Shown one piece after another: positions 1-64,000 of a stretch of 64,000 bases of DNA. Source of the stretch: Butyrivibrio sp. (GTDB lineage: Bacteria; Bacillota; Clostridia; Lachnospirales; Lachnospiraceae); the NCBI GenBank assembly GCA_023664865.1, contig JAMPEU010000005.1, positions 1 through 64,000 of the forward strand, written 5' to 3'. The notes below the pieces were generated by a model. It searched no databases and was not told the origin of the DNA. It saw only the letters and a program-made list of their open reading frames with translations. The translations under genes and the position numbers were made by a program. Numbering within the stretch: the stretch's first letter is position 1; every line of letters begins with the position of its first letter.

Positions 1-1
1 T

Positions 2-2107
2 CTATTTTGTCAGCAGCATCATAATATCATTGCTTCTTGCGACGAATTTCGTCATCGCATCCGGTTCAAGCGGAGCCTGCTGTAAGAGTGCAAGGTCGTA
101 GAGCTGCTCGCAAATCATTTTGACATTATCTCCGTCCTTATGCTCAAGCACATACTGTACAAGCGGGTGATTGGCGTTCAGAATCAGGGTTTCGCCTTCC
201 TTGTTTCCAAACATTCCCATATCCATGCCCTGAACTGCATACATTTTCATCATATCCTGCATTCTCCTGGTCTCTTCGGACAGGGTTATCATGGAAGATA
301 TCTTCCTGTTCTTAAGCTTCTCCACTTTAACGGTTATGCCGTCCTTCTTAAGCGCCTTCTTCATAATCTTGGAGATTTCTTCCGTCTGCTCTTCTAACTC
401 TTTTTCAGCCTTCTTACTTGTCTTGGACTTGAAAGTATCCGTCAAATCAGCGTCTATCCTCTGGAACTTAATTCCTTCGTTCTTCGCCTCAAGCTGCGAT
501 ACGAATGGCTGGTCGATGTTATGGGTAAGTATGACCGCATCCATCTTCGCCGCCTTAAACATATTTATATACTGGCTCTGCTGCTTTTCGTCGGTTACAT
601 AGTAGATTACCTTTTCTTTCTTCTCTTCTTCCGACTCCTGCGCGTTATCGTCAGATTCGTCCTCATTCCCGTCTACGACTTCAGCTTCAACTTTCTCTCC
701 GTTTTCGTCTACTACCTCAGCTTCAACCTTTTCTCCGTTTTCATCTGTTGCAGAAGCTTCCGCCTCGTCCGGATCAATTTTATTCACTTCCAGACATTCG
801 GGCAGGGTGAGATACTGGTCGTCCAGATTCTTAAACAAGATGTAATCTGTCATTTTCTCACAGAACTTATCGTCCTTTAAGCAGCCGAATTTAATGAACG
901 GACTTATATCATCCCAGTATTTCTCATACTCTTCTTTCTCGGTCTTACACATGCCGGAAAGCTTGTCTGCGACTTTTTTCGTAATATATTCGCTGATTTT
1001 ATTAACAAATCCGTCGTTCTGCAATGCACTTCTTGACACATTGAGCGGCAAATCAGGACAGTCGATAACGCCCTTAAGCAGCATCAAAAATTCGGGAATG
1101 ACTTCCTTAATGTTATCCGCAATAAACACCTGGCTGTTGTAGAGTTTAATAGTGCCTTCGATGGATTCATATTCCATGTTAATCTTCGGGAAATACAATA
1201 TGCCCTTTAAGTTAAACGGATAATCCATATTCAGATGAATCCAGAACAAAGGCTCTTTGTAATCCTGAAATACCTTGCGGTAAAATTCCAGATACTCTTC
1301 CTTCGTACATTCATTCGGGTGCTTAGCCCAGAGCGGCTTAGTCTCGTTCAAAAGTTCGGGACGTTTCTTAATCTTTAACTTCTGCTCGTCCTCTTCTTTT
1401 TCTTTCTTGATTTCTTCAACCACCTCGTCGGTATCAAGCTTCTCAGCTTCCGTAATGGTCTGCGTATCCGTTGAATTTGCCTTGGAAAGATAGATTTCTA
1501 TAGGCATAAAGGAGCAATACTTCTTAATAACTTCCCTTGCCTTGTACTCGTTGCAGAACTCCAGACAGTCTTCATTGATAAAAAGAGTAATCTCCGTGCC
1601 TACTTCGCTTCTGTCGCCCTCTTTCATATCAAATTCCGTACCGCCGTCGCACTCCCAATGGACAGCCTGCGCACCTTCCTTATAGGAAAGAGAGTCAATA
1701 TGCACCTCGTCTGCCACCATGAAAGCAGAATAAAATCCCAAGCCGAAATGACCGATAATCTGGTCGTCGTTTGTCTTGTCCTTATATTTTTCAATAAAAT
1801 CCGACGCACCCGAAAATGCAATCTGATTAATATATTCCTCAACCTCGTCCGCAGTCATGCCGAGTCCGTTATCGATGAATTTAAGAGTCTTCTCTTCCGG
1901 ATTTACAATGACCTGAATCTTCGCCTTATAATCATCGGGCAGGGTATACTCGCCCATCATATCCAGCTTTTTCAACTTTGTGACTGCATCACAGCCGTTG
2001 GAAATCAATTCACGGAAGAAAATATCATGATCCGAATACAACCACTTCTTGATAATAGGAAAAATATTGTCGCTGTTAATAGATAAATTGCCATGTTTTG
2101 CTGCCAT
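2..2107 (-). CDS. htpG: Hsp90-family chaperone HtpG
   Basis: Cytosolic ATP-dependent chaperone, complete at 701 residues with its TAG stop at the window edge. The GHKL ATPase domain shows RELISNGCDA (residues 32-41, with the catalytic Glu and Mg-binding Asn), DNGLGM (79-84) and GHFGLGFYSAF (119-129). The middle domain has the usual SRSALQND segment and the C-terminal dimerisation domain follows. Family members are usually about 620-640 residues. The extra length comes from a charged linker near 225-250 and from an acidic insertion near 450-505 that contains two tandem copies of ENGEKVEAEVVD. A CIRCE operator and a strong promoter lie upstream, so HrcA heat-shock control is expected. Identification is secure; a role for the acidic insert is unknown. 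Confidence 0.97.
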   Translation of the reverse strand: MAAKHGNLSINSDNIFPIIKKWLYSDHDIFFRELISNGCDAVTKLKKLDMMGEYTLPDDYKAKIQVIVNPEEKTLKFIDNGLGMTADEVEEYINQIAFSGASDFIEKYKDKTNDDQIIGHFGLGFYSAFMVADEVHIDSLSYKEGAQAVHWECDGGTEFDMKEGDRSEVGTEITLFINEDCLEFCNEYKAREVIKKYCSFMPIEIYLSKANSTDTQTITEAEKLDTDEVVEEIKKEKEEDEQKLKIKKRPELLNETKPLWAKHPNECTKEEYLEFYRKVFQDYKEPLFWIHLNMDYPFNLKGILYFPKINMEYESIEGTIKLYNSQVFIADNIKEVIPEFLMLLKGVIDCPDLPLNVSRSALQNDGFVNKISEYITKKVADKLSGMCKTEKEEYEKYWDDISPFIKFGCLKDDKFCEKMTDYILFKNLDDQYLTLPECLEVNKIDPDEAEASATDENGEKVEAEVVDENGEKVEAEVVDGNEDESDDNAQESEEEKKEKVIYYVTDEKQQSQYINMFKAAKMDAVILTHNIDQPFVSQLEAKNEGIKFQRIDADLTDTFKSKTSKKAEKELEEQTEEISKIMKKALKKDGITVKVEKLKNRKISSMITLSEETRRMQDMMKMYAVQGMDMGMFGNKEGETLILNANHPLVQYVLEHKDGDNVKMICEQLYDLALLQQAPLEPDAMTKFVARSNDIMMLLTK

Positions 2108-2147
2108 ATAATCACGTTCCTTTCTGTTGTTTCAATATCTAAAAATC

Positions 2148-2176
2148 AGTTTAATGCGACACATGAGAAATGTCAA
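2148..2176 (-). promoter_or_regulatory. htpG promoter
   Basis: Reading the minus strand, a perfect -35 TTGACA (2171-2176) is followed after 17 bp by a -10 TAAACT (2148-2153). This places transcription initiation about 35 bp before the htpG start codon. It lies directly downstream of the CIRCE element. Confidence 0.75.
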
Positions 2177-2183
2177 GAAAAAA

Positions 2184-2210
2184 TTAGCACTCATTTATCT
2201 TGAGTGCTAA
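2184..2210 (-). promoter_or_regulatory. CIRCE operator (HrcA binding site)
   Basis: A perfect CIRCE inverted repeat: TTAGCACTC (2184-2192), a 9-nt spacer, then GAGTGCTAA (2202-2210). HrcA represses class I heat-shock genes through this site. Here it is 7 bp upstream of the -35 box of htpG rather than overlapping the promoter or in the leader. Confidence 0.95.
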
Positions 2211-2274
2211 CAATGTCTTTGAAACCTTTTATTTTAGCGGTTTTGCGGATTTATAAATTTTTTCTAAACATAGG

Positions 2275-3336
2275 TTATGTAAAATAAAGATTATATACAT
2301 CAAAAAAACTCAATGTCGTGACATTTTCATCATGGATAAAATGAACGCTTTCCCACAGCTCCTCGTTCAGCTTCTTTGTCAGATTATTGACAAACACACT
2401 GTATTCCTGCCCGAAAACCTCCGCCCTACGCTGTTCAACGATTTTCACCTTGTTACTGTCAGTCTCCTCCTTATCAAACGCGCTGATACATTTTATAATC
2501 TGATATCCGGCTTCAGTCTCCACTACTTCGCTGATTTCTCCGGTTCCTAAATTGAACGCCGCCTCTTCAAGCGCCGGATTCATCTCTCCTTTGCCGAATG
2601 AATATGTGCTTTTACTATCTTCATTATATTTCACTACAAGCTCGTCAAAGTCTTCTCCTGCCGCCGCCATATCCCATACCTTACATGCCAAATCATAAGC
2701 TTCATCTTTAGCCTTTTGCGTATATTCTATTTTTTTGCCGGTTCCGTCCGTGGCATAAGTCTTAAACAAAATATGCTGCACGGTAATAGTCCGCGCCTCG
2801 TCGTCGCTTATTTCAGGATTTATGTCCTTGATAATATATTTATAGACCTTATCCGCCAGCGCGTACTCTTTATAAAGCTCCTCGATAGTATCCCGGTCTA
2901 TTCCCATTGTCTCTATTTCCGTCTCATTTAGTGAACCAAAGTAAACATCGGCGGCGTTTCCCGCCTGCTGCTCCTCTTCTTCGGAAAGTTCCACTTCATA
3001 CTGCTGCGCCATAAGTTTCATGGTTTTTATCTGTGCAATCTGCGCTAAGGCTATGTCCTTGACATTCTCTTCCAAAGTAATGCCGCCCAGATTTACATTC
3101 CAGATTTCGGCTCCGTAAATTCTCTCGTACTGATTCTGGATATTGGTAAGATACACCATTATCTCAGGCTGTGTGCAGGAAACAGAACCGATGCGGAATA
3201 TCTCGTCTTTCTCAAATCCCGTAGTCAGAACCACGTTTACTCCGTTCTTGCTTTTCGTGCCGCAGGCTGAGAGTTGGGAGAGCGCTGCGCAAACGCACAA
3301 AATAATCACGCCTATTTTTATTCGTTTTTTCGTCAT
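2275..3336 (-). CDS. PrsA/SurA-like peptidyl-prolyl isomerase lipoprotein
   Basis: Probable extracytoplasmic foldase of the parvulin (rotamase) family, 353 residues. The N-terminus is a lipoprotein signal with lipobox LSAC, so Cys25 would be lipidated and the protein anchored outside the membrane. A helical SurA-N-like region follows and then a parvulin core at roughly 175-285 (ITVQHILFKT at its start, a GYQIIKC strand at its end). Its ATG overlaps the TGA of the preceding 71-residue gene by 4 bp (ATGA), so translation appears coupled to the DUF3990 cassette. That partnership is odd for a foldase. Which proteins it folds cannot be told from the sequence. Confidence 0.85.
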   Translation of the reverse strand: MTKKRIKIGVIILCVCAALSQLSACGTKSKNGVNVVLTTGFEKDEIFRIGSVSCTQPEIMVYLTNIQNQYERIYGAEIWNVNLGGITLEENVKDIALAQIAQIKTMKLMAQQYEVELSEEEEQQAGNAADVYFGSLNETEIETMGIDRDTIEELYKEYALADKVYKYIIKDINPEISDDEARTITVQHILFKTYATDGTGKKIEYTQKAKDEAYDLACKVWDMAAAGEDFDELVVKYNEDSKSTYSFGKGEMNPALEEAAFNLGTGEISEVVETEAGYQIIKCISAFDKEETDSNKVKIVEQRRAEVFGQEYSVFVNNLTKKLNEELWESVHFIHDENVTTLSFFDVYNLYFT

Positions 3337-3548
3337 AATTTCTCCGTTTCAAGCAAGATTTGAACCAACACTTTATAATCTAAATACTGTATTCCATTTC
3401 TGCCAAGATGAATCTTATCGGACAATTTGCTGTTATAGTATAAATCCATCGCTCTTTCATAGGAAAAACTGCACGTTTCCGCCAGATATGCAATAATCCG
3501 TTCTTCGAGATTTTCTTGATATATATTTTCCAATGCTTTTTCATTCAT
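3333..3548 (-). CDS. Small helical protein of the DUF3990 cassette
   Basis: A 71-residue, charged, probably all-helical cytosolic protein of unknown function. Its start overlaps the stop of the DUF3990 gene by 4 bp (3545-3548) and its stop overlaps the start of the PPIase gene by 4 bp. The composition and position fit the small third partner often seen beside DUF3990 proteins; that family memory is not verified here. It could be part of an antitoxin or a specificity subunit. No catalytic motif is visible. Confidence 0.7.
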   Translation of the reverse strand: MNEKALENIYQENLEERIIAYLAETCSFSYERAMDLYYNSKLSDKIHLGRNGIQYLDYKVLVQILLETEKL

Positions 3549-4030
3549 ATCAATACCCCGTAAAATGATTTATAATTTAATAGCTGTTTGATTGCCTTTG
3601 GACTGATAAATGCAATCTGGTCATAATCCGGATACGCTTTTATTTCTTTCAAGGCTCTTTCCTTATCCCAGATACCAGAATGATACATATCTACAACTTT
3701 GAATACCTTATCATTTGCCACTTTTCCTTTAATCAGATCATATTTCAAATAATCCTTTTCTCCATCACGACACCGGCATACAAAATCAATCCACTCTGTC
3801 AAATCTTTCTCAAAACATTTACAATTTAATCCCATATAATTTTCTGCCATATCATAAACAGTAACAATTGCTTTTTCTGTATCGCAAATATCCGCCTTTC
3901 TTCTCGCCCATCTCTCAGCCTGTTCTTTAACCGTTGTCACATAGAAACCTTTCCCAAAATCCAGCGTCCGAAAGGAATGTTCTATATCCGGGCTATCTAC
4001 AATCACATTTGAGCCATGATATACAATCAT
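3545..4030 (-). CDS. DUF3990 protein with ADP-ribosyltransferase-like motifs
   Basis: 161 residues, recognised as DUF3990. It has features of an ADP-ribosyltransferase fold: YHGS at residues 4-7, FGKGFYVTT at 25-33, a QAxxWA helix just after, and DQIAFIS near 137-143. These could supply an H-Y-Q style active-site set. Such proteins are candidates for toxins that modify a host target or for phage-response effectors. It is embedded between two small genes with 4-bp ATGA overlaps on both sides, the usual stoichiometric arrangement of a toxin-antitoxin unit. Activity is inference; the fold assignment rests on motif spacing only. Confidence 0.75.
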   Translation of the reverse strand: MIVYHGSNVIVDSPDIEHSFRTLDFGKGFYVTTVKEQAERWARRKADICDTEKAIVTVYDMAENYMGLNCKCFEKDLTEWIDFVCRCRDGEKDYLKYDLIKGKVANDKVFKVVDMYHSGIWDKERALKEIKAYPDYDQIAFISPKAIKQLLNYKSFYGVLI

Positions 4031-4242
4031 ACCATTATCCCCCTGATATTAAAATACTCCTTAATGTCCTCAACAATATACTGCGTGCTTTGTGTGTGGA
4101 GAATTTCATAATTAGGCACTAAAAATCCCATAATGCAATTTATACTTTTCATATTTTTATATACTTCAGACGGTTTCTGCTCCCACCGCTCCGCACACGC
4201 ATGTATCATATATACAACAAATGAAAACGTATCTCTATTCAT
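4027..4242 (-). CDS. DUF3791 protein, probable antitoxin-like partner
   Basis: A 71-residue protein recognised as DUF3791. It has an FVVYMIHACAERW N-terminal helix, then a PSEVY segment, and ends with the family's typical LHTQ and DI-EY-RG pattern (LHTQSTQYIVEDIKEYF). It is first in the four-gene overlapping set and overlaps the DUF3990 start by 4 bp. DUF3791 and DUF3990 are commonly adjacent, which suggests an antitoxin or regulator for the ART-like protein. No DNA-binding motif is evident. Confidence 0.75.
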   Translation of the reverse strand: MNRDTFSFVVYMIHACAERWEQKPSEVYKNMKSINCIMGFLVPNYEILHTQSTQYIVEDIKEYFNIRGIMV

Positions 4243-4297
4243 ACAACCAGTATCCTTTCACTGATAATCACAATTCTAATCCCCCACAAACCCGAAT

Positions 4298-4633
4298 TTA
4301 CCATCGAGTCATATTCTTTTCAAACTTGGTAGTATACGCTTGCTTTAATTCATCAGCAGATATTCCATAACACAACATAACCTCGTTATAATACATAAGA
4401 ACATCAGCCATTTCTTCCACAAGGTCTTTTCTTAATTCAATATCATCAGACGCCTTTCTGTCTCCGTGTTTTTTGACAATATCAATCACTTCGCCAATTT
4501 CGCCTATCATCCAAAGTAGTTTGTGTTTGCCGGCTTCGGGAGAAATCTCTTCCCATTTCCATTTATCTTTGTATTGATCCTGAAGCCTTTTTTGCATATC
4601 TAACATTTCATTAATGCCGAAATCAGTCATCAC
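4298..4633 (-). CDS. MazG-like nucleotide pyrophosphohydrolase
   Basis: A 111-residue single-domain member of the all-alpha NTP pyrophosphatase (MazG/dUTPase-like) superfamily. The metal-binding set is visible as EIGEV (E45 and E48) and EEMADVLMYY (E73, E74, D77). Such enzymes hydrolyse (d)NTPs to NMP and pyrophosphate in the cytosol for pool cleaning or stress signalling. It is a stand-alone gene, with 55 bp to the DUF3791 gene and a large palindromic element on its other side. The substrate cannot be predicted. Confidence 0.85.
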   Translation of the reverse strand: MMTDFGINEMLDMQKRLQDQYKDKWKWEEISPEAGKHKLLWMIGEIGEVIDIVKKHGDRKASDDIELRKDLVEEMADVLMYYNEVMLCYGISADELKQAYTTKFEKNMTRW

Positions 4634-4744
4634 TATCTTCCTCCAAATCCCAATTTTCCGATATCACTATATCCTATTTTTAGCAGATACGCAATTCCGA
4701 AAAGAACTTTACCTAATATAAATCATAATGGTTCAAGTCTACAA

Positions 4745-4895
4745 GCGGCATGGACACATATGCTTCTCTGCAGATGCCCTTAAAAAACGCCGGTAGTTAG
4801 TGAAAAAGACGCAAAGCGGCTTTTGAACTTAGTACCGCTGCGTTTTTTACGGAGCGAGAGCGTGCATCAAAGAGAAGCATATGTGTCCATGCCGC
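4745..4895. repeat. 151-bp palindromic element with 25-bp perfect inverted repeats
   Basis: The terminal arms at 4745-4769 and 4871-4895 are exact reverse complements over 25 bp. Inside them, two imperfect inner arms (around 4781-4802 and 4830-4852), both containing TAAAAAACGC and CGGTA, form a second stem. The whole can fold into one long hairpin. It fills most of the gap between the PHP gene and the MazG-like gene. No target-site duplication is seen. It could be a MITE-like repeat or a large intercistronic hairpin. Confidence 0.7.
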
Positions 4896-4907
4896 CCCCG
4901 CCAGCCA

Positions 4908-5666
4908 CTACCTTATAATCTTCCCCTCTTTATCATACCAACGCTCCCCATCCGTCAGCACATAATCCTCCCCCGACAAAACCGCATTGATATAATCCTT
5001 TGCCGACTCAAGCCTTCTCTTAAAAGCAACGCCGGCGCCAAACAATTCCGTACTATGTATATCTGAACCCGCCGTCATCGGAAGCTTATGTTTCGTCGCA
5101 TACGCAATCGCCCTTTTATCATAATCCGGATTATTATGCCCCATGCTGCGCGGGCTGGAATGTGCGCCGTTTATCCCCTCTACGCCGTCAACCAGTTCAG
5201 GGAACAGGCGAATCTGCGAGATATACCCCGCCTCACGGCAGGGATGCGCATGTATAACCATGCCGCCGCTTTGATGTATGAGTCTGTACTGCCCCTCTAT
5301 ATCAGCGTTTAGAATATCCGGATTACCTAGCATCCACTCTTTATCAATGCCGTATATAAGAAATTCCGTGCCTGAAAATCCCGCCTCATATCCGAAAAAA
5401 ACGTCTAAGCCGATTTTATCTCCTTCGTCTTTGGCGTTCTCATATCCTTTACAGAAATCGTTTACCCACTCTTCCCAGGACAAGCTTTTGTCTATCGCAG
5501 TATTCCCGCCCCAGTTATGGTCTGTCACAAAAATACCCGTGTATCCGTATTCTTTACACGCCCTTGCCATTTCCCCTCCGCCGGAGTGCGCGCATGCGCT
5601 TGCCTCCGACGTGTGAAGATGCGTTTCATACAAATACGGATATCGGGTTTTTATTTCTTCGTACAT
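4908..5666 (-). CDS. PHP-domain phosphoesterase
   Basis: 252 residues, the whole length being a PHP (polymerase and histidinol phosphatase) fold. Metal ligands are visible: HLHT (residues 16-19), TDHN (48-51), HAHP near the middle and GSDIH near residue 200. These enzymes are cytosolic metal-dependent phosphoesterases of varied substrates such as nucleoside bisphosphates or histidinol phosphate. It is not next to histidine genes, so HisK function is not supported. It starts about 27 bp after the ilvE stop and may be co-transcribed. Confidence 0.85.
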   Translation of the reverse strand: MYEEIKTRYPYLYETHLHTSEASACAHSGGGEMARACKEYGYTGIFVTDHNWGGNTAIDKSLSWEEWVNDFCKGYENAKDEGDKIGLDVFFGYEAGFSGTEFLIYGIDKEWMLGNPDILNADIEGQYRLIHQSGGMVIHAHPCREAGYISQIRLFPELVDGVEGINGAHSSPRSMGHNNPDYDKRAIAYATKHKLPMTAGSDIHSTELFGAGVAFKRRLESAKDYINAVLSGEDYVLTDGERWYDKEGKIIR

Positions 5667-5692
5667 TTATCTATATCTCCAACAATAATGTT

Positions 5693-6718
5693 TTATTTTA
5701 TCACATGAATCCAGCCCTCGGGAGCCTCTATGCGCCCCATCTGGATGCCTGTCAATGTATCATAGAGCTTTCTTGTGACAGGTCCCATTTCATTCATGCC
5801 GCTTGGAAGCAGTATCTCTTTGCCGTGATCCACAATCTTTCCTACAGGGGAAATAACCGCAGCCGTGCCGCATAAGCCGCACTCTGCAAATTCCTTCACC
5901 TCTTCAAGCAAAACCGGCCTCTCTTCAACTTCCAGACCAAGATATTCCTTAGCCACGGTCATAAGCGAGCGGCGTGTGATTGAAGGCAGGATGCTGTTAG
6001 ATTTCGGAGTTACGACTTTGTTATCCTTGGTTACGAAAAGGAAGTTCGCGCCTCCTGTCTCCTCAACATAGGTTCTGGTCGCCGCATCAAGATACATATT
6101 TTCGTCAAAACCGTCTTCATGCGCTGTAACGATGGCATACAGACTCATCGCATAATTAAGCCCCGCTTTAATATGTCCGGTACCGTTCGGCGCTGCCCTG
6201 TCGTAATCGCTCACCCTGATTGTCAGCGGTTTAGCGCCGCCTTTAAAGTAAGGGCCTACCGGAGTGGTGAATACCCTGAACTGATATTCATCCGCCGGCT
6301 TTACTCCGATTACCGGCGAACTTCCGAACATATAAGGACGAATATACAATGTCGCCCCTGAGCCGTAAGGCGGAACGTAAGCTTCATTAGCGGCTACGGT
6401 CTGCGTTACCGCCTGAACGAAACGCTCTTTAGGGAATACCGGCATTTCCAGCCTTTTACATGAATCTTCCATACGCTGTGCGTTCAAATCAGGGCGGAAG
6501 GTAACGATGTGTCCGTCTTCCGTGGTGTACGCTTTCATTCCTTCAAAGCATGTCTGCGCATACTGCAGCACCCCCGCACACTCATTGATGGTGATAGACG
6601 CATCGGATATAAGCGCTCCATCGTCCCATGCCCCGTTTTTATAATTTGATACATATCTCTTATCTGTTTCACAATAACCGAATCCGAGATTTGCCCAGTC
6701 CAAATTTTTCTTTTCCAT
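5693..6718 (-). CDS. ilvE: Branched-chain amino acid aminotransferase
   Basis: 341-residue fold-type IV PLP transaminase that interconverts leucine, isoleucine and valine with their 2-oxo acids using glutamate/2-oxoglutarate. The length and sequence fit the longer BCAT group (ECA type). The PLP lysine lies in GHIKAGLNYA, and the substrate and cofactor loops are visible in VEETGGANFLFV and GLCGTAAVISPVG. The start is MEKKNLDWANLGFGY, the normal N-terminus of this group. No T-box or other leader is apparent in the short upstream gap. Confidence 0.95.
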   Translation of the reverse strand: MEKKNLDWANLGFGYCETDKRYVSNYKNGAWDDGALISDASITINECAGVLQYAQTCFEGMKAYTTEDGHIVTFRPDLNAQRMEDSCKRLEMPVFPKERFVQAVTQTVAANEAYVPPYGSGATLYIRPYMFGSSPVIGVKPADEYQFRVFTTPVGPYFKGGAKPLTIRVSDYDRAAPNGTGHIKAGLNYAMSLYAIVTAHEDGFDENMYLDAATRTYVEETGGANFLFVTKDNKVVTPKSNSILPSITRRSLMTVAKEYLGLEVEERPVLLEEVKEFAECGLCGTAAVISPVGKIVDHGKEILLPSGMNEMGPVTRKLYDTLTGIQMGRIEAPEGWIHVIK

Positions 6719-6794
6719 GATAATCGTCCTTCTTCCTCAATGTATATTGTTAAAAATATGTTATTAATAAGTATTATACTTTTCTTTTTAAAAG

Positions 6795-8768
6795 TCAACC
6801 CTTTAATATAGACGCCAAAATATCCATCGCCACGTCATATGCAAAATCATTGACCGCTTTTTCGCACATGCGCATCGCTTTTTTATCTTTTTCGGGAATC
6901 TTGTACTGTTTCAACCGCTTTAGGCTTTGAACCGCGCCGTCTCCGTCAAAATCGTCAAGCTGCTTATTAAGATTTTCTAACGCCTTTCTCCATTCATCAT
7001 CCGAAATCGGAATTTTTTCTTTTGGAGTCTCCACAACTTCTTCTTTTACATCCGGCGTATCCTGAGTAAAATATTTATCCAGATTTTCTCCCAGCGTCCG
7101 CATCATGCTGAAAAGAATCGGCGTCTGCACTTCCACTTCTTCAAGCCTGCCGCCCTTGCTCTTTTTCTCCAGTTCAAAAGCCTCTTCCGCAAGTTCGTCC
7201 GCTCCTACGTTGCGCGCATTTCCCTTAAGTGCGTGCGCTATGATGGCATATCCGTATATGTCTTCCTTATCGAGCATTGCTTTAAGCTGGGACTCTTTCT
7301 CCGGCAGCATGGCGCGGAAATCACGCAGTACCTTTTTATATAAAGCGCGGCTGCCGCCCATGTATTTAAGCCCATGTGAAAAGTTTATCCCCATGTCAAT
7401 AAGCGTCTCTTCGTCCATGCTGATAGCTTCTTCTTCCACTTCGCCATCATCGGACAATTCCGTATTGCCGGAAAGATAGACAAGCTCGTTTGGAAGATAT
7501 TTTATCAGCATGTCTTCCAGCTTTTCGGACTCTATAGGCTTAGTAAGATAATCTTCAAAACCCTCTTTTAAATAAAATTCCCTTGCGCCCACTACGGCAT
7601 TTGCCGTCAGCGCGATAATCGGAATGTCTCTTGACGGATTGCCCTCAAGCCCCCTTATCGCGTGCATGGTCTGTACGCCGTCCATAACCGGCATCATATG
7701 ATCCATGCAGATAAGATGGTACTCTTTATGCTTAAGCATTTCCAGACATTCTTCCCCGCTTGACGCCACATCAATCTGCAGCCTTGTCTTACGCAGCAAA
7801 TCCTGCGCTACGGCAAGGTTCATCGCGTTATCGTCCACTATGAGTATCCTTGCAAGCGGGGCTATGAATTTCTCCCGATAGCCTTTAGACGTGCTGACGC
7901 TTCTGTTATACTGTTTCTGGAAATCTCCCAGCGGCGAAGCGTCTATAACTTTCTGCGGAATAGCAAATGAGAACGTCGAGCCTTTACCGTACTTGCTCTT
8001 TACATCTATCTTTCCGCCCATCAGTTCTACAAGCTTGGTCGTGACTGCCAGCCCGAGTCCGGTTCCTTCTTCGCTGCGTCCTGCCTCCATGTCGAGTCTG
8101 GTAAAAGTGCCGAAGATTTTCTCTATATCTTCCTCTTTTATTCCAACGCCCGTATCTTCAACCGCAATTTCCAGCATAATCTCGTCTTTACCGTGCTGTT
8201 TCCATGAAAGATGCAGGGTAACGCTGCCTGTCTTGGTATATTTTACGGCGTTAGATAAAAGATTGCCTACAATCTGCCGCAGATGAATCTCATCGCCCGA
8301 AAGCTTATACGGCACGTCCGCGGCGATATCCAATATAAGGCGCAGCTTTTTTCTCCTTAAAGGTATTGATATGCTGTTTATTAAATCATTCATAAGCGAA
8401 CTGATATCATAAATTCCGTCAAGCAGCTCCATTTTTCCCGACTGAATTCTGGAAAAGTCCAGAATATCGCTGATAAGCGAGAGAAGAATATCCCCCGCAT
8501 GCTTTATGTCAAGCGCATATCCCCTGATTGTCTCGTCCTGGCTCTCCCTGATGATCAGTTCGTTAAGGCCAAGCATGGTGTTAATCGGCGTCCTGATTTC
8601 GTGCGACATATTGGCGAGGAATATATCTCTGGCGCGCCCCGCCTTCTCCGCGTCGTCTATGGCATGCTTAAGTTCTTCGTTCTTCTTTTCCAGTTCGTCT
8701 TTTGCAAGCAAAATGGAAACTGCCTGGCTTTCAAGTTTGGTGGTAAATTTTGTTTTGTGTTCGCTCAT
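6795..8768 (-). CDS. Soluble hybrid histidine kinase (HisKA-HATPase-REC-Hpt)
   Basis: 657-residue multi-domain phosphorelay kinase. The order is: N-terminal coiled coil (about 1-50), HisKA with FLANMSHEIRTP (His56), HATPase_c (N, G1 and G2 boxes, EEGTGLGLAV), receiver domain (ILIVDDN, CMDHMMPVMDG, KPI), then an Hpt domain (HALKGNARNVG). There is no membrane segment or recognisable sensor domain, so the signal input is probably cytosolic or through a partner. The start MSEHKTKF is chosen because AGGAG lies 8 nt upstream; a longer frame to 8867 would translate through a repeat element. No dedicated output regulator is nearby. Confidence 0.92.
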   Translation of the reverse strand: MSEHKTKFTTKLESQAVSILLAKDELEKKNEELKHAIDDAEKAGRARDIFLANMSHEIRTPINTMLGLNELIIRESQDETIRGYALDIKHAGDILLSLISDILDFSRIQSGKMELLDGIYDISSLMNDLINSISIPLRRKKLRLILDIAADVPYKLSGDEIHLRQIVGNLLSNAVKYTKTGSVTLHLSWKQHGKDEIMLEIAVEDTGVGIKEEDIEKIFGTFTRLDMEAGRSEEGTGLGLAVTTKLVELMGGKIDVKSKYGKGSTFSFAIPQKVIDASPLGDFQKQYNRSVSTSKGYREKFIAPLARILIVDDNAMNLAVAQDLLRKTRLQIDVASSGEECLEMLKHKEYHLICMDHMMPVMDGVQTMHAIRGLEGNPSRDIPIIALTANAVVGAREFYLKEGFEDYLTKPIESEKLEDMLIKYLPNELVYLSGNTELSDDGEVEEEAISMDEETLIDMGINFSHGLKYMGGSRALYKKVLRDFRAMLPEKESQLKAMLDKEDIYGYAIIAHALKGNARNVGADELAEEAFELEKKSKGGRLEEVEVQTPILFSMMRTLGENLDKYFTQDTPDVKEEVVETPKEKIPISDDEWRKALENLNKQLDDFDGDGAVQSLKRLKQYKIPEKDKKAMRMCEKAVNDFAYDVAMDILASILKG

Positions 8769-8792
8769 GCTTACTCTCCTATAATTTAATGC

Positions 8793-8884
8793 TACGAGTT
8801 CAGTTGAAATGAACAAAAACGGGGCTCCATGCCTGAAAAGCGGTAAGTCGCTCCTTATTCTGTTCATATAGGCTAAACTCTGGT
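8793..8884. repeat. Dispersed hairpin repeat, copy A
   Basis: About 92 bp, closely related to a second copy at 17796-17889. The central segment (GGCTCCATGCCTGAAAAGCG and the following AGTCGC) is nearly identical between the copies, while the outer inverted arms (GTTCAGTTGAAATGAACAAA and its partner) are more degraded here. It sits between dfrA and the kinase start, and its edge supplies the last codons of dfrA. Confidence 0.8.
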
Positions 8885-9370
8885 TTTTCTCTCATATTTC
8901 ACAAAGCTATATGCGATATCGAAATAGGTCTGTTCTTCGCCGTCGGCGGTAATCTCCCACTCGTCAAGCTCATCGAGGTTGGGGAAGTATGCGTCCGCCT
9001 CGTAGTTATGTTCTATTTTTGTTACATGCACAATGTCGCAGTATGGGAGCATCATGCGGTAAACGCTCTCGCCCCCGATGATATAGACGTCCTCCGTTTT
9101 ATACTGCTTTAATTCTTCAAGCAGTTCGTCAATATTATGCACGATGTCCGCACCCTTCACCTTATAATCGGGATTGGCGGAAAGAATAATATTAGTCCTG
9201 CCTTCAAGCGGCATTCCCTGCGGGAAAGTTTCCAGCGTCTTTCTTCCTAAGACCACCACCTTCCCCATGGTCTCTTTCCTAAACATCTTATGGTCGTTCG
9301 GTATGCTGACAAGCAGACTTCCCTTATTGCCGATTGCCCAATTTTCGTCCACTGCAACTATCATGTTCAT
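8873..9370 (-). CDS. dfrA: Dihydrofolate reductase
   Basis: 165-residue NADPH-dependent enzyme that reduces dihydrofolate for one-carbon metabolism. Landmarks are MIVAVDENWAIGNKG at the start, the cofactor segment GKVVVLGRKTLETFP, and the substrate region YIIGGESVYRMMLPY. The start is set at MNMIVAV (9370) rather than an upstream in-frame codon, because DHFRs begin here. It follows thyA by 100 bp on the same strand, the classic pairing since ThyA produces dihydrofolate. The repeat copy A begins inside its last codons. Confidence 0.95.
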   Translation of the reverse strand: MNMIVAVDENWAIGNKGSLLVSIPNDHKMFRKETMGKVVVLGRKTLETFPQGMPLEGRTNIILSANPDYKVKGADIVHNIDELLEELKQYKTEDVYIIGGESVYRMMLPYCDIVHVTKIEHNYEADAYFPNLDELDEWEITADGEEQTYFDIAYSFVKYERKTRV

Positions 9371-9470
9371 TATAATATCCTGCCCCTTCCTTGCTGCGAT
9401 TTGTGTATCCAAATCCTCTGCGATGTCTGTACGGATATACCCTCCTATAATGGTATAGTTTATATAAAAA

Positions 9471-10319
9471 TCATATCGCTATCGGGATATTCTCTATCTG
9501 CGGTCCCGTCACATAGTTTTCCAGGCTCACATCATTTCTGGTAAACTGATAGAAATCCTTTATCTCCGGATTCAGCGCAAACTTCGGCGCGTCATACGGC
9601 CTCCGCTCTATCAGCTCTTTAATAATCGGAATATGCCTGTCATAGATATGCGCGTCCGCTATCACATGGACAAGCTCGCCGACCTGCATATCACAGACCT
9701 GCGCAAGCATATGCACAAGCACGGCATACTGCACCACGTTCCAGTTATTTGCCGCAAGCACGTCCTGAGAACGCTGATTGAGAATCGCGTTAAGCGTAAG
9801 TTTCTCTTCGCCTTTTTTCTGCGTGACGTTGAAGGTCATGCTGTACGCGCACGGATAAAGCCGCATCTCATGCAAATCCTGATGCACATAAATATTCGTC
9901 ATTATGCGCCTGCTGAAAGGATTGTTCTTAAGGTCATAGATTACTCTGTCAACCTGGTCCATCATCCCTTCTTTATACCTGTGCTTTACGGACATCTGAT
10001 AGCCGTATGCCTTGCCGATAGAACCTTCTTCGTCCGCCCATTCATCCCATATATGGCTGTGCAAATCGTGGATATTGTTAGACTTTTTCTGCCATATCCA
10101 CAACATCTCGTCGGTTGCGCTCTTAAGCGCGGTCTTTCTAAGCGTGATAATGGGAAATTCTTTTGACAAATCATATCTGTTCACTACGCCGAATTTCTTC
10201 ACAGTATACGCCGGAGTTCCGTCTTCCCAATGGGGCCTTACTTTTTCCCCTTCTGTGCTTGTACCGTTCTCCAGAATGTCCTTGCACATATTTATAAACA
10301 CTGTATCCGCCAGACTCAT
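9471..10319 (-). CDS. thyA: Thymidylate synthase (divergent ThyA)
   Basis: 282-residue folate-dependent dTMP synthase, beginning MSLADTVFINM after a GAGGGGAG ribosome site. An in-frame extension runs back into the preceding gene and is rejected. The nucleophilic cysteine lies in LYPCAYSMTFNV, where the classic motif reads PPCH; the usual His after the Cys is Ala here. The arginine loop is RSQDVLAANNWN, and the C-terminal HIYDRH motif binds the nucleotide ribose and phosphate side. The differences suggest a clostridial ThyA subgroup, not loss of activity, since Cys, Asn and the HxY motif remain. It is 16 bp after the beta-CASP gene and 100 bp before dfrA, forming a folate/dTMP group. Confidence 0.92.
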   Translation of the reverse strand: MSLADTVFINMCKDILENGTSTEGEKVRPHWEDGTPAYTVKKFGVVNRYDLSKEFPIITLRKTALKSATDEMLWIWQKKSNNIHDLHSHIWDEWADEEGSIGKAYGYQMSVKHRYKEGMMDQVDRVIYDLKNNPFSRRIMTNIYVHQDLHEMRLYPCAYSMTFNVTQKKGEEKLTLNAILNQRSQDVLAANNWNVVQYAVLVHMLAQVCDMQVGELVHVIADAHIYDRHIPIIKELIERRPYDAPKFALNPEIKDFYQFTRNDVSLENYVTGPQIENIPIAI

Positions 10320-10335
10320 TTGTTTCTCCCCTCTA

Positions 10336-11940
10336 CTACCTGTCATACTTATCGCAAATCGCGTTAATCTGGTCTGCAAATCTCGCCAAATCCTTATTTG
10401 CGCTGCCTTCGTTCTTCTTAATGACTGCCACAAGCCTCTGTCCTGCTGCCACAAGCCTTGCAAATACATCCGACATGCCGTGGATTTTCTTCTTAAGCGC
10501 AATCGGTTCAGCTTCATAAATGAACCTGCCTTCAATCAAATCATATCTTGTTCCGCTGTATGGCGCGTAAGCGTCAAGTTTGTACTCATTCCTTAAGCAC
10601 TCCGTAAAAATCTTACATATACCGTCTTCCCCATGTACGACAAATACCTTTTGCGGTTTCTTCTCAAAACCGTTTATAAACCTAATCAGTCCCGCCTTAT
10701 CGGCATGTCCGCTCATACCTACCAGTTTCTCTATTTTAGCCCTGACCTCAATCGTCTCGCCGAAAAGCTTGACCTCTTTTACGCCTTCCACAATGGCGCG
10801 CCCCAGCGTGCCGACAGCCTGATATCCTACGAAAAGTATTGTACACTCAGGCCTCCACAAATTATGTTTCAGATGGTGCCTGATACGTCCCGCCTCGCAC
10901 ATGCCGGACGCGGAGATGATAACCTTCGGCTCATTCTCAAAGTTGATTGCCTTTGACTCATCGCTGGTAATCGCCAGATGCAGCCCCGGGAACATAATCG
11001 GGTTGATGCCCCGCCTTATCAGGTCAAGCGCTTCCTCATCAAAGCAGTCCATACTGTTATTCTGGAAAATCCCCGTCGCCTCTACGGCAAGCGGACTGTC
11101 CACATAGACCGGAAAGTCTTCATGCCCTGTTACAAGCCGTTCTTCTTTTATATGGCGTAAGAAATACAGCATTTCCTGCGTCCTGCCTACCGCAAACGAT
11201 GGAATCACCATATTGCCGCCCTGATCGAATGTCCTCTTTAAAATCTTTACCAACTCAGGTATGTAGTCGGGGTTTCCGTCGCCATGGTACTTGTCTCCGT
11301 ATGTAGATTCCATAATGACGTAGTCGGCTTCCGGTGTGTACTGCGGATTCTTTATAAGCGGCTGATTGATGTTTCCGATATCCCCTGAAAACACAAGTTT
11401 CTTAGTAACGCCGTATTCCGTAGCCCATACCTCGATGCTGGCAGAACCCAAAAGATGTCCGATATCCGTAAAACGTATCTCTACGCCTTCGCACACGTTT
11501 ACCATTTTATTATATGAACACGGCACCAGCCTCTTAATAACGCCGTCGGCGTCCTCCATCGTATAAAGCGGCGGAGTCTCTGCATTATCCGAGGTTCTTT
11601 TCGCCTTGCGGTTCTTCCACTCGGCTTCCTGCATCTGGATATGCGCGCTGTCTCTTAACATAATGCTGCACAAATCCGCGGTAGCGTCCGTAGTATATAC
11701 ATTTCCGCGGAAACCCCTTGCATACAAAAACGGCAACATTCCTGAATGGTCGATATGCGCATGCGTAAGGAAAATATAATCTATCAGCGCAGGCTCTACA
11801 GGCAGCTCAGATTTCTCAAACCGCTGAGTCCCCTGCTCCATTCCGTAATCCACCAAAATATTTGTCTCATTCACCCTAAGATAATGGCAGCTCCCCGTTA
11901 CCTCGTGATCCGCCCCGATAAACATAAGTTCCATACGCAT
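10336..11940 (-). CDS. Metallo-beta-lactamase/beta-CASP ribonuclease-like protein
   Basis: 534 residues of the YSH1/CPSF-type (COG1236) family. The MBL core has THAHIDHSG (metal-binding HxHxDH), a later GHLLGSAS and SGDIG, followed by a beta-CASP cap and the C-terminal MSGHADKAGL and VHGE motifs. Relatives are RNA-processing endo/exonucleases acting in the cytosol. The last ~60 residues are a helical charged extension. It is probably first in an operon with thyA and dfrA; the divergent ytaF gene shares its upstream region. The RNA target is unknown. Confidence 0.9.
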   Translation of the reverse strand: MRMELMFIGADHEVTGSCHYLRVNETNILVDYGMEQGTQRFEKSELPVEPALIDYIFLTHAHIDHSGMLPFLYARGFRGNVYTTDATADLCSIMLRDSAHIQMQEAEWKNRKAKRTSDNAETPPLYTMEDADGVIKRLVPCSYNKMVNVCEGVEIRFTDIGHLLGSASIEVWATEYGVTKKLVFSGDIGNINQPLIKNPQYTPEADYVIMESTYGDKYHGDGNPDYIPELVKILKRTFDQGGNMVIPSFAVGRTQEMLYFLRHIKEERLVTGHEDFPVYVDSPLAVEATGIFQNNSMDCFDEEALDLIRRGINPIMFPGLHLAITSDESKAINFENEPKVIISASGMCEAGRIRHHLKHNLWRPECTILFVGYQAVGTLGRAIVEGVKEVKLFGETIEVRAKIEKLVGMSGHADKAGLIRFINGFEKKPQKVFVVHGEDGICKIFTECLRNEYKLDAYAPYSGTRYDLIEGRFIYEAEPIALKKKIHGMSDVFARLVAAGQRLVAVIKKNEGSANKDLARFADQINAICDKYDR

Positions 11941-12064
11941 TCTCCTTAATATTTTATTCCTACCTTATATATTACCATTTTTTAAGTAATGCGTACAGTA
12001 GTCATTTTACAAATATTTACATATTATATAACTAAATGCAGGCTAAATAAAAATGGAGGTTATT

Positions 12065-12700
12065 ATGTTTATCACAATTATGCCTGTGATGCTTTTTATG
12101 CTGGCTGTCTCCATCGACTCATTAAGCGCGGGATTTGCCTATGGCGCTTCTAAAGTTAATATAAAGCCCCTCTCCTTACTATTCCTTGTTTTTATTCCGT
12201 CCATATGTATCACGCTTATGACGAAGGCAGGCTCACTAATCTTCTCACTGATTCCCACCACGTTCCTCTCCGTCCTTTCTTTCCTCATTTTGTGCGCACT
12301 TGGCTTAACCAAACTTTTCGAGAGCCTTATCCGCCATCTTTCGGGGAAATATGCAGACACTATAGGCAACTGGGCATGCAGGATAAAGCAGATGAATATT
12401 ATTTTCACCATCTACTTTTCCCCGGAAGACGCCAATAAGCAGGACACGCAAATCTTAAGCGCCAAAGAAGCCCTCTTCTTAAGTCTCGCGCTATCGCTTG
12501 ACAGCATCCTTGCCAGTATGGCGTTTTCATTTCAGGTTTCTTCCATGCCGATATTCTTCCTCTTAGCCGTACTTTTCCATTTTCTGCTCTTCATGGCGGG
12601 CTATCTTCTGGGAATGTTTATGTCGAAGAAATTTTCCATCGACCTTTCATGGTTAAGCGGCCTCTTCCTTTTGCTGCTGGCAATACTGACTCTGCTCTAG
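12065..12700 (+). CDS. ytaF: Sporulation membrane protein YtaF / MntP-like transporter family
   Basis: A 211-residue integral membrane protein with about six hydrophobic segments arranged as two related halves, each starting with an acidic LAVSIDSLSAG or LALSLDSILAS motif. This is characteristic of YtaF/MntP proteins. The start at 12065 follows GGAGGTTATT. The family is linked to sporulation in Bacillus, and related MntP exports manganese; the substrate here is undetermined. Its 3' end overlaps the convergent P-type ATPase gene by 48 bp. Confidence 0.85.
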   Translation: MFITIMPVMLFMLAVSIDSLSAGFAYGASKVNIKPLSLLFLVFIPSICITLMTKAGSLIFSLIPTTFLSVLSFLILCALGLTKLFESLIRHLSGKYADTIGNWACRIKQMNIIFTIYFSPEDANKQDTQILSAKEALFLSLALSLDSILASMAFSFQVSSMPIFFLLAVLFHFLLFMAGYLLGMFMSKKFSIDLSWLSGLFLLLLAILTLL

Positions 12701-15391
12701 CCTTTTGTGCGATACCGCCACTAAAAGCTCATGCACGATTACCGGAGTAAGCGACAAGGCAAGCAGCTGCAGCCATTCCATGCCAGTAGGCTTAACCGTA
12801 CCGAACAATTCCACGAGTGGATTTATCTCTGTCACTATAAATTGCAGAAACAGACCGAACGCCAAAGCCAAGAGCATGAAGGGATTTTTCTTATGGTTCA
12901 TTTTAAAAATCGAGCGGTTGACATCCCTCATTCCGACCGCATGGAAAAGCTGGCTCATGGCAAGCACCATAAACGCATGTGTCTGCGCCTTTGCCAAAAC
13001 GCTTGCAATCTGATAGCTTTCCAGCATATTATGTAAACTAGCCGGAAGGTTTTCCGCAATCAGCCTGTCGTAAGGCACTTTAAGAAACGCCGCCAGGCTT
13101 ACGCCCCCGATTATAAGACCATAACAGATGACGCATACAAGTCCGCCCTTGGCAAAAAGCGATTCTCCCTTCCTTCTGGGCGGTTCTTTCATAAGAAGCT
13201 CCGACTCATTATCGTCCACCCCCAGCGCCAGCGCAGGCAGCGAGTCGGTAATCAGGTTAATCCAAAGTATGAAGCTTGCCTTTAACGGACTTGGCAGCCC
13301 TGTTACAATCGTCACCAGCATAGTCATAATCTCTCCCAGATTGGAGGAAAGGAGAAAAAGCACGGATTTTCTGATATTTTCATATATCCCCCTGCCTTCC
13401 TTAATAGCAAGCTTTATCGTAGCAAAATTATCGTCCATAAGCACAAAATCCGCAGCGTTTCTGGCGACATCCGTACCGTTCTGTCCCATGGCTATACCGA
13501 TATCCGCCGCCTGTAAGGACGGCGCGTCGTTTACGCCGTCTCCGGTCATTGCCACGGTCTTATCAAGCGTCTTAAATCCATTGACAATCCTTACTTTATG
13601 TTCCGGCGTCACCCTGGCAAACACTTTAAGCTCCGGCAGTTTTTTGAGGAACTCTTCTTCGCCCATTCCGTCCAATTCCCTGCCTGTAATGCACTCTTTT
13701 GCCGACGAGGCTATATTTAACTGCTTGGCAATCGAAAGCGCAGTATTCTTATGGTCGCCGGTAATCATCACGGTTTCCACTCCGGCTTTCTTAAATTCCT
13801 CTACTGCATCAACCGCCTCCGCCCTTACCGGATCCTGCATACTCACCAAGCCTAAAAAGACCATATCCTTCTCCTGCATCCTTCCATCAGGCTCCATGGC
13901 GATTGCCAGCACCCTCCTGCCATCGCTCATCAGGCGTTCCAATACACGATTGATTGATGCCTTATCGCTTTCACCAAGCACACATTTGCGCCCGCTTTGG
14001 CAGATATAAGAGCAGCAATCCAGGATTTTCTCCGCCGCCCCCTTAGAATAGGCGACTCTTCCGCCGCCCCTCCTGCTCGTTCTATGGCAGGTAGTCATCA
14101 TTTTTCTGTCTGAATCAAATCCCTTTTCGTCTTCTCTGGCAAACTGCCCCCTAAGCGTCCTTACCGGAACATTACAGTCCGACGCCATATGAATAAGCGC
14201 CATTTCGGTAGGCTCGCCAAACTCTCCCTCTATAGAATAGTCTCCGTCATTGCATAGGATACAGCCCAGCATAAATTGTCCCATGCTGCTTTCTATCCGT
14301 TCTTCATCCTGCCACAGCTCATCATCAAAGACCTTTGCGAATTGCTCTTTTTCTATCATTCTGCCATCTATATAACATTCGGTAACGGTCATCTTATTCT
14401 GAGTCAGTGTGCCGGTCTTGTCCGAACATACTACCTCTACCGCTCCCAGCGTTTCTACGGACGAAAGCCTGCGCACGATAGTCTTTGCGCGCACCATCCG
14501 CGACACGCTTAAGGCAAGCACGATGGTAACGATTGCCGGAAGTCCCTCCGGCACTGCGGCTACAGTCAGCGATACGGAAGTGATAAGCATCTCACCGATA
14601 TTGCGTTTCTGCAATACGGCTATCACGAAAAGCATCGCACAGATTGCCACGGCAAGAATACTGAGCGCCTTGCCAAGCTCGCCCAGCTTTACCTGCAAAG
14701 GCGTCAGCTTTTCTTTCGTCTTGTGAAGCATATCTGCGATATTGCCTATCCTCGTGTCCATGCCGATTGCCGTTACGATGCCTTTTCCCCTGCCCCTTGT
14801 CACAAACGTGGACATATAAGCCATATTTTCATGGCTGTTGTCGCCCTGCGATGTTTCTATGTAGTCCGCCTGTTTCTCCACAGGAACAGACTCTCCTGTA
14901 AGGGCAGACTCTTCTATCTGAACCCCTTGCGTTTCAATAAGACGCAAATCCGCCGGCACCATACTTCCCGCTTCTAATAGCACAATATCGCCGATTACCA
15001 GCTCTTCCGCTGATATTCTGGCTGTTTTTCCCTCTCTTATGACCAACGCCTGCGGAGCGGAAATCTTCTTTAACGCTTCTACCGCCTTTCCGGCTTTTCC
15101 TTCCTGAATGACTCCTATTGTCGCGTTTAACACCACCACGGTAATTATTATAGCGGCGTCGCCGACCTCGCCTAACAGAATCGAAATCGCCATAGCTGCA
15201 ATCAGGATTAAAATCAGCGGATCGTTAAGCTGCTCCAATATCATCTGCCATACGCTTTTTTTCTCCTGCTCCTTTAAGCGGTTGGCGCCCTGCCCTGCGC
15301 TCCGCTCCATAACCTCATGCCTGTCCAATCCTTTTACCCTGTCAGACTTAAGCAATCTGACTGTTTCCGCCGCAGTTTTCATTTCATACAT
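12653..15391 (-). CDS. P-type cation-transporting ATPase (Ca2+ P2A-like)
   Basis: 912-residue membrane pump. An N-terminal cation-ATPase domain is followed by the actuator domain with TGES, the phosphorylation site SDKTGTLTQN, the hinge TGDGVNDAP and a C-terminal group of membrane helices. Membrane residues VPEGLPAIV and NLITDSLPALALG agree with SERCA/PMR1-type calcium pumps. The start MYEMKTAAET is chosen over an upstream codon because of the AAGGGGCAAGG sequence just before it. It ends inside the convergent ytaF gene. Confidence 0.93.
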   Translation of the reverse strand: MYEMKTAAETVRLLKSDRVKGLDRHEVMERSAGQGANRLKEQEKKSVWQMILEQLNDPLILILIAAMAISILLGEVGDAAIIITVVVLNATIGVIQEGKAGKAVEALKKISAPQALVIREGKTARISAEELVIGDIVLLEAGSMVPADLRLIETQGVQIEESALTGESVPVEKQADYIETSQGDNSHENMAYMSTFVTRGRGKGIVTAIGMDTRIGNIADMLHKTKEKLTPLQVKLGELGKALSILAVAICAMLFVIAVLQKRNIGEMLITSVSLTVAAVPEGLPAIVTIVLALSVSRMVRAKTIVRRLSSVETLGAVEVVCSDKTGTLTQNKMTVTECYIDGRMIEKEQFAKVFDDELWQDEERIESSMGQFMLGCILCNDGDYSIEGEFGEPTEMALIHMASDCNVPVRTLRGQFAREDEKGFDSDRKMMTTCHRTSRRGGGRVAYSKGAAEKILDCCSYICQSGRKCVLGESDKASINRVLERLMSDGRRVLAIAMEPDGRMQEKDMVFLGLVSMQDPVRAEAVDAVEEFKKAGVETVMITGDHKNTALSIAKQLNIASSAKECITGRELDGMGEEEFLKKLPELKVFARVTPEHKVRIVNGFKTLDKTVAMTGDGVNDAPSLQAADIGIAMGQNGTDVARNAADFVLMDDNFATIKLAIKEGRGIYENIRKSVLFLLSSNLGEIMTMLVTIVTGLPSPLKASFILWINLITDSLPALALGVDDNESELLMKEPPRRKGESLFAKGGLVCVICYGLIIGGVSLAAFLKVPYDRLIAENLPASLHNMLESYQIASVLAKAQTHAFMVLAMSQLFHAVGMRDVNRSIFKMNHKKNPFMLLALAFGLFLQFIVTEINPLVELFGTVKPTGMEWLQLLALSLTPVIVHELLVAVSHKRLEQSQYCQQQKEEAA

Positions 15392-15611
15392 ATTCAAACC
15401 TTGCCCCTTTCGACAGCTTGTCACTCTTCTTTCTCTATACTTTATGCTTGTTTGGATAAAGATATGAATATCAGTAAACAGACAAAAAAAGGAATTTTTC
15501 TAAAAAAACAAAAAATTTCCAAAAGAAAGTAGACTTTTTTGTTAAAAGGATTTATTATATACGATGGAACAAAGTAATAACTGTAGTAGTAATTAGTAAG
15601 AGGTACGGCAA

Positions 15612-17789
15612 GTGAAAGGGAAACATCGATTATTTTATATTTTAATCATTGTTTCTGCAGCAATGATAGTCTGTCTGGCGGCGTTTATCTATGTCAGGCG
15701 GATGGATAAGATAATCTCAAGAAACATCATTAATTCTATAAGTGAAATCGCAGAGCATGATAAGGAAGCGATTCAGACATATATTGAAATCTGCTGGAAG
15801 GATCTTTATGAGATTGAGGAACGCCTCAAAAGTTTTGAATGTAAGACCATTGAAGACGCAGAGACAAGGCTGAATCTGGAGTGTGCATCGAGCGGTTTCA
15901 CCCATATTTATATGGTCGCTGAAGACGGAACCGTCTACACAGATAAGTACGTAATCTACACTCCCGGCGTTGACATCATAAACAGAAATTTGGATTTCCT
16001 TTCTTATTTTGACGACGGCGAAGAAAAAATCGTCGTCCGCTTTGATGATAAAGTCGAAGGCGGCTGGCTGTCGAAGGAAAACATTCTATACGGAATCAGA
16101 TTAAACGATTACAGCATTGGCGGCGTAAAGATGTTTGCGCTTATCGGCATCAGCGACATCTCTTCAATTCAGGACAACCTGGTAATCGACAGTTTCATTA
16201 AAGACGGAAAAAGCCGCGGTCACAGCGCCTTGATAGAGATGAACGGAAACTATATCGTCAATGTCAATAAAGAGATTTATTTAAACACGCATGACAATCT
16301 GTATGACCATCTTTCGAGCTCCGAAACCTCGGAGCTGACAAACGAAGAAGTACATGAAAAACTCTTAAACGGTGAGACCTTCGGCTTCTACCATTCGCAT
16401 TATGGGGAAAAAGGCAAGGAACTCTACTATTTCATACCGCTTGAGGACAGTTTCAAGCTGTATTTCGTCATGTCCGTAAACGAAGAAGTCTTTATCGAAC
16501 AGCGGAATACATTTGTATCCCTCAGCGTAACGGTAGTGATAATCGCCATGTCCGCCGTTATCGCCATGCTGCTTATTATCATGAGGCTCAGGGTGAAAAC
16601 CGCACGCTCTACAGCGGCGGCAAAGTCCCAGAAAGAATTTCTCTCCAACATGAGCCATGAAATACGCACCCCCCTAAACGGTCTGATTGGCATGAACCAT
16701 CTGATTATGGCAAATATAGACGATGAAAGCCAGAAAGCGCAGATTAAAGAATGGCTTATTAAAACCCACAGCACGGCAAACTATCTGCTGTCCTTAGTCA
16801 ATGACATCTTAGATATGTCCAAGCTGCAGGCAGGAAAAGTGGATATCGTGGAAGAACCGATGCTTATCCCTTCAATGATTGATGAAATCGCGGCAATGCA
16901 GGCGGACAATATCAAAAACCGCGGCGTGGAGTTCAGCGTGGAAAAAGATATCATCGAGCCATGTATAGAAGGCGACATAACCAGAACCAAACAGATTCTC
17001 ATGAATATCGTCGGCAACGCCGCTAAGTTTACGCCGAAAGGCAAATGGATACGCCTATCCGTCACACAGGAGAAAAAAGACGATGCGCATGTAATTACGA
17101 CATACCGCTGCGAAGATTCCGGCATCGGAATGACCAAGGAATACACAACCAAAATCTTCGACTCCTTCAGCCAGGAGAGAAACCGGAATGACAACGGCAT
17201 CAAAGGCACAGGACTCGGCATGGCAATCAGCAAACTGCTTGCCAACGCAATGGGTGGAGATATCACAGTGGAAAGCAGGCTCAATGTCGGAAGCACCTTT
17301 ACGGTAACGATTCCGTCTAAAATAGTAAAAGATGTTCCGGCAGAACTTGAGAGCCAGAGCATCTTGGCAGAAACGCCTGATACTGCTAAACTGCCGCGCA
17401 AGGCGGACGGCTCGCCGATTAAGATACTCGTTGCCGAGGATGTGGAACTCAACGCTGAAATCCTTTTAGAAATCCTTAAGATGGAAGGCTTTGAGACTGC
17501 CCTTGCGCAAAACGGACAAGAGGCTCTTGATATGTTTAACCAGTCAGCAATCGGCGAATACGACATCATCCTGATGGATATGCAGATGCCCGTGATGGAC
17601 GGATGTACGGCGGCAAGAGAAATCCGCAAACTTGACAGGGCGGACGCTAAGTCGATTGTAATTTACGCCTGCACAGCCAACATGTTCCAAGAAGACCGGG
17701 AACAGGCGCTTAGCAGTGGCATGGACGACTTTTTAACCAAGCCGATTGATGTTAATGTACTGCTTAAGAAATTGAGGATGAGTAGTTGA
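15612..17789 (+). CDS. Membrane hybrid histidine kinase with Cache-like sensor
   Basis: 725 residues, GTG start after AGAGG. A transmembrane segment (about 7-27) precedes a long extracytoplasmic region (about 30-300) that resembles a double Cache sensor, then a second membrane segment near 305-325. HisKA follows (FLSNMSHEIRTPLNG, His349), then HATPase_c, and a C-terminal receiver with LMDMQMPVMDG (Asp656) and a TKPID end. Unlike the kinase at 6795-8768 it lacks an Hpt domain. An orphan sugar-binding lipoprotein follows on the same strand, so ligand sensing via that protein is possible. Confidence 0.9.
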   Translation: MKGKHRLFYILIIVSAAMIVCLAAFIYVRRMDKIISRNIINSISEIAEHDKEAIQTYIEICWKDLYEIEERLKSFECKTIEDAETRLNLECASSGFTHIYMVAEDGTVYTDKYVIYTPGVDIINRNLDFLSYFDDGEEKIVVRFDDKVEGGWLSKENILYGIRLNDYSIGGVKMFALIGISDISSIQDNLVIDSFIKDGKSRGHSALIEMNGNYIVNVNKEIYLNTHDNLYDHLSSSETSELTNEEVHEKLLNGETFGFYHSHYGEKGKELYYFIPLEDSFKLYFVMSVNEEVFIEQRNTFVSLSVTVVIIAMSAVIAMLLIIMRLRVKTARSTAAAKSQKEFLSNMSHEIRTPLNGLIGMNHLIMANIDDESQKAQIKEWLIKTHSTANYLLSLVNDILDMSKLQAGKVDIVEEPMLIPSMIDEIAAMQADNIKNRGVEFSVEKDIIEPCIEGDITRTKQILMNIVGNAAKFTPKGKWIRLSVTQEKKDDAHVITTYRCEDSGIGMTKEYTTKIFDSFSQERNRNDNGIKGTGLGMAISKLLANAMGGDITVESRLNVGSTFTVTIPSKIVKDVPAELESQSILAETPDTAKLPRKADGSPIKILVAEDVELNAEILLEILKMEGFETALAQNGQEALDMFNQSAIGEYDIILMDMQMPVMDGCTAAREIRKLDRADAKSIVIYACTANMFQEDREQALSSGMDDFLTKPIDVNVLLKKLRMSS

Positions 17790-17795
17790 ATTTGC

Positions 17796-17889
17796 TAGGA
17801 CGAGTTCAATCAAAATGAACAAAAACGAGGCTCCATGCCTGAAAAGCGGTAAGTCGCCCCTTATTTTGTTCATTTTGATTGAACTCTGG
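17796..17889. repeat. Dispersed hairpin repeat, copy B
   Basis: Better preserved copy of the 8793-8884 element. Arms 17803-17824 and 17864-17885 are exact reverse complements over 22 bp and enclose a 39-nt tip. The tip contains two small hairpins (AGGC..GCCT and GCG..CGC), giving a cloverleaf-like outline. It lies between the kinase stop and the lipoprotein gene. The tip is more conserved between the copies than the arms. Confidence 0.85.
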
Positions 17890-17961
17890 TTGTACATAAG
17901 CCTAGAATATGATTGAATTGAAAAATATTTAGATATAATAAAATACTTGGAGGACTACATT

Positions 17962-19284
17962 ATGAAAAGAAAGATACTCGCTGTAGCACTTGCTCTAGTG
18001 CTATGCGCTGGCGCTTTGAGCGGCTGCGGCAAAGAAACCAAACAGGAAATAACCCTAATTGTCAAAGTGCCCAATCTGGCAATGAATTCCGTTAGCAATC
18101 CGGATATCATTGATTCGGGCGATTTTTTACAACATGCGGGCAATGAGTTTGCCGCGCAATATGAAAATGCGAATGTTACATTCAGGGTTGAATCATTTGA
18201 TTATGTGGACGAAGTGGCTGCAATCACAGGCAGCTTTGGCACGGAGACTTCTCCGGACATCCTCTATGAAGGATACTTCAACATGGCGTCCTATCTGCAC
18301 ACAGGCAAGGTAGTCCCCTTAGACGATATCATTTCAGACGAACTCAGAAACGATATTGACGCTTCATCATGGGCGATGAGCATGGTAAACGGCAAAACAT
18401 ATATGATGCCCTTCTTAAGCATGCAGAACATTCTTATTTACAATAAGGAACTTTTCAATAGCTGCGGTCTTGAAAAATATACTACCGACGAGGTTACGAT
18501 ACAGAACTGGACATTGGACGAATGGACGGAAATTCTGGATACGCTTGCCGCCAATCTCCCCTCACAGTCATATCCGATGATGATGTACGGCAAGAATAAC
18601 CAGGGCGATACCCACATTATGTCCTATATTCGCGCTTTCGGCAGTACGATTTTTGATGCGGATGGAAATTTCGATTTTGAAAGCGATGAGGCAATCGAGG
18701 CGTTAGAATGGCTGCAATCCGGCGTAGATAAAGGCTGGTATCCGCCCCACCCCGAAAATCTGGAAATTTCAGACTCTAATGAATTATTCAGCAACGGACA
18801 GCTCGCAATCCACATATTTAATAATGCTAATTTTGTCCTCTATGACAACATGGAAAACTATGGTTATGTAAACTTCCCCGGCAACGTCGCAACCTCCTTC
18901 GTCACAGGTTTTGAGGTATTTGACAACGGAGACGAATTAAGGATGCAGGCAGCAAAAGACTTCATCAAATATATTTATGAAAATGATAAATGGCTGGACA
19001 TGTCCGCCGGTAACATTCCCGTAAGCAGAAAAGTGTCGCAAAAATATCAAGACCAGATTACAATGCTGGATGAATTTACCGAAAATTCCGTCAATGTAGT
19101 GGATTTCATGAACAACAGCCCCAACTGGCAGGGCAACGATACTTCCGTCCGCAGCGTGTTCTGGCCTAATATCCATGAACTGCTGTCAAAAAACGTCACG
19201 CCAGAGGAATGTGCCAAAATGTTAAATGAGTCATGCAACGCCGCGCTGGAAACAGGACGCATGGACAGCACGCTGCATGAGTAA
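17962..19284 (+). CDS. Extracellular sugar-binding lipoprotein (ABC family 1 type)
   Basis: 440 residues with a lipoprotein signal ending LSGC (Cys22). The rest is a typical solute-binding protein of the carbohydrate uptake family, with the MMPFLSMQNILIYNKELF hinge segment and C-terminal repeats of helices. The start at 17962 has GGAGG 9 nt upstream. No permease or ATPase gene is nearby, so it is either served by distant membrane components or acts as the ligand-binding arm of the adjacent Cache kinase. The intergenic region with copy B of the repeat separates the two. Confidence 0.88.
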   Translation: MKRKILAVALALVLCAGALSGCGKETKQEITLIVKVPNLAMNSVSNPDIIDSGDFLQHAGNEFAAQYENANVTFRVESFDYVDEVAAITGSFGTETSPDILYEGYFNMASYLHTGKVVPLDDIISDELRNDIDASSWAMSMVNGKTYMMPFLSMQNILIYNKELFNSCGLEKYTTDEVTIQNWTLDEWTEILDTLAANLPSQSYPMMMYGKNNQGDTHIMSYIRAFGSTIFDADGNFDFESDEAIEALEWLQSGVDKGWYPPHPENLEISDSNELFSNGQLAIHIFNNANFVLYDNMENYGYVNFPGNVATSFVTGFEVFDNGDELRMQAAKDFIKYIYENDKWLDMSAGNIPVSRKVSQKYQDQITMLDEFTENSVNVVDFMNNSPNWQGNDTSVRSVFWPNIHELLSKNVTPEECAKMLNESCNAALETGRMDSTLHE

Positions 19285-19306
19285 GGCTTATAATTCAGAC
19301 TTTTGT

Positions 19307-19332
19307 AAAGCCGGACTTGTAAGCCCGGCTTT
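19307..19332. terminator. Hairpin between convergent genes
   Basis: AAAGCCGG (19307-19314) pairs with CCGGCTTT (19325-19332) around a 10-nt loop, with AT-rich sequence on both sides. It lies between the plus-strand lipoprotein gene and the minus-strand dehydrogenase, whose stop codon touches the hairpin. It can serve as a terminator in both directions. Confidence 0.6.
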
Positions 19333-20413
19333 ATAAATTAACCATTATCTTAACATAATCTTCCGTTTTATCACGCATAATACGTAAACCAGACTCCAGA
19401 CTCTCAAGAGGCAGCCTATGAGTAATAAGCGACTCAGGAGCAATCATCTTTCGAGAAAGCATGTCAATCACATAATGCCAATCATCTTCATTGTCATGTG
19501 TAAACGATGAATTCCATGTGCCGGTAAGCGTAAGTTGATTCCGCAAAATCTTCCAGTATGTGGATTTTTCCATACACATATCAGAATATGGATTTCCTAC
19601 TAATACTAATTTCCCTGAGGGAGCCATATTATCTACTGCCTGTACAAAAGTCTCATTTTTTCCGATACATTCAAAAAATACATCTACGCCCCTTTGGTTT
19701 GTCTGCTCCATCAGCCAGTTCCCTGCATTTCCGCTTCTGCTGTCAAAATAACATTCTGCTGTAAGCCCCATCTCTATCACAGTCCGACGCTGAAAATCTT
19801 TATTACCGATTACCAATATCCTTTTTGAAGCAGACAAAGCCACAACATCTTTGTCTGTATTACGCGTTTCCTTCATAAGGAACATCAGCAATAAAAGCCC
19901 TATTGTACCAAGCCCGCATATTGCCGTTGTTCCGAAAGAAGATATCTCGGCTCGCCTCATGGCATGAACCGCTACCGCCATAGGCTCAAGCATTGCAGCA
20001 GCTTCATATGTCACACTATCAGGCAGGCTGATAAGATTCCACTCCGGAACAGCCACATATTCCGCAAAGCCGCCATTAGTGCGAGAGCCTAAATAACTAT
20101 AATTCCTACACAATTCATACTGCTTGTTCCGGCAAGAAATACAGTTTCCGCATGGAATAAGCGGAAATATGCCGACACGCCGCCCCAGCCATTCACTGTC
20201 AGTTTCCTCCCCTATTTCTTCCACTATGCCTGAAAACTCATGCCCCGGTATAAGCGGATGTACATGCGCGCCTGTTTTGTATATTCTGGGAATATCAGAG
20301 CCGCAAATGCCTGCCGCTTTGACCTTAACCAGCACCTCATTCTTTTCTATAACAGGTTTTTCCACATCTTCCATGCGTAAATCATCAATATAATGTAATA
20401 CCCATGCTTTCAT
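19331..20413 (-). CDS. Zinc-dependent medium-chain dehydrogenase, TarJ-like
   Basis: 360-residue MDR family oxidoreductase. The catalytic zinc site begins with GICGSDIPR and GHEFSG, and the structural zinc loop CGNCISCRNKQYELC is intact; the nucleotide-binding segment is CGLGTIGLL. It is the last gene of the glycan locus and follows an IspD/TarI-like cytidylyltransferase by 25 bp and an Rpe-like gene before that. In that setting a ribulose-5-phosphate reductase making ribitol-5-phosphate (TarJ role) is the best guess. Sorbitol or threonine dehydrogenase activity cannot be excluded by sequence. Confidence 0.8.
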   Translation of the reverse strand: MKAWVLHYIDDLRMEDVEKPVIEKNEVLVKVKAAGICGSDIPRIYKTGAHVHPLIPGHEFSGIVEEIGEETDSEWLGRRVGIFPLIPCGNCISCRNKQYELCRNYSYLGSRTNGGFAEYVAVPEWNLISLPDSVTYEAAAMLEPMAVAVHAMRRAEISSFGTTAICGLGTIGLLLLMFLMKETRNTDKDVVALSASKRILVIGNKDFQRRTVIEMGLTAECYFDSRSGNAGNWLMEQTNQRGVDVFFECIGKNETFVQAVDNMAPSGKLVLVGNPYSDMCMEKSTYWKILRNQLTLTGTWNSSFTHDNEDDWHYVIDMLSRKMIAPESLITHRLPLESLESGLRIMRDKTEDYVKIMVNL

Positions 20414-20438
20414 TGAAAATCCCCCTATGTTTTCGCAA

Positions 20439-21161
20439 TTACTTATTATTTATTTCCATCATTCTTTCAAACTTATTCAAGTCCGCCTTTGTGGTAATCT
20501 TAAAGTTGCCTTCATCTCCCGGTATCATGGCAATATCCATTCCTGCCATAACCGCCGGTTCCGTCGAACCGTTAATTTTCATGATTTTCTCAGGTATAAG
20601 GCGCATATTCGCTTCGTAATATTTCCCTAATCGAAAAGCCTCCGGCGCCTGACCTGCAAAAACCTGACTGCGGTTCAAAAGTGAAGTAATCGTCTTGCCG
20701 TCCTCGCTTAAATACACCGTATCCTTCATAGGAAGCACAGGAATCACTCCGTCATGCCCGGCAGCGGCGCTAAAGCAGTCTGTTATCATTTGAGCAGACA
20801 ACATCGGTCTTGCGGCATCATGGATTAATATAATTTCATCATTACCCGCATATTCCATTATATCCGTCAAACCATTATAAATCGATAACTGCCTGTTCTC
20901 GCCCGGCATTGAGAATCCCTTAAATTTTGATAATGCCTCCGGCGCAAGTCCTAAACTTGTCAGTTGTTCCAAACTATGTGTAATTGTATCATGCCACTGC
21001 GGCGCTGCCACAATCTGTATCCCATCAATCTGCGGATGAGACGCCAACCTTTCAATACAATACGAAATGACAGGTCTGTCACATACTTCTATGTACTGCT
21101 TAGGTATATCCGTTCCAAGGCGCACCCCGCTGCCGCCTGACAATATCAATGCGATTCCCAC
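20439..21161 (-). CDS. IspD/TarI-family cytidylyltransferase
   Basis: 240 residues, a nucleotidyltransferase that joins CMP from CTP to a sugar or polyol phosphate. The CTP-binding loop is LSGGSGVRLGTDIPKQY at residues 7-23, and the catalytic core has IHDAARPM and a later KITTKADL. IspD and TarI are close relatives. The neighbouring dehydrogenase and ribulose-phosphate epimerase, and no isoprenoid genes, favour TarI-type ribitol-5-phosphate cytidylyltransferase. Confidence 0.82.
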   Translation of the reverse strand: MGIALILSGGSGVRLGTDIPKQYIEVCDRPVISYCIERLASHPQIDGIQIVAAPQWHDTITHSLEQLTSLGLAPEALSKFKGFSMPGENRQLSIYNGLTDIMEYAGNDEIILIHDAARPMLSAQMITDCFSAAAGHDGVIPVLPMKDTVYLSEDGKTITSLLNRSQVFAGQAPEAFRLGKYYEANMRLIPEKIMKINGSTEPAVMAGMDIAMIPGDEGNFKITTKADLNKFERMMEINNK

Positions 21162-21261
21162 TTATAACTGTCTCCCCTCCAGCCGTCACTATCCACTTTA
21201 TTTGTCACTATATGCCTAACTAATCAGTCTTATTTATCACCTTTTCATCTGACCTGCTGCT

Positions 21262-21945
21262 TTATTTATCAATATTGCCGCTATCGTCGCAATAATGGCG
21301 GATTTCATTTATTGTCTCTTTGTAGGGCTTATCCTTGCCAAAAAGAAGCGTCGTGCCAAGCACAAAGCCATCCATTCCTTTTGGCGCAAACTGAATAATT
21401 TTGTCTTTACTGCACGCTCCGTCCCAATACGCCCTAAATTTCATTTCCTCCCGCAAAGTCAAAAGATGGTCTATTTTCTTCCCGACATACGGCATGTACA
21501 TCTGACCTGCGTTGCCGGGATTCACAGTCATGATTAAAACCTTTTTAACAATGCGAAGCATCTCATGTACAGTCTCGACACTTGTTCCCGGATTGATTGC
21601 AATACCGGGTATCATTCCCGCATTAATAATCTTCTGCAACGTCGTTGACGGATGGTATTCCGCCTCCGGATGAATGTATACGGTATCACCTTTTCTAAGA
21701 TTGTCCAAAAATAATTGGACATTATTGTTTGGATGCTCTAACATAAGATGGACATCCAGCGGTTTCTTCGTCGCACTCGCTATGTATCGCATATCATTTA
21801 ACGACATCGCAAAATTCGGCACATAACGACCATCCATAATATCTATATGAAATGAATCTATACCGCCCTCTTCCAAATCCCGGACTTCTTTTTCAAGATT
21901 CCCATAGTTTGCACACATCATTGATGCTGTTAATTCAAATTCCAT
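21262..21945 (-). CDS. Ribulose-phosphate 3-epimerase-like TIM barrel
   Basis: 227 residues. The metal and catalytic residues of Rpe are recognisable: FHIDIMDG (His and Asp near the N-terminus), DVHLML and a late Asp in AYWDGACS, where the classic motif is VDGG. It would interconvert xylulose-5-P and ribulose-5-P, supplying the TarJ-like enzyme two genes on. The altered WDGAC loop and biosynthetic context suggest a paralogue dedicated to the glycan locus, or a related ketose-phosphate epimerase. Confidence 0.82.
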   Translation of the reverse strand: MEFELTASMMCANYGNLEKEVRDLEEGGIDSFHIDIMDGRYVPNFAMSLNDMRYIASATKKPLDVHLMLEHPNNNVQLFLDNLRKGDTVYIHPEAEYHPSTTLQKIINAGMIPGIAINPGTSVETVHEMLRIVKKVLIMTVNPGNAGQMYMPYVGKKIDHLLTLREEMKFRAYWDGACSKDKIIQFAPKGMDGFVLGTTLLFGKDKPYKETINEIRHYCDDSGNIDK

Positions 21946-22021
21946 TATATTAATTATACTCCTTTCAATGCGTAAACTTTACCCAATACCGAATAACTTA
22001 TGCACATAAAGAATATCATGA

Positions 22022-24100
22022 TTATATCAAATCTGCAATATCTGTCATTCTATTAAAAAACGGATCTTCCACTTTCAGTTCTATAAAATTTCTATCTAAA
22101 ACATCAACACTATGTATTAAAGCTAAGAAAATTTCATCAATTCCTTTATTTATTTTTGTTTCTGATTTAGGACATATTTTCATGTATGTCATAAAATAAT
22201 CAAGAATCCCCTCCTGCGCTTCCTGCATACATATGATATCTTCCTTTTTTCTTGTTTCATGCGCATAACATGGCTCGCCCCACTCATTAAATTCTTGGAT
22301 TGACGGCATAGGTGATGTCAACATTGTTTCCAAAATATAATAATTCTCATAAATTTCACTGTTCTCGGTTTCTTCCTTATCATAAAACGATAGAATATCC
22401 AATCCCTTATCCTGCATATACTCCTTTTCCAATTGCAGGAAATATAAGCCTTTCAAATGATTATCCACCAATTTTTGAATATACATCTGACTTGTTCCTT
22501 TTGCCACAAAATCAAAGAAAGCAACGTCACCTTCTTTTATATGTAAACCTTGCATATACTTGTGATAATTTCGCCTATTTTCAACGGCCTTATTCAGAAT
22601 TATATGAGAATAATCTGCTAATGAACCTGCCTTCATGCTGCCCAGTGCCGTTACTGTCTGTACGGAAATACCGAAACGCTCCTGCAGCTCTTCTTCCACT
22701 GTTCCTCCAAACTTCATCTCTCCCACATATTTAATATCCTCTTCATTCTCTACCCCTGCACGAATAGCAGCTGTACGTGAGGTCAGAAAATACACAGAAC
22801 TCTTGTCTCCATGTAATTCGTCATACATTTTCTTAATCAAATATCCGTCTCTTGCACAAAGCCATACATTTGAAATACCATAATTCTGCACCTGTTCCTC
22901 AAACCATATAACAAAATCAATTATAATCGGCGCAAAAAGCAGATATCCAATATCATATGCACTTTTAACAGAAATCTTCTGCTCTTCATTTTCAAACTGA
23001 AAAGGACTATTAAATATTTTTGATACAAACATTCCTATTTTAATTCGATTTGATAATCCTTCCATATTATCCCACAATCCCAGATAACCCACCATTTCCA
23101 GCAAATCTATCCCGCTGTAAACCCGGCATGCGGAAAACCCATGCTTTCTGGCGCTTTCTATATCTGCGACCAGGTCATCTCCTATATGGATACATTTCTT
23201 TTCGGAAATCCTGCCTTTTAACCTTTCAAAAAGGTCTTCTGTCTTCGCAGTCTTATATTCACATGACGCAAAAATATCCGTATAAAATTTTATATTACAT
23301 TTCTCAAGTAATTTTATAAGCTGCTCCTTTGTATAAAAGGTATCTGACACAATATAAATATCTTTTCCCTTTTTATGCATCTCATCACAAAAATCACACA
23401 TTTCCTGCCGTGGAATCACCAGTTCATAATCAATGCTCCATTCCAATTCTGCCAGTTCCTCAGGCGAAATTCCCGGAATCGAATATTCGCTTTTCATGTA
23501 GGAGTATATTTCAACAAGCGTAGGCGTCATAGATTGGGCAAGATGTTTTTCGCTCGCCATACGTCTGCCGCTAAAATCCTCGATTACAATACCCTTCTCT
23601 TTTAACCTACATTCAATTATATCAAATATATCTGTGGCAAATAATGTCTGGCGCATAATCACAGTATCAAACAAATCTATGCTCATCACATCATTTTCAT
23701 CAACCTGTTTCATAAGACATTCTCGTGAGATTCCGTCCGCACTTTTAAAATAATAGCTGACCTTTTTCAAATCACACAAATTTCTGCCTCGCACATCAAT
23801 TACGGCAATCTTATTCTCCGTACAGACCGTGCCAATTCGTTTAAAAATGGCTCTGCATGAACCGGGCCTTGCAACAACAATAATCAGTTTCACCTGACAT
23901 TCAATGGCATATTTTAATGGAATAATTGGTTTATCATATAATACTCCCTCTTCTTTATATCCATCTAAAAGTCCGATAATTTGAAAATCCTGTCCAATCT
24001 CATTAAGCGCTCGTTCTGTTTCCGTTCCGAGTCCGTATATGGCAATCTTTTCGTTTTTATACTGCTCAAGGATTTTTGATAACTCTGTCATTTTGTTCAC
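22022..24100 (-). CDS. HAD hydrolase fusion with N-terminal Rossmann-like module
   Basis: 692 residues. Residues about 16-105 are the locus-wide Rossmann-like module (IAIYGLGTETERAL, then LLDGY and IIVVARPG). A HAD domain follows with SIDLFDTVIMR (motif I), VSDTF (motif II) and HIGDDLVADIESA (motif IV), as in the COG5610 predicted hydrolases. The C-terminal ~330 residues form a second conserved part of that family (WLCARDGYLIKKMYDEL). It may dephosphorylate a glycan precursor; the substrate is unknown. Confidence 0.8.
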   Translation of the reverse strand: MNKMTELSKILEQYKNEKIAIYGLGTETERALNEIGQDFQIIGLLDGYKEEGVLYDKPIIPLKYAIECQVKLIIVVARPGSCRAIFKRIGTVCTENKIAVIDVRGRNLCDLKKVSYYFKSADGISRECLMKQVDENDVMSIDLFDTVIMRQTLFATDIFDIIECRLKEKGIVIEDFSGRRMASEKHLAQSMTPTLVEIYSYMKSEYSIPGISPEELAELEWSIDYELVIPRQEMCDFCDEMHKKGKDIYIVSDTFYTKEQLIKLLEKCNIKFYTDIFASCEYKTAKTEDLFERLKGRISEKKCIHIGDDLVADIESARKHGFSACRVYSGIDLLEMVGYLGLWDNMEGLSNRIKIGMFVSKIFNSPFQFENEEQKISVKSAYDIGYLLFAPIIIDFVIWFEEQVQNYGISNVWLCARDGYLIKKMYDELHGDKSSVYFLTSRTAAIRAGVENEEDIKYVGEMKFGGTVEEELQERFGISVQTVTALGSMKAGSLADYSHIILNKAVENRRNYHKYMQGLHIKEGDVAFFDFVAKGTSQMYIQKLVDNHLKGLYFLQLEKEYMQDKGLDILSFYDKEETENSEIYENYYILETMLTSPMPSIQEFNEWGEPCYAHETRKKEDIICMQEAQEGILDYFMTYMKICPKSETKINKGIDEIFLALIHSVDVLDRNFIELKVEDPFFNRMTDIADLI

Positions 24101-24135
24101 CTGCCCTTGTATAATTCTATTAATTATGCTTACGG

Positions 24136-25533
24136 CTACATCTTTATAATTTCCATTATTTTTTTCTCAAATGCCGTCATAGAAAAGTTCTTGTCATATA
24201 TTTCCCTTGCACGGATTCCCATATTAGATAATTGGTCATAATGCTCTATACACCATATAATTCTGTCCGCCAATTCCTGCTCGTCCTCACTGCAAAACAC
24301 AATTCCATCTGTTTCGCTGCATATGTATCCGGCTGTACCCGTTGCATCTGATACAATACAAGGTACACAGTGCATCATCGCTTCAGCCGCCACAGTAGGC
24401 ATAGGATCTTCTCTTGACGGACAAATCATTACATCCGCCCGGTCAAGAATTTCATGGATTTCATCTCTATTCATAGTTCCAGTCATGATAATTTCCGGAA
24501 TATCCCATATTATTTCTTCAATCTGCTTCGCCATCTGTGATGTCTTTTGTCCCACCAGATAAAATTCCGCTTTTCTAAGAACATTTTCAGGAATCTTCTG
24601 AATCGCCCTAACCAGAATATCCTGTCCTTTTCTGGTCTCAATATAGCCAATGGTTACAAAGCAGATTTTTCCATTGCTGCCATTATTCCGCTTCGTGCAG
24701 CCTTCCGCCTCGTCAGCCACTCCATAAATCAAATCGCCAATTTCCATATTCTTTATGAATCCGGATATCGCTCCTCTTGCCACCGGTCCCACGGCATAAA
24801 TCCGCATATTTTCCCGATTCAGCCCGCACAACGTTTCCTTATCTACACCATCATAAAAAAACAATGAATCGTGCAGCCACCATACTACAGGTATCCCTGT
24901 ATCCCGATCTGATAAAAAAACATAGAAATTTATCGTATTGCACACAACGCGCGAAAAACCAACCGTCCACTCTGCCTCTCGCATAGTCTCTATCTGCAGA
25001 TTAACGTCAACCACCACTGGAATCCCCTCAGAAACTAAGGTATCCCTTAACGGTCCATCCAGCATCGATGCAAACACTACATTATCCCCTCTCGCCCTAA
25101 GTACCTGTGCCATATGATATAGGGCAATTGCGGGACCGCCCAGCGTCAAATCATTCGATAAAAACAGCGTATAACACGACCTATCCACGTTTTCTGCACC
25201 ATTGTAATATTGTATGGGTTTCTTATAATCTGCCGGCAGCTTACTTTCTCCCCGACAGAATAATTTATGAAGATCATAGAAATGATAAATATTCTCTTTT
25301 GAAACACCCAATTCAAGAAGCTGCTGTTTCATCGACTTGACATAGAAACTTAAAATCACCACAACATCATATGCAAGCTTCACTCCCTGTTCCGGTGAGA
25401 GAATCTGTATTCCATCTAAATATGTATTCTGCTTGCCCGGTGAATTGTCAATTAAAGCAACTATGTTTTCTCTGGCAAACCATTTTTTGTAGCGATTATA
25501 ATAATCTCCCGTGCCAAAAATCAGGTATTTCAT
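24136..25533 (-). CDS. GT4-type glycosyltransferase with N-terminal module
   Basis: 465 residues. Residues 1-95 are the shared module (MKYLIFGTGDYYNRY, LIDNS). The GT-B glycosyltransferase begins at about 120 (LSNDLTLGGPAIALYHMA) and has the GT4 C-terminal features FVTIGYIETRKGQDIL and PSREDPMPTVAAEAM, with the conserved E-x7-E signature. It transfers a sugar from a nucleotide donor in the cytosol. It follows a GT2 gene by 10 bp. Confidence 0.88.
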   Translation of the reverse strand: MKYLIFGTGDYYNRYKKWFARENIVALIDNSPGKQNTYLDGIQILSPEQGVKLAYDVVVILSFYVKSMKQQLLELGVSKENIYHFYDLHKLFCRGESKLPADYKKPIQYYNGAENVDRSCYTLFLSNDLTLGGPAIALYHMAQVLRARGDNVVFASMLDGPLRDTLVSEGIPVVVDVNLQIETMREAEWTVGFSRVVCNTINFYVFLSDRDTGIPVVWWLHDSLFFYDGVDKETLCGLNRENMRIYAVGPVARGAISGFIKNMEIGDLIYGVADEAEGCTKRNNGSNGKICFVTIGYIETRKGQDILVRAIQKIPENVLRKAEFYLVGQKTSQMAKQIEEIIWDIPEIIMTGTMNRDEIHEILDRADVMICPSREDPMPTVAAEAMMHCVPCIVSDATGTAGYICSETDGIVFCSEDEQELADRIIWCIEHYDQLSNMGIRAREIYDKNFSMTAFEKKIMEIIKM

Positions 25534-25543
25534 GCGTTTCTCC

Positions 25544-26695
25544 TTATACAGTCCTGATTGGTTTTTTCCACATCAATTTTTCTTCTCCAATACCTATATC
25601 CTTAAGCGACTGCTTGATACTATCAGCATATTCCGGACGGCTTACAGCCAATAAAATCACATCATATTCCGTATTCAGAATATCACTCGGTTTTCTTACA
25701 TTTTCTATTTCCGAGCTGTTACTGTCAACCCATAAAACTACATTATACTTCATCTTGGTAAGCTGTCTGAAATAGTCCCTTCCTGCTTTGCCTGCGCCAT
25801 AAAGAACTATTCTTTTGTCACTTAATCCATCTGTGTCAAGCTGAAATTCCGGAATATGGATTTCTGATGCAAACCCCATTCCCCCATTTACCGCCATTAT
25901 CGCCGTAACCGATACCCAATGCTGAAGCTGTGACACTAAATTTTCTCTTAACGGATGTTTTTCAAAACCACGAATTAGTGCAAGATACGCCTTATTAATA
26001 TCTGACAGCATATGCGGATTTCCGCCGTGAAACATGGAATCCGTGCGATAACGATAATGATAAAAGCATTTATGGCATATTCTGACTGCACCACTGATTA
26101 TAAGATAATTATATAAAAATGCACCATCCTCGGCAAAATTATTGTCTGCATCCAAGTTCCTATACACCTGTCTGACAATCTCTGTTCTATACAATTTATT
26201 CCAAATCCAAGGCGTCAGGCGTTGTAAAGTATCTGAATCCGTATCATACAACATTGTTTTTAGTAAGAACTCTTTATCAATTCCCCCATACTCTCCTTCC
26301 GGGTACTGATCAAAATACTCCACAACCATACCCGGACCGGTCTCATAATGAACTCCCGTTGTTGCCATGTCTGCATCTTTGATTTGCTGAACCAGAAACT
26401 CCGCCATACCTTGGTCAATCCAATCATCAGAATCCACATACATAAGAAACTCCCCCGAAGCATGCTCAGCCCCTGTGCGCCTTGCGCCAATCAGTCCCTT
26501 ATTCTCCTGCCTAATATACACTACTCGTGAGTCACTGCCTGCAAACTCCTTACAGATTGCAGCACAGCCATCCGTAGAACCATCATCTATAAGAAGTATC
26601 TCCATATCGGGGCAGGTCTGGTCTATAATACTTTGCACACATGCCTTCAAATACTTTTCTGTATTATATATTGGTACAACAACACTTAGTTTCAT
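25544..26695 (-). CDS. GT2 glycosyltransferase with C-terminal module
   Basis: 383 residues. The GT-A domain runs from the start (SVVVPIYNTEKYLKACV, LIDDGSTDG, YVDSDDWI with its DxD-type motif) to about 280. The last ~90 residues are the shared module (RIVLYGAGKAGRDYF, VLWVDSN, VILLAVSRPE). Donor and acceptor cannot be read from sequence. It lies 39 bp after a module-bearing methyltransferase gene. Confidence 0.9.
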   Translation of the reverse strand: MKLSVVVPIYNTEKYLKACVQSIIDQTCPDMEILLIDDGSTDGCAAICKEFAGSDSRVVYIRQENKGLIGARRTGAEHASGEFLMYVDSDDWIDQGMAEFLVQQIKDADMATTGVHYETGPGMVVEYFDQYPEGEYGGIDKEFLLKTMLYDTDSDTLQRLTPWIWNKLYRTEIVRQVYRNLDADNNFAEDGAFLYNYLIISGAVRICHKCFYHYRYRTDSMFHGGNPHMLSDINKAYLALIRGFEKHPLRENLVSQLQHWVSVTAIMAVNGGMGFASEIHIPEFQLDTDGLSDKRIVLYGAGKAGRDYFRQLTKMKYNVVLWVDSNSSEIENVRKPSDILNTEYDVILLAVSRPEYADSIKQSLKDIGIGEEKLMWKKPIRTV

Positions 26696-26734
26696 ACGAC
26701 CTCCACAATTATATAACCTAAAACTGAAACCATC

Positions 26735-27673
26735 TTATTTTTCCAAAAGCGTAACACAGTCCAGCCCTTCTACTCCTGCCCAGTTTATTACTCTCTGTTC
26801 AAGAACCCGAAAACCATTACGGAATGACAGATAAGCGAATATACCCGCATTCATATAACTTCGCCCATGCAGGCTATTGATAAACGATGCCGTATAGTCC
26901 TTATCATAATTAGAATGGTGAACCAGAACTCTTCCACCCTTCACCAATACCCGATGTATATCTTTTAAATATTCATTAATATCCATCATTTCAAAATGAA
27001 CCACCGCATCATACGAAAAAAGCGCCGTGTATTGGCCGGATGGTAATTGCTCCAGATTAAATCCATTATTACAATAATAGTGGATATTATCATATGCTTG
27101 GAATCTGTTTTTGCAAAAATTGATATTTTTATCCAATATATCAACCAACGTAACATCTCCAGCTTTATTAATGTATTTCTCTACATGCCTGCCCCTGCCA
27201 CATGCCAATTCTATCACGTTGGTTAAATCCAGCCGGCAAAACAATGAATATATTTCTGACTTTTCATTCCAGAAGATGCCCATAGGATTATCGTCTTCCG
27301 CTTGCTCGAAATAATCATCCATATTATCAATATGGAAAAACGCTAAATAGTCTCTATTAAACTCTACCCTGTTCTGCCCCAGATAATCTGCTATGCTATT
27401 CATTTCATAGCTTATTCCGCCGTCTTTCCTGATTTGCTCCTCTATCTCTGAAAAGACCTTCTGATCATATGTGGAAATCAGAAAAGGAACTCCTGCAAGT
27501 TTTACCTCATCATACCCATAACATTTTTTGCCGTCATATTCTCCCAGTTCTGAATACCGCCTGTCGCAAAAGCCCTTTACGCACCCATCCAGACCTTTTT
27601 CCTTAAAAAAGTTATAATAATTCTTCCCCTGTTTTCCCATTCCATATATAATAAATTGTTTCTGTTCATTCAT
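26735..27673 (-). CDS. SAM methyltransferase with N-terminal module
   Basis: 312 residues. The shared module is at 6-100 (FIIYGMGKQGKNYYNFF, FCDRR). A class I methyltransferase follows, with motif I VIELACGRGRHVEKY and the acidic motif TLVDILDKN. It would methylate a sugar or small-molecule precursor. The first 8 bp overlap the end of the upstream GT2 gene. Confidence 0.85.
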   Translation of the reverse strand: MNEQKQFIIYGMGKQGKNYYNFFKEKGLDGCVKGFCDRRYSELGEYDGKKCYGYDEVKLAGVPFLISTYDQKVFSEIEEQIRKDGGISYEMNSIADYLGQNRVEFNRDYLAFFHIDNMDDYFEQAEDDNPMGIFWNEKSEIYSLFCRLDLTNVIELACGRGRHVEKYINKAGDVTLVDILDKNINFCKNRFQAYDNIHYYCNNGFNLEQLPSGQYTALFSYDAVVHFEMMDINEYLKDIHRVLVKGGRVLVHHSNYDKDYTASFINSLHGRSYMNAGIFAYLSFRNGFRVLEQRVINWAGVEGLDCVTLLEK

Positions 27674-28811
27674 CTCCCAAACTCCGTTCTATAATTTCTC
27701 TAATCGTATAAATTCCAACATTGTATTTTTCTCTAAGAAGACTTTTTACAGGATTATAATTTCGTACCAGTGAAATGATTACCATATCTATATTGTCTGG
27801 CGCATCTTCCAGTTTGTATACCGGTACTTCTTCTTTCAGATAGTCTGCATTTCTGTCAATAAAAAATATCGTTTCAATATTATATTCAGCCAATTCTCCC
27901 ACTAACCTTTTGCCAAGATAACCAGCCCCATATATGGCAACACGTTGTACCCCCTTATCTTTCAGGCGCTTTCCAAACGGACAACCTTTTTCACGACATA
28001 TGGCAATCATGTTAAGCGTCATAAACATATCTCTAAATTTTTCCAAAAGCGCTATCCAATCAAACATTGCATTCCGTCGCATGTTTGATATCTTCCGCAA
28101 TTTTTCATCATCAAACGCTTTATTTTCTGATAGAATATCATACATTTCATCCAGAGACAATATCATTCGTTTATAATCAAGTGACAGATTGCTGCCATTG
28201 ACAGTATGTTCAAACAGAATATTCTGGTTCAATGCAAATTCAGCCTTTCCTGCAAGCATACATAACCATAGCAGATAATCGTCGGCACAATTTGTCTCCA
28301 TAATATTATCTATCCATAGCTCCGGTATTGATTCTCGCCGTAACAAGACCTGTCCTGCTGAAATAATAGGATTTCCCTTAGTCAGCATGTGTTCTTCTGA
28401 TACGACATCTTCAAATTTCCTATCTACATTATAAAACTGCTTGTTTTCATGAATACACCTACATACTACGGCATCCGCATCCCCTATACAAGATAATTGG
28501 CTCTTTACATAATCCGGGTACATGATATCATCCTGATCCAGAAAAACAATATATTCACCGCTGCTCCTCTTAAGCCCTTGTACTCTGGCTCCTTGAATAC
28601 CTCTGTTTATTTTTGTGTCCAACAAAATTACACTGATGGTATCCGAATAAGTATCTTCCTCAATACTGCCTTCCGGATCATCATTAGATAAAACCAGTTC
28701 TAAGCTTATGGAATCCCCCAATACTTTTTGACATGCTTCCGCCATCTGTATTAAGCGCGGTATATACTGTTCCCCATGATAGAGCGGCGTAATGATGCTA
28801 ACAATCTTCAT
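27666..28811 (-). CDS. GT2 glycosyltransferase with C-terminal module
   Basis: 381 residues. The GT-A domain has SIITPLYHGEQYI, LVLSNDDP and VFLDQDDIM at its active site. The module occupies about 290-378 (RVAIYGAGYLGKRLV, FFIDRN, MVIISLVRN). A helical linker rich in basic residues precedes the module, as in the related stand-alone protein at 31963-32439. The next gene starts within its last codons. Confidence 0.88.
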   Translation of the reverse strand: MKIVSIITPLYHGEQYIPRLIQMAEACQKVLGDSISLELVLSNDDPEGSIEEDTYSDTISVILLDTKINRGIQGARVQGLKRSSGEYIVFLDQDDIMYPDYVKSQLSCIGDADAVVCRCIHENKQFYNVDRKFEDVVSEEHMLTKGNPIISAGQVLLRRESIPELWIDNIMETNCADDYLLWLCMLAGKAEFALNQNILFEHTVNGSNLSLDYKRMILSLDEMYDILSENKAFDDEKLRKISNMRRNAMFDWIALLEKFRDMFMTLNMIAICREKGCPFGKRLKDKGVQRVAIYGAGYLGKRLVGELAEYNIETIFFIDRNADYLKEEVPVYKLEDAPDNIDMVIISLVRNYNPVKSLLREKYNVGIYTIREIIERSLGDE

Positions 28812-28883
28812 ATGTCATTTCCTTTCATTGTAAAGACTTCACTAATAACAACCCGTCTCATAATTTCAACTCTTATATATAAA

Positions 28884-29999
28884 TCATGGATATATCTGCT
28901 CCCTATTGCATCGCTTTTCTATTATGCTTCTTATCTCTATATATGCTTGTTCCGTTCCAACCGCTATAATAATTCCATCATTATCTGATATATCAGCATC
29001 ATCAAAAAAAAGGCGTTTCTCCCCCTGATTTCCAATATCTGACACTAAAAATCCTTCAAATGACCAGCCCTTATAATCGAAATATTCAGCCAAATTCTTT
29101 CCACAGGTTCCCGCACCATATAAATATATTTTAGCATGAGCATAATAGAATTCGCTCAATTTAGAAAAATCCAATTTCGCTCGTTCATGCAACGGCTGTC
29201 CAATTCTCATTAAACGCTTTTTTATAAGTCCAACATCATAAATTTCCTGATCTTCCATATATTTAAATGCCTTAAATGCGTTACTAAATCCTGAAAACCG
29301 CATATCTAAGCTCTTGCATTTTAAAACAGGAATCTTTGCATCATGTATCAATTCATATGAATATGACATATATGGGTTGCAGTTCACCTTTTCAGAAAAA
29401 CTGAATCCATATAAATCCGATAATGCCACTCCTCTCCACCCACATTCACTTAATAGCTTATTACATTCCAACTCAAAGCTACGAACTGCCTGCAAAAATG
29501 ATTTCGGATATGGCATTTTCTCCCAAAATTCCTTAAATCTATTATCGCTAAAAACACTTTTACGCAACACAAGAAAATAACTCTGTATATGGGCATCATA
29601 AGCATACCCATCTTCCTGCACGCCCTTTGGCGACTTTGTCATCCCCCAATAATCAACGTCCATTTTTTCCATTTTATTAAAACAGTCCTCAAACGGATAC
29701 AAGGGACCATAAAATGTATCATTAACAAGCAGCAATTCATCAAACTTACATACATTATCCCAGCCTATGTATTTGCATAGTGCATCTTTATAAGCGCCTG
29801 CATCAAAACCAAGATTTTCTCTGGATATAATAGTATCGGTGTATTTATAAAGACGCTCTAAATAAACATTATCGATATTTCCGTTTACTACAATAACCAA
29901 TTTATCTACCACAGGCTTTATACCATCCAGAAGGTAAAATATATAATCATCCGCAATCCCTTCTCTATCATAAAATACAAATATGCCTAATCGTTTCAC
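28884..29999 (-). CDS. RgpF-like rhamnan/glycan synthesis glycosyltransferase with C-terminal module
   Basis: 371 residues. The N-terminal ~250 match the rhamnan synthesis protein F family: VNGNIDNVYLERL, RENLGFDAGAYKDAL, LLVNDTFYGPLYP and later the QSYFLVLRKSVF stretch. The module is at about 290-371 (IYLYGAGTCGKNLAEYF, IIIAVGTEQA). Family members add or process rhamnose-containing wall polysaccharides. The specific linkage is not known. Confidence 0.85.
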   Translation of the reverse strand: MKRLGIFVFYDREGIADDYIFYLLDGIKPVVDKLVIVVNGNIDNVYLERLYKYTDTIISRENLGFDAGAYKDALCKYIGWDNVCKFDELLLVNDTFYGPLYPFEDCFNKMEKMDVDYWGMTKSPKGVQEDGYAYDAHIQSYFLVLRKSVFSDNRFKEFWEKMPYPKSFLQAVRSFELECNKLLSECGWRGVALSDLYGFSFSEKVNCNPYMSYSYELIHDAKIPVLKCKSLDMRFSGFSNAFKAFKYMEDQEIYDVGLIKKRLMRIGQPLHERAKLDFSKLSEFYYAHAKIYLYGAGTCGKNLAEYFDYKGWSFEGFLVSDIGNQGEKRLFFDDADISDNDGIIIAVGTEQAYIEIRSIIEKRCNREQIYP

Positions 30000-30029
30000 T
30001 CACTTTCTGCCCCTTTATCAGAAAAAATA

Positions 30030-31016
30030 CTAATGTTTCTTTCCAATTATAATCCAGTCATCCGCATCCCTTATTTGATTAACAATTTCCAGATTTAAAT
30101 ACCGAAACATCTCTGCAAGACATTCCTGTGAAAATACATGGTGGTGCAGACATCTGTTCTCATAGTTCTTATGGGAACGTATAATAAAGTTTTCTTTTCC
30201 GCCACATGGCAAATCCATATCATAATCATGTTTTTCTATAATCTCCGGCAAATGTGACAAATCCGTCTCATCTATATCATTCTCGTAATCTTCCAAAATA
30301 TGTTGAAAAGTCGTATATTCCCTGTTATGATCAAATGTTTTATCCTTTCTGGGAACAACAATGATAATTAGTCCATCTTCCTTTAACACTCTTCTAAATT
30401 CACTTAATGCCTTCATCGGATTAGCAATATGTTCTAAATTATTAGAGGATAACAGAAAATCATATTTATCATTTTCTAATTTCCGCAATTGTGTTGCATC
30501 ATCAATAATTACTTTTCCCAATGCTTTTTTCTGATAGCTATATACTTCTTCCTCATTTTTCCACCATATGGTTTTATCAGAAAAATTTACACCGTCGCAC
30601 GAACCTGCCACTTCATATATTTCTGAAAAAATATTAGAAGGACCTCCAATTTCCACCCCCTTTTTCCCTGTCAGCCAATTTACTCCAAATATCTCTTTAT
30701 AATAATCATGTAGAATTATATCAACCAAAACAATTTTGTTTTCCGGAAATCCTAAGTTCAGCAGGTGACGCTTTATCTCATCATAAAATTGCTTTGAAGA
30801 AACAACCATCTGGTCAAATTCCACATCTATAAACTTGTTTACGTCACAAACCGTAAGAGATTTTCCGTTTATGAAGATTTCCTGACCATACAAATCTTTA
30901 TTACTGTCAGTCAAACCAACCACTTCTATCCCTTTCTCATAAACTCTTTTTCCAAAATCGCTATCCAAAAACAATTTCTGAAACATATTTCCAACACCGT
31001 AAATAATAATCTTCAT
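30030..31016 (-). CDS. SAM methyltransferase with N-terminal module
   Basis: 328 residues. Residues 1-100 are the module (IIIYGVGNMFQKLFL, GLTDSN, QMVVSSKQ). The rest is a class I methyltransferase of the Methyltransf_11 kind, with FLLSSNNLEHIANP and LIIIVVPRKDKTFDHNREY, typical of glycan cluster methyltransferases. It is separated by 9 bp from the upstream fucosyltransferase gene. Confidence 0.82.
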   Translation of the reverse strand: MKIIIYGVGNMFQKLFLDSDFGKRVYEKGIEVVGLTDSNKDLYGQEIFINGKSLTVCDVNKFIDVEFDQMVVSSKQFYDEIKRHLLNLGFPENKIVLVDIILHDYYKEIFGVNWLTGKKGVEIGGPSNIFSEIYEVAGSCDGVNFSDKTIWWKNEEEVYSYQKKALGKVIIDDATQLRKLENDKYDFLLSSNNLEHIANPMKALSEFRRVLKEDGLIIIVVPRKDKTFDHNREYTTFQHILEDYENDIDETDLSHLPEIIEKHDYDMDLPCGGKENFIIRSHKNYENRCLHHHVFSQECLAEMFRYLNLEIVNQIRDADDWIIIGKKH

Positions 31017-31025
31017 ATCTTCACC

Positions 31026-31907
31026 TCAAATCATTTTCCATTCTTTTTCATGTAACCGTCCTTCAAATAAATTTTTTGGAGCTACAATCAATTTCCCATG
31101 ATTCTGATTCAGCCATGCACCCCAATAACTAAAGGTACTAAACGCAATAATATTGTGTTTACATTTTGACATTAGTATCAATTCTTCATAATCTGTATAT
31201 CCATCTTTGCTTATCCAATAAACATTGTCCCCAAATTGAAATCTATTCTTCGCCATAATGGGATCATCCGTAAAGATCATAAAATATGGATTATCCACCT
31301 TGTCTTTAATATATTGTATTGCTTTATCATAATAAGACTGTTTTAAAATGGCCGATGGATCAACAAGAGGATTTATTAAATAATCGGTTAACCGGATATG
31401 AACAGAAACTGTATTCTTTTCTTCAATTATCTTCTTTAAATCATCCGACAATCTTAACCCTTTCTTCAACTGTAATTCCTTCAATAAAATGTCACTATAG
31501 CTTTTAAAATATCCCTTATTTACGCAATGTGCGCTAATATATGTATAATCCTCAGGAGATAGAACATCAGCATTTATGCTGCATTTTCCCGCCTCATCAT
31601 CTACTATGCTCCACTTACCTATATGCTTCTTTAAAAGCAAATACCTTGTTTTATCCATTACCCCTGTTCCGTCCAAACAACGCAAATCAGCAATTTTATT
31701 TGTTTTTATCATTTTCATGGAAATATTAAAATGCTGCAAGCCCAGTTTTCTCTGCACAATATCTTTCCGTTCAAAAGGCAAATCTCCCCTGTTGTTATGA
31801 CGTACATCCAAATAAACAGGAACATCAAGCCTCTCTTGCAGCGAACGCGCATATGCGTACTGAAAAAGCTGATTGCCAAGACCTTCCCATATTCTTACAA
31901 CTATCAT
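31026..31907 (-). CDS. GT11 alpha-1,2-fucosyltransferase-like
   Basis: 293 residues. The family signature GLGNQLFQYAYARSL is at residues 9-23, the donor-binding VHIRLTDY near 171-178 (usually HIRRGDY), and AFSTFSYWGAWLN near the C-terminus. This is the GT11 layout for transferring fucose, or a related deoxysugar, onto a galactose-type acceptor. It lacks the Rossmann-like module. The Leu-Thr in place of Arg-Gly suggests a different donor specificity. Confidence 0.88.
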   Translation of the reverse strand: MIVVRIWEGLGNQLFQYAYARSLQERLDVPVYLDVRHNNRGDLPFERKDIVQRKLGLQHFNISMKMIKTNKIADLRCLDGTGVMDKTRYLLLKKHIGKWSIVDDEAGKCSINADVLSPEDYTYISAHCVNKGYFKSYSDILLKELQLKKGLRLSDDLKKIIEEKNTVSVHIRLTDYLINPLVDPSAILKQSYYDKAIQYIKDKVDNPYFMIFTDDPIMAKNRFQFGDNVYWISKDGYTDYEELILMSKCKHNIIAFSTFSYWGAWLNQNHGKLIVAPKNLFEGRLHEKEWKMI

Positions 31908-31962
31908 TTGCGCACCACCGCTTTCTTAAACCCAAGGTTTTAACATGTCCATTAACTGCCAT

Positions 31963-32439
31963 CTAAACCTCATACAGAATATCTTCCAGTGAAATAATTG
32001 GACAATCCATTTTCACGGAAAGTTTCTCCTCTATCTCGTCAAAAAATGTTATAGCAGTCACTACAACTGCATCTACATCTTCCAAATCGTCTTCTATAGA
32101 TACAATGTCCACATCTGCATAGATTGCACCTGCATTTTTATCAATGCCATAAGCAACCTTTATGTCTGTATCCTTCAATTCGTCAATTAAAGTTTCTCCA
32201 ACATAACTCATACCATAAATGGCAATTTTCTTATATTCATTCCTTTCAAAATAGGAGGCCAGATTCTTTCCCTCTTGCTTTACCTTTACCCATTGATTCA
32301 TCATAAGGAAAAGTGCCAGATGCTTATTTGAATATGATTGAGCTTTCTGTTCTCTTTCTCCCATCGTCTTTCCGATTACGCCTGCTCCGACTGCTGCTCC
32401 TGTTAATGCTGATAATACTGAAATAATTCCTTTCTTCAT
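31963..32439 (-). CDS. Stand-alone Rossmann-like module protein
   Basis: 158 residues with no catalytic domain. The N-terminus (residues 4-25) is a small hydrophobic glycine/alanine-rich stretch that could touch the membrane. Then comes a linker KQEGKNLASYF and the module (KIAIYGMSYVGETLIDEL, YGIDKNAG, VVVTAITFFDE). The same linker plus module ends the GT4 protein at 34627-36255. This shows the module can fold and act alone. Function unknown; PglD/NeuD-like UDP-sugar-binding domains are the closest fold analogy. Confidence 0.78.
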   Translation of the reverse strand: MKKGIISVLSALTGAAVGAGVIGKTMGEREQKAQSYSNKHLALFLMMNQWVKVKQEGKNLASYFERNEYKKIAIYGMSYVGETLIDELKDTDIKVAYGIDKNAGAIYADVDIVSIEDDLEDVDAVVVTAITFFDEIEEKLSVKMDCPIISLEDILYEV

Positions 32440-32482
32440 TGAAATTTCCTCCTTATATTATGTTAATAACTAATCAATTGAA

Positions 32483-33532
32483 TCACTTAGTAAATAGAAA
32501 CAAACCATATCTATACTCTCCATTATGTGGATCGTTATCATACTTATGAATATCTACATTATATTCTATCTTTCCTTCCGCTGTACACGAAAATTCTTCT
32601 AATTTTAAATCAGAAAAACACTCCTTTACTGTAGAAGCATAAAATACTCTGTGAGCATTAAATTCTACTCTCTCTTTGCCAATAGGAAGTGAAATATATA
32701 ATTTTCCGCCCATTTTAAGTTTCTTCTGGATATTATCAAAACATTTAAAACAGGCTTCCGGGTCAATTGAATCCCCATATCTTCCTAAGCCGAAATGTTC
32801 CAGCGAACACAAAGCCGACATACTCTCTATACTTTCATTAGGTATCTGATGCAAACTGGTAGCGTCATCCACTATTGTATGCAAGCCTTCTACTTCTCCC
32901 GGAAATTCACGTACATCAATCATTGTAACATCTATATCCGCCGCCAGCAGATGAGCAATGAAACCATCCAATCTAGAGCCAATGTCAAAATGTTTCTTTA
33001 CCCCTAACTTACAAATCAATCTTGCAGCCCACAAATCCTGCAAGAAGTAATTTCCTATCGTTCCTGCATATGCGTATTTATCTGCCATGATAGGCCACAT
33101 ATATTTATCCTGAATATCAAAATTAGAACGTTTATTTGTTTTTCTGTATTCTTCAATATCCTTTTTAAAAAATACATTATCAACAATTCCAAATTCTGCA
33201 CAATAATTCGTATAGTTCTTCTCTTGTAATAATTCCTGAAGAATTTTCTCATCTGCACAGCCTACCCTCTTCTTAACGCCATATAAGAAAATAAGCTTCG
33301 ACTCATCAATGTACAATTTAGTACATAGAGCATATATTTCATTTACATAAGAATTTGCTACAATAATATAATCATATTCATTTGGTATCTCACTGCTATC
33401 ATACACAGGCTTATCCATAAATTTATCTCTCGATTTATGAGTTTCTATAAAGCCTATGATTTCCCCGCTGTATCCATTATGAATAAATTTCTGAGCAAGA
33501 TTACCAGTTCCCCAGATTAATAATTTTTTCAT
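32483..33532 (-). CDS. DUF268-type methyltransferase-like protein with N-terminal module
   Basis: 349 residues. The module is at 1-90 (LLIWGTGNLAQKFIHNG, FIETHKSRD, IIVANSYVNE). The remainder belongs to the DUF268 family, with a methyltransferase-like core KHFDIGSRLDGFIAH and LCSLEHFGLGRYGD. It probably acts on a nucleotide sugar or glycan precursor in the cytosol. The exact reaction is not known. Confidence 0.8.
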   Translation of the reverse strand: MKKLLIWGTGNLAQKFIHNGYSGEIIGFIETHKSRDKFMDKPVYDSSEIPNEYDYIIVANSYVNEIYALCTKLYIDESKLIFLYGVKKRVGCADEKILQELLQEKNYTNYCAEFGIVDNVFFKKDIEEYRKTNKRSNFDIQDKYMWPIMADKYAYAGTIGNYFLQDLWAARLICKLGVKKHFDIGSRLDGFIAHLLAADIDVTMIDVREFPGEVEGLHTIVDDATSLHQIPNESIESMSALCSLEHFGLGRYGDSIDPEACFKCFDNIQKKLKMGGKLYISLPIGKERVEFNAHRVFYASTVKECFSDLKLEEFSCTAEGKIEYNVDIHKYDNDPHNGEYRYGLFLFTK

Positions 33533-33619
33533 AAACTTATTTCTCCTACAATAATTAGTTCTCTATTTAGGTGATTTTACTATCATCTAATCTTCCCATC
33601 AACAACTTATACACTAATC

Positions 33620-34600
33620 TTATCTGGCAAAATAATGACTATTCTTATATAACCCTTTGTCAATTATCTTTATATCTTCGTAATGCTCATTTCTCGCTAA
33701 TTTATTAATTTGTGCACAAATTGCGACTTGTGAAATTCCAGCAATCAGACCATTGCACATAGACAACGTATACATATCTCGTATCACTTCTAAACCTAAT
33801 AAATATTTGTGATTGTCTCTACTATTGTCACTAAATGCAACCGATTTATTATTACTGCTTCTTTCTACATCTCCATAAAAACAAATGTACCCTCCATATT
33901 TTTTAATAAAAGCTGATAAAATCCTTTTATCATCCGTTGCAACAAAAATTTTGCTATATGAATTTTTCTTTAACATTTTCTCTACTTCTTCAAAGCAATC
34001 CTCCTCAGATACATATACAGGGTGGTTGTTATATTTTGCCCTAAAGTCAGTTCCGCGAATATGAATTCCGAGCATTTTTTCTTGTCCAAAGTTCAATTTT
34101 TTAATACTTTCATTTATATATTCTTCTGTGTATTTATTGAAATGTACATATTTCTTAACTATGTATGACATCATAGACAGATATCTCTTATTATATTTAT
34201 AATTACCTGCTTTTCCGGTAAATATTAATTCCACCATTTTTCTATGCACTATATCCGATAAAATCACCTGCTTACTATGCCTTGTTTCCTGAACACTTAT
34301 CGCAGAAGGCTGAAGAAAATAATATTCAAAAGGATTTGTTGTCTCATTAACTGCCCCTTCTTCTTTATAGGCAAAATCCTTACCTGCAGAAACCACTGGT
34401 AAATATCCGCAAATATCTGCAAAATAGAGATATTCCAGCCAATAACGATACATAGCAAAAAAGCCTAAATCCTTATTATTCTCTTCAATATAATATAAAA
34501 TTTTATCCCTGTTGAGAACACCATAATGTTTATATTTCAACTTAAATATATCTGTTTCCTCAGTGTTTTTCTTAATAAACAATCTCTTTAAATTATCCAT
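33620..34600 (-). CDS. O-fucosyltransferase/NodZ-like glycosyltransferase
   Basis: 326 residues. A GIHIRGTDF motif lies near 178-186, matching the GDP-fucose-binding HxRxxD motif of GT23/NodZ and POFUT-like enzymes. A later VATDDKRILSAF and SMCNGLIAGISQVA complete the GT-B pattern. It is therefore a candidate for adding fucose or another deoxyhexose. It carries no Rossmann module, like the GT11 enzyme nearby. Confidence 0.75.
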   Translation of the reverse strand: MDNLKRLFIKKNTEETDIFKLKYKHYGVLNRDKILYYIEENNKDLGFFAMYRYWLEYLYFADICGYLPVVSAGKDFAYKEEGAVNETTNPFEYYFLQPSAISVQETRHSKQVILSDIVHRKMVELIFTGKAGNYKYNKRYLSMMSYIVKKYVHFNKYTEEYINESIKKLNFGQEKMLGIHIRGTDFRAKYNNHPVYVSEEDCFEEVEKMLKKNSYSKIFVATDDKRILSAFIKKYGGYICFYGDVERSSNNKSVAFSDNSRDNHKYLLGLEVIRDMYTLSMCNGLIAGISQVAICAQINKLARNEHYEDIKIIDKGLYKNSHYFAR

Positions 34601-34626
34601 GAAATTTTCTCTGTACCTTTCTTAGT

Positions 34627-36255
34627 TTAGATATAATCATCCAAAATATCGCTTAATCCAATCACCTTTTCATATCCCATGTCCTGTATTTCTTTAACTA
34701 TTTCCCTTTCTGCTGCCGCAACCGTAACGACTATTACGTCTACTTCCAGCCTTTCTTTATCTAATGATGTAAATTGAAGTATTTTTTCCATTCCATTTGG
34801 ATTTCTGTCTAAAAGGTATTTTATCTCAACCCCGCTATTTTCCAACTCGTCATATAATCTGCGTCCCAATGCTGCCATTCCATAAATCGCCACACTTTGC
34901 ATATGGTTCCGTATGAAATATTCCGCTAAATTCTTCCCCTCCTGCTTGAGTTCAAGCCATTTTATTGCCAACCATAAAGCGGTTTCAGCTTTTATTTGTC
35001 TATTATTAATGCTATGGGATTCGCATATCTCCGTATTTTTCATTAATTCATACTTTTGCTCTAATTCACTTAAAAATTTATCATGATTCTTAGATTCATG
35101 TGAAGCTATCACTTCATCATACACATCTAATATCTTCCTACAATATTTTTTTGGGTCAAAAGTGCTTTCCACATATTTTTGTGCTTCCTTGAGCAGACGG
35201 TCTTTTGCTTCACTTGGACACTGCATTGCTCGCAGCATAGTACTGGCAAGATCATCACTGTTGTGTAATTCATATAAAAATCCTCTTTCTTCATTCTCAC
35301 CAATGATTTCTATGGTGCCGCCGCTTTTGGCGCCTATCAATACATTACCGGCAAACATTGACTCTATTGTCACTCTGCCAAGCGCTTCATTTTGCGAACA
35401 GGTTATCGCATAATCCGCTTTCCTGCGCAGCTCTGACAAGTCCTTTTGAAATGGTAAAATAGCAATATTTTTATCAAGCTTTTTCTTAATGACATATTTC
35501 TTCAATATCCATATATACTCGTCAGCGCCTGTGCCTGCTATAATTAACTTGACATCAGAATAGCCTTGCTTAACTAATTTTTCTACAGCGCATATTGCAT
35601 CCCATTGTCCCTTTTCAGGCATTATCATTGCCGCTGCCAAAAATACATTATTATATCCTTTATTCTCTTTTATATCTAATTTAAATTTTCCAACATCCAG
35701 ACCGTTATATATCCTTTGCGTATCAAGATTATATTTCTCATAATATGTCTGTCTTACATAATCTGATATCGAAATCAGTTTATCTGCACGTATATATAAT
35801 GACATTCTTAATTCAGCATTGAGAAATTCGCATCCAAATTGTTCCTCCATTAGTTCCCTAATATGACAAACAAAAGGTACATTTGTCATTAACGCCGCTA
35901 TTGCAGCAAAATAAGTACTACTGGAATTAATATGTATTACTTGGATTTTCTCTTTCTTAATAATGCTAACTAGCTGACACGCTGCTTCATAACTTTGTTT
36001 AAAATCACTCGCTTTCTTTTCTTCCGTTATACTGCCAATCTCTACATAATCCGTTGAAAATCGGATTTCATAACAATGTAAACCTAATGCCTTAAAACTG
36101 TCTTTGATTTTTATCCCCTGTCGTATGATAACAATCGGATTTACCTCTTTTTTCAATTCTTTTAGTGAATCCAAAAGAGACTGCCCCGCTCCGCCAAATA
36201 TAGCATCATTAAAAATATACATTATATTCTTTTTATCACCAGTTATAGTATCCAT
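34627..36255 (-). CDS. GT4 glycosyltransferase with C-terminal module
   Basis: About 542 residues from the ATG at 36255; an upstream GTG at 36285 and a later ATG at 36222 are also possible. The GT-B enzyme shows FGGAGQSLLDSL, FVCHIRELMEEQFG, AAAMIMPEKGQWDA and SQNEALGRVTIESMFAG. The last ~90 residues carry the linker KQEGKNLAEYF and the module (VAIYGMAALGRRLYDEL, LLDRNPNG, VIVVTVAAAE). The linker and module are closely similar to the stand-alone protein at 31963-32439. Confidence 0.85.
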   Translation of the reverse strand: MDTITGDKKNIMYIFNDAIFGGAGQSLLDSLKELKKEVNPIVIIRQGIKIKDSFKALGLHCYEIRFSTDYVEIGSITEEKKASDFKQSYEAACQLVSIIKKEKIQVIHINSSSTYFAAIAALMTNVPFVCHIRELMEEQFGCEFLNAELRMSLYIRADKLISISDYVRQTYYEKYNLDTQRIYNGLDVGKFKLDIKENKGYNNVFLAAAMIMPEKGQWDAICAVEKLVKQGYSDVKLIIAGTGADEYIWILKKYVIKKKLDKNIAILPFQKDLSELRRKADYAITCSQNEALGRVTIESMFAGNVLIGAKSGGTIEIIGENEERGFLYELHNSDDLASTMLRAMQCPSEAKDRLLKEAQKYVESTFDPKKYCRKILDVYDEVIASHESKNHDKFLSELEQKYELMKNTEICESHSINNRQIKAETALWLAIKWLELKQEGKNLAEYFIRNHMQSVAIYGMAALGRRLYDELENSGVEIKYLLDRNPNGMEKILQFTSLDKERLEVDVIVVTVAAAEREIVKEIQDMGYEKVIGLSDILDDYI

Positions 36256-36301
36256 TATGCCTGTTTTTCCCCATTCCCTACACAAATAAGTTCAAAAAAC
36301 T

Positions 36302-37534
36302 TTACATTAAAAATTTATCCGATATTGGCAGCAATTCTAAATAATCATATTGCTGCAGATTCTTTATTATATCCTTTTGCTGACTTTCCTGAACACTAAT
36401 AACAATCGTCTTATCATACAATATCTGGCACACATCCATAATTCCTTTCACTTCAATTCCTTCGATATCTAAAGGATTCTCATTGACATTCGATACAATG
36501 ATAAGTTCTGGAATAATATTTAACCGCTTCATGTATGAAATAACTTCCCGAGCCCTTTTTCCGGCTCCATAAATTACATAATTTCTTTTAAATGCCAAAT
36601 CGAAGATTTGAGGTGTTCTTTTAGTAAATAGCAAACTATTCTTCGGATTGTATATAATATTTTGAACAAATTCACTCCAAAATTCATTCATAATACTATC
36701 ATATTCATATATAAGGCTTTTTCTAAAAAATTTCCACCAATAATCCATAAATACACATTCGCTACTATTCCATGGCTTATACAAATCTGCATAATGTATG
36801 ATACACGGCTTATTCCATGCTTCCTTTAATTCTTCTTCACTATAACCGCCTTTATAATCCTCAATGCGCATATCTGCAAGCTTTGTCATAACATTATATT
36901 TGAACGGCAGCAATGCTATTTTCCCATAGCAGGCATTATTAATAACATCTTGATCCTGCGACGGCATATTCAGTTGCATCAACTCCAAAAACTTCCCTAC
37001 CATTCCATCTTGACGCAATTCCTTAAGGTTCATTACCAGAACTCCTGCATTAATATACTGATCAGCGCTTGGAATATTAGCATTTTTGCAAATTGCATCT
37101 TCCCATTCATATAATATAACTCCCGGATGCCATACCCCTGCTATATAACTTGCATCCAGAGGTGTATTGAAGAGTTCTTGCAAGTCCGACAGAATAATCG
37201 TATCTGTATCTAAATAAATACATTTATCTTCGCTTAGCAAATCAGGAATCATCAATCGATAGTATGTTGGGCGTGTTATATGCGATATAGTAATAAATGC
37301 ATTATTGAAAACATGCCCGACATTTTGAAATGACAGTGAACACCTTTCACCAAAACCACATAAACAGTTCTTCACAGCAAGCTCTGATTCTTGTGTAAAT
37401 GAATCATCTATTAAAATATAGATATCATAGAATGTATCTTTTCCTGCATTTTCTATCATAGAAGTGATAGAAACAATCAATGGAATATAACGATTATCAG
37501 TTGCCATCACTACCGGTATATGCATCATTATCAA
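36302..37534 (-). CDS. GT8 glycosyltransferase with C-terminal module
   Basis: 410 residues. GT8 features are VVMATDNRYIPLIVS at the start, the metal-binding YLDTDTI (109-111 DTD) and INAGVLVMNL, with HYADLYKPW near the end of the catalytic part. The module is at about 318-405 (YVIYGAGKRAREVISY, IIVSNV, IVISVQES). GT8 enzymes usually use UDP-glucose or UDP-galactose and retain anomeric configuration. Confidence 0.87.
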   Translation of the reverse strand: MIMMHIPVVMATDNRYIPLIVSITSMIENAGKDTFYDIYILIDDSFTQESELAVKNCLCGFGERCSLSFQNVGHVFNNAFITISHITRPTYYRLMIPDLLSEDKCIYLDTDTIILSDLQELFNTPLDASYIAGVWHPGVILYEWEDAICKNANIPSADQYINAGVLVMNLKELRQDGMVGKFLELMQLNMPSQDQDVINNACYGKIALLPFKYNVMTKLADMRIEDYKGGYSEEELKEAWNKPCIIHYADLYKPWNSSECVFMDYWWKFFRKSLIYEYDSIMNEFWSEFVQNIIYNPKNSLLFTKRTPQIFDLAFKRNYVIYGAGKRAREVISYMKRLNIIPELIIVSNVNENPLDIEGIEVKGIMDVCQILYDKTIVISVQESQQKDIIKNLQQYDYLELLPISDKFLM

Positions 37535-37661
37535 TTATGTCCCCTTTTCTATTTTCTTAAGACAATAACTCTGTAACCCATGGCTTTCCATCGTCAGATA
37601 AATAAATTCATATCCATAATGAACTGCAAATTCATTTACTGCATCATAGATGCCAACCATA

Positions 37662-38996
37662 TCATAACTTATTGTGATTGATAAGCGTAGAGTAGATTCC
37701 ATCTTCATATTTCAATTGTTCTTGAAATAATTCACCCAAATCCTTCCGCATCAATAGATAATCCCATATCTGCATATGTTTATTAACATAATTTTTCCAT
37801 GACCAATCCCGCACTGCTTCTGTCTTTTCCAAGCGTTTGCGCTGCAAATCAATAAAGGCATTGTGAAACTGTGTAACATTTCTGCAGGGATAATCAATAT
37901 CGCAGTCAACATCCAGATGAAATCCCTGCGGTGTAACAATCGTTCCTACCCCTGCTGCCAGCGCATCCAGATATCCCATGTTTCCTTCGTCAAAACCCAT
38001 ATAAAGAAAATAATCTATGTCCTGCATAAGCTGATTATACGTATCATAATCAAAGGAATCATGATACTGTACCTCAAATCCTTTATTTCGCAGTTCATCC
38101 ACAATCCGTTCCCAGCCACTCCCCATGATGATAAATTTGAAATAATCACAATTGACACCATCTACAATATCTAAAATCGCAGTTTCCCGCTTTCTTACAT
38201 CATATGTGTCATAGCACCTATGCGTTATGCCGATTTTATATTTTTTAGGTCTGATTACCCCATCATGGGCCGGGTTAATATAACACAGCTTATTTGCCGG
38301 TATTCCATATGTTTTCAGCATTTCCATGGTTTCCCTTGACATACATATCCCCATGCCTGCCGTTTCTAACTGCTTTTTTAAAATAGAAAGTTTTTTATAA
38401 TCATCAAGATGTGTAATCATCAGCGTATCATGCGCATAAGGTTTATAATATCCCCCTTGAATATGATGGTTAATCTCAACATCCGGTCTGCTGTTATTTG
38501 AAATGTAAGCCCGAATTCCACTCTCATCCAAATATTGTTTCATGCGTTCCGCAAATTTTCTTAAAATCCAGCCTCCATCACCACAAACCAGATTAACCGT
38601 ATAAGTATCTTCAAAATTTACCCTTTTATAAGATTTTGTCGTTGCATCATATGTATTAGGAGTAAAAGCAATATTGTTTTGTATGCACAATACTTTGGCT
38701 TTGATATCATATCCCTTTATCTGCTCAAATATCTCCCAAAATATCTCCGAATCATATGTGAAAACTACAATATATATTTCTTCACGACATTTTAAAAGTT
38801 CCTCTGGTCTGCAGACTTTTATTCCATTAAGCACTCTGCCCGTCAAATCCGCATTTCTATCACACACATACGTAATCTGCGGCAACTTATCGCAGTTGTC
38901 CTTAAAACACTGTCCCATACCATATGCAACTATTTTTTTGGGTTCTCTTTTATATAATTCCAAAAAGTCTTCTTCAAATCTAATTAGCTCAATCAT
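37662..38996 (-). CDS. CgeB-like glycosyltransferase with N-terminal module
   Basis: 444 residues. The module spans about 18-105 (IVAYGMGQCFKDNCDKL, VCDRNADL, IVVFTYDSE). A GT-B domain of CgeB/Glyco_trans_1_2 type follows, with FIIMGSGWERIVDEL, DYFLYMGFDEGNMGYLDALAAG and a late IVTPQGFH. It overlaps the cupin gene by 4 bp. CgeB homologues decorate spore coats or surface glycans. Confidence 0.82.
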   Translation of the reverse strand: MIELIRFEEDFLELYKREPKKIVAYGMGQCFKDNCDKLPQITYVCDRNADLTGRVLNGIKVCRPEELLKCREEIYIVVFTYDSEIFWEIFEQIKGYDIKAKVLCIQNNIAFTPNTYDATTKSYKRVNFEDTYTVNLVCGDGGWILRKFAERMKQYLDESGIRAYISNNSRPDVEINHHIQGGYYKPYAHDTLMITHLDDYKKLSILKKQLETAGMGICMSRETMEMLKTYGIPANKLCYINPAHDGVIRPKKYKIGITHRCYDTYDVRKRETAILDIVDGVNCDYFKFIIMGSGWERIVDELRNKGFEVQYHDSFDYDTYNQLMQDIDYFLYMGFDEGNMGYLDALAAGVGTIVTPQGFHLDVDCDIDYPCRNVTQFHNAFIDLQRKRLEKTEAVRDWSWKNYVNKHMQIWDYLLMRKDLGELFQEQLKYEDGIYSTLINHNKL

Positions 38997-39436
38997 TCAT
39001 TTTCCTTTCTGATTATCTGATCTTCCTGTACTCCCTCAAATCTTTTTTTATCATTATCTCCTGCATACGGTCCTTGCTTTACTTCTATCATTTCTACCTC
39101 TTCTATCACACGAAACCCATGTCCGCCTGAAATCAGCAAAATAATATCTCCGGCATGCAACTCTTTGCTTTCCAGATAATCTTCATAATCATCATAAAAA
39201 TCAACACGCAGAATACCTTTTTTAATAAAAAGCACTTCCTGCGTCAATACCACATTTCTATGAACCATGTTATGCACATGGGCATCTATCACCTTCCCTG
39301 TAGGATGATGCATATATGCTACCTGCTGCGAGTATTCATTTGGTGTAATAAAATCTACTCCATCGCACTCATAGTTATTGCGAATGATCATTGCCAATAA
39401 CTTATTCTTTTTCTTTACTTCCTCAACTTGTCCCAT
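38993..39436 (-). CDS. Small cupin protein
   Basis: 147 residues from MGQVEEV, which has GGAGG close upstream. A single cupin barrel is present with HVHNMVH, the strand QEVLFIKKGILRVDF and the GDIILLISGGHGF turn. Cupins of this size in glycan loci are WxcM/dTDP-sugar isomerase-like or act as ligand-binding proteins. Its 3' end overlaps the CgeB-like gene by 4 bp. Confidence 0.75.
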   Translation of the reverse strand: MGQVEEVKKKNKLLAMIIRNNYECDGVDFITPNEYSQQVAYMHHPTGKVIDAHVHNMVHRNVVLTQEVLFIKKGILRVDFYDDYEDYLESKELHAGDIILLISGGHGFRVIEEVEMIEVKQGPYAGDNDKKRFEGVQEDQIIRKENE

Positions 39437-39476
39437 CTCTCCTCCTACCACATACCGATTATTTATTCTTTTTTAT

Positions 39477-40382
39477 TTACTCACAATAAAGCCTAAAAAA
39501 TGGGAACACTACTTTTTTAGTAGAAATATGCAGCGCTTTCCAGAAATCCCTCTTCCACTCATTTCTGGCTTTAGCCGCATCCATTTCCTTTGCATAACAA
39601 AACAGAGAAAAAAGTCGCATTTTCCACAACAGATATCTCCCTACCGAAGCATACTGCAGGATTTGCTTTTTATATCTCTCTACCATTATCTTACATCCAT
39701 AATACATATTCCATTTATTGCTTGTCATGCTGACTTCGCTTTTTCGCATAACTGCAATATATTCCCCACTATGCATAATGGGGTAACGCATCCCAACCGC
39801 AACCACAAGCCCGTCATCCGTCCAGCCCTTTTGCTCTTCGTCCAATAAACCAATTTTCTGAAAAACAGAAGTTCGCAACATAATTGTACTTTGTAAACAT
39901 AAGGCAAGCTCCTGCATCAGATATCTTTTCTGACTTAGATTTTCCTTTCTTATATCAGTATAGATATTTTTATATTTTTTCCTTCCTACTTCAGTGTAAT
40001 GATTTCCATATACCATCGCCACTCCGGGGTTATTATGAAATACTTCAACCCTACAGGCAATAGCATCCACCAGCAGATAATCATCTGTATCTAAAAAAGT
40101 CAGATATTCCCCTTGTGCTATTTTAATGGCGGTATTTCTGGCTGCATTTGCTCCTTTTTTCCCTTCAGGATTCATACAATATCTAATTCTTACATCTTCT
40201 TTCATTCTCTCTGCAATATATTCTTTAGTGCCATCCGTAGAATGGTCATCACAGACAATAATTTCAATATTTCGATACGTTTGAGATAAACAGGAATCAA
40301 TTGCATCGCCAATGATGTGTTTCCGATTATATGTCGGCATAATAATCGATACCAACCCTTTTTTGTAATTCATTTTTCTCAC
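39477..40382 (-). CDS. GT2 glycosyltransferase
   Basis: 301 residues. GT-A signature: SIIMPTYNRKHIIGDAI, VCDDHSTDGTK, TFLDTDDYLL, and KGWTDDGLVVAVG for the acceptor side. No Rossmann-like module is attached; the C-terminus is a short basic hydrophobic tail (VVFPFFRLYCE). Inverting transferase of unknown donor. Confidence 0.88.
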   Translation of the reverse strand: MRKMNYKKGLVSIIMPTYNRKHIIGDAIDSCLSQTYRNIEIIVCDDHSTDGTKEYIAERMKEDVRIRYCMNPEGKKGANAARNTAIKIAQGEYLTFLDTDDYLLVDAIACRVEVFHNNPGVAMVYGNHYTEVGRKKYKNIYTDIRKENLSQKRYLMQELALCLQSTIMLRTSVFQKIGLLDEEQKGWTDDGLVVAVGMRYPIMHSGEYIAVMRKSEVSMTSNKWNMYYGCKIMVERYKKQILQYASVGRYLLWKMRLFSLFCYAKEMDAAKARNEWKRDFWKALHISTKKVVFPFFRLYCE

Positions 40383-40417
40383 CTCTTCAATTTATCCCAT
40401 TGCATTATCCCTCAGAT

Positions 40418-41548
40418 TTAACTGTTTGAAATTTGAGCCATCACCTTTTTAACTCCGTCTACTACCTTATCCATCTGCTCCTTAGTCAAGGCAAGCCCGC
40501 TTGGAATATAAAATCCCTTCCTCGCGAGGTACTCTGCATTTGGATAATTCTCATCAACAAACAGCCTTTTGTCCTGATATACCGGCTGCTCGTGCATACA
40601 CCAGAAAAATGTTCTTGAGCCAATACCCTCTTCTGCAAGAAGCTTCTGTATAGTTTTATTATCGGCTTTAATGTCTTTTTTCAACACTATTCCATATACC
40701 CAGTATATATTTTCCGCATAATCTGTTTTTTCAATCGGAAGCATAATACCATCTATTTCTTTCAACCGTTCTGTATAATATCTTCCCATCTCACGCTTTC
40801 GCTCAACAAATTCGCCTAATCTCTCTAACTGTGCAAGCCCGACTGCTGCCTGCAAATTGGTAAACCGGTAATTATCACTGATTTCATCATGAACATATCG
40901 GATATCTTTTCTAAAGCATAAATTCCTAATAATCCGGCATCTCTCTGCCAGTCCTTCATCATCAGTCACAACCATACCACCCTCACCTGTTGTGATATGC
41001 TTATTTGGATAGAAACTGAATGTGCTGATATCCCCAAAACTTCCGCATGGTTTCCCATTATATGTCTGACCGTGCATCTCCGCAGCATCCTCAATTACTT
41101 TTAAATTATATTTACGGGCAAGTCCAAGAACCTTATCTACTTCAACCGGCAGACCATATAAGTGAACAATCATGATAGCTTTTGTTCTTGATGTTATTTT
41201 AGCTTCGATTTCATCCACATTCATATTCCATGTATATAAATCGCTATCAACAAGTACAGGAACCGCCCCCAATTTCGTAATTGCCATCGCGCAGGAAATA
41301 ATTGTAAATGTCGGCATAATGACTTCATCGCCTTCGCCAATTCCTAATGCCTGAGCCGCTACTTCCAGTGCTGCTGTTCCATTCGATACTGTTATGCCAT
41401 ATTTACGGTCTACAGTTGCACTCATTTTCTGTTCAAATTCCTTGACGAAAGGACCCTCTGATGATATCCAGCCTGTGTCAATACATTCGCATAGATATTT
41501 TTTTTCATTGCCATTTAGCAATGGTTCATTTACCGGTATAAAATCCAT
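40418..41548 (-). CDS. DegT/DnrJ/EryC1/StrS aminotransferase
   Basis: 376-residue PLP aminotransferase that aminates nucleotide-linked keto sugars. The start VNEPLLNGNEKKYL is typical, and the internal aldimine lysine is in STFSFYPNKHITTGEGG. The C-terminal half has the dimer motif NYRFTNLQAAVGLAQLE. It implies an amino sugar such as a dTDP- or UDP-linked amino-deoxyhexose in the glycan. The keto-sugar-forming dehydratase is not in the window. Confidence 0.92.
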   Translation of the reverse strand: MDFIPVNEPLLNGNEKKYLCECIDTGWISSEGPFVKEFEQKMSATVDRKYGITVSNGTAALEVAAQALGIGEGDEVIMPTFTIISCAMAITKLGAVPVLVDSDLYTWNMNVDEIEAKITSRTKAIMIVHLYGLPVEVDKVLGLARKYNLKVIEDAAEMHGQTYNGKPCGSFGDISTFSFYPNKHITTGEGGMVVTDDEGLAERCRIIRNLCFRKDIRYVHDEISDNYRFTNLQAAVGLAQLERLGEFVERKREMGRYYTERLKEIDGIMLPIEKTDYAENIYWVYGIVLKKDIKADNKTIQKLLAEEGIGSRTFFWCMHEQPVYQDKRLFVDENYPNAEYLARKGFYIPSGLALTKEQMDKVVDGVKKVMAQISNS

Positions 41549-41582
41549 AATATATTACCTCAAACATTAGCTACTATGATTA

Positions 41583-42515
41583 TTATATGCATTTTAACAT
41601 AGTTTTCTTCTCACCGATGCTCAATTCATTGTTAATTATTATCCTGAATACCATTCTTCTAAAGAATAAATTCAATCGTTTTTCCATCTTATAGTATTGC
41701 TGCCTATTTTCACAATGAGTAATTGTTTGAAACGTCCAACACGCGCTTCTTAAATATTTCGCTTCAGCAACCTTTATATGTTGTGGATACTCTCTTTTTA
41801 TATCCTTAAGTATATCGCCAATATAATAAAGATATCTCATTAGCAAAAAATAATTACCTGTATTGCTAAGACTATTTTTTCTCACATAATTACAATATTT
41901 CGCTTCTCCTGTATTAATTACATTTCTGCTTTTCTTAAATAAATCATATGTTACCAGTACATCTTCCGATATTCCATATGGAAACCTTATATTTTTAAAT
42001 AGCTCCGCCCGATATATTTTTTCATTAACTCCATATGCAAATAGTCCTTTTAATAATTCACGCACCGCTTGGGAATTATCATATTTTGTTAATTTATCAG
42101 CACAATATTCTTTTCTTCTTAAACTACAACTGTCCTCTTTATAAATATAACGACCGCATGCCACTATATCAACATCATCTTCCATATGCAAAAGTAAAGT
42201 TTCATACATATCAGCTAAAATAGCATCATCACTGTCGCAAAAACCTATAAATTTACCTTTTGCAATTTCTAATCCTGCATTTCTGGCTGAACCCAAACCG
42301 CCATTTATTTTATGTATTACTTTTACCCTATTATCTTTTTTTGCGTAATTATCACATATTTCACCACTTCTATCGGTAGAGCCATCATCTACCAAAATAA
42401 TCTCCAAATTCTGATAGGTTTGGTTAATAATAGAGTCAATACATCTTAGCAAATATAATTCTGAGTTATATATCGGTACAATCACACTAATTAAATCCTT
42501 TTTCACATTATCCAT
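41583..42515 (-). CDS. GT2 glycosyltransferase
   Basis: 310 residues from MDNVKKDL, preceded by AAAGGTGGGAG. The GT-A core contains SVIVPIYNSELYLLRCI, LVDDGSTDRSG and GFCDSDDAI. The C-terminal ~70 residues are helical and basic with no Rossmann-like module. An in-frame upstream start would overlap the preceding gene by 22 bp and is less likely. Confidence 0.88.
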   Translation of the reverse strand: MDNVKKDLISVIVPIYNSELYLLRCIDSIINQTYQNLEIILVDDGSTDRSGEICDNYAKKDNRVKVIHKINGGLGSARNAGLEIAKGKFIGFCDSDDAILADMYETLLLHMEDDVDIVACGRYIYKEDSCSLRRKEYCADKLTKYDNSQAVRELLKGLFAYGVNEKIYRAELFKNIRFPYGISEDVLVTYDLFKKSRNVINTGEAKYCNYVRKNSLSNTGNYFLLMRYLYYIGDILKDIKREYPQHIKVAEAKYLRSACWTFQTITHCENRQQYYKMEKRLNLFFRRMVFRIIINNELSIGEKKTMLKCI

Positions 42516-42538
42516 GCCTACACTCCCACCTTTCCGCA

Positions 42539-43795
42539 CTAAATACAAAGCATATAGCAATATTCTGTTACTTTATTGTCTTCCAACGTACTTTTTATTG
42601 ATTTCCACAGTTCAGAATTCACTGCGCCTATTATTCCGGCATTTTTCTGTTTCCGGCATGCCTCTGATATCTTATATACTGGTTTCCCCATAAATTCATT
42701 ATCTGTATCAATCTCATCTGATACAATAAATCCATCATATTCAATCCCATTAACACGAAATTTTTCAGCAAGTGATTTTCCATAATATCCAGTCCCCCAT
42801 ATATATACATGCTGATAATTTCTTATGAAATTCCTTAACCCTGCTGATAAATAATTCTCACTGTAAAACTGCTTATATGCCTCAAATATATCCTCAATGT
42901 ATTTTTTCAAAGACTCATCGCTTTCTTCAATAAGTTTTTGCGCTTTCTTCATAAATTCAGTTACCTGCAAGTTATCACTGTAACGAAACGCAATAAACAG
43001 GTAATACAATACTTTATCATTCATGATTTTGCTAAATATCTTTTTAGTATATTCATCATATTCATGTATGAACCTTATCATTTTAGCATAATGTAGAATT
43101 ACCTTTTCAATATCGCTATTCAATGTGTCAACACACCATGAACCCTTATGATTATGCCTATATACCGACATGATTCTATCGAAATAATAGACCTTTCCTT
43201 TGGCTATGCTGTATAATTGCATAGGAATATCGCCAACGCCGCATTCCATAAAAAAGTGTTCCATATTCTTAATATCAGCCCGCATTATAATACTTGCCGA
43301 TGGTATATTACCATTATATTGCATAATCAATTCTTCAGGACTGATTTCCTTCTCTGACAAGTATGGATTCATAGCCTCTAAAGCATCCTTCTTATAATCC
43401 ATTAACAATGCATTATGTGCTGTCATAAAATAATCAGGATGCCTTTCCATCCAGTCTATCTGAATCCTTAACTTATTATTATCAATCCAAAAATCATCTC
43501 CCTCGCATATCGCAATATACCTTCCCCGACATTTTTTCAAAATATCCATAGTTATTGATGAAAGGCCTCTCTTTTTGCACTGATTTTCTGATTCATAAAT
43601 TACTCGAAACAAATCAGGATATTTTTTTTCATATTCTTGAATAATTTGCGGAGTATTATCCGTGGACGCGTCATCATGCACTATTGCTTCATATTTGAAT
43701 TCAACATTCTGATGAATGATACCTTCTAGTGTATCCCTAATATAACTTTCATGATTATACGTAATGCATACAACAGAAACCAGCACGTCATCCAT
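42539..43795 (-). CDS. GT2 glycosyltransferase with C-terminal module
   Basis: 418 residues. The catalytic domain has SVVCITYNHESYIRDTL, VHDDASTDNT and ICEGDDFWI. The module is at about 328-417 (HVYIWGTGYYGKSLAEKF, FIVSDE). Its ATGGATGAC start once overlapped the end of the radical SAM gene (NG then TGA); that link is broken by the AAA-gene insertion immediately upstream. Confidence 0.88.
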   Translation of the reverse strand: MDDVLVSVVCITYNHESYIRDTLEGIIHQNVEFKYEAIVHDDASTDNTPQIIQEYEKKYPDLFRVIYESENQCKKRGLSSITMDILKKCRGRYIAICEGDDFWIDNNKLRIQIDWMERHPDYFMTAHNALLMDYKKDALEAMNPYLSEKEISPEELIMQYNGNIPSASIIMRADIKNMEHFFMECGVGDIPMQLYSIAKGKVYYFDRIMSVYRHNHKGSWCVDTLNSDIEKVILHYAKMIRFIHEYDEYTKKIFSKIMNDKVLYYLFIAFRYSDNLQVTEFMKKAQKLIEESDESLKKYIEDIFEAYKQFYSENYLSAGLRNFIRNYQHVYIWGTGYYGKSLAEKFRVNGIEYDGFIVSDEIDTDNEFMGKPVYKISEACRKQKNAGIIGAVNSELWKSIKSTLEDNKVTEYCYMLCI

Positions 43796-43813
43796 TTTTC
43801 TTCTCCCCTATCT

Positions 43814-43837
43814 CCATCTGTTCAAGCTCATTCAATA
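43814..43837. repeat. 24-bp direct repeat, left copy
   Basis: Identical over all 24 bp to 47419-47442. On the minus strand it encodes the radical SAM gene end (ILNELEQM region), and the bases after it continue in frame as EIGEKKNG and a TGA that overlaps the GT2 start. It marks the downstream edge of the AAA-gene insertion. Confidence 0.95.
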
Positions 43838-43845
43838 GTAGCACT

Positions 43846-45540
43846 TCATCCAATCAGCACTCTTTTCCCCTCAAACGCAAAACCATATTTCCTTATCCGC
43901 CCAGCCGCAATCCCTTTGCTTAACAGGGTCTCCTCATAGCGTTTCTCTTCTATCTGGTTAAGCGCCGCTTGTACAGTGTCCTCAAGGGATGAGTCCTTTC
44001 GTGGATTATATACTTTAAATTCTATGATAAATGCATCCATGTCTTCCTCTCTCGGCTCCAGCATGATATCATACCTTCCAAACCCGCTTTCACGGTTGGA
44101 AGTAATAATATACTTATTCTCAAGCTCCACCATCAACCCCAGCACGAAACCATGATAAAAGCGTTCAGGCTCTGCTTTCTCTGAAGGACGCTTTCCAGTA
44201 TCAAAGCTGCTAAATGTCTCACATGCAACGCGGTTCATATATTCGTTCATAGCATCTAAATCACCTATAAGCAGCGCTTTTATGAAATCGTTATAATCTG
44301 AAATATTTCTGGAAAACCAACCGCGGATTATGCTTCTGAACATAATGTTTACCTCGCGGTTAGTCAGCATCAGTTCATATTCCGGATCCGTAACAGGATA
44401 TCCAGAACCATATTCCCCATGACTTAACACCTTAAGATATCCGCTTGCCAGAAGCAGACTCCAGATGGCATTTTCATTATCGTCAAGCTGGTTATATACA
44501 ATCTGTTCATCGATTATGGCGGAAATGGTCTCCCCGCGCATCAAGGCCTCGAATTCCAGTTTTATATTTCTATCCCCTTCCCGGATTAAGTTTCCCACAA
44601 GGCTGTTGGCACTTGTGTTTGCCCAATATGCCGACAGTTTCCCTGTATCCAGAAAATTCAATATTGACCATGGATTATAAATATCTTTTATGCTGCCAAA
44701 AGTAAAACCATCATACCAGTTCTTCACATCCTGCTTTCTATCACCCATTCCGTACTCATCCAGTGCAGCAAACACTTCCCCTTCCGTAAAACCGAAAGAT
44801 GTGCCGTATTCGCTGGAAGTCGTCGTTACTACTTTCAGATTATTCAAATCAGAAAAAATCGACTCCTTGCTCACCCTCGTAATCCCTGTCATAATGGCGC
44901 GTTCCAGCCACGGATTCGTCTTAAATGTCGAATTAAACATACTCCTGAAAAACGCCGTTATTTCCTTCCAGTATCCGCCCACATATGCTTCCTGCATCGG
45001 CGTGTCGTATTCGTCCAGCAGGATTATGACCTTCTTGCCGTAATAACGGCACAGATATTCTGACAACTGATTTAACGCCAGTGTCGCGTCCGTGTCTTCC
45101 ATATCGATAGTCTTCCTGCAAAAAGAATCTTTTTCCTGTTCCGTCAGACAGTCCCCTTGAAGCAGGAATGCACATCTGGAATACTCACTGGCAATTAACT
45201 GACATATTTTCCTGCGCGTAACATAATAGTCGGCTTCTTTCAAATTGGCAAATGACAGGCTTATGACAGGATATGTCCCCTGCAGCGCACGGTACTTCTC
45301 TTCCTGCCAGATGGACAATCCTTCAAACAAATCCCCCCGCCCCGCATACCTTATGGAAAAAAACTGCTCCGCCATGCTCATATTAAGCGTCTTGCCAAAC
45401 CGTCTCGGTCTGGTTATCAGAGTCACATCATCCCCGCTTTCCCACCATTCTTTCAAGAAATCGGTCTTATCTATATAGAAACATTCCCTCTCAATCACTT
45501 TACTGAAATCCTGAATCCCAATCCCTACTGTCCTTGCCAT
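43846..45540 (-). CDS. AAA-ATPase-like / PD-(D/E)XK protein (copy 1)
   Basis: 564 residues. The N-terminal AAA-ATPase_like domain (PF09820 type) has MARTVGIGIQDF, a variant Walker A RPRRFGKT (44-51) and Walker B VIILLDEYDTPMQEAY. The C-terminal PD-(D/E)XK-9 nuclease-like domain has RYDIMLEP and FIIEFKVYNP. The family is abundant in gut bacteria and its role is unknown. It is followed 83 bp upstream by a near-identical paralogue, with matching C-terminal halves. The pair is an insertion into the glycan operon. Confidence 0.88.
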   Translation of the reverse strand: MARTVGIGIQDFSKVIERECFYIDKTDFLKEWWESGDDVTLITRPRRFGKTLNMSMAEQFFSIRYAGRGDLFEGLSIWQEEKYRALQGTYPVISLSFANLKEADYYVTRRKICQLIASEYSRCAFLLQGDCLTEQEKDSFCRKTIDMEDTDATLALNQLSEYLCRYYGKKVIILLDEYDTPMQEAYVGGYWKEITAFFRSMFNSTFKTNPWLERAIMTGITRVSKESIFSDLNNLKVVTTTSSEYGTSFGFTEGEVFAALDEYGMGDRKQDVKNWYDGFTFGSIKDIYNPWSILNFLDTGKLSAYWANTSANSLVGNLIREGDRNIKLEFEALMRGETISAIIDEQIVYNQLDDNENAIWSLLLASGYLKVLSHGEYGSGYPVTDPEYELMLTNREVNIMFRSIIRGWFSRNISDYNDFIKALLIGDLDAMNEYMNRVACETFSSFDTGKRPSEKAEPERFYHGFVLGLMVELENKYIITSNRESGFGRYDIMLEPREEDMDAFIIEFKVYNPRKDSSLEDTVQAALNQIEEKRYEETLLSKGIAAGRIRKYGFAFEGKRVLIG

Positions 45541-45623
45541 ATGCTCCCCTTATTTTTTAAGATATAAGTTCTATATAAAATATAACACATTGCGGCATAT
45601 TCCTCAACGTGCCTTATCCTTTT

Positions 45624-47312
45624 TCAGCCAATCAGCACTCTTTTCCCTTCAAACGCAAAACCATACTTCCTTATCCGCCCAGTCGCAATCCCTTTGCTTA
45701 GCAAGGTCTCCTCATAGCGTTTCTCTTCTATCTGGTTAAGCGCCGCTTGTACGGTATCCTCAAGGGATGAGTCCTTTCGTGGATTATATACTTTAAATTC
45801 TATGATAAATGCATCCATGTCTTCCTCTCTAGGTTCCAGCATGATATCATACCTTCCAAACCCACTTTCACGGTTGGAAGTAATAATATACTTATTCTCA
45901 AGCTCTACCATCAACCCCAGCACGAAACCATGGTAAAAGCGTTCAGGCTCTGCTTTCTCTGAAGGACGCTTTCCGGTATCAAAGCTGCTAAATGTCTCAC
46001 ATGCGACACGGTTCATATATTCGTTCATAGCATCTAAATCACCTATAAGCAGCGCTTTTACAAAGTCGTTGTAATAATCATTTTCATTACTTTCAAACCA
46101 GTCACGAATCATATCGGAAAACATAATCCGCACCTCTTTATTCGTTAATGCCAGCCAGTAATGATATTCCCCCGTCCTCTCTACAAATTCTGTATCAGCA
46201 ACTTTCAGGTATCCGCCGGCAAGCAAGAAACTCCAGACTGCGCCTTTTTTCCCGGATAGCTGGTTATATACAATCTGTTCGTCGATTACAGTTGAGATTG
46301 TTTCCCCACGCATTAATGCCTCAAATCCTAATTTTATATTCTTATTTCCCTCTCGGATTAGATTATCCACAAGACTATTGGAACTTGTGTTTGCCCAATA
46401 TGCTGACAGTTTCCCTGTATCCAGAAAATTCAATATTGACCATGGATTATAAATATCTTTTATGCTGCCAAAAGTAAAACCATCATACCAGTTCTTCACA
46501 TCCTGCTTTCTATCACCCATGCCGTATTCATCTAGCACGGCAAATACCTCTTCCTCCGTAAAGCCAAAGGATGCTCCGTATTCATCGGAAGTTGTTGTTA
46601 CCACTTTCAGGTTATTCAAATCCGAAAAAATAGATTCTTTGCTAACTCTTGTTATTCCTGTCATAATGGCGCGTTCAAGCCACGGATTCGTCTTAAATGT
46701 CGAAGTAAAAAGACTTCTGAAAAATGCCGTTATTTCTTCCCAGTATCCACCCACATACGCTTCCTGCATCGGCGTATCGTATTCGTCCAGAAGAATTATT
46801 ACTTTCTTTTTATAATATCTGGCAAGAAAATCTGACAATTTGTAAATTGAAAATGTTGCCACCACTTCCGGCATATCCATAGAAACACTCTTGAAAAACT
46901 TTTTATCTTCTTCTGTCAGCAAACCACTATCCAAAAGAAAATAATTCTTAATATACAAATCTGTAAGCATCTGGCATATCCGCTGCTTTGCCTGGGCATA
47001 GTTTCTCTCTTTCACCCCTGCAAAAGAAAGGCTTATGAGCGGATAAGCGCCCTGCAAAGCACGGTATTTCTCATTCTGCCAGATAGAGAGAGCCTCAAAC
47101 AAATCCCCCCGCCCTTCATACTCCACTGAAAAGAAATGTTCCACCATGCTCATAGTCAAAGTTTTCCCAAATCGCCGGGGTCTTGTAATCAAGGTCACTT
47201 CATCCTGGTTTTCCCACCATTCTGATAAAAAACTTGTCTTATCCACATAAAAGTTTTTGCTTTCAATAATCTTGCCAAAATCCTGAATTCCAATTCCTAC
47301 GGTTCTTGCCAT
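45624..47312 (-). CDS. AAA-ATPase-like / PD-(D/E)XK protein (copy 2)
   Basis: 562 residues from MARTVGIG (AGGGAGAAGCAT upstream); an earlier in-frame start at 47363 is less likely. Walker A is RPRRFGKT and Walker B VIILLDEYDT; the nuclease-like C-terminus ends GYGR/GFAFEGKRVLIG exactly as in copy 1. The two copies are almost the same in the central ATPase part and the last ~170 residues but differ in a ~60-residue middle stretch and in the first ~170. The promoter at 47384-47412 lies within the inserted segment. Confidence 0.88.
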   Translation of the reverse strand: MARTVGIGIQDFGKIIESKNFYVDKTSFLSEWWENQDEVTLITRPRRFGKTLTMSMVEHFFSVEYEGRGDLFEALSIWQNEKYRALQGAYPLISLSFAGVKERNYAQAKQRICQMLTDLYIKNYFLLDSGLLTEEDKKFFKSVSMDMPEVVATFSIYKLSDFLARYYKKKVIILLDEYDTPMQEAYVGGYWEEITAFFRSLFTSTFKTNPWLERAIMTGITRVSKESIFSDLNNLKVVTTTSDEYGASFGFTEEEVFAVLDEYGMGDRKQDVKNWYDGFTFGSIKDIYNPWSILNFLDTGKLSAYWANTSSNSLVDNLIREGNKNIKLGFEALMRGETISTVIDEQIVYNQLSGKKGAVWSFLLAGGYLKVADTEFVERTGEYHYWLALTNKEVRIMFSDMIRDWFESNENDYYNDFVKALLIGDLDAMNEYMNRVACETFSSFDTGKRPSEKAEPERFYHGFVLGLMVELENKYIITSNRESGFGRYDIMLEPREEDMDAFIIEFKVYNPRKDSSLEDTVQAALNQIEEKRYEETLLSKGIATGRIRKYGFAFEGKRVLIG

Positions 47313-47383
47313 ATGCTTCTCCCTGTTTTGAGTTTGATTCATGACACCAAGCCCACATTGCACTGCTCATTACCATCGCATAT

Positions 47384-47412
47384 ATTATAGCATAAATTGG
47401 ATTACTTCACAA
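47384..47412 (-). promoter_or_regulatory. Promoter of the AAA-gene insertion
   Basis: On the minus strand, -35 TTGTGA (47407-47412) and -10 TATAAT (47384-47389) are 17 bp apart, with an extended -10 TGC. It lies just inside the insertion boundary. It would drive both AAA genes and then the downstream glycosyltransferase genes. Confidence 0.65.
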
Positions 47413-48791
47413 TTAGAACCATCTGTTCAAGCTCATTCAATATGTCATCAATATAAAAAATCTTCCCTTGATAATCCAAATCCTTCAGCTTTTCCACGAT
47501 CTCATCATAGCAAACAGATGTAATAATTATTGCATCCTCTTTTATTTCTAATGAATCCGGTGAAACAATGCAATATCCCATATAGCTTTTTTCTTCTGTA
47601 AATTTAACGTCATAAACCTTTTCTATATTTACATTAGTATTTTTTAATACACTTAACATACACTTACAGGCATTACTAAAACCATATAATGACAAACAGT
47701 TAATACCGTTGCTTTCCATCCAAGTTCTCATCAACAATCCCAGATTATCTTTATTCAAAATCCTTTCGACAAGACTCATTTTTTTACTCTGCAATACATC
47801 ATAAGGAAATTCTTTAAGCCTCGACAGATAGTCACCCTGCCACTTCCATACTTTAGGATTATTGAAGATAGGATTACGCATAACCTTGACAAATTCTTCA
47901 TAAAAAGGATGATATGGATTTCTGATGTCATAAAACCACTCTATGACCCCATCCTGCACCTTATACGGGGTAAAAAATCTCAGCCTGATTTTATCAGGAT
48001 TAAATTCTTTTAAACATCTCTCAACATACGCCGGCATTTCTCTAAAATTGCTCTCACAGACAACCGTTGCTATCTCAAAATGGTTTACTATATCTTTATC
48101 CCTAAGTTCCTGTATAAAATGCAGATTTTCAATAACATTGCTCATCGGCATATCAGTTCCTGACAGAAACTGGTATGTAGCCTCGTTAAAACTGTGTACA
48201 GTAATATATACTGTAAGATCATACTTTTCAAGGTTACTGATTTTCTCCCAATTCTTCCTATTAAATAAAGAACCATTGCTTTCCAACTCAATAGACAACT
48301 TCCTATCCGTATTAATTGTGCTTAATAATCTCATCGTCCTTGTACTGCAGAATATTTCACCTACTCCATTTGTCGAAACAGTGTCCAACTGGTCAATAAA
48401 TTTATTAAGCTCATATTCAATTTTATCAATGCATTCCTTTTCGCTATCTTTTATCCTATAAGGCTCTTTCCTACAGAACTTGCACACATAATTGCATTGT
48501 TCCTCGTATGACAGGCTGCAAAACTTGGGATATTCCGGCACACTATATTCCACTAACATTGTATCCAAATTATTGTTGGCAAGAAATGGGCATTGCTGAC
48601 AGTCACAAAAGCGATAGCTTCCATCCAGCATAGACTGACGAAACGCTTCCGCCTTTTCTCCATGCCACAACTCTTCAATGGAAGAATCCTGCAAATTGCC
48701 TAAATTATATCCCGTCCATCCACATACCCTAACTTCCCCCCCCCATATAGTTAATCCATATACTTTCCAAACCCATTTTACATACTTTCAT
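47402..48791 (-). CDS. Radical SAM/SPASM protein, out of frame at a G9 tract
   Basis: The intact frame from ATG 48791 would be 462 residues if the G run at 48736-48744 had eight bases. With nine, the product stops after 20 codons, and only a TTG-started fragment from 48694 is open. In frame the N-terminus would have SPASM-type cysteines (VCKMG, EVRVCGW, FCDCQQC), then the radical SAM cluster CNYVCKFCR, and a C-terminal Rossmann-like module (LSLYGFSNACKCMLSVL). The start overlaps the previous gene's stop by 4 bp (ATGA). The C-terminus VLIVK is new; the ancestral end was lost to the AAA insertion. Confidence 0.8.
47419..47442. repeat. 24-bp direct repeat, right copy
   Basis: Upstream boundary (in the direction of transcription) of the AAA-gene insertion. 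It lies within the radical SAM coding frame (ILNELEQM). It matches 43814-43837 at every base. The bases on each outer side differ. Confidence 0.95.
48736..48744 (-). repeat. Poly-G tract (9 G) in coding sequence
   Basis: C9 on the plus strand, G9 on the coding strand, including the G of an internal ATG. Eight G gives the SPASM frame GGEVRVCGW; nine gives GGGS and a stop. A homopolymer of this length is prone to slipped-strand mispairing. A read error is the alternative. Confidence 0.85.
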
Positions 48792-49903
48792 AATCTCTCT
48801 GCCTCTCTCTCCACAATATTATATATAGTTTCTCCCACAGTATCTGTTATCTTTTCTTTTGCAGTTTCTTCACAAAATCCCACTTTTAAAAAATCCCTTA
48901 TTCCAAACTTCCAGCCTGAAAAGTACTCCATCTTACAGTCACACATATCCAACACAACCAGTCCATTGGCTGTAAGCGGCAATAAATATGCCTTATCGCC
49001 AAGCAGACAATATCCCCAAAAAAGACGATATCTGTTTCTCCTGCTAAATTTATCTGGAAATTCCAATAGTTCACTTTCCCCTGTCAATGTATCTACAACT
49101 TGAATATCATCATTATCATCATTCGGAAGCAAAAAGACTTTATTCCCATGTGCTATTGCCCCCCAAAACCAGTATAGTATTCCATTTTTTTTACCCCTTT
49201 TAGATATCAGTTCCAACTCCTCTATCTTTCCATTAGGTTTTATACAAAGCAAAATTTCCTTCTCTGCCAATGTAACATATTTAATTCCATCATATATATC
49301 AATGGTAGCAAGTTTATACCCGTCATTCATTCTGTTCACACGACATTCAATTTGAGGTTTTATTTTTATCTCAAATATGTAAGGAGTGTTATAAACCACG
49401 CCATATATAATATCTCCCATATGGCACATCGAAATAACTCCATCGTTTTTTAAATCAAACTGTATTCCTGGCAGAAGGGTTTCCCATTTTATATAATCTG
49501 CCTTATTTTCCCTTATTGAATATACACATATTGAGCTATCCATCTGAAAAGGGAAGATATATATTTTTTCATCTATAAGAAATGCCTTAACTGAATAAAT
49601 TTCCTTTTGAGCTTTGCTATATACTTGTCTGAGTTCATCGCTTTCAAGATCATACTCTATAATTTCATAGCCATCCCCATATGAAATAAGATATACTTTA
49701 TCTTTATATTTCAGCATATTAGCAATTCTTTGCCCAATAAAGTCTATTTCTGACACACTTCTGACATATTCTATATGTTTATCTCCTAAATATAATTTAT
49801 ATAAGCTTCTATCCTGCCATGAAGACCACAAAATATATTCATCATTCACAATAACGCCGCATGCAGTTGAAAATAAAATTTCTTCTCCCTCATAATATAT
49901 CAT
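48788..49903 (-). CDS. Beta-propeller-like protein of unknown function
   Basis: 371 residues with no signal peptide or membrane segment. It has repeated short strands and aromatic turns (YILWSSWQDRSLYKL, KVYLISYGDGYEIIEYD, KVFLLPNDDNDD, KAYLLPLTANG) that read as five or six propeller blades. It might bind a glycan or a carrier protein. It overlaps the radical SAM gene by 4 bp, suggesting they work together. Confidence 0.7.
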   Translation of the reverse strand: MIYYEGEEILFSTACGVIVNDEYILWSSWQDRSLYKLYLGDKHIEYVRSVSEIDFIGQRIANMLKYKDKVYLISYGDGYEIIEYDLESDELRQVYSKAQKEIYSVKAFLIDEKIYIFPFQMDSSICVYSIRENKADYIKWETLLPGIQFDLKNDGVISMCHMGDIIYGVVYNTPYIFEIKIKPQIECRVNRMNDGYKLATIDIYDGIKYVTLAEKEILLCIKPNGKIEELELISKRGKKNGILYWFWGAIAHGNKVFLLPNDDNDDIQVVDTLTGESELLEFPDKFSRRNRYRLFWGYCLLGDKAYLLPLTANGLVVLDMCDCKMEYFSGWKFGIRDFLKVGFCEETAKEKITDTVGETIYNIVEREAERL

Positions 49904-49934
49904 ATAGATTCCCTCATATCGTTAAACTTTACTA

Positions 49935-51053
49935 TTATGCCATAACCGCATCTTTAATTACGGCAACAATACGTTCTGCATTTTCCCATTCAAGACTGTC
50001 ATACAGCGGAATAGTCAAAACCCGTTTCGCCAATTCCCGTGCATTTCTAATATCCACATCCCTGTATTTATTTCTGAAGCACACTTGATCTGCCGTCGTA
50101 GGATAAAAATACTTTCTGGCATATATATTATCTTTCTTTAATAGCTCATACACTTCATCTCTGCTTCTACCATACTCTTCTTCTACTAGAATTGGGAAGT
50201 ATGTATAATTTTGTGTCGCATTACTATTTATATTAAATAAACGCACTCCTTTAATTTCTGAAAATTCATGTCTGTAATATTCATATCTTTCTTTCCTGCT
50301 TGTAAAATTGTCTTCTACATGCTTCAAATTGCATAAGCCCATAATCGCCGCAAATTCATTCATCTTTGCATTTGCTCCAATCCCTGTTACAAGCTCCTCG
50401 CCGCGTATGCCAAAGTTCTTTAAGTTATAAAGTTTTTCATATATTTTATGTTCCGAGAAAGCAGCTGCACCTCCTTCTATAGTATTAAAAGCCTTTGTTG
50501 CATGAAAACTAAAAATTGAAACATCGCCATAGCTGCCGATTCCTTTCCCTTTATACTTCTCACCAAAGGCATGCGCCGCATCATAAATAACTTTTAAGCC
50601 ATATTTATCTGCAATCTCCTGTATTTTCTCTATATTGCAGACATTGCCATATACATGCACTGGTAAAATTGCCACAGTGGCTTCCGTTATTAAATCTTCA
50701 ATCTTTGTTTCATCAATTGTCCCGTCATTTAATTTCACATCACAAAATATAGGTTTCAAACGGTTTCTTACAATTGCATGCGTAGTAGAGATAAAAGTAA
50801 AAGGCGTGGTTATAATCTCTGCCCCATCCGGGAAGTCAAATGCCTGAATCGCCAACTCCAAAGCCATATGCCCATTCACCATAAGCGATAATTCCGGAAC
50901 ATCAAGATATTCCTTCAATTCTTTCTCCAATTGCTGATGGTAAACTCCCATATTTGTAATCCAATGCGTATCCCATAGCGGCTTAATCGCTTCTATGTAC
51001 TCCTCATATGGCGGCATAGATGAGCGCGTCACTAATACTTTATCATCCAACAT
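49935..51053 (-). CDS. DegT/DnrJ/EryC1/StrS aminotransferase (first gene of locus)
   Basis: 372 residues. The PLP lysine is in IFSFHATKAFNTIEGG. It is about 40% length-matched but not a close copy of the gene at 40418-41548, so two different keto sugars may be aminated. It starts with an AAGGGGACAAGC ribosome site and lies only 27 bp after the leader terminator. Being first, it marks the 5' end of the glycan operon. Confidence 0.9.
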   Translation of the reverse strand: MLDDKVLVTRSSMPPYEEYIEAIKPLWDTHWITNMGVYHQQLEKELKEYLDVPELSLMVNGHMALELAIQAFDFPDGAEIITTPFTFISTTHAIVRNRLKPIFCDVKLNDGTIDETKIEDLITEATVAILPVHVYGNVCNIEKIQEIADKYGLKVIYDAAHAFGEKYKGKGIGSYGDVSIFSFHATKAFNTIEGGAAAFSEHKIYEKLYNLKNFGIRGEELVTGIGANAKMNEFAAIMGLCNLKHVEDNFTSRKERYEYYRHEFSEIKGVRLFNINSNATQNYTYFPILVEEEYGRSRDEVYELLKKDNIYARKYFYPTTADQVCFRNKYRDVDIRNARELAKRVLTIPLYDSLEWENAERIVAVIKDAVMA

Positions 51054-51084
51054 GCTTGTCCCCTTTTATAATATATATAAAAAA

Positions 51085-51108
51085 CCTATTATAGTTTGCA
51101 ATAATAGG
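51085..51108 (-). terminator. Leader terminator/attenuator of the glycan operon
   Basis: On the minus strand, CCTATTAT pairs with ATAATAGG (8 bp, loop TGCAAACT) and is followed by six T. It sits between 27 and 55 nt before the first structural gene. The upper arm overlaps the antiterminator pairing described next, so the two structures cannot form together. Confidence 0.6.
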
Positions 51109-51152
51109 TCGTGGTTAAATAATATTCCTGCATCCATGCACCATTATTGCAA
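51096..51152 (-). promoter_or_regulatory. Candidate antiterminator pairing
   Basis: TTGCAATAAT at 51143-51152 (minus strand) can pair with ATTATTGCAA at 51096-51105, a 10-bp perfect match with a 37-nt loop. It uses the bases 51101-51105 that are also needed for the terminator. This is the arrangement of a classic transcription attenuator. Confidence 0.5.
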
Positions 51153-51277
51153 TCCTTGCTTTTAAACATACATCAATAAAATATATGTCTATTTATATAT
51201 CGGCATTTTGGCATAAAATATTAGATATGCTATCGGTAATATAAGGAAAGAAGACGGCAAATTACACTTTTGCCATG

Positions 51278-51382
51278 TCAGAGCAGCCTTAAAAGCTGTA
51301 CCAGCTCATGCGGTTCATCTGTGTCCGATGCGGTCTGTCTGGTATCAAACTGCGAGAAACGGTTTGCTTTATAGAAATCCAT
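51278..51382 (-). CDS. 34-residue ORF coupled to the antitoxin-like gene
   Basis: Starts with ATG that shares one base with the TGA of the upstream 58-residue gene (TGATG). The product begins MDFYKANRF and ends ELVQLLRLL. It could be a genuine tiny partner or the start of a decayed toxin. There is no family match. Confidence 0.35.
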   Translation of the reverse strand: MDFYKANRFSQFDTRQTASDTDEPHELVQLLRLL

Positions 51383-51558
51383 CAGCTTTTCCTCATTCTC
51401 ATAAATTCTACCAGTTCCGCTTCGCCTGTTATCTCTCTTGCAGCCACTGGCATATGAACAGGACGGTTCTTGGCAGATTCTTCAATCGCATTAACAAACA
51501 TCTCCACCTGCTCCTTGCCGGAAATGACAAAATTTTTCGTGATACTTGAAGTTGCCAT
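51382..51558 (-). CDS. Small antitoxin-like protein (MATSSITKNF family)
   Basis: 58 residues from MATSSITKNFVISG, with a strong AAAGGAGGTG ribosome site 7-8 nt upstream. A longer frame with a GTG start is rejected because the ribosome site covers it. Such proteins are common in Firmicutes beside small toxins, hence the antitoxin guess. The palindromic promoter just upstream supports self-regulation. Function is unproven. Confidence 0.65.
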   Translation of the reverse strand: MATSSITKNFVISGKEQVEMFVNAIEESAKNRPVHMPVAAREITGEAELVEFMRMRKS

Positions 51559-51582
51559 AAAAAACACCTCCTTTAGTTAGTA

Positions 51583-51612
51583 ATGCTATAATCTGCCTGC
51601 AGATTATAGCAT
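51583..51612. promoter_or_regulatory. Palindromic promoter/operator
   Basis: Perfect 14-bp arms (51583-51596 and 51599-51612) around two bases. Each arm carries an extended -10 TGCTATAAT, one on each strand. It is therefore both a symmetrical repressor site and a possible divergent promoter, placed 24 bp before the ribosome site of the antitoxin-like gene. Confidence 0.65.
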
Positions 51613-51765
51613 GGCTCATCTCCAAAAATTCATACTTTCCTATCTACATTTTATTATCTGATAGCAGTTAATGCAACAAAATTTTTATGACCTTTTTATA
51701 ACCACTTTTTTCCACTTGCCAATCTTCCGATTCAGAGGTAAGATACGACGCCACGGAAGGAGGGA

Positions 51766-52104
51766 TTGCATGCAAAGGAATCTGCACTGTACCAGCTCAT
51801 AAAAGTCCGCATAAACGGCATCATGAATGGTATCACGAACAGCGACAGGGAATATCATAAGATCATCCGGAAGTCGGACGGGCATTCCGGCAGGCTAGAG
51901 CAGATGGTGCTGCCGGAGGAAGCCCGGCTACTGATCGACCGTTATGTCAGCGAATAGAACGCTCTTGATTCCCGGTATGGAACGCTCGCCTACTTGCTCG
52001 GTTTCTCAGACTGCAAGGCGATGTTCCTTGGGCGAAAGAACCACCACACTATCTCTTATTACTTCGGCAGAATAGCGTTCCTGCTAAAACAAAAGCGCCA
52101 CTGA
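51766..52104 (+). pseudogene. Small gene broken by an in-frame TAG (DUF6809-like)
   Basis: A reading frame of 112 codons is open except for one TAG at 51955-51957, between VSE and NALDSRYG. The aligned residue would most simply be Gln (CAG). The frame resembles small proteins of the DUF6809 kind, with a helical core and a GFSDCKAMFLGRK end. A weak TTG start follows GGAGGGA, and the 5' end may be missing. Suppressor reading is not excluded but unlikely. Confidence 0.5.
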
Positions 52105-52595
52105 ATTTACCATTAAAAAATTCCGTTTTTTAAAATTACATCAAATGACTATTTTCCAGGAATGAAAGACAAAAAAGAATCCTCCGCTGCAGCTCCATAT
52201 TATTTTCCCATTATCTTTTTATCAATTCTCTCATACACTATTTGGCGAAACTACCGGCTTTCACTAAAAGGTTTATACTTTTTGCAAAAGAACCTCAGAA
52301 CAGAAGTGTACCCACTCTTGAATGTAAAAACTGCCATAAAAGCATAAGAAAATAATGTATCTTTCAGACCTGCGTAGTGCCGAGAATTCCGTATTTTCGG
52401 GCTTTATTAGTTTTCCGCAACTTTATACGCCGAAATCTGAGACACTTTTAGGTGCCAAAACTATTAGTTCCAACTTTTAATGAGTAGTGAAGTAACATCT
52501 TTTAGTAAAAACCCTCTACCACTTTACGATATAAGGAGACTCGTCGTGAAACTCTTAAACAATCTCACTCACATTTATATTTAATTTATTACATA
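52105..52595. other. Gene-free AT-rich stretch
   Basis: No convincing gene. A 61-codon plus-strand frame at 52162-52347 lacks a ribosome site and family features. Short fragments with KNCHKSIRK could be debris. The stretch separates the broken gene from the convergently placed HAD phosphatase. Confidence 0.5.
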
Positions 52596-53432
52596 TTATA
52601 TTTCTACTAACGGAAAAATATATGGCAAAATTTCATGTAAATCTACCATTTTTTCCATATAATACCGCCAAACTTTTCTATCCATTCCCATTATTTTATG
52701 TGGATTTACTACCAATGTTTTAACTCCGCTCTCATATGCCCAAACATCATTATCAGAATTACCGACAAATAGACACTCTGTTGGAGAAATTCTATTTTCA
52801 TCAACAATCCTTTTTATATATTTAGCTTTACCCTCAAAATCAAATTTTGTTCCCTTTATCAAATTCAATTTTTGATTTCTATCGTATAAAAAATGATTAC
52901 AAGATATACCATCAAATAAACTCTTCTCATCTCCAAAAACATTTTCTATAATAGTATCAATTGATCCTGAACATATATAAACTTTAACTCCTCTTTCCTT
53001 CATTTTCTTTATAACACTAATTGTTCCATCAATTAATGTAATCTGTCGAGAAATTTTTTCGACATCAGAAACAGTTAATCCCTTCTCAATAAAATATCCA
53101 GCCGTTATGTCACACCATTCTTGATGCGAAAGCTCCTGATTTACATATTTCTTATAAAACCTTCCACAATCATCTAGGCTATATCCTAAATATAACCAGA
53201 TTAATTGCCATGATGTATAGTTATTTTCTGTTTTTGTGAGTGTTCCGTCAAAATCAAATACTACTACCTTAGTATCAGTCATAGGATAGAACCTTTCCCT
53301 TATACTTTTTATATTTTTAATCATATATTCATTAATATTTTTATAACATATAGCTTCGCCACACCTTAATCTTTTCAATTCCTTCATATCATAAATGAAA
53401 CCTTCACAAATATACCTTTTTAACAACCTCAT
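52596..53432 (-). CDS. HAD phosphatase, phosphoserine phosphatase-like
   Basis: 278 residues. The HAD core begins about residue 54 with VVFDFDGTLTKTE (motif I), then ICSGS (motif II), LNLIKGTKFDF with its Lys and VGNSDNDVWAYE (motif IV). The cap is helical (about 75-150), as in SerB-like IB enzymes. The N-terminal ~50 residues are extra and basic. Substrate unknown; it sits downstream of the methyltransferase/phosphoesterase pair but is separated by 326 bp. Confidence 0.8.
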   Translation of the reverse strand: MRLLKRYICEGFIYDMKELKRLRCGEAICYKNINEYMIKNIKSIRERFYPMTDTKVVVFDFDGTLTKTENNYTSWQLIWLYLGYSLDDCGRFYKKYVNQELSHQEWCDITAGYFIEKGLTVSDVEKISRQITLIDGTISVIKKMKERGVKVYICSGSIDTIIENVFGDEKSLFDGISCNHFLYDRNQKLNLIKGTKFDFEGKAKYIKRIVDENRISPTECLFVGNSDNDVWAYESGVKTLVVNPHKIMGMDRKVWRYYMEKMVDLHEILPYIFPLVEI

Positions 53433-53758
53433 AAATTTTCATGGGACAAATATCTACTTAATATTTTTTCTTGTACTTATTAACCTGCGCTCCAGTAAAT
53501 TTATACCAAGGCAATGATATAACTTTACTGGAGCGCAGGCTACATAAAAACGGAACGCAACCATGACTCATCCAAATACAACGGTCTTTTCAAACTGTGG
53601 ATACTCAGAAAAAACTTATATCTCCTTTACCTTGCAACTTCATCTATCGTTTCGTTAAAAGAAGTAATAGATATGTTAAGCATCAACAACACAAGATGCT
53701 AGATACTAGTTGCTTTATGGTACTCCTTTCTCTATATTTCATATATCACTCTTAATGA
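53433..53758. other. Gene-free gap with a 16-bp inverted repeat
   Basis: No gene supported. Arms 53484-53499 and 53524-53539 are exact reverse complements (CCTGCGCTCCAGTAAA and partner) separated by 24 bp. There is no T run after the stem on either strand, so it is not a standard terminator. It may be an element end or a binding site. Confidence 0.6.
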
Positions 53759-55378
53759 TTACAATGCATTTAAAGGAAATTCATATTTTTTCTGCGCTAA
53801 ATCATCTTGCCCCTTTGAATTAATACCTAAATTAGTATACTTAACCTTTCCTATTTTATCGAAATCAACCACCCCTATAACATTAGAATTGCCACAAGCT
53901 CCCGCACTACCTATGCCAATAATGTAATATACATAGTCTTGCTCCTCAGAATCTTCTACCGATGGAATTGTAATTTTAGTAAATTGATTTTCATGATTAT
54001 GACCATGTATCACTAATTTAATACGATATTTTTTTATAAATTCCTGTACTCTTCCGCTGTCAAGTAATACACTATATGAATGATTCTTTTCTACTTCTTC
54101 TTGATACCAAGCAGGCATAATATGGTGATGCAACACCAATATCCTATATGAATACACTTCTTCGTTATCTTTCAATTCCATTTGCGTTGATAAATAATTT
54201 AATTGTTTATATCCTACAAAACCCTGTCCCACAAAAGCTTTATCTTCCTGTTGTAACACATTACTATCTAATCCAATTATTTCTATTGGCAAGTTATTTC
54301 GAAGCAATATTCGTCTTGATGCACATAAAAATTCTTCTTTAGGACGTATTTCAAAAATACTATTATAAAAATTTATATAGTTTGCTTGCGCTTGCTTTGA
54401 AGCAACTTCTACCTTTTTATTTTCTACAAATTCTCCACTTCTATCTTTTTCAAATGCAATATCGTGATTTCCTGGTACAATCAATATTTGATTTCTCTTT
54501 ATGTCATAACTTTCCATTAACTCCATTATAAACTGTTCAGCGTAGGAAAATTCCTTCTCATCTGCACACCACGTAAAGTCACCAGATATTATCACTCCGC
54601 TAATTGGTTTTTCATCTTTCTTCAATGCTTTTTTTAAACAATCTATTAACTTAATTTTATCTGGATTATCGCCTAATCCAAACGCATGTTTTTGAGCAAT
54701 TTCAGTAAAATGTAAATCTGATAAAATTAGGATTCTATTACCTAATGTTTTGAAATAACTTTTAGATATATTTTCCATCATTGTGCTAAACAGATTCATA
54801 TCAACATTGGTATCTGCATTACGCATATTGCGTAAAAACCACATTGTTCGTTTTTGAATCACAAATAAATCTGGATCAGAAGCTCTTGAACCTGCAAAGG
54901 ATGACAACGAAAATTTCTTTTTATGTTCTTCATCTATTAAATCATCTGCCAAATATGTATATTTCTTACAAAAATCATCCTTATTCGTTAAATGAATATC
55001 CGAAAACCTAAACCATGCTCTAACAGGATAATTTTTATAATATTCAGGGAAATTCTCATCAGGACACTGTAATTGCAATCCATTTTCTCTAAAGAAAATT
55101 TCTTCACATACTGCCCGATAAAAAATTTCTTTCTTAGAATGAAACAAATAAATTTTTACTGCTTCTTTATTATTAGTCAATTCTTGCTTAACTTTTTCCA
55201 ACTGTTTCTGTGGAAGATTTTCATAATCCTTTGACCACCATCCCCACCATACTGTCTTTTTTTCTTTTAAAATATCTAAATGAGCTTCAATTGTAGCATC
55301 TGTTCCCTTATCCTTAAACTTTAGTACAATAGCTGATATTTCATTTTCAACCTTGGTTCCTTTTGTATTTTTCCCCAT
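53759..55378 (-). CDS. Calcineurin-like metallophosphoesterase with novel N-terminal domain
   Basis: 539 residues. The catalytic half (about 213 onward) has all binuclear-metal motifs: LSDLHFT (Asp221, His223), GDFTW, PGNHD, LHHHIM and HGHNHENQ. The first ~180 residues form a domain I do not recognise, with TVWWGWWSKDYE (42-53) and a strand-helix pattern. Such fusions are found beside DNA modification genes. It follows the DNA methyltransferase by 11 bp and is probably co-expressed. Its nucleic acid target, if any, is unknown. Confidence 0.8.
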   Translation of the reverse strand: MGKNTKGTKVENEISAIVLKFKDKGTDATIEAHLDILKEKKTVWWGWWSKDYENLPQKQLEKVKQELTNNKEAVKIYLFHSKKEIFYRAVCEEIFFRENGLQLQCPDENFPEYYKNYPVRAWFRFSDIHLTNKDDFCKKYTYLADDLIDEEHKKKFSLSSFAGSRASDPDLFVIQKRTMWFLRNMRNADTNVDMNLFSTMMENISKSYFKTLGNRILILSDLHFTEIAQKHAFGLGDNPDKIKLIDCLKKALKKDEKPISGVIISGDFTWCADEKEFSYAEQFIMELMESYDIKRNQILIVPGNHDIAFEKDRSGEFVENKKVEVASKQAQANYINFYNSIFEIRPKEEFLCASRRILLRNNLPIEIIGLDSNVLQQEDKAFVGQGFVGYKQLNYLSTQMELKDNEEVYSYRILVLHHHIMPAWYQEEVEKNHSYSVLLDSGRVQEFIKKYRIKLVIHGHNHENQFTKITIPSVEDSEEQDYVYYIIGIGSAGACGNSNVIGVVDFDKIGKVKYTNLGINSKGQDDLAQKKYEFPLNAL

Positions 55379-55389
55379 TTTCTTTCTCC

Positions 55390-56529
55390 CTATTTATCAT
55401 CAATATCTATCAAATATTTAAATCCGCTGCCACCTTTCCAATCGACACTTTGACTTATTCCTCCAGACTCACCAGCTACAACACCTTTTAAACGTGGTAA
55501 ACAAAACTCTTCACATTGTATTCCTTTTTCAATACCAATCCAACGTCTCTTCATTTTCATTGCAACAGCCGCTGTAGTACCCGAACCCAAAAAAGCATCC
55601 AACACAATATCTTCCTCGTTAGTTGCTATCGTCAAAATCAATTGTATAAACTTTTCAGGTTTAGGAACATAAAAAAACTCTTGATGATTAAAAGCACATA
55701 CCTCTAATCTAGCCTCCTGATTGCTTCCAACCATATCGCTTGTCCATAATGACGTTGGTGGTAAAATACTATTTTCACTAGCAAAACGTTTTCTACATGG
55801 ATATTCATCTCCTAACTTACCAAACCAAAGCTGATTATTTAGAAATAATTGTCTATATTCATCTGCATCTACTGACCACTGTCTACCATATGGAGGATAA
55901 AGTTCTTTTCCTGATGGAGTAGTAATTTTATATTGAAACCTAGTTCCATCTTTTTCTGAATGTTGCTTTAACATGCTATCGGGAATCCATTCCTGATCTT
56001 CATCTTTTACAAAATAATTTTTTAGATACCCTATTGAAACTTCATTGATACAACATTTATCAAGATTTTTACTATAAATCAAAACATAATCTTGCATATG
56101 AACCACTTTTCGCCTTTTATAATTTCGTGGTGCATCATTTTTCTGTCTTACAATCATTGCTATAAATTTATCTCTTCCCCACAAGTTGTCACAAAGTACC
56201 TTTAAATAGTGACATTCTTCATCGTCTATTGATATCCAGATAGTTCCTTCATCACATAAAAATTCCCATAATAACTCCAAACGCGGTTTCATCATTGTCA
56301 ACCAATCATCATGAGATAATGAATCCTCAAAATATTCAAATTCATTGCAAGTATTATATGGTGGATCAATATAGATACATTTGATAGAGTTCTTATATGA
56401 CTCATGAAGTTTCGTTAATACTTTTAGATTTTCTCCATGTATTAATAAATTGTCATTAGGATTTCCGATTAGCTCCTTCTCTACCAGACCATACGTTTGT
56501 TCTGTGGTAACACCACCTACTAAATCCAT
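55390..56529 (-). CDS. Type III-like DNA adenine methyltransferase
   Basis: 379 residues. Motif IV IDPPYNT (Asp55) precedes motif I DAFLGSGTTAAVA (about 311), the beta-class order of type III Mod-like N6-adenine methyltransferases. A central target-recognition part lies between about 120 and 290. It is short compared with type III Mod proteins (about 600). There is no Res subunit; a metallophosphoesterase follows instead. A promoter with -35 TTGAGT and -10 TATCAT is upstream. Confidence 0.9.
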   Translation of the reverse strand: MDLVGGVTTEQTYGLVEKELIGNPNDNLLIHGENLKVLTKLHESYKNSIKCIYIDPPYNTCNEFEYFEDSLSHDDWLTMMKPRLELLWEFLCDEGTIWISIDDEECHYLKVLCDNLWGRDKFIAMIVRQKNDAPRNYKRRKVVHMQDYVLIYSKNLDKCCINEVSIGYLKNYFVKDEDQEWIPDSMLKQHSEKDGTRFQYKITTPSGKELYPPYGRQWSVDADEYRQLFLNNQLWFGKLGDEYPCRKRFASENSILPPTSLWTSDMVGSNQEARLEVCAFNHQEFFYVPKPEKFIQLILTIATNEEDIVLDAFLGSGTTAAVAMKMKRRWIGIEKGIQCEEFCLPRLKGVVAGESGGISQSVDWKGGSGFKYLIDIDDK

Positions 56530-56909
56530 CTGCTTACCCTTTCTGCAAATATCCTTCCTATAACAGAATATGCAATCCTCCGTATTAGTTGCTACAAAAA
56601 ATCAATACATCACAGTATATATGATAACATAAACCTAAAAAAAACTCAATTCATTTCCATAAAAAACCTTCAACATTATATCTTATCGCGTAACGATCTC
56701 GTCAGATCTGTTTATTTACAGCACTACTCGTACCAAAATGTAGTATTTTAAAGCATTTGAACCATTACGAAACGATTTAGGATGTCCGAATACACATGGC
56801 ATTGAAGGTATTTTACCTGTTACCCAAGATTTTTCGTTTCCTCACTCGTAGTAAAACCATAACACCCCACCGTCCCCAAATCCATGATTTGCCCTGAAAA
56901 GTAACCAAA
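56530..56909 (-). other. Gap with promoter of the methyltransferase pair
   Basis: About 380 bp with no gene. On the minus strand TTGAGT (56644-56649), 17 bp, TATCAT (56621-56626) form the probable promoter of the methyltransferase gene, with a ~90-nt leader. The rest (56650-56909) shows no feature that I can name. Confidence 0.5.
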
Positions 56910-57347
56910 TCATATGATTTTCTTAATTAAATAATTGCTTTTATCAGAACACTCTGTTTCAAATTCAAATCCATAATGCTCATAAAAAGAAATAGCTTTT
57001 TGATTTGACTTATGAACTTCCAAACGAATATATTCCATATTGTTTTTAGTTGCTTCCACTATACATCTATTCATCAATTCACTTCCAATATGTTTTCTTT
57101 GCATATTCTCAAGAACTGCTATCATAGAAATATATGCAATTTTGCTCACATAATCATTAGCATATATAGCTACATATCCGACCGGCATATTTTTATCATA
57201 AGCCGCAATAAAAACGGCATTTTTATCTATTTTATTAAAAACATCTTCTATATTGCTTAGTCTCAACATCCCAACAGAAAATGCAGTATTACATACTTCT
57301 ATTATTTTTCTTTTTTCCATTCTATCTTGAACTATAACGACTTCCAT
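56910..57347 (-). CDS. GNAT-family N-acetyltransferase
   Basis: 145 residues, the whole length being a GNAT fold. The acetyl-CoA pyrophosphate-binding region is ENMQRKHIGSELMNRCI, and the SNQKAISFYEHYGFEFE end is the usual closing motif. Substrate not predictable. It is downstream of the ATP-grasp/decarboxylase pair on the same strand, 72 bp away, and might modify their product. Confidence 0.85.
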   Translation of the reverse strand: MEVVIVQDRMEKRKIIEVCNTAFSVGMLRLSNIEDVFNKIDKNAVFIAAYDKNMPVGYVAIYANDYVSKIAYISMIAVLENMQRKHIGSELMNRCIVEATKNNMEYIRLEVHKSNQKAISFYEHYGFEFETECSDKSNYLIKKII

Positions 57348-57418
57348 GCTTTATTTGCGCCTCATCTTTTTCAGATACTATATCAATTCTTGTAATATTT
57401 TTATATAAAATCCATGTA

Positions 57419-58570
57419 TTAATCCCGAACATATCTCACTTGGGCTGGTTTAATAATAAAATCACTGTTAAACGCCATAGTATAAGCCCCCGCATATTTA
57501 AACGAAAGAATGTCTCCCAGTCTAATTTCCGATGCATTATCAAGCCGTGCAAATCTATCATTTTCCATACAGGTACACCCACCCAGAATCTGCTTTTCTA
57601 TTCTGTCTCTGCTTTCAAGTTCTTCTTCGCTAATATTTTGCAAAACATATGGCTGGTTTCTATTCACCATAAACGGATTAACATGAAGAAACGTTCCGTC
57701 GAGCGTTATTACCTTAACACCTCGTATATCCCTTACGGAAAGTACCGAGGTTTCATATGTCACACATGATGCAATTACCGCAGCACCCGGTTCAAGAATC
57801 AAAATTGTATTTTGGGGAGAAATCGATTTTTTAAGCTCTGACGTTATAGCATCTGCATACTGCTCCATTGTGGGTTTTCCATGAATGACCTGCCCGCCAA
57901 AATATCCTCCACCAATATCAACATATTTAAGCTTAAGGTTATGCTGTTTTACGAGTTTTGATACCTGTGCCGCTAAAGCCCTAAACACCCCAACACTTCT
58001 TGTTTTGGTACTTGTATGCATATGAAGTCCGGAAAGCTCTATTCCAGAAGTTCTCAACATACTAACAGCACGTGCAAAATCTCCATTTTCACAGCATATC
58101 CCAAAACGACTTACTTCCTCTTGTGCCGTTGTCTCACCCGGACACTCCGCCTCAAGATTAAAATTGACACGAATCCCTATTCTTGATTCTAAAACTTCCC
58201 TCTTTATAAGATTTGCGCTCTTCATACATATGTCGCACAGTTCTGCAACTTCCGAAAGATTGTCAAGATTTATATATGCTCCCTCTTCCAAAGCCTTTTT
58301 TAACATATCTTTTTTGCATGGTCCATTGAAAATAGTACGTTGCGCATCAAATCCCATTTCCCTGCCATATTTGTATTCATCAGGTGAAACCGTTTCAATA
58401 TACCAGTCAAGTTTTTCATAGGCATATCTCATAAGTCCAGCATCGTGATTTGTCTTAACGGAATATCCATATTTGACATTTCCCTGCCACTTCGTCTCAA
58501 AGGCATTCATTATATCAAAGCAGTTTTTTTCAAATGTATTAAGATGTATGGTATAGCATGGCGTTATCAT
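57419..58570 (-). CDS. Fold-III PLP decarboxylase (LysA/BtrK-like)
   Basis: 383 residues. The TIM-barrel holds PLP by Lys39 (YGYSVKTNHDAG), with HMHTSTKTR and the IGGGYFGG loop. The C-terminal barrel has GGCTCMENDRF, the partner-subunit cysteine and aspartate. Similar enzymes decarboxylate diaminopimelate, ornithine/arginine or carrier-bound glutamate (BtrK). Its start overlaps the ATP-grasp stop by 4 bp. Confidence 0.87.
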   Translation of the reverse strand: MITPCYTIHLNTFEKNCFDIMNAFETKWQGNVKYGYSVKTNHDAGLMRYAYEKLDWYIETVSPDEYKYGREMGFDAQRTIFNGPCKKDMLKKALEEGAYINLDNLSEVAELCDICMKSANLIKREVLESRIGIRVNFNLEAECPGETTAQEEVSRFGICCENGDFARAVSMLRTSGIELSGLHMHTSTKTRSVGVFRALAAQVSKLVKQHNLKLKYVDIGGGYFGGQVIHGKPTMEQYADAITSELKKSISPQNTILILEPGAAVIASCVTYETSVLSVRDIRGVKVITLDGTFLHVNPFMVNRNQPYVLQNISEEELESRDRIEKQILGGCTCMENDRFARLDNASEIRLGDILSFKYAGAYTMAFNSDFIIKPAQVRYVRD

Positions 58571-59589
58571 ATTTGTTCCCCTGTTATATCTATCAAACGT
58601 ATATCCTTTTGTATAATCTTATCATACTCCCTTATAACAAGTTCGTCTGTGCCATCTTCTTGGCATATCCATTTAATAATTGCCTTGGGCAGATTCACTC
58701 CTGCAAAATGACTAAATGGATAGCCTCCACCAAATCTTGCGTTAAGCTCAAGCACATATGGGGTATTGTCCACAACAAAAACATCCATATCTAAATTTCC
58801 AATATGCCCTAATGTCATTCCAAGTCTCGTTCCAACCTCTTCTATTAAATTTGCCCTAACTACCATAGCACAGTCAGTCTCACCAGAACGCATCGCGAGC
58901 TTTTTACGCACCACTGTCAGCCTATGTACCCCTTTTAAATCATTTATTACATCAAGCCCATACTCCTGACCATTTAATTTTTCTTGAAACAATACGCAAA
59001 CCTCTGCATCTTCTTCTGATAAATACTTAAGATATGACTCAAAAATCTCTTTTTTAACTTTAGCTGCAAGCACTTCAAGTTCTTGTTCATTGTTAGCCTG
59101 AAATACAGCTATGGAACCCATTCCCCATCTTGGCTTAATCATAATCGGATATAACAACTTTCCATCTTTTATTGCCATTTTTGCATCTGCAAGGGATTTA
59201 TAGGTTTGTGGGGCATTAAACCCATTATTTATACAAAATTCATATGTTTTCCATTTATCATTGCATATATCTATTACTTCTGGTTCAGATACAATAACTG
59301 TAACCCCAATTTCGGTGAACTCTTCCTTATGTTCTGCAAGCACCTTCAAATCAACATCAAACAATGGCACAATCACTTTTATCTCATTTGCCAAGCAGTA
59401 TTCCTTCAAAAATGGAATATAATTATTATCATATATAAGCGGTGTCACTACATGCCTATCTGCATAATAAAATGCCGATGATAACGCTGAGCTGTTTCCT
59501 GTGTGTACAAGACCATTTCCACCAAGCGCACGCTTAAAAAATTCAACAAGATATCCTCGTCTTCCTGCCGATGTAAGCAATATGTTCAT
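58567..59589 (-). CDS. ATP-grasp ligase (CarB-like)
   Basis: 340 residues from MNILLTSAGRRGYLV; GAGGG lies 8 nt upstream. A longer start at 59619 is rejected. The ATP-grasp fold shows MIKPRWGMGSIAVF (Lys for ATP), FQEKLNGQEYGLDV and the metal site LELNARFGGGYPF. It ligates a carboxylate to an amine, thiol or carbon nucleophile. Coupling with a PLP decarboxylase recalls amino acid activation and decarboxylation in natural product pathways. Confidence 0.87.
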   Translation of the reverse strand: MNILLTSAGRRGYLVEFFKRALGGNGLVHTGNSSALSSAFYYADRHVVTPLIYDNNYIPFLKEYCLANEIKVIVPLFDVDLKVLAEHKEEFTEIGVTVIVSEPEVIDICNDKWKTYEFCINNGFNAPQTYKSLADAKMAIKDGKLLYPIMIKPRWGMGSIAVFQANNEQELEVLAAKVKKEIFESYLKYLSEEDAEVCVLFQEKLNGQEYGLDVINDLKGVHRLTVVRKKLAMRSGETDCAMVVRANLIEEVGTRLGMTLGHIGNLDMDVFVVDNTPYVLELNARFGGGYPFSHFAGVNLPKAIIKWICQEDGTDELVIREYDKIIQKDIRLIDITGEQI

Positions 59590-59689
59590 AGATTTGCCCT
59601 CGTTTCCTATTCCCTGCATTTTCCATCAAAATTCCAATAAGAATAGTGCATCTGCCAATTTTTCAACATTTTTTCTTTATATAATAATG

Positions 59690-59725
59690 CCATTAACTCC
59701 CCTATATTTCAAGGGGAGCTAATGG
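59690..59725 (-). terminator. Hairpin downstream of the secreted protein gene
   Basis: CCATTAACTCCCCT (59690-59703) pairs with AGGGGAGCTAATGG (59712-59725) with one G-U. On the minus strand the following bases are AT-rich but not a pure U run. It is located just after the 472-residue gene. Confidence 0.6.
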
Positions 59726-59754
59726 TAAAGTTCACTTCTATATTAAATCTTGCC

Positions 59755-61170
59755 TTATCTTAATTTAACATCAACTGTAGCTGTCTTTGTAGCGCCACCA
59801 ACAGTTTCATATGTAACCGTAGCTGTTCTAACTGTATCTGTCGGATATTCGTCAATATAATACTGCATATAGGCATTATCAAAAGTTATAAGCCCATCAG
59901 TATCAGTTGCACTTCCCCATAAGTTTCCTGATGCATTATATCCATCACTTGCACTTCCTTGATAATCCATTGTTATACTCGTGATAGATGCTATTGCGTC
60001 ATCGCCAACAGCTTTTACATAATTAATGGTTCCAACTGCATTACCAGTTGAGAACGAAGGTGTTTTAACAACTTCCTTTAATCTTACATCAACTGTTGTT
60101 GTTTTTGTTTCACCATTAGCTGTTACATAAGTAACAGTAGCTTCTCTAACCTCATCATCTGGATAATCTGCAATATAATAATTTATATATGCATTATCAA
60201 AGGTTATCAGTCCGTTGCTATCAGTCGCTGCATCCCATGCCCCTCTTAAAAGATTATATCCATCAGAGCCAGCTCCACGATATACCATAGTAATACTCGT
60301 TATAGAAGCAACCGCATCATTACCGGTACCAGCTTTATATTTAATTGTACCAATAGCAGAACCAGTCTTAAATACAGGGTTAGGATTTTTATATAATGCG
60401 CCTGTACCTGTTTCTGCTACTGCACCATCAGGTGCATTAGCGCTATCATAGATGGCGGTAATTCTGATGCCTTTTGTAAGCTTAGTCCAGTCTGCCTTTG
60501 CATTCATGGTTCCACCAAGAGTGAAAGCCGTGATTCCTTTGCCGCCTGTTGCAAGACCAGTTAAGTTAAATTTATCTGCTACATTATTAGTTGTTGTTGA
60601 GTTTAAATCTATTTTACCGCTATAAACAGCCTTCTCAAGCAGAAAATCAACATCATTTTCCCCTGCTATCAACGATATTTCTTTACCTGTTGCCGCAGCC
60701 ATCGTCACGTCAGCCAAAGCCGCCGGACCGGTAGTTTCATCTGCTGAATTTCCGCCAATCTTTATTTCTGTTGTATCTGCCGGAACAAGAGTCAGATTAA
60801 CAGCATAGTCATCTGCTGATGCACTTGTTACAGCAGCTGCTGAATCAACAAAATTAATCTTATCTTCATTTAAGTCTTCAACCTCAAGAGTAACAGTGAT
60901 AACCTTATTCTTTGTACTCTTGTTAATAATACCGTAGTTTTTGGATATAATCTGATCCTGAACAATATCCGAAGCTGCTTTTTCTACATCCAAACCATTC
61001 GGGTTAAACGCTACCACATAAGTAGTAGGAACTACTACATTAGTAATGTCATATGCGTAAATCGGTGCATCTACAGTTCCACCAGTTTCAGCCGCCATGC
61101 TTGTCATTGACATTCCCAATGCCATTGATGCGCTTAACGCAAGCGCTAAGAATTTCTTTAAATTTCTCAT
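59755..61170 (-). CDS. Secreted protein with two tandem C-terminal repeats
   Basis: 471 residues from MRNLKKFLALALSAS, with AAGGAGGC upstream; the annotated-length start at 61200 is less likely. A signal peptide ends near SMTSMAAETG. After an N-terminal part of about 250 residues, two repeats of about 85-95 residues follow (near 285-380 and 385-471), each with SITSIT, YQG/YRG, DGYN, GLITFDNAY and a TATVTY/EATVTY end. No LPXTG or cell-wall anchor is seen. Low Cys, high Thr/Ala. A surface adhesin or matrix protein is likely but unproven. Confidence 0.82.
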   Translation of the reverse strand: MRNLKKFLALALSASMALGMSMTSMAAETGGTVDAPIYAYDITNVVVPTTYVVAFNPNGLDVEKAASDIVQDQIISKNYGIINKSTKNKVITVTLEVEDLNEDKINFVDSAAAVTSASADDYAVNLTLVPADTTEIKIGGNSADETTGPAALADVTMAAATGKEISLIAGENDVDFLLEKAVYSGKIDLNSTTTNNVADKFNLTGLATGGKGITAFTLGGTMNAKADWTKLTKGIRITAIYDSANAPDGAVAETGTGALYKNPNPVFKTGSAIGTIKYKAGTGNDAVASITSITMVYRGAGSDGYNLLRGAWDAATDSNGLITFDNAYINYYIADYPDDEVREATVTYVTANGETKTTTVDVRLKEVVKTPSFSTGNAVGTINYVKAVGDDAIASITSITMDYQGSASDGYNASGNLWGSATDTDGLITFDNAYMQYYIDEYPTDTVRTATVTYETVGGATKTATVDVKLR

Positions 61171-61206
61171 TTTTTTTGCCTCCTTGCATAAAAATCTCAT
61201 TAATAA

Positions 61207-61758
61207 CTATTTTGATACAGATATCGTTACTTTAAATCCTACGCTGCTCACCTCCTCTAAATTCTCATCCACCATCGTATACATTACTACTGCATCATAC
61301 TCACCGGCGGGAAGCTCCTTATCAAGCTTAAAATTTTGTATCTCCGTTCCTACCGGAAGCATCGGTGATGAATACAACAGCTCATTAGTAGTTTCTTCAT
61401 ACACATCAAAATATAGTGTATATAAATTGCTTTCTACATTGGCTATATAAGCATTCGGCGCCGTTGATTTACCGTCGTCAAATGTCCATGCTGTTGTCAT
61501 TTTACATTCAAACATTCCTTCGCTGACCTTCTCGGTCATCTCGTCCATAATATCTTCTACATTATCATTATCTACAAACCCTCTGTCTAAGATGCCGGAA
61601 TTAGAAGTATTTCCTGAATTCTGTACCGGTTCTTCCTTCTGCTTGGTTAAAAGGATAACTATGCAAACAATCAGTGCCGCTATTAATACGACAAGAGCAG
61701 CAATTATTATAATCACATTTTTGTTTTTCTTTTCCGTATTTTCTTTCTGTTTAGACAT
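61207..61758 (-). CDS. Membrane-anchored extracellular protein
   Basis: 183 residues. A cytosolic Lys/Glu-rich tail (1-14), one transmembrane helix (about 15-38, VIIIIAALVVLIAALIVCIV), then a Ser/Asn linker and an external domain (about 70-183) that looks beta-rich. It is 36 bp before the repeat-containing secreted protein and may hold or export it. Family not recognised. Confidence 0.75.
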   Translation of the reverse strand: MSKQKENTEKKNKNVIIIIAALVVLIAALIVCIVILLTKQKEEPVQNSGNTSNSGILDRGFVDNDNVEDIMDEMTEKVSEGMFECKMTTAWTFDDGKSTAPNAYIANVESNLYTLYFDVYEETTNELLYSSPMLPVGTEIQNFKLDKELPAGEYDAVVMYTMVDENLEEVSSVGFKVTISVSK

Positions 61759-62589
61759 AAGCTAAACTCCTCTCTATGTAACAGCATTATAAGCATCTTT
61801 TAGTTCATTGATTTCTCAATATACAAAAAGTCCCTGCACTCGGCAACGACTCTGAATATCACACAATATTTCTGCCTCCATGCAATCTTATCCTAACTAT
61901 TCTAAAATCTTATTATATTTATCGGTATATTTTTACAATACTTTAGGGTTATTTTTCTTTTCAAGTATTATTTTTTCAATATTATCTCCTAAAATTTATT
62001 AGGCATTTATTAAATGCCTAAACCCATTGATTTTATTAAATTTCGTTGATGATTTATAATAAATTTTCTCTCCACTTGTGATAAAATAGAAGTATCAAGC
62101 AAGCATATTTCCACACAAACAGAGGTGAAAATTTATACCTGTTAAATATAAATACTGCGGATTTCCTTAAAAGATGCTTTTTCAAGCTGGATAGACATAT
62201 TGGTTGATAACGCACCTTATCTATTCCGGCTCCTTAATGGGCATTTTTGCATGCAGGAATTCAGTCCATCCGATTCCCTCCCATATTTTTTCTTCAAGTT
62301 ATACTGGGAACTCAAGGATTTCTTTGGTTTTCCAAAATGACGGACTATACGGAACTCATTTATCAGATGACACTGAAAACTCAAAACCTATTACAAAAAC
62401 AATCTGGAAGTTAGCCAATATTTCTGCTATATCGATAAATACATCACATTGTCTTTACTGACAATCTCAACTTTAAAAAGTGCTACCCATAACTTAGCTA
62501 TCGACAAAAAGACAAATTCTCCCAATGAAGATAAATCCATCAGTGACATTTCCATACTAGTTTCCGTCCTCTCCAGCTTCTTTAATTTT
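61759..62589. other. Gap with decayed plus-strand coding traces
   Basis: About 830 bp. From about 62140 to 62600 several short plus-strand frames hold protein-like runs (ELIYQMTLKTQNLLQKQ, then after a one-base shift EVSQYFCYIDKY) that suggest a degraded gene. No single frame is intact. AT-rich sequence from 61760 to 62000 holds possible promoters only. Confidence 0.3.
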
Positions 62590-64000
62590 TTATTTTCTTG
62601 CATCTTCTGAATTTATATAATCCATCATATGAAAGAAGTAGTAGTTCGGCCAAAAATCAAATATTTGCTCCTTCTTCATTGTATCATCCGGTTCTCTGGT
62701 ATATTTTTTAAGAATTTCACTTATATCAGCCCTTAATGGAATGCGCAAATTATGCCTAAAAGTACGTCTTTCATTAAAGAAATATTCTTCTGATATATTG
62801 CCATACATACAAATAATGCAATCTGCTATCAAAACAATCGTTTCCTCATCAGATATTCCCCAGACCTTTGCAATCCCGGCTGCATATTCTGTAAACTTTT
62901 CATTAAGTTTCAATTCATAATTATCCCGTTTTTTCTTATCCTTACCGTCATCAATATTTTCCTCATCTTCACTTATAAATTCAATTCTGCATACAATATT
63001 GCAAAAAATAAGCATAAACAGGTAAAAATTAATTGAAGGCATTAGCATATCCTTTATTTTTTTCTCATTTGTTTTAGTCAATTTCCACAGAAAATCTCTC
63101 TTCTTATAAAAAGAATTGCATTTCTTATAAAAAGTATCATATATTGTCTCAAATAGGCAAGAAACTGCAATTCCCTTCTTGATTTTATTTATCATATCCA
63201 GATAATCAATTAAAAACAACGCTTCAATACGTTTACTTGTCTTATGACTACCCATTTTGTTATTATTTAATACAATCCCATAATGCAATATTATACTGTC
63301 AATAGATACAAAATAATCTTGACTTGTATTACAGCTCAAACTACTGTGTTTGCGTTTTCTTATCATATTAACTTGAAGCATTCTATTCTTTTGTATAAAA
63401 TCCCTAAGTATCTCTGCCTTAATAGCTATTGGATTATTTGTCACAAATGCTTTGACAAAGATATATGGAAATTTAGTCTGTCCTGATACCAGTCCCCGAA
63501 GTTCCCGCACTCCCTTTGCCCTCTGTATCGCAAAATTAGGATTATATCTTGCCAACTGTAATAATTCCCCTTTATCGCACTTAAGTTCAAGAACCCATCT
63601 CTGTTCCTCGCGCGGTCTTACATTTTTTTCATCCATTCCATATTCTTCCAGAACTAGCGCCTTAAAAGGAAACACGTTCATCATACGTCTATATGGAAAC
63701 ATCACAGTGTTTATTGCTTTTGTTTTACAATTATAACACTCATATTCATAGCCATATTCACCTGACTCATCATTTTTATGATGATGTTCAATATTTTTAC
63801 GACGGAACATTGGCATTTTGCATTTATCACAAATAAAGAAGTTGCCTTTACCCGTTATCTCAAAATAAACACGCCCCCATTCCTGAGCATCATCGCACAG
63901 TCTAAACAAATACGAAATCGGGTTATCCGTAAAAACACTCTGATAACGATCATAATTCTTCTCATCCTGAAAATGATGTTTCAGTGTATGATTGTATATT
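62590..64000 (-). CDS. Zinc-ribbon protein of unknown function (5' end outside window)
   Basis: The frame is open to the window edge: about 30 codons lie upstream of the TTG at 63909, with SYLFRL leading in, so the true start is beyond 64000. Visible residues include a zinc ribbon with ICDKCKMPMF and ECYNCKTKAI, a long helical middle and a KKRDNYELKL linker. No family is recognised. No partner is visible in the window. Confidence 0.75.
   Translation of the reverse strand, partial: IYNHTLKHHFQDEKNYDRYQSVFTDNPISYLFRLCDDAQEWGRVYFEITGKGNFFICDKCKMPMFRRKNIEHHHKNDESGEYGYEYECYNCKTKAINTVMFPYRRMMNVFPFKALVLEEYGMDEKNVRPREEQRWVLELKCDKGELLQLARYNPNFAIQRAKGVRELRGLVSGQTKFPYIFVKAFVTNNPIAIKAEILRDFIQKNRMLQVNMIRKRKHSSLSCNTSQDYFVSIDSIILHYGIVLNNNKMGSHKTSKRIEALFLIDYLDMINKIKKGIAVSCLFETIYDTFYKKCNSFYKKRDFLWKLTKTNEKKIKDMLMPSINFYLFMLIFCNIVCRIEFISEDEENIDDGKDKKKRDNYELKLNEKFTEYAAGIAKVWGISDEETIVLIADCIICMYGNISEEYFFNERRTFRHNLRIPLRADISEILKKYTREPDDTMKKEQIFDFWPNYYFFHMMDYINSEDARK

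Follow-up and report, generated by a model that had tools for sequence, protein, structure and literature searches.

To our knowledge, how the glycan-building enzymes of Gram-positive bacteria stay together and in order is poorly understood. A locus in a window of 64,000 nucleotides from Butyrivibrio sp. (contig JAMPEU010000005.1) raises this question anew: why is one small module attached to so many different enzymes? The first-pass annotation had claimed that 14 proteins carry the same Rossmann-like unit. We observed that a leave-one-out HMM recovered 14/14 segments at the right place, as expected of one homologous module, with a length of about 85-95 residues. All segments lay where they had been placed. 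They fall on the minus strand within 22022-48694, in a series of genes that share this orientation and are at most 127 bases apart. The module was N-terminal in six proteins (HAD, GT4a, MT1, MT2, DUF268 and CgeB-like), C-terminal in seven (GT2a, GT2b, RgpF, GT4b, GT8, GT2e and radical SAM) and alone in one. The features are listed below; the module entries were identified using Pfam, the leave-one-out HMM and a genome profile search.

19331..21945, minus strand: donor-side genes without module, of zinc alcohol dehydrogenase type, IspD-type cytidylyltransferase and ribulose-phosphate 3-epimerase type (Pfam); probably CDP-ribitol supply
23771..24079, minus strand: module 1, N-terminal on HAD fusion protein 22022-24100 (HAD by Pfam)
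25249..25533, minus strand: module 2, N-terminal on GT4 glycosyltransferase 24136-25533
25547..25843, minus strand: module 3, C-terminal on GT2 25544-26695
27374..27673, minus strand: module 4, N-terminal on methyltransferase 26735-27673
27669..27962, minus strand: module 5, C-terminal on GT2 27666-28811
28887..29156, minus strand: module 6, C-terminal on RgpF-like protein 28884-29999
30702..31016, minus strand: module 7, N-terminal on methyltransferase 30030-31016; the only window module passing the PF22674 cut-off
31026..31907, minus strand: GT11-type transferase without module
31963..32439, minus strand: stand-alone module protein, 158 aa, Rossmann module at 31966-32256
33263..33532, minus strand: module 9, N-terminal on DUF268 protein 32483-33532
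33620..34600, minus strand: FUT8-like transferase without module
34630..34932, minus strand: module 10, C-terminal on GT4 34627-36285, with a W-KQEGK lead-in helix as in the stand-alone protein
36305..36592, minus strand: module 11, C-terminal on GT8 36302-37534
38667..38969, minus strand: module 12, N-terminal on CgeB-like protein 37662-38996 (no Pfam or NCBIfam family passed; name from the first-pass annotation)
39477-40382 and 41583-42560, minus strand: two GT2 without module
40418-41548, minus strand: DegT aminotransferase without module
42542..42832, minus strand: module 13, C-terminal on GT2 42539-43795
47405..47707, minus strand: module 14, C-terminal on radical SAM/SPASM-type protein 47402-48694 (Pfam matches below cut-offs)

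Each segment scored 14.9 to 48.8 bits against the profile of the other 13. Composition-shuffled sequences, 2900 in all (100 for each of 29 window proteins), peaked at 12.8 bits, and the top non-module protein, the FUT8-like transferase, reached 13.8 bits. Given these two values, membership of the HAD-fusion module (14.9 bits) is marginal in this sequence test; it scored 66.7 bits (E 7.2e-18) in the genome search, where all 14 segments were in the model. Window modules shared only 15-32% identity with the stand-alone module, and a single glycine was the sole invariant alignment column. Elsewhere in the genome we found six further matches at E 0.01, five on a 7.4-kb contig and one on another. 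GT2 matches in other loci of the same genome carried no module (0/40).

We then asked what kind of domain this is. A 97-residue model, built with only the 14 window sequences as input, predicted a half-size Rossmann-like domain (pLDDT 94.3), with a beta-alpha-beta unit, a glycine-rich loop and strands and helices in Rossmann order. Foldseek gave nothing at E 0.001 or better for this model (best 2.0e-3; top matches were Rossmann-type enzymes), so that family placement rests on sequence profiles. The module profile matched 3nkl (6.5e-8), 2g6t (2.6e-6) and Rex (6.7e-6) in the PDB, and weakly VioB (0.031) and WbaP (0.18). By name and length, 3nkl looks like a CoA_binding_3 domain. The profile also matched the Rossmann half of CapD-type dehydratases; in three proteins scanned this stretch matched CoA_binding_3, with PglD_N below cut-off in two. 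From the other side, neither CoA_binding_3 (PF13727) nor PglD_N (PF17836) was among the Pfam matches of any of the 14 window proteins at E 0.5, and the CoA_binding_3 kinship is visible only from the module profile. PF22674 (C2185-like_N; cut-off 27 bits) passed in 1/14 window proteins (31.2 bits), reached 18-19 bits in two more and gave nothing at E 0.5 in the remaining 11. It matched 3/113 sampled module proteins at 1e-5.

PglD_N, part of one enzyme family, the PglD/NeuD/VioB acetyltransferases, begins like the module with a glycine-rich beta-alpha-beta unit and follows the same order overall. The earlier analogy to PglD/NeuD was right in the kind of fold; direct matches of window proteins to NeuD-type models were weak (GT8, NCBIfam 0.016). 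The solved C2185-like_N relative 2g6t, which we take to be CAC2185, matches the module profile, although most modules go unrecognised by the PF22674 model; we found no function for C2185-like_N or CAC2185 in the open-access literature searched. Rex is a DNA-binding regulator that senses NAD(H) through its Rossmann domain, and no DNA-binding part was seen in the model of the stand-alone protein. The CoA_binding_3 domain of WbaP-type phosphoglycosyl transferases and CapD/PglF-type dehydratases is likewise tied to glycan pathways. In WbaP it is flanked by a membrane helix bundle and a single catalytic domain (PMC10942596), whereas here the module tags about half of the larger proteins in a locus. 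The same study describes dimer contacts of the domain as running almost entirely through a beta-hairpin (PMC10942596). The module model contains no WbaP-type dimer hairpin, which makes WbaP a weak precedent for association and slightly lowers the odds of the assembly and control reading given below. For EpsZ, models in a second study have the regulator EpsW contacting the DUF and the catalytic domain (PMC12802240). By title, none of the open-access matches listed described such modules or fusions. Profiles and model together support a Rossmann-like accessory domain of nucleotide-binding type, kin to CoA_binding_3, PglD_N and C2185_N. It is a new architecture of a known superfamily.

Among polar positions, conservation was highest at two glycines of the loop (96% and 78%; 842-846 rows) and at the Asp that follows strand 2 (76%). 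Enzyme-borne modules kept the first loop glycine in 95-100% and the second in 88-96% (372 N-terminal, 293 C-terminal and 47 mid rows for the second). Val replaced the Asp in 15% of modules overall and in 26% of C-terminal ones. In stand-alone modules the second loop position was mostly Ser (S 57%, G 25%; n = 134), and these may therefore bind another ligand than the enzymes' modules do.

The stand-alone protein consists of a hydrophobic N-terminal helix, a conserved W-KQEGK helix and the Rossmann module. Across 73 aligned rows of its family, G14, W50, Q55, G76, G81 and D100 were invariant and G18, in the N-terminal helix, nearly so; an N-terminal 19-residue stretch with a mean hydropathy of at least 1.6 was present in 66/73 rows. 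The protein model (pLDDT 86.3) comprised helices and the module only. We rejected a role as NAD(P)-dependent oxidoreductase, because the model has no second domain, catalytic or substrate-binding, beside the nucleotide domain. A full-length stand-alone hub was present in 13/25 genomes of the genus, which argues against a simple interchangeable dock. Six other genomes held 8-19 modules without a full-length hub, although a shorter stand-alone protein was present in two of these six; 3/25 genomes had no modules.

The tie of the module to glycan loci proved strong when followed through 80 hub-selected loci and into other genera and families. The 80 loci contained 641 module proteins, about half of their larger ORFs. 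In the phylum sample, with at most 20 candidates scored per genome, 67 genomes had a match and 47/67 had one match only; the latter offer no sibling modules for docking. When compared with other loci, 443/532 modules had their closest counterpart on an enzyme of the same catalytic family. Homogenised tags within one locus were hardly found: only 6/532 modules resembled a neighbour from the same locus more than any module elsewhere. Modules thus track the enzyme family rather than the locus, which speaks against a simple interchangeable dock, where homogenisation might be expected.

Carriage of the module is strongly biased by enzyme role. It was present in 435/599 proteins of 14 families that we chose as transferase-type and other, and in 0/144 proteins of eight families that we chose as donor-side. 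The contrast by Pfam was similar in a first sample (113 with-module and 115 without-module proteins) and in a second sample from other genera and families (50/55 with, 77/117 without). Two families that are possibly donor-side were exceptions: a cytidylyltransferase-like family (10/13 with the module) and a xylose-isomerase-like TIM-barrel family (7/13). Methyltransferases, radical SAM proteins, a deacetylase family and HAD proteins also bore it. Many transferases did not, including 69/130 GT4 and 25/31 GT11 proteins, and 31/105 catalytic families were mixed. GT4 proteins had the module at the N-terminus in 37 cases, at the C-terminus in 23, in the middle in one and nowhere in 69. One catalytic fold with the module at either end or none favours assembly or control in trans over a fixed cis contact. 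In one class of loci the module is fused to many glycan-acting enzymes and, with two possible exceptions, is absent from most donor-making families. This sharing across assembly enzymes of gut Lachnospiraceae points to a common tag for controlling or gathering them.

We also assessed membrane genes by a crude hydropathy count (polytopic = five or more windows), the only means by which flippase-like genes were sought. Module loci had 5/1405 polytopic ORFs, versus 15/119 in eight other GT regions; 40 earlier regions had 4/576. Transport-type genes occur near some modules (G011:C2 121-141 kb; three module matches and four polytopic ORFs). With so few flippase-, polymerase- or exporter-like genes, the glycan is probably put together mainly in the cytoplasm and may be built on a protein.

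Our preferred reading, offered tentatively as possible rather than probable, is that the module serves assembly and control across the whole pathway, as part of largely cytoplasmic glycan-building machinery. It starts from the observed identity, fold, distribution and selectivity of the module and the observed scarcity of polytopic genes in the fetched loci. A shared nucleotide ligand would occupy the glycine-rich loop of the modules. The modules would also associate, either with one another or via the stand-alone protein, whose hydrophobic N-terminal helix may anchor the cluster at the membrane. The acceptor-modifying enzymes would then act as a single, nucleotide-responsive complex, on a glycan acceptor that may be a protein. 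The docking on a carrier or membrane scaffold first suggested for this locus would agree with where the modules are placed and with the hydrophobic nature of the stand-alone protein. Against it, we identified no conserved surface apart from that for the ligand. A nucleotide-gated docking code, in which tagged acceptor-acting enzymes and the membrane-anchored stand-alone module would form a cytoplasmic glycan megacomplex and new transferases would be swapped in by tagging, seems unlikely. If one small domain does mark the chain-acting enzymes, it would be a handle for finding whole pathways and would predict which transferases work together, and assembly could be tested by ordinary pull-downs. 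It would also bring together, as a single class from common gut bacteria, glycan loci that have few genes of transport type.

A sensor role is just as possible as docking, because enzyme-borne modules retain the glycine-rich loop. Each module could serve only the enzyme that carries it, as an allosteric or product sensor (for UMP, UDP, UDP-sugar or NAD(H)), without docking, the many copies reflecting a shared benefit of feedback. We regard this as a doubtful but serious contender. The conserved loop glycines and Asp, the tracking of enzymes by their modules, the single copies in most matching phylum genomes and the missing dimer hairpin all fit it, and a response of the WbaP domain to uridine nucleotides has been reported (PMC10942596). 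Against it, Val takes the place of the Asp in a minority of modules, and within one catalytic family the module may be N-terminal, C-terminal or absent. The module also sits on the stand-alone protein and on methyltransferases, radical SAM, deacetylase and HAD proteins, which release no UDP or UMP.

The high divergence of the modules, the mixed catalytic families and the module-bearing families that are possibly donor-side would also suit a fusion-prone stabilising domain without common function, a lineage-specific decoration spread by glycan-locus shuffling. This is improbable given the strong bias by enzyme role, the confinement of the module to certain loci within one genome, the kept glycine loop and the conserved stand-alone protein. 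Distinctly improbable, too, is that the module holds a carrier or acceptor protein common to these enzymes. It is mostly found on enzymes expected to act on the acceptor and in none of the eight donor-side families, and the few transport-type genes make a soluble protein acceptor plausible; however, the conserved positions are those of the nucleotide loop, and no shared acceptor gene was found among the 25 genus genomes in the two candidates, flagellin and a secreted protein adjoining the locus.

We set aside the idea of a single shared acceptor. Flagellin (PF00669) was present in 25/25 genus genomes, including the three without modules, and its presence alone is therefore uninformative. Flagellin-domain frames lay on a module-bearing contig in at least 7/25 genomes, the nearest to modules among the matches listed being about 13 kb off (G002:C68); flagellin may or may not be tied to the modules. 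The secreted protein (59755-61200) was present in 3/25 genomes, and its membrane neighbour was also found in 3/25. At L144 the membrane neighbour has a homologue, and the secreted protein matches only near the signal-peptide end. In G020, homologues of both the secreted protein and the membrane neighbour lie near the module locus.

The first-pass annotation had proposed that one Rossmann-like module recurs in 14 glycan-locus proteins of the window, and all 14 were confirmed by the ORF list and a leave-one-out profile test. We observed that profiles built from 13 segments each recovered every left-out segment at the right position (14.9 to 48.8 bits), above the top score of shuffled controls (12.8 bits; 29 window proteins, 100 shuffles each). 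The HAD fusion module scored lowest (14.9 bits), and by this profile test alone it would be marginal because the best non-module protein reached 13.8 bits; a genome search with the 14-segment model scored it at 66.7 bits. The first glycine of the loop was the only column invariant across the 14 modules.

AlphaFold2, given only the 14 window sequences as input, modelled the module confidently, with a pLDDT of 94.3 and a pTM of 0.85, as a short leading helix followed by strand, helix, strand, strand, strand, helix, strand and helix. A Foldseek search with this model gave no match at E 0.001 or better; Rossmann-type enzymes ranked first, succinyl-CoA synthetase alpha (1oi7) had a TM of 0.70, and 3nkl ranked seventh. 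A profile search of PDB sequences placed the module more sharply, matching 3nkl (which we take to be a CoA_binding_3-type domain; 6.5e-8), 2g6t (presumably CAC2185; 2.6e-6) and Rex (6.7e-6), with lower matches to VioB (0.031) and WbaP (0.18). The profile also matched several open frames of about 610-650 residues in the phylum. All three of those scanned by Pfam were CapD-type dehydratases, in which the module match lay at residues about 146-242, within the CoA_binding_3 domain, and in two of the three it overlapped a PglD_N match below cut-off. Only one of the 14 window module proteins passed the PF22674 cut-off, and Pfam listed PF13727 and PF17836 for none of them. Because Pfam models mostly miss the window modules, the module is, judged from sequence, a divergent relative of CoA_binding_3, PglD_N and C2185-type domains outside any one catalogued family.

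The genome containing the window held 20 module matches: 14 in the window, 5 on a 7.4-kb contig and 1 elsewhere. Together with its relatives, 33 of 41 genomes had a match at 1e-3; 14 of the 33 had at least 10, and clustering was frequent among the matches listed. A profile search of phylum genomes, scoring no more than 20 candidates in each, returned matches at 1e-4 in 67 of the 249 genomes drawn, of which 12 had three or more and 47 had one. Some single matches were about as long as CapD- or NeuD-type proteins; three were Pfam-scanned. Across 40 fetched regions and the window we counted 264 modules in 261 of 630 ORFs, and no reversed or shuffled ORF from this set matched at E 0.01. The small contig of the same assembly (L050; G000:C142, 7414 bases) carried 5-6 module proteins, four of them matching window proteins, namely the GT4 (55% identity), GT2 (43%), HAD (28%) and RgpF end (64%); it is either a second locus of the module type or a strain mixture (assembly contamination 5.11%).

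One window protein is modelled as the module preceded by a hydrophobic helix:

31963-32439, minus strand: stand-alone module protein, 158 residues

A scan with this stand-alone family gave 148 relatives, and the best 80 defined a set of loci (hub loci, after a putative hub role of this protein), some of which coincide with places among the 40 regions. By title these were mostly Lachnospiraceae or other Clostridia, several were 'bacterium', and two were labelled Muribaculaceae and Bacteroides. They held 644 modules on 641 ORFs, and 639 of these ORFs were on the same strand as the hub. Among ORFs of 230 residues or more, 521 of 1071 carried the module, a share that applies to hub loci because the loci were picked via the hub.

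We compared 113 module-bearing proteins (114 drawn from 491 eligible) with 115 module-free proteins (514 eligible) from the 80 hub loci by Pfam. The first 25 of 44 module-bearing families included GT2, GT4, RgpF, WbsX, DUF4422, LicD, WcbI, FkbM and other methyltransferases, radical SAM and a TIM barrel; the first 25 of 95 module-free families included epimerases, DegT aminotransferases, UDP-sugar dehydrogenases, IspD and asparagine synthetases. Families on both sides were GT4 (21 module-free vs 9 module-bearing), GT2 (8 vs 22) and radical SAM (6 vs 3). Single-linkage clustering of catalytic parts gave 105 families of three or more members, 28 always with the module, 46 never and 31 mixed; in 5 of the 105 the module was N-side in some members and C-side in others. 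In hand-picked families, named by one representative's Pfam or by resemblance and with related, partly duplicated rows, the module was carried by 435 of 599 proteins in 14 transferase-type and other families (including HAD, DUF268 and DUF4422 proteins of unassigned role) and by 0 of 144 in 8 donor-side families, which make sugar building blocks (asparagine synthetases included). Given the related and duplicated rows, a p-value for this contrast has no literal meaning. Outside this count the module occurred in radical SAM (17/29 and 6/26), WcbI (9/11), polysaccharide-deacetylase-like (5/9, named by resemblance) and GT2-like (17/17) families, and in two possibly donor-side ones, cytidylyltransferase-like (10/13) and xylose-isomerase-like TIM barrel (7/13); smaller catalytic families were left unnamed.

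Outside the genus, the module was on 55 of 172 ORFs in ten regions drawn from nine genomes. Pfam scanning of 50 of the 55 module-bearing and 77 of the 117 module-free ORFs, mostly omitting region L224 (much like L223), found GT2, GT4, methyltransferases, a pyruvyl transferase and radical SAM with the module, and mainly epimerases, DegT and nucleotidyltransferases, along with 6 GT2 and 3 GT4, without it. The Rossmann-like domain superfamily itself is already known; a literature search, mostly of open-access titles, found no description of such a domain being reused to tag a pathway's acceptor-acting half.

The module was present on 3 of 5 GT2 matches in the window, the single one on the small contig and 0 of 40 elsewhere in the genome (46 in all), and it marks one kind of glycan locus within the genome. 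Polytopic ORFs (five or more membrane spans by crude hydropathy count) numbered 5 of 1405 in the 80 loci and 4 of 576 in the 40 regions, each spread over 4; the 27 ORFs of the window locus and the 172 of the ten more distant regions included none. Elsewhere in the window's genome, eight GT regions had 15 among 119 ORFs, with none in region L200. This scarcity suggests cytoplasmic glycan assembly in module loci, perhaps on a protein; transport genes elsewhere would be compatible as well. A counterexample is L208, a stretch adjoining the module locus of genome G011, with 4 large polytopic ORFs beside 3 module matches.

Among polar positions of the module, conservation was highest at the two loop glycines (96% and 78%) and at the Asp after strand 2 (76%). 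Nucleotide-binding relatives hold their ligand at the glycine loop and the Asp after strand 2. We tentatively rank first a reading in which the module would be a nucleotide-binding assembly and control domain of the pathway. That one catalytic family can carry the module on its N or its C side, and that enzymes releasing no UDP carry it too, argues for a role at the pathway level. A private sensor of each enzyme is ranked a close second. The WbaP domain is a partial precedent for both ideas. One WbaP study (PMC10942596) places most dimer contacts in this domain, running via a hairpin, and describes a ligand screen of the isolated domain that indicated UMP, UDP and UTP. The hairpin is absent from the module model. 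In a module tree (29 families, 532 modules) we observed 100 catalytic-family changes vs 365-378 in eight shuffles, and 6 of 532 modules had their closest kin inside their own locus. Modules follow their own enzymes, not their locus, which is evidence against freely exchanged tags.

Within an assembly and control reading, the stand-alone protein is a hypothetical hub. Its family alignment (73 rows) had invariant G14, W50, Q55, G76, G81, D100 and others, and 66 of 73 rows had a hydrophobic N-terminal part (above 1.6 in a 19-residue window). The model showed one long helix (residues 3-55) running into the module, with a mean pLDDT of 57-60 for the first 20 residues. Of 25 genus genomes, 13 had the full-length form, and every one of these had modules; six further genomes with 8-19 modules lacked it. 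Genomes G002 and G020, without the full form, had a shorter one; in G003, G007 and G011 the lead-in helix and module lay within open frames of 486-548 residues, as likewise in the window GT4 (34627-36285). The second loop glycine was Ser in 57% and Gly in 25% of stand-alone modules (n=134), and remained Gly in 88-96% of enzyme-borne modules.

Several other genes adjoin or recur in module loci. A module-free family with 14 members recurs (for example in fetched loci L060, 13958-15157, and L135, 3098-4306), and its L135 member had no Pfam match. The protein at 48788-49903, flanked by the radical SAM gene and a DegT gene, had no Pfam match above cut-off and clustered with no other fetched-locus ORF. 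Two similar tandem AAA-ATPase_like and PDDEXK_9 genes (Pfam; 43846-47363), between the radical SAM gene and a GT2, are perhaps an insertion among the glycan genes. The genes at 53759-56529, by Pfam a Pua-like metallophosphoesterase and then an N6_N4 DNA methylase, are perhaps a defence pair. A PLP decarboxylase and PylC-like ATP-grasp pair (57419-59619) adjoins the glycan locus, and PylC-like ATP-grasp also appeared in 2 of the 77 module-free genes scanned outside the genus. Two proteins are encoded upstream of the glycan genes (59755-61758): one is secreted, its start resembling a signal peptide, and the other spans the membrane once. Their homologues (63% and 95% identity, respectively) are near the G020 module locus; a weaker relative of the secreted protein is at C136:77142.
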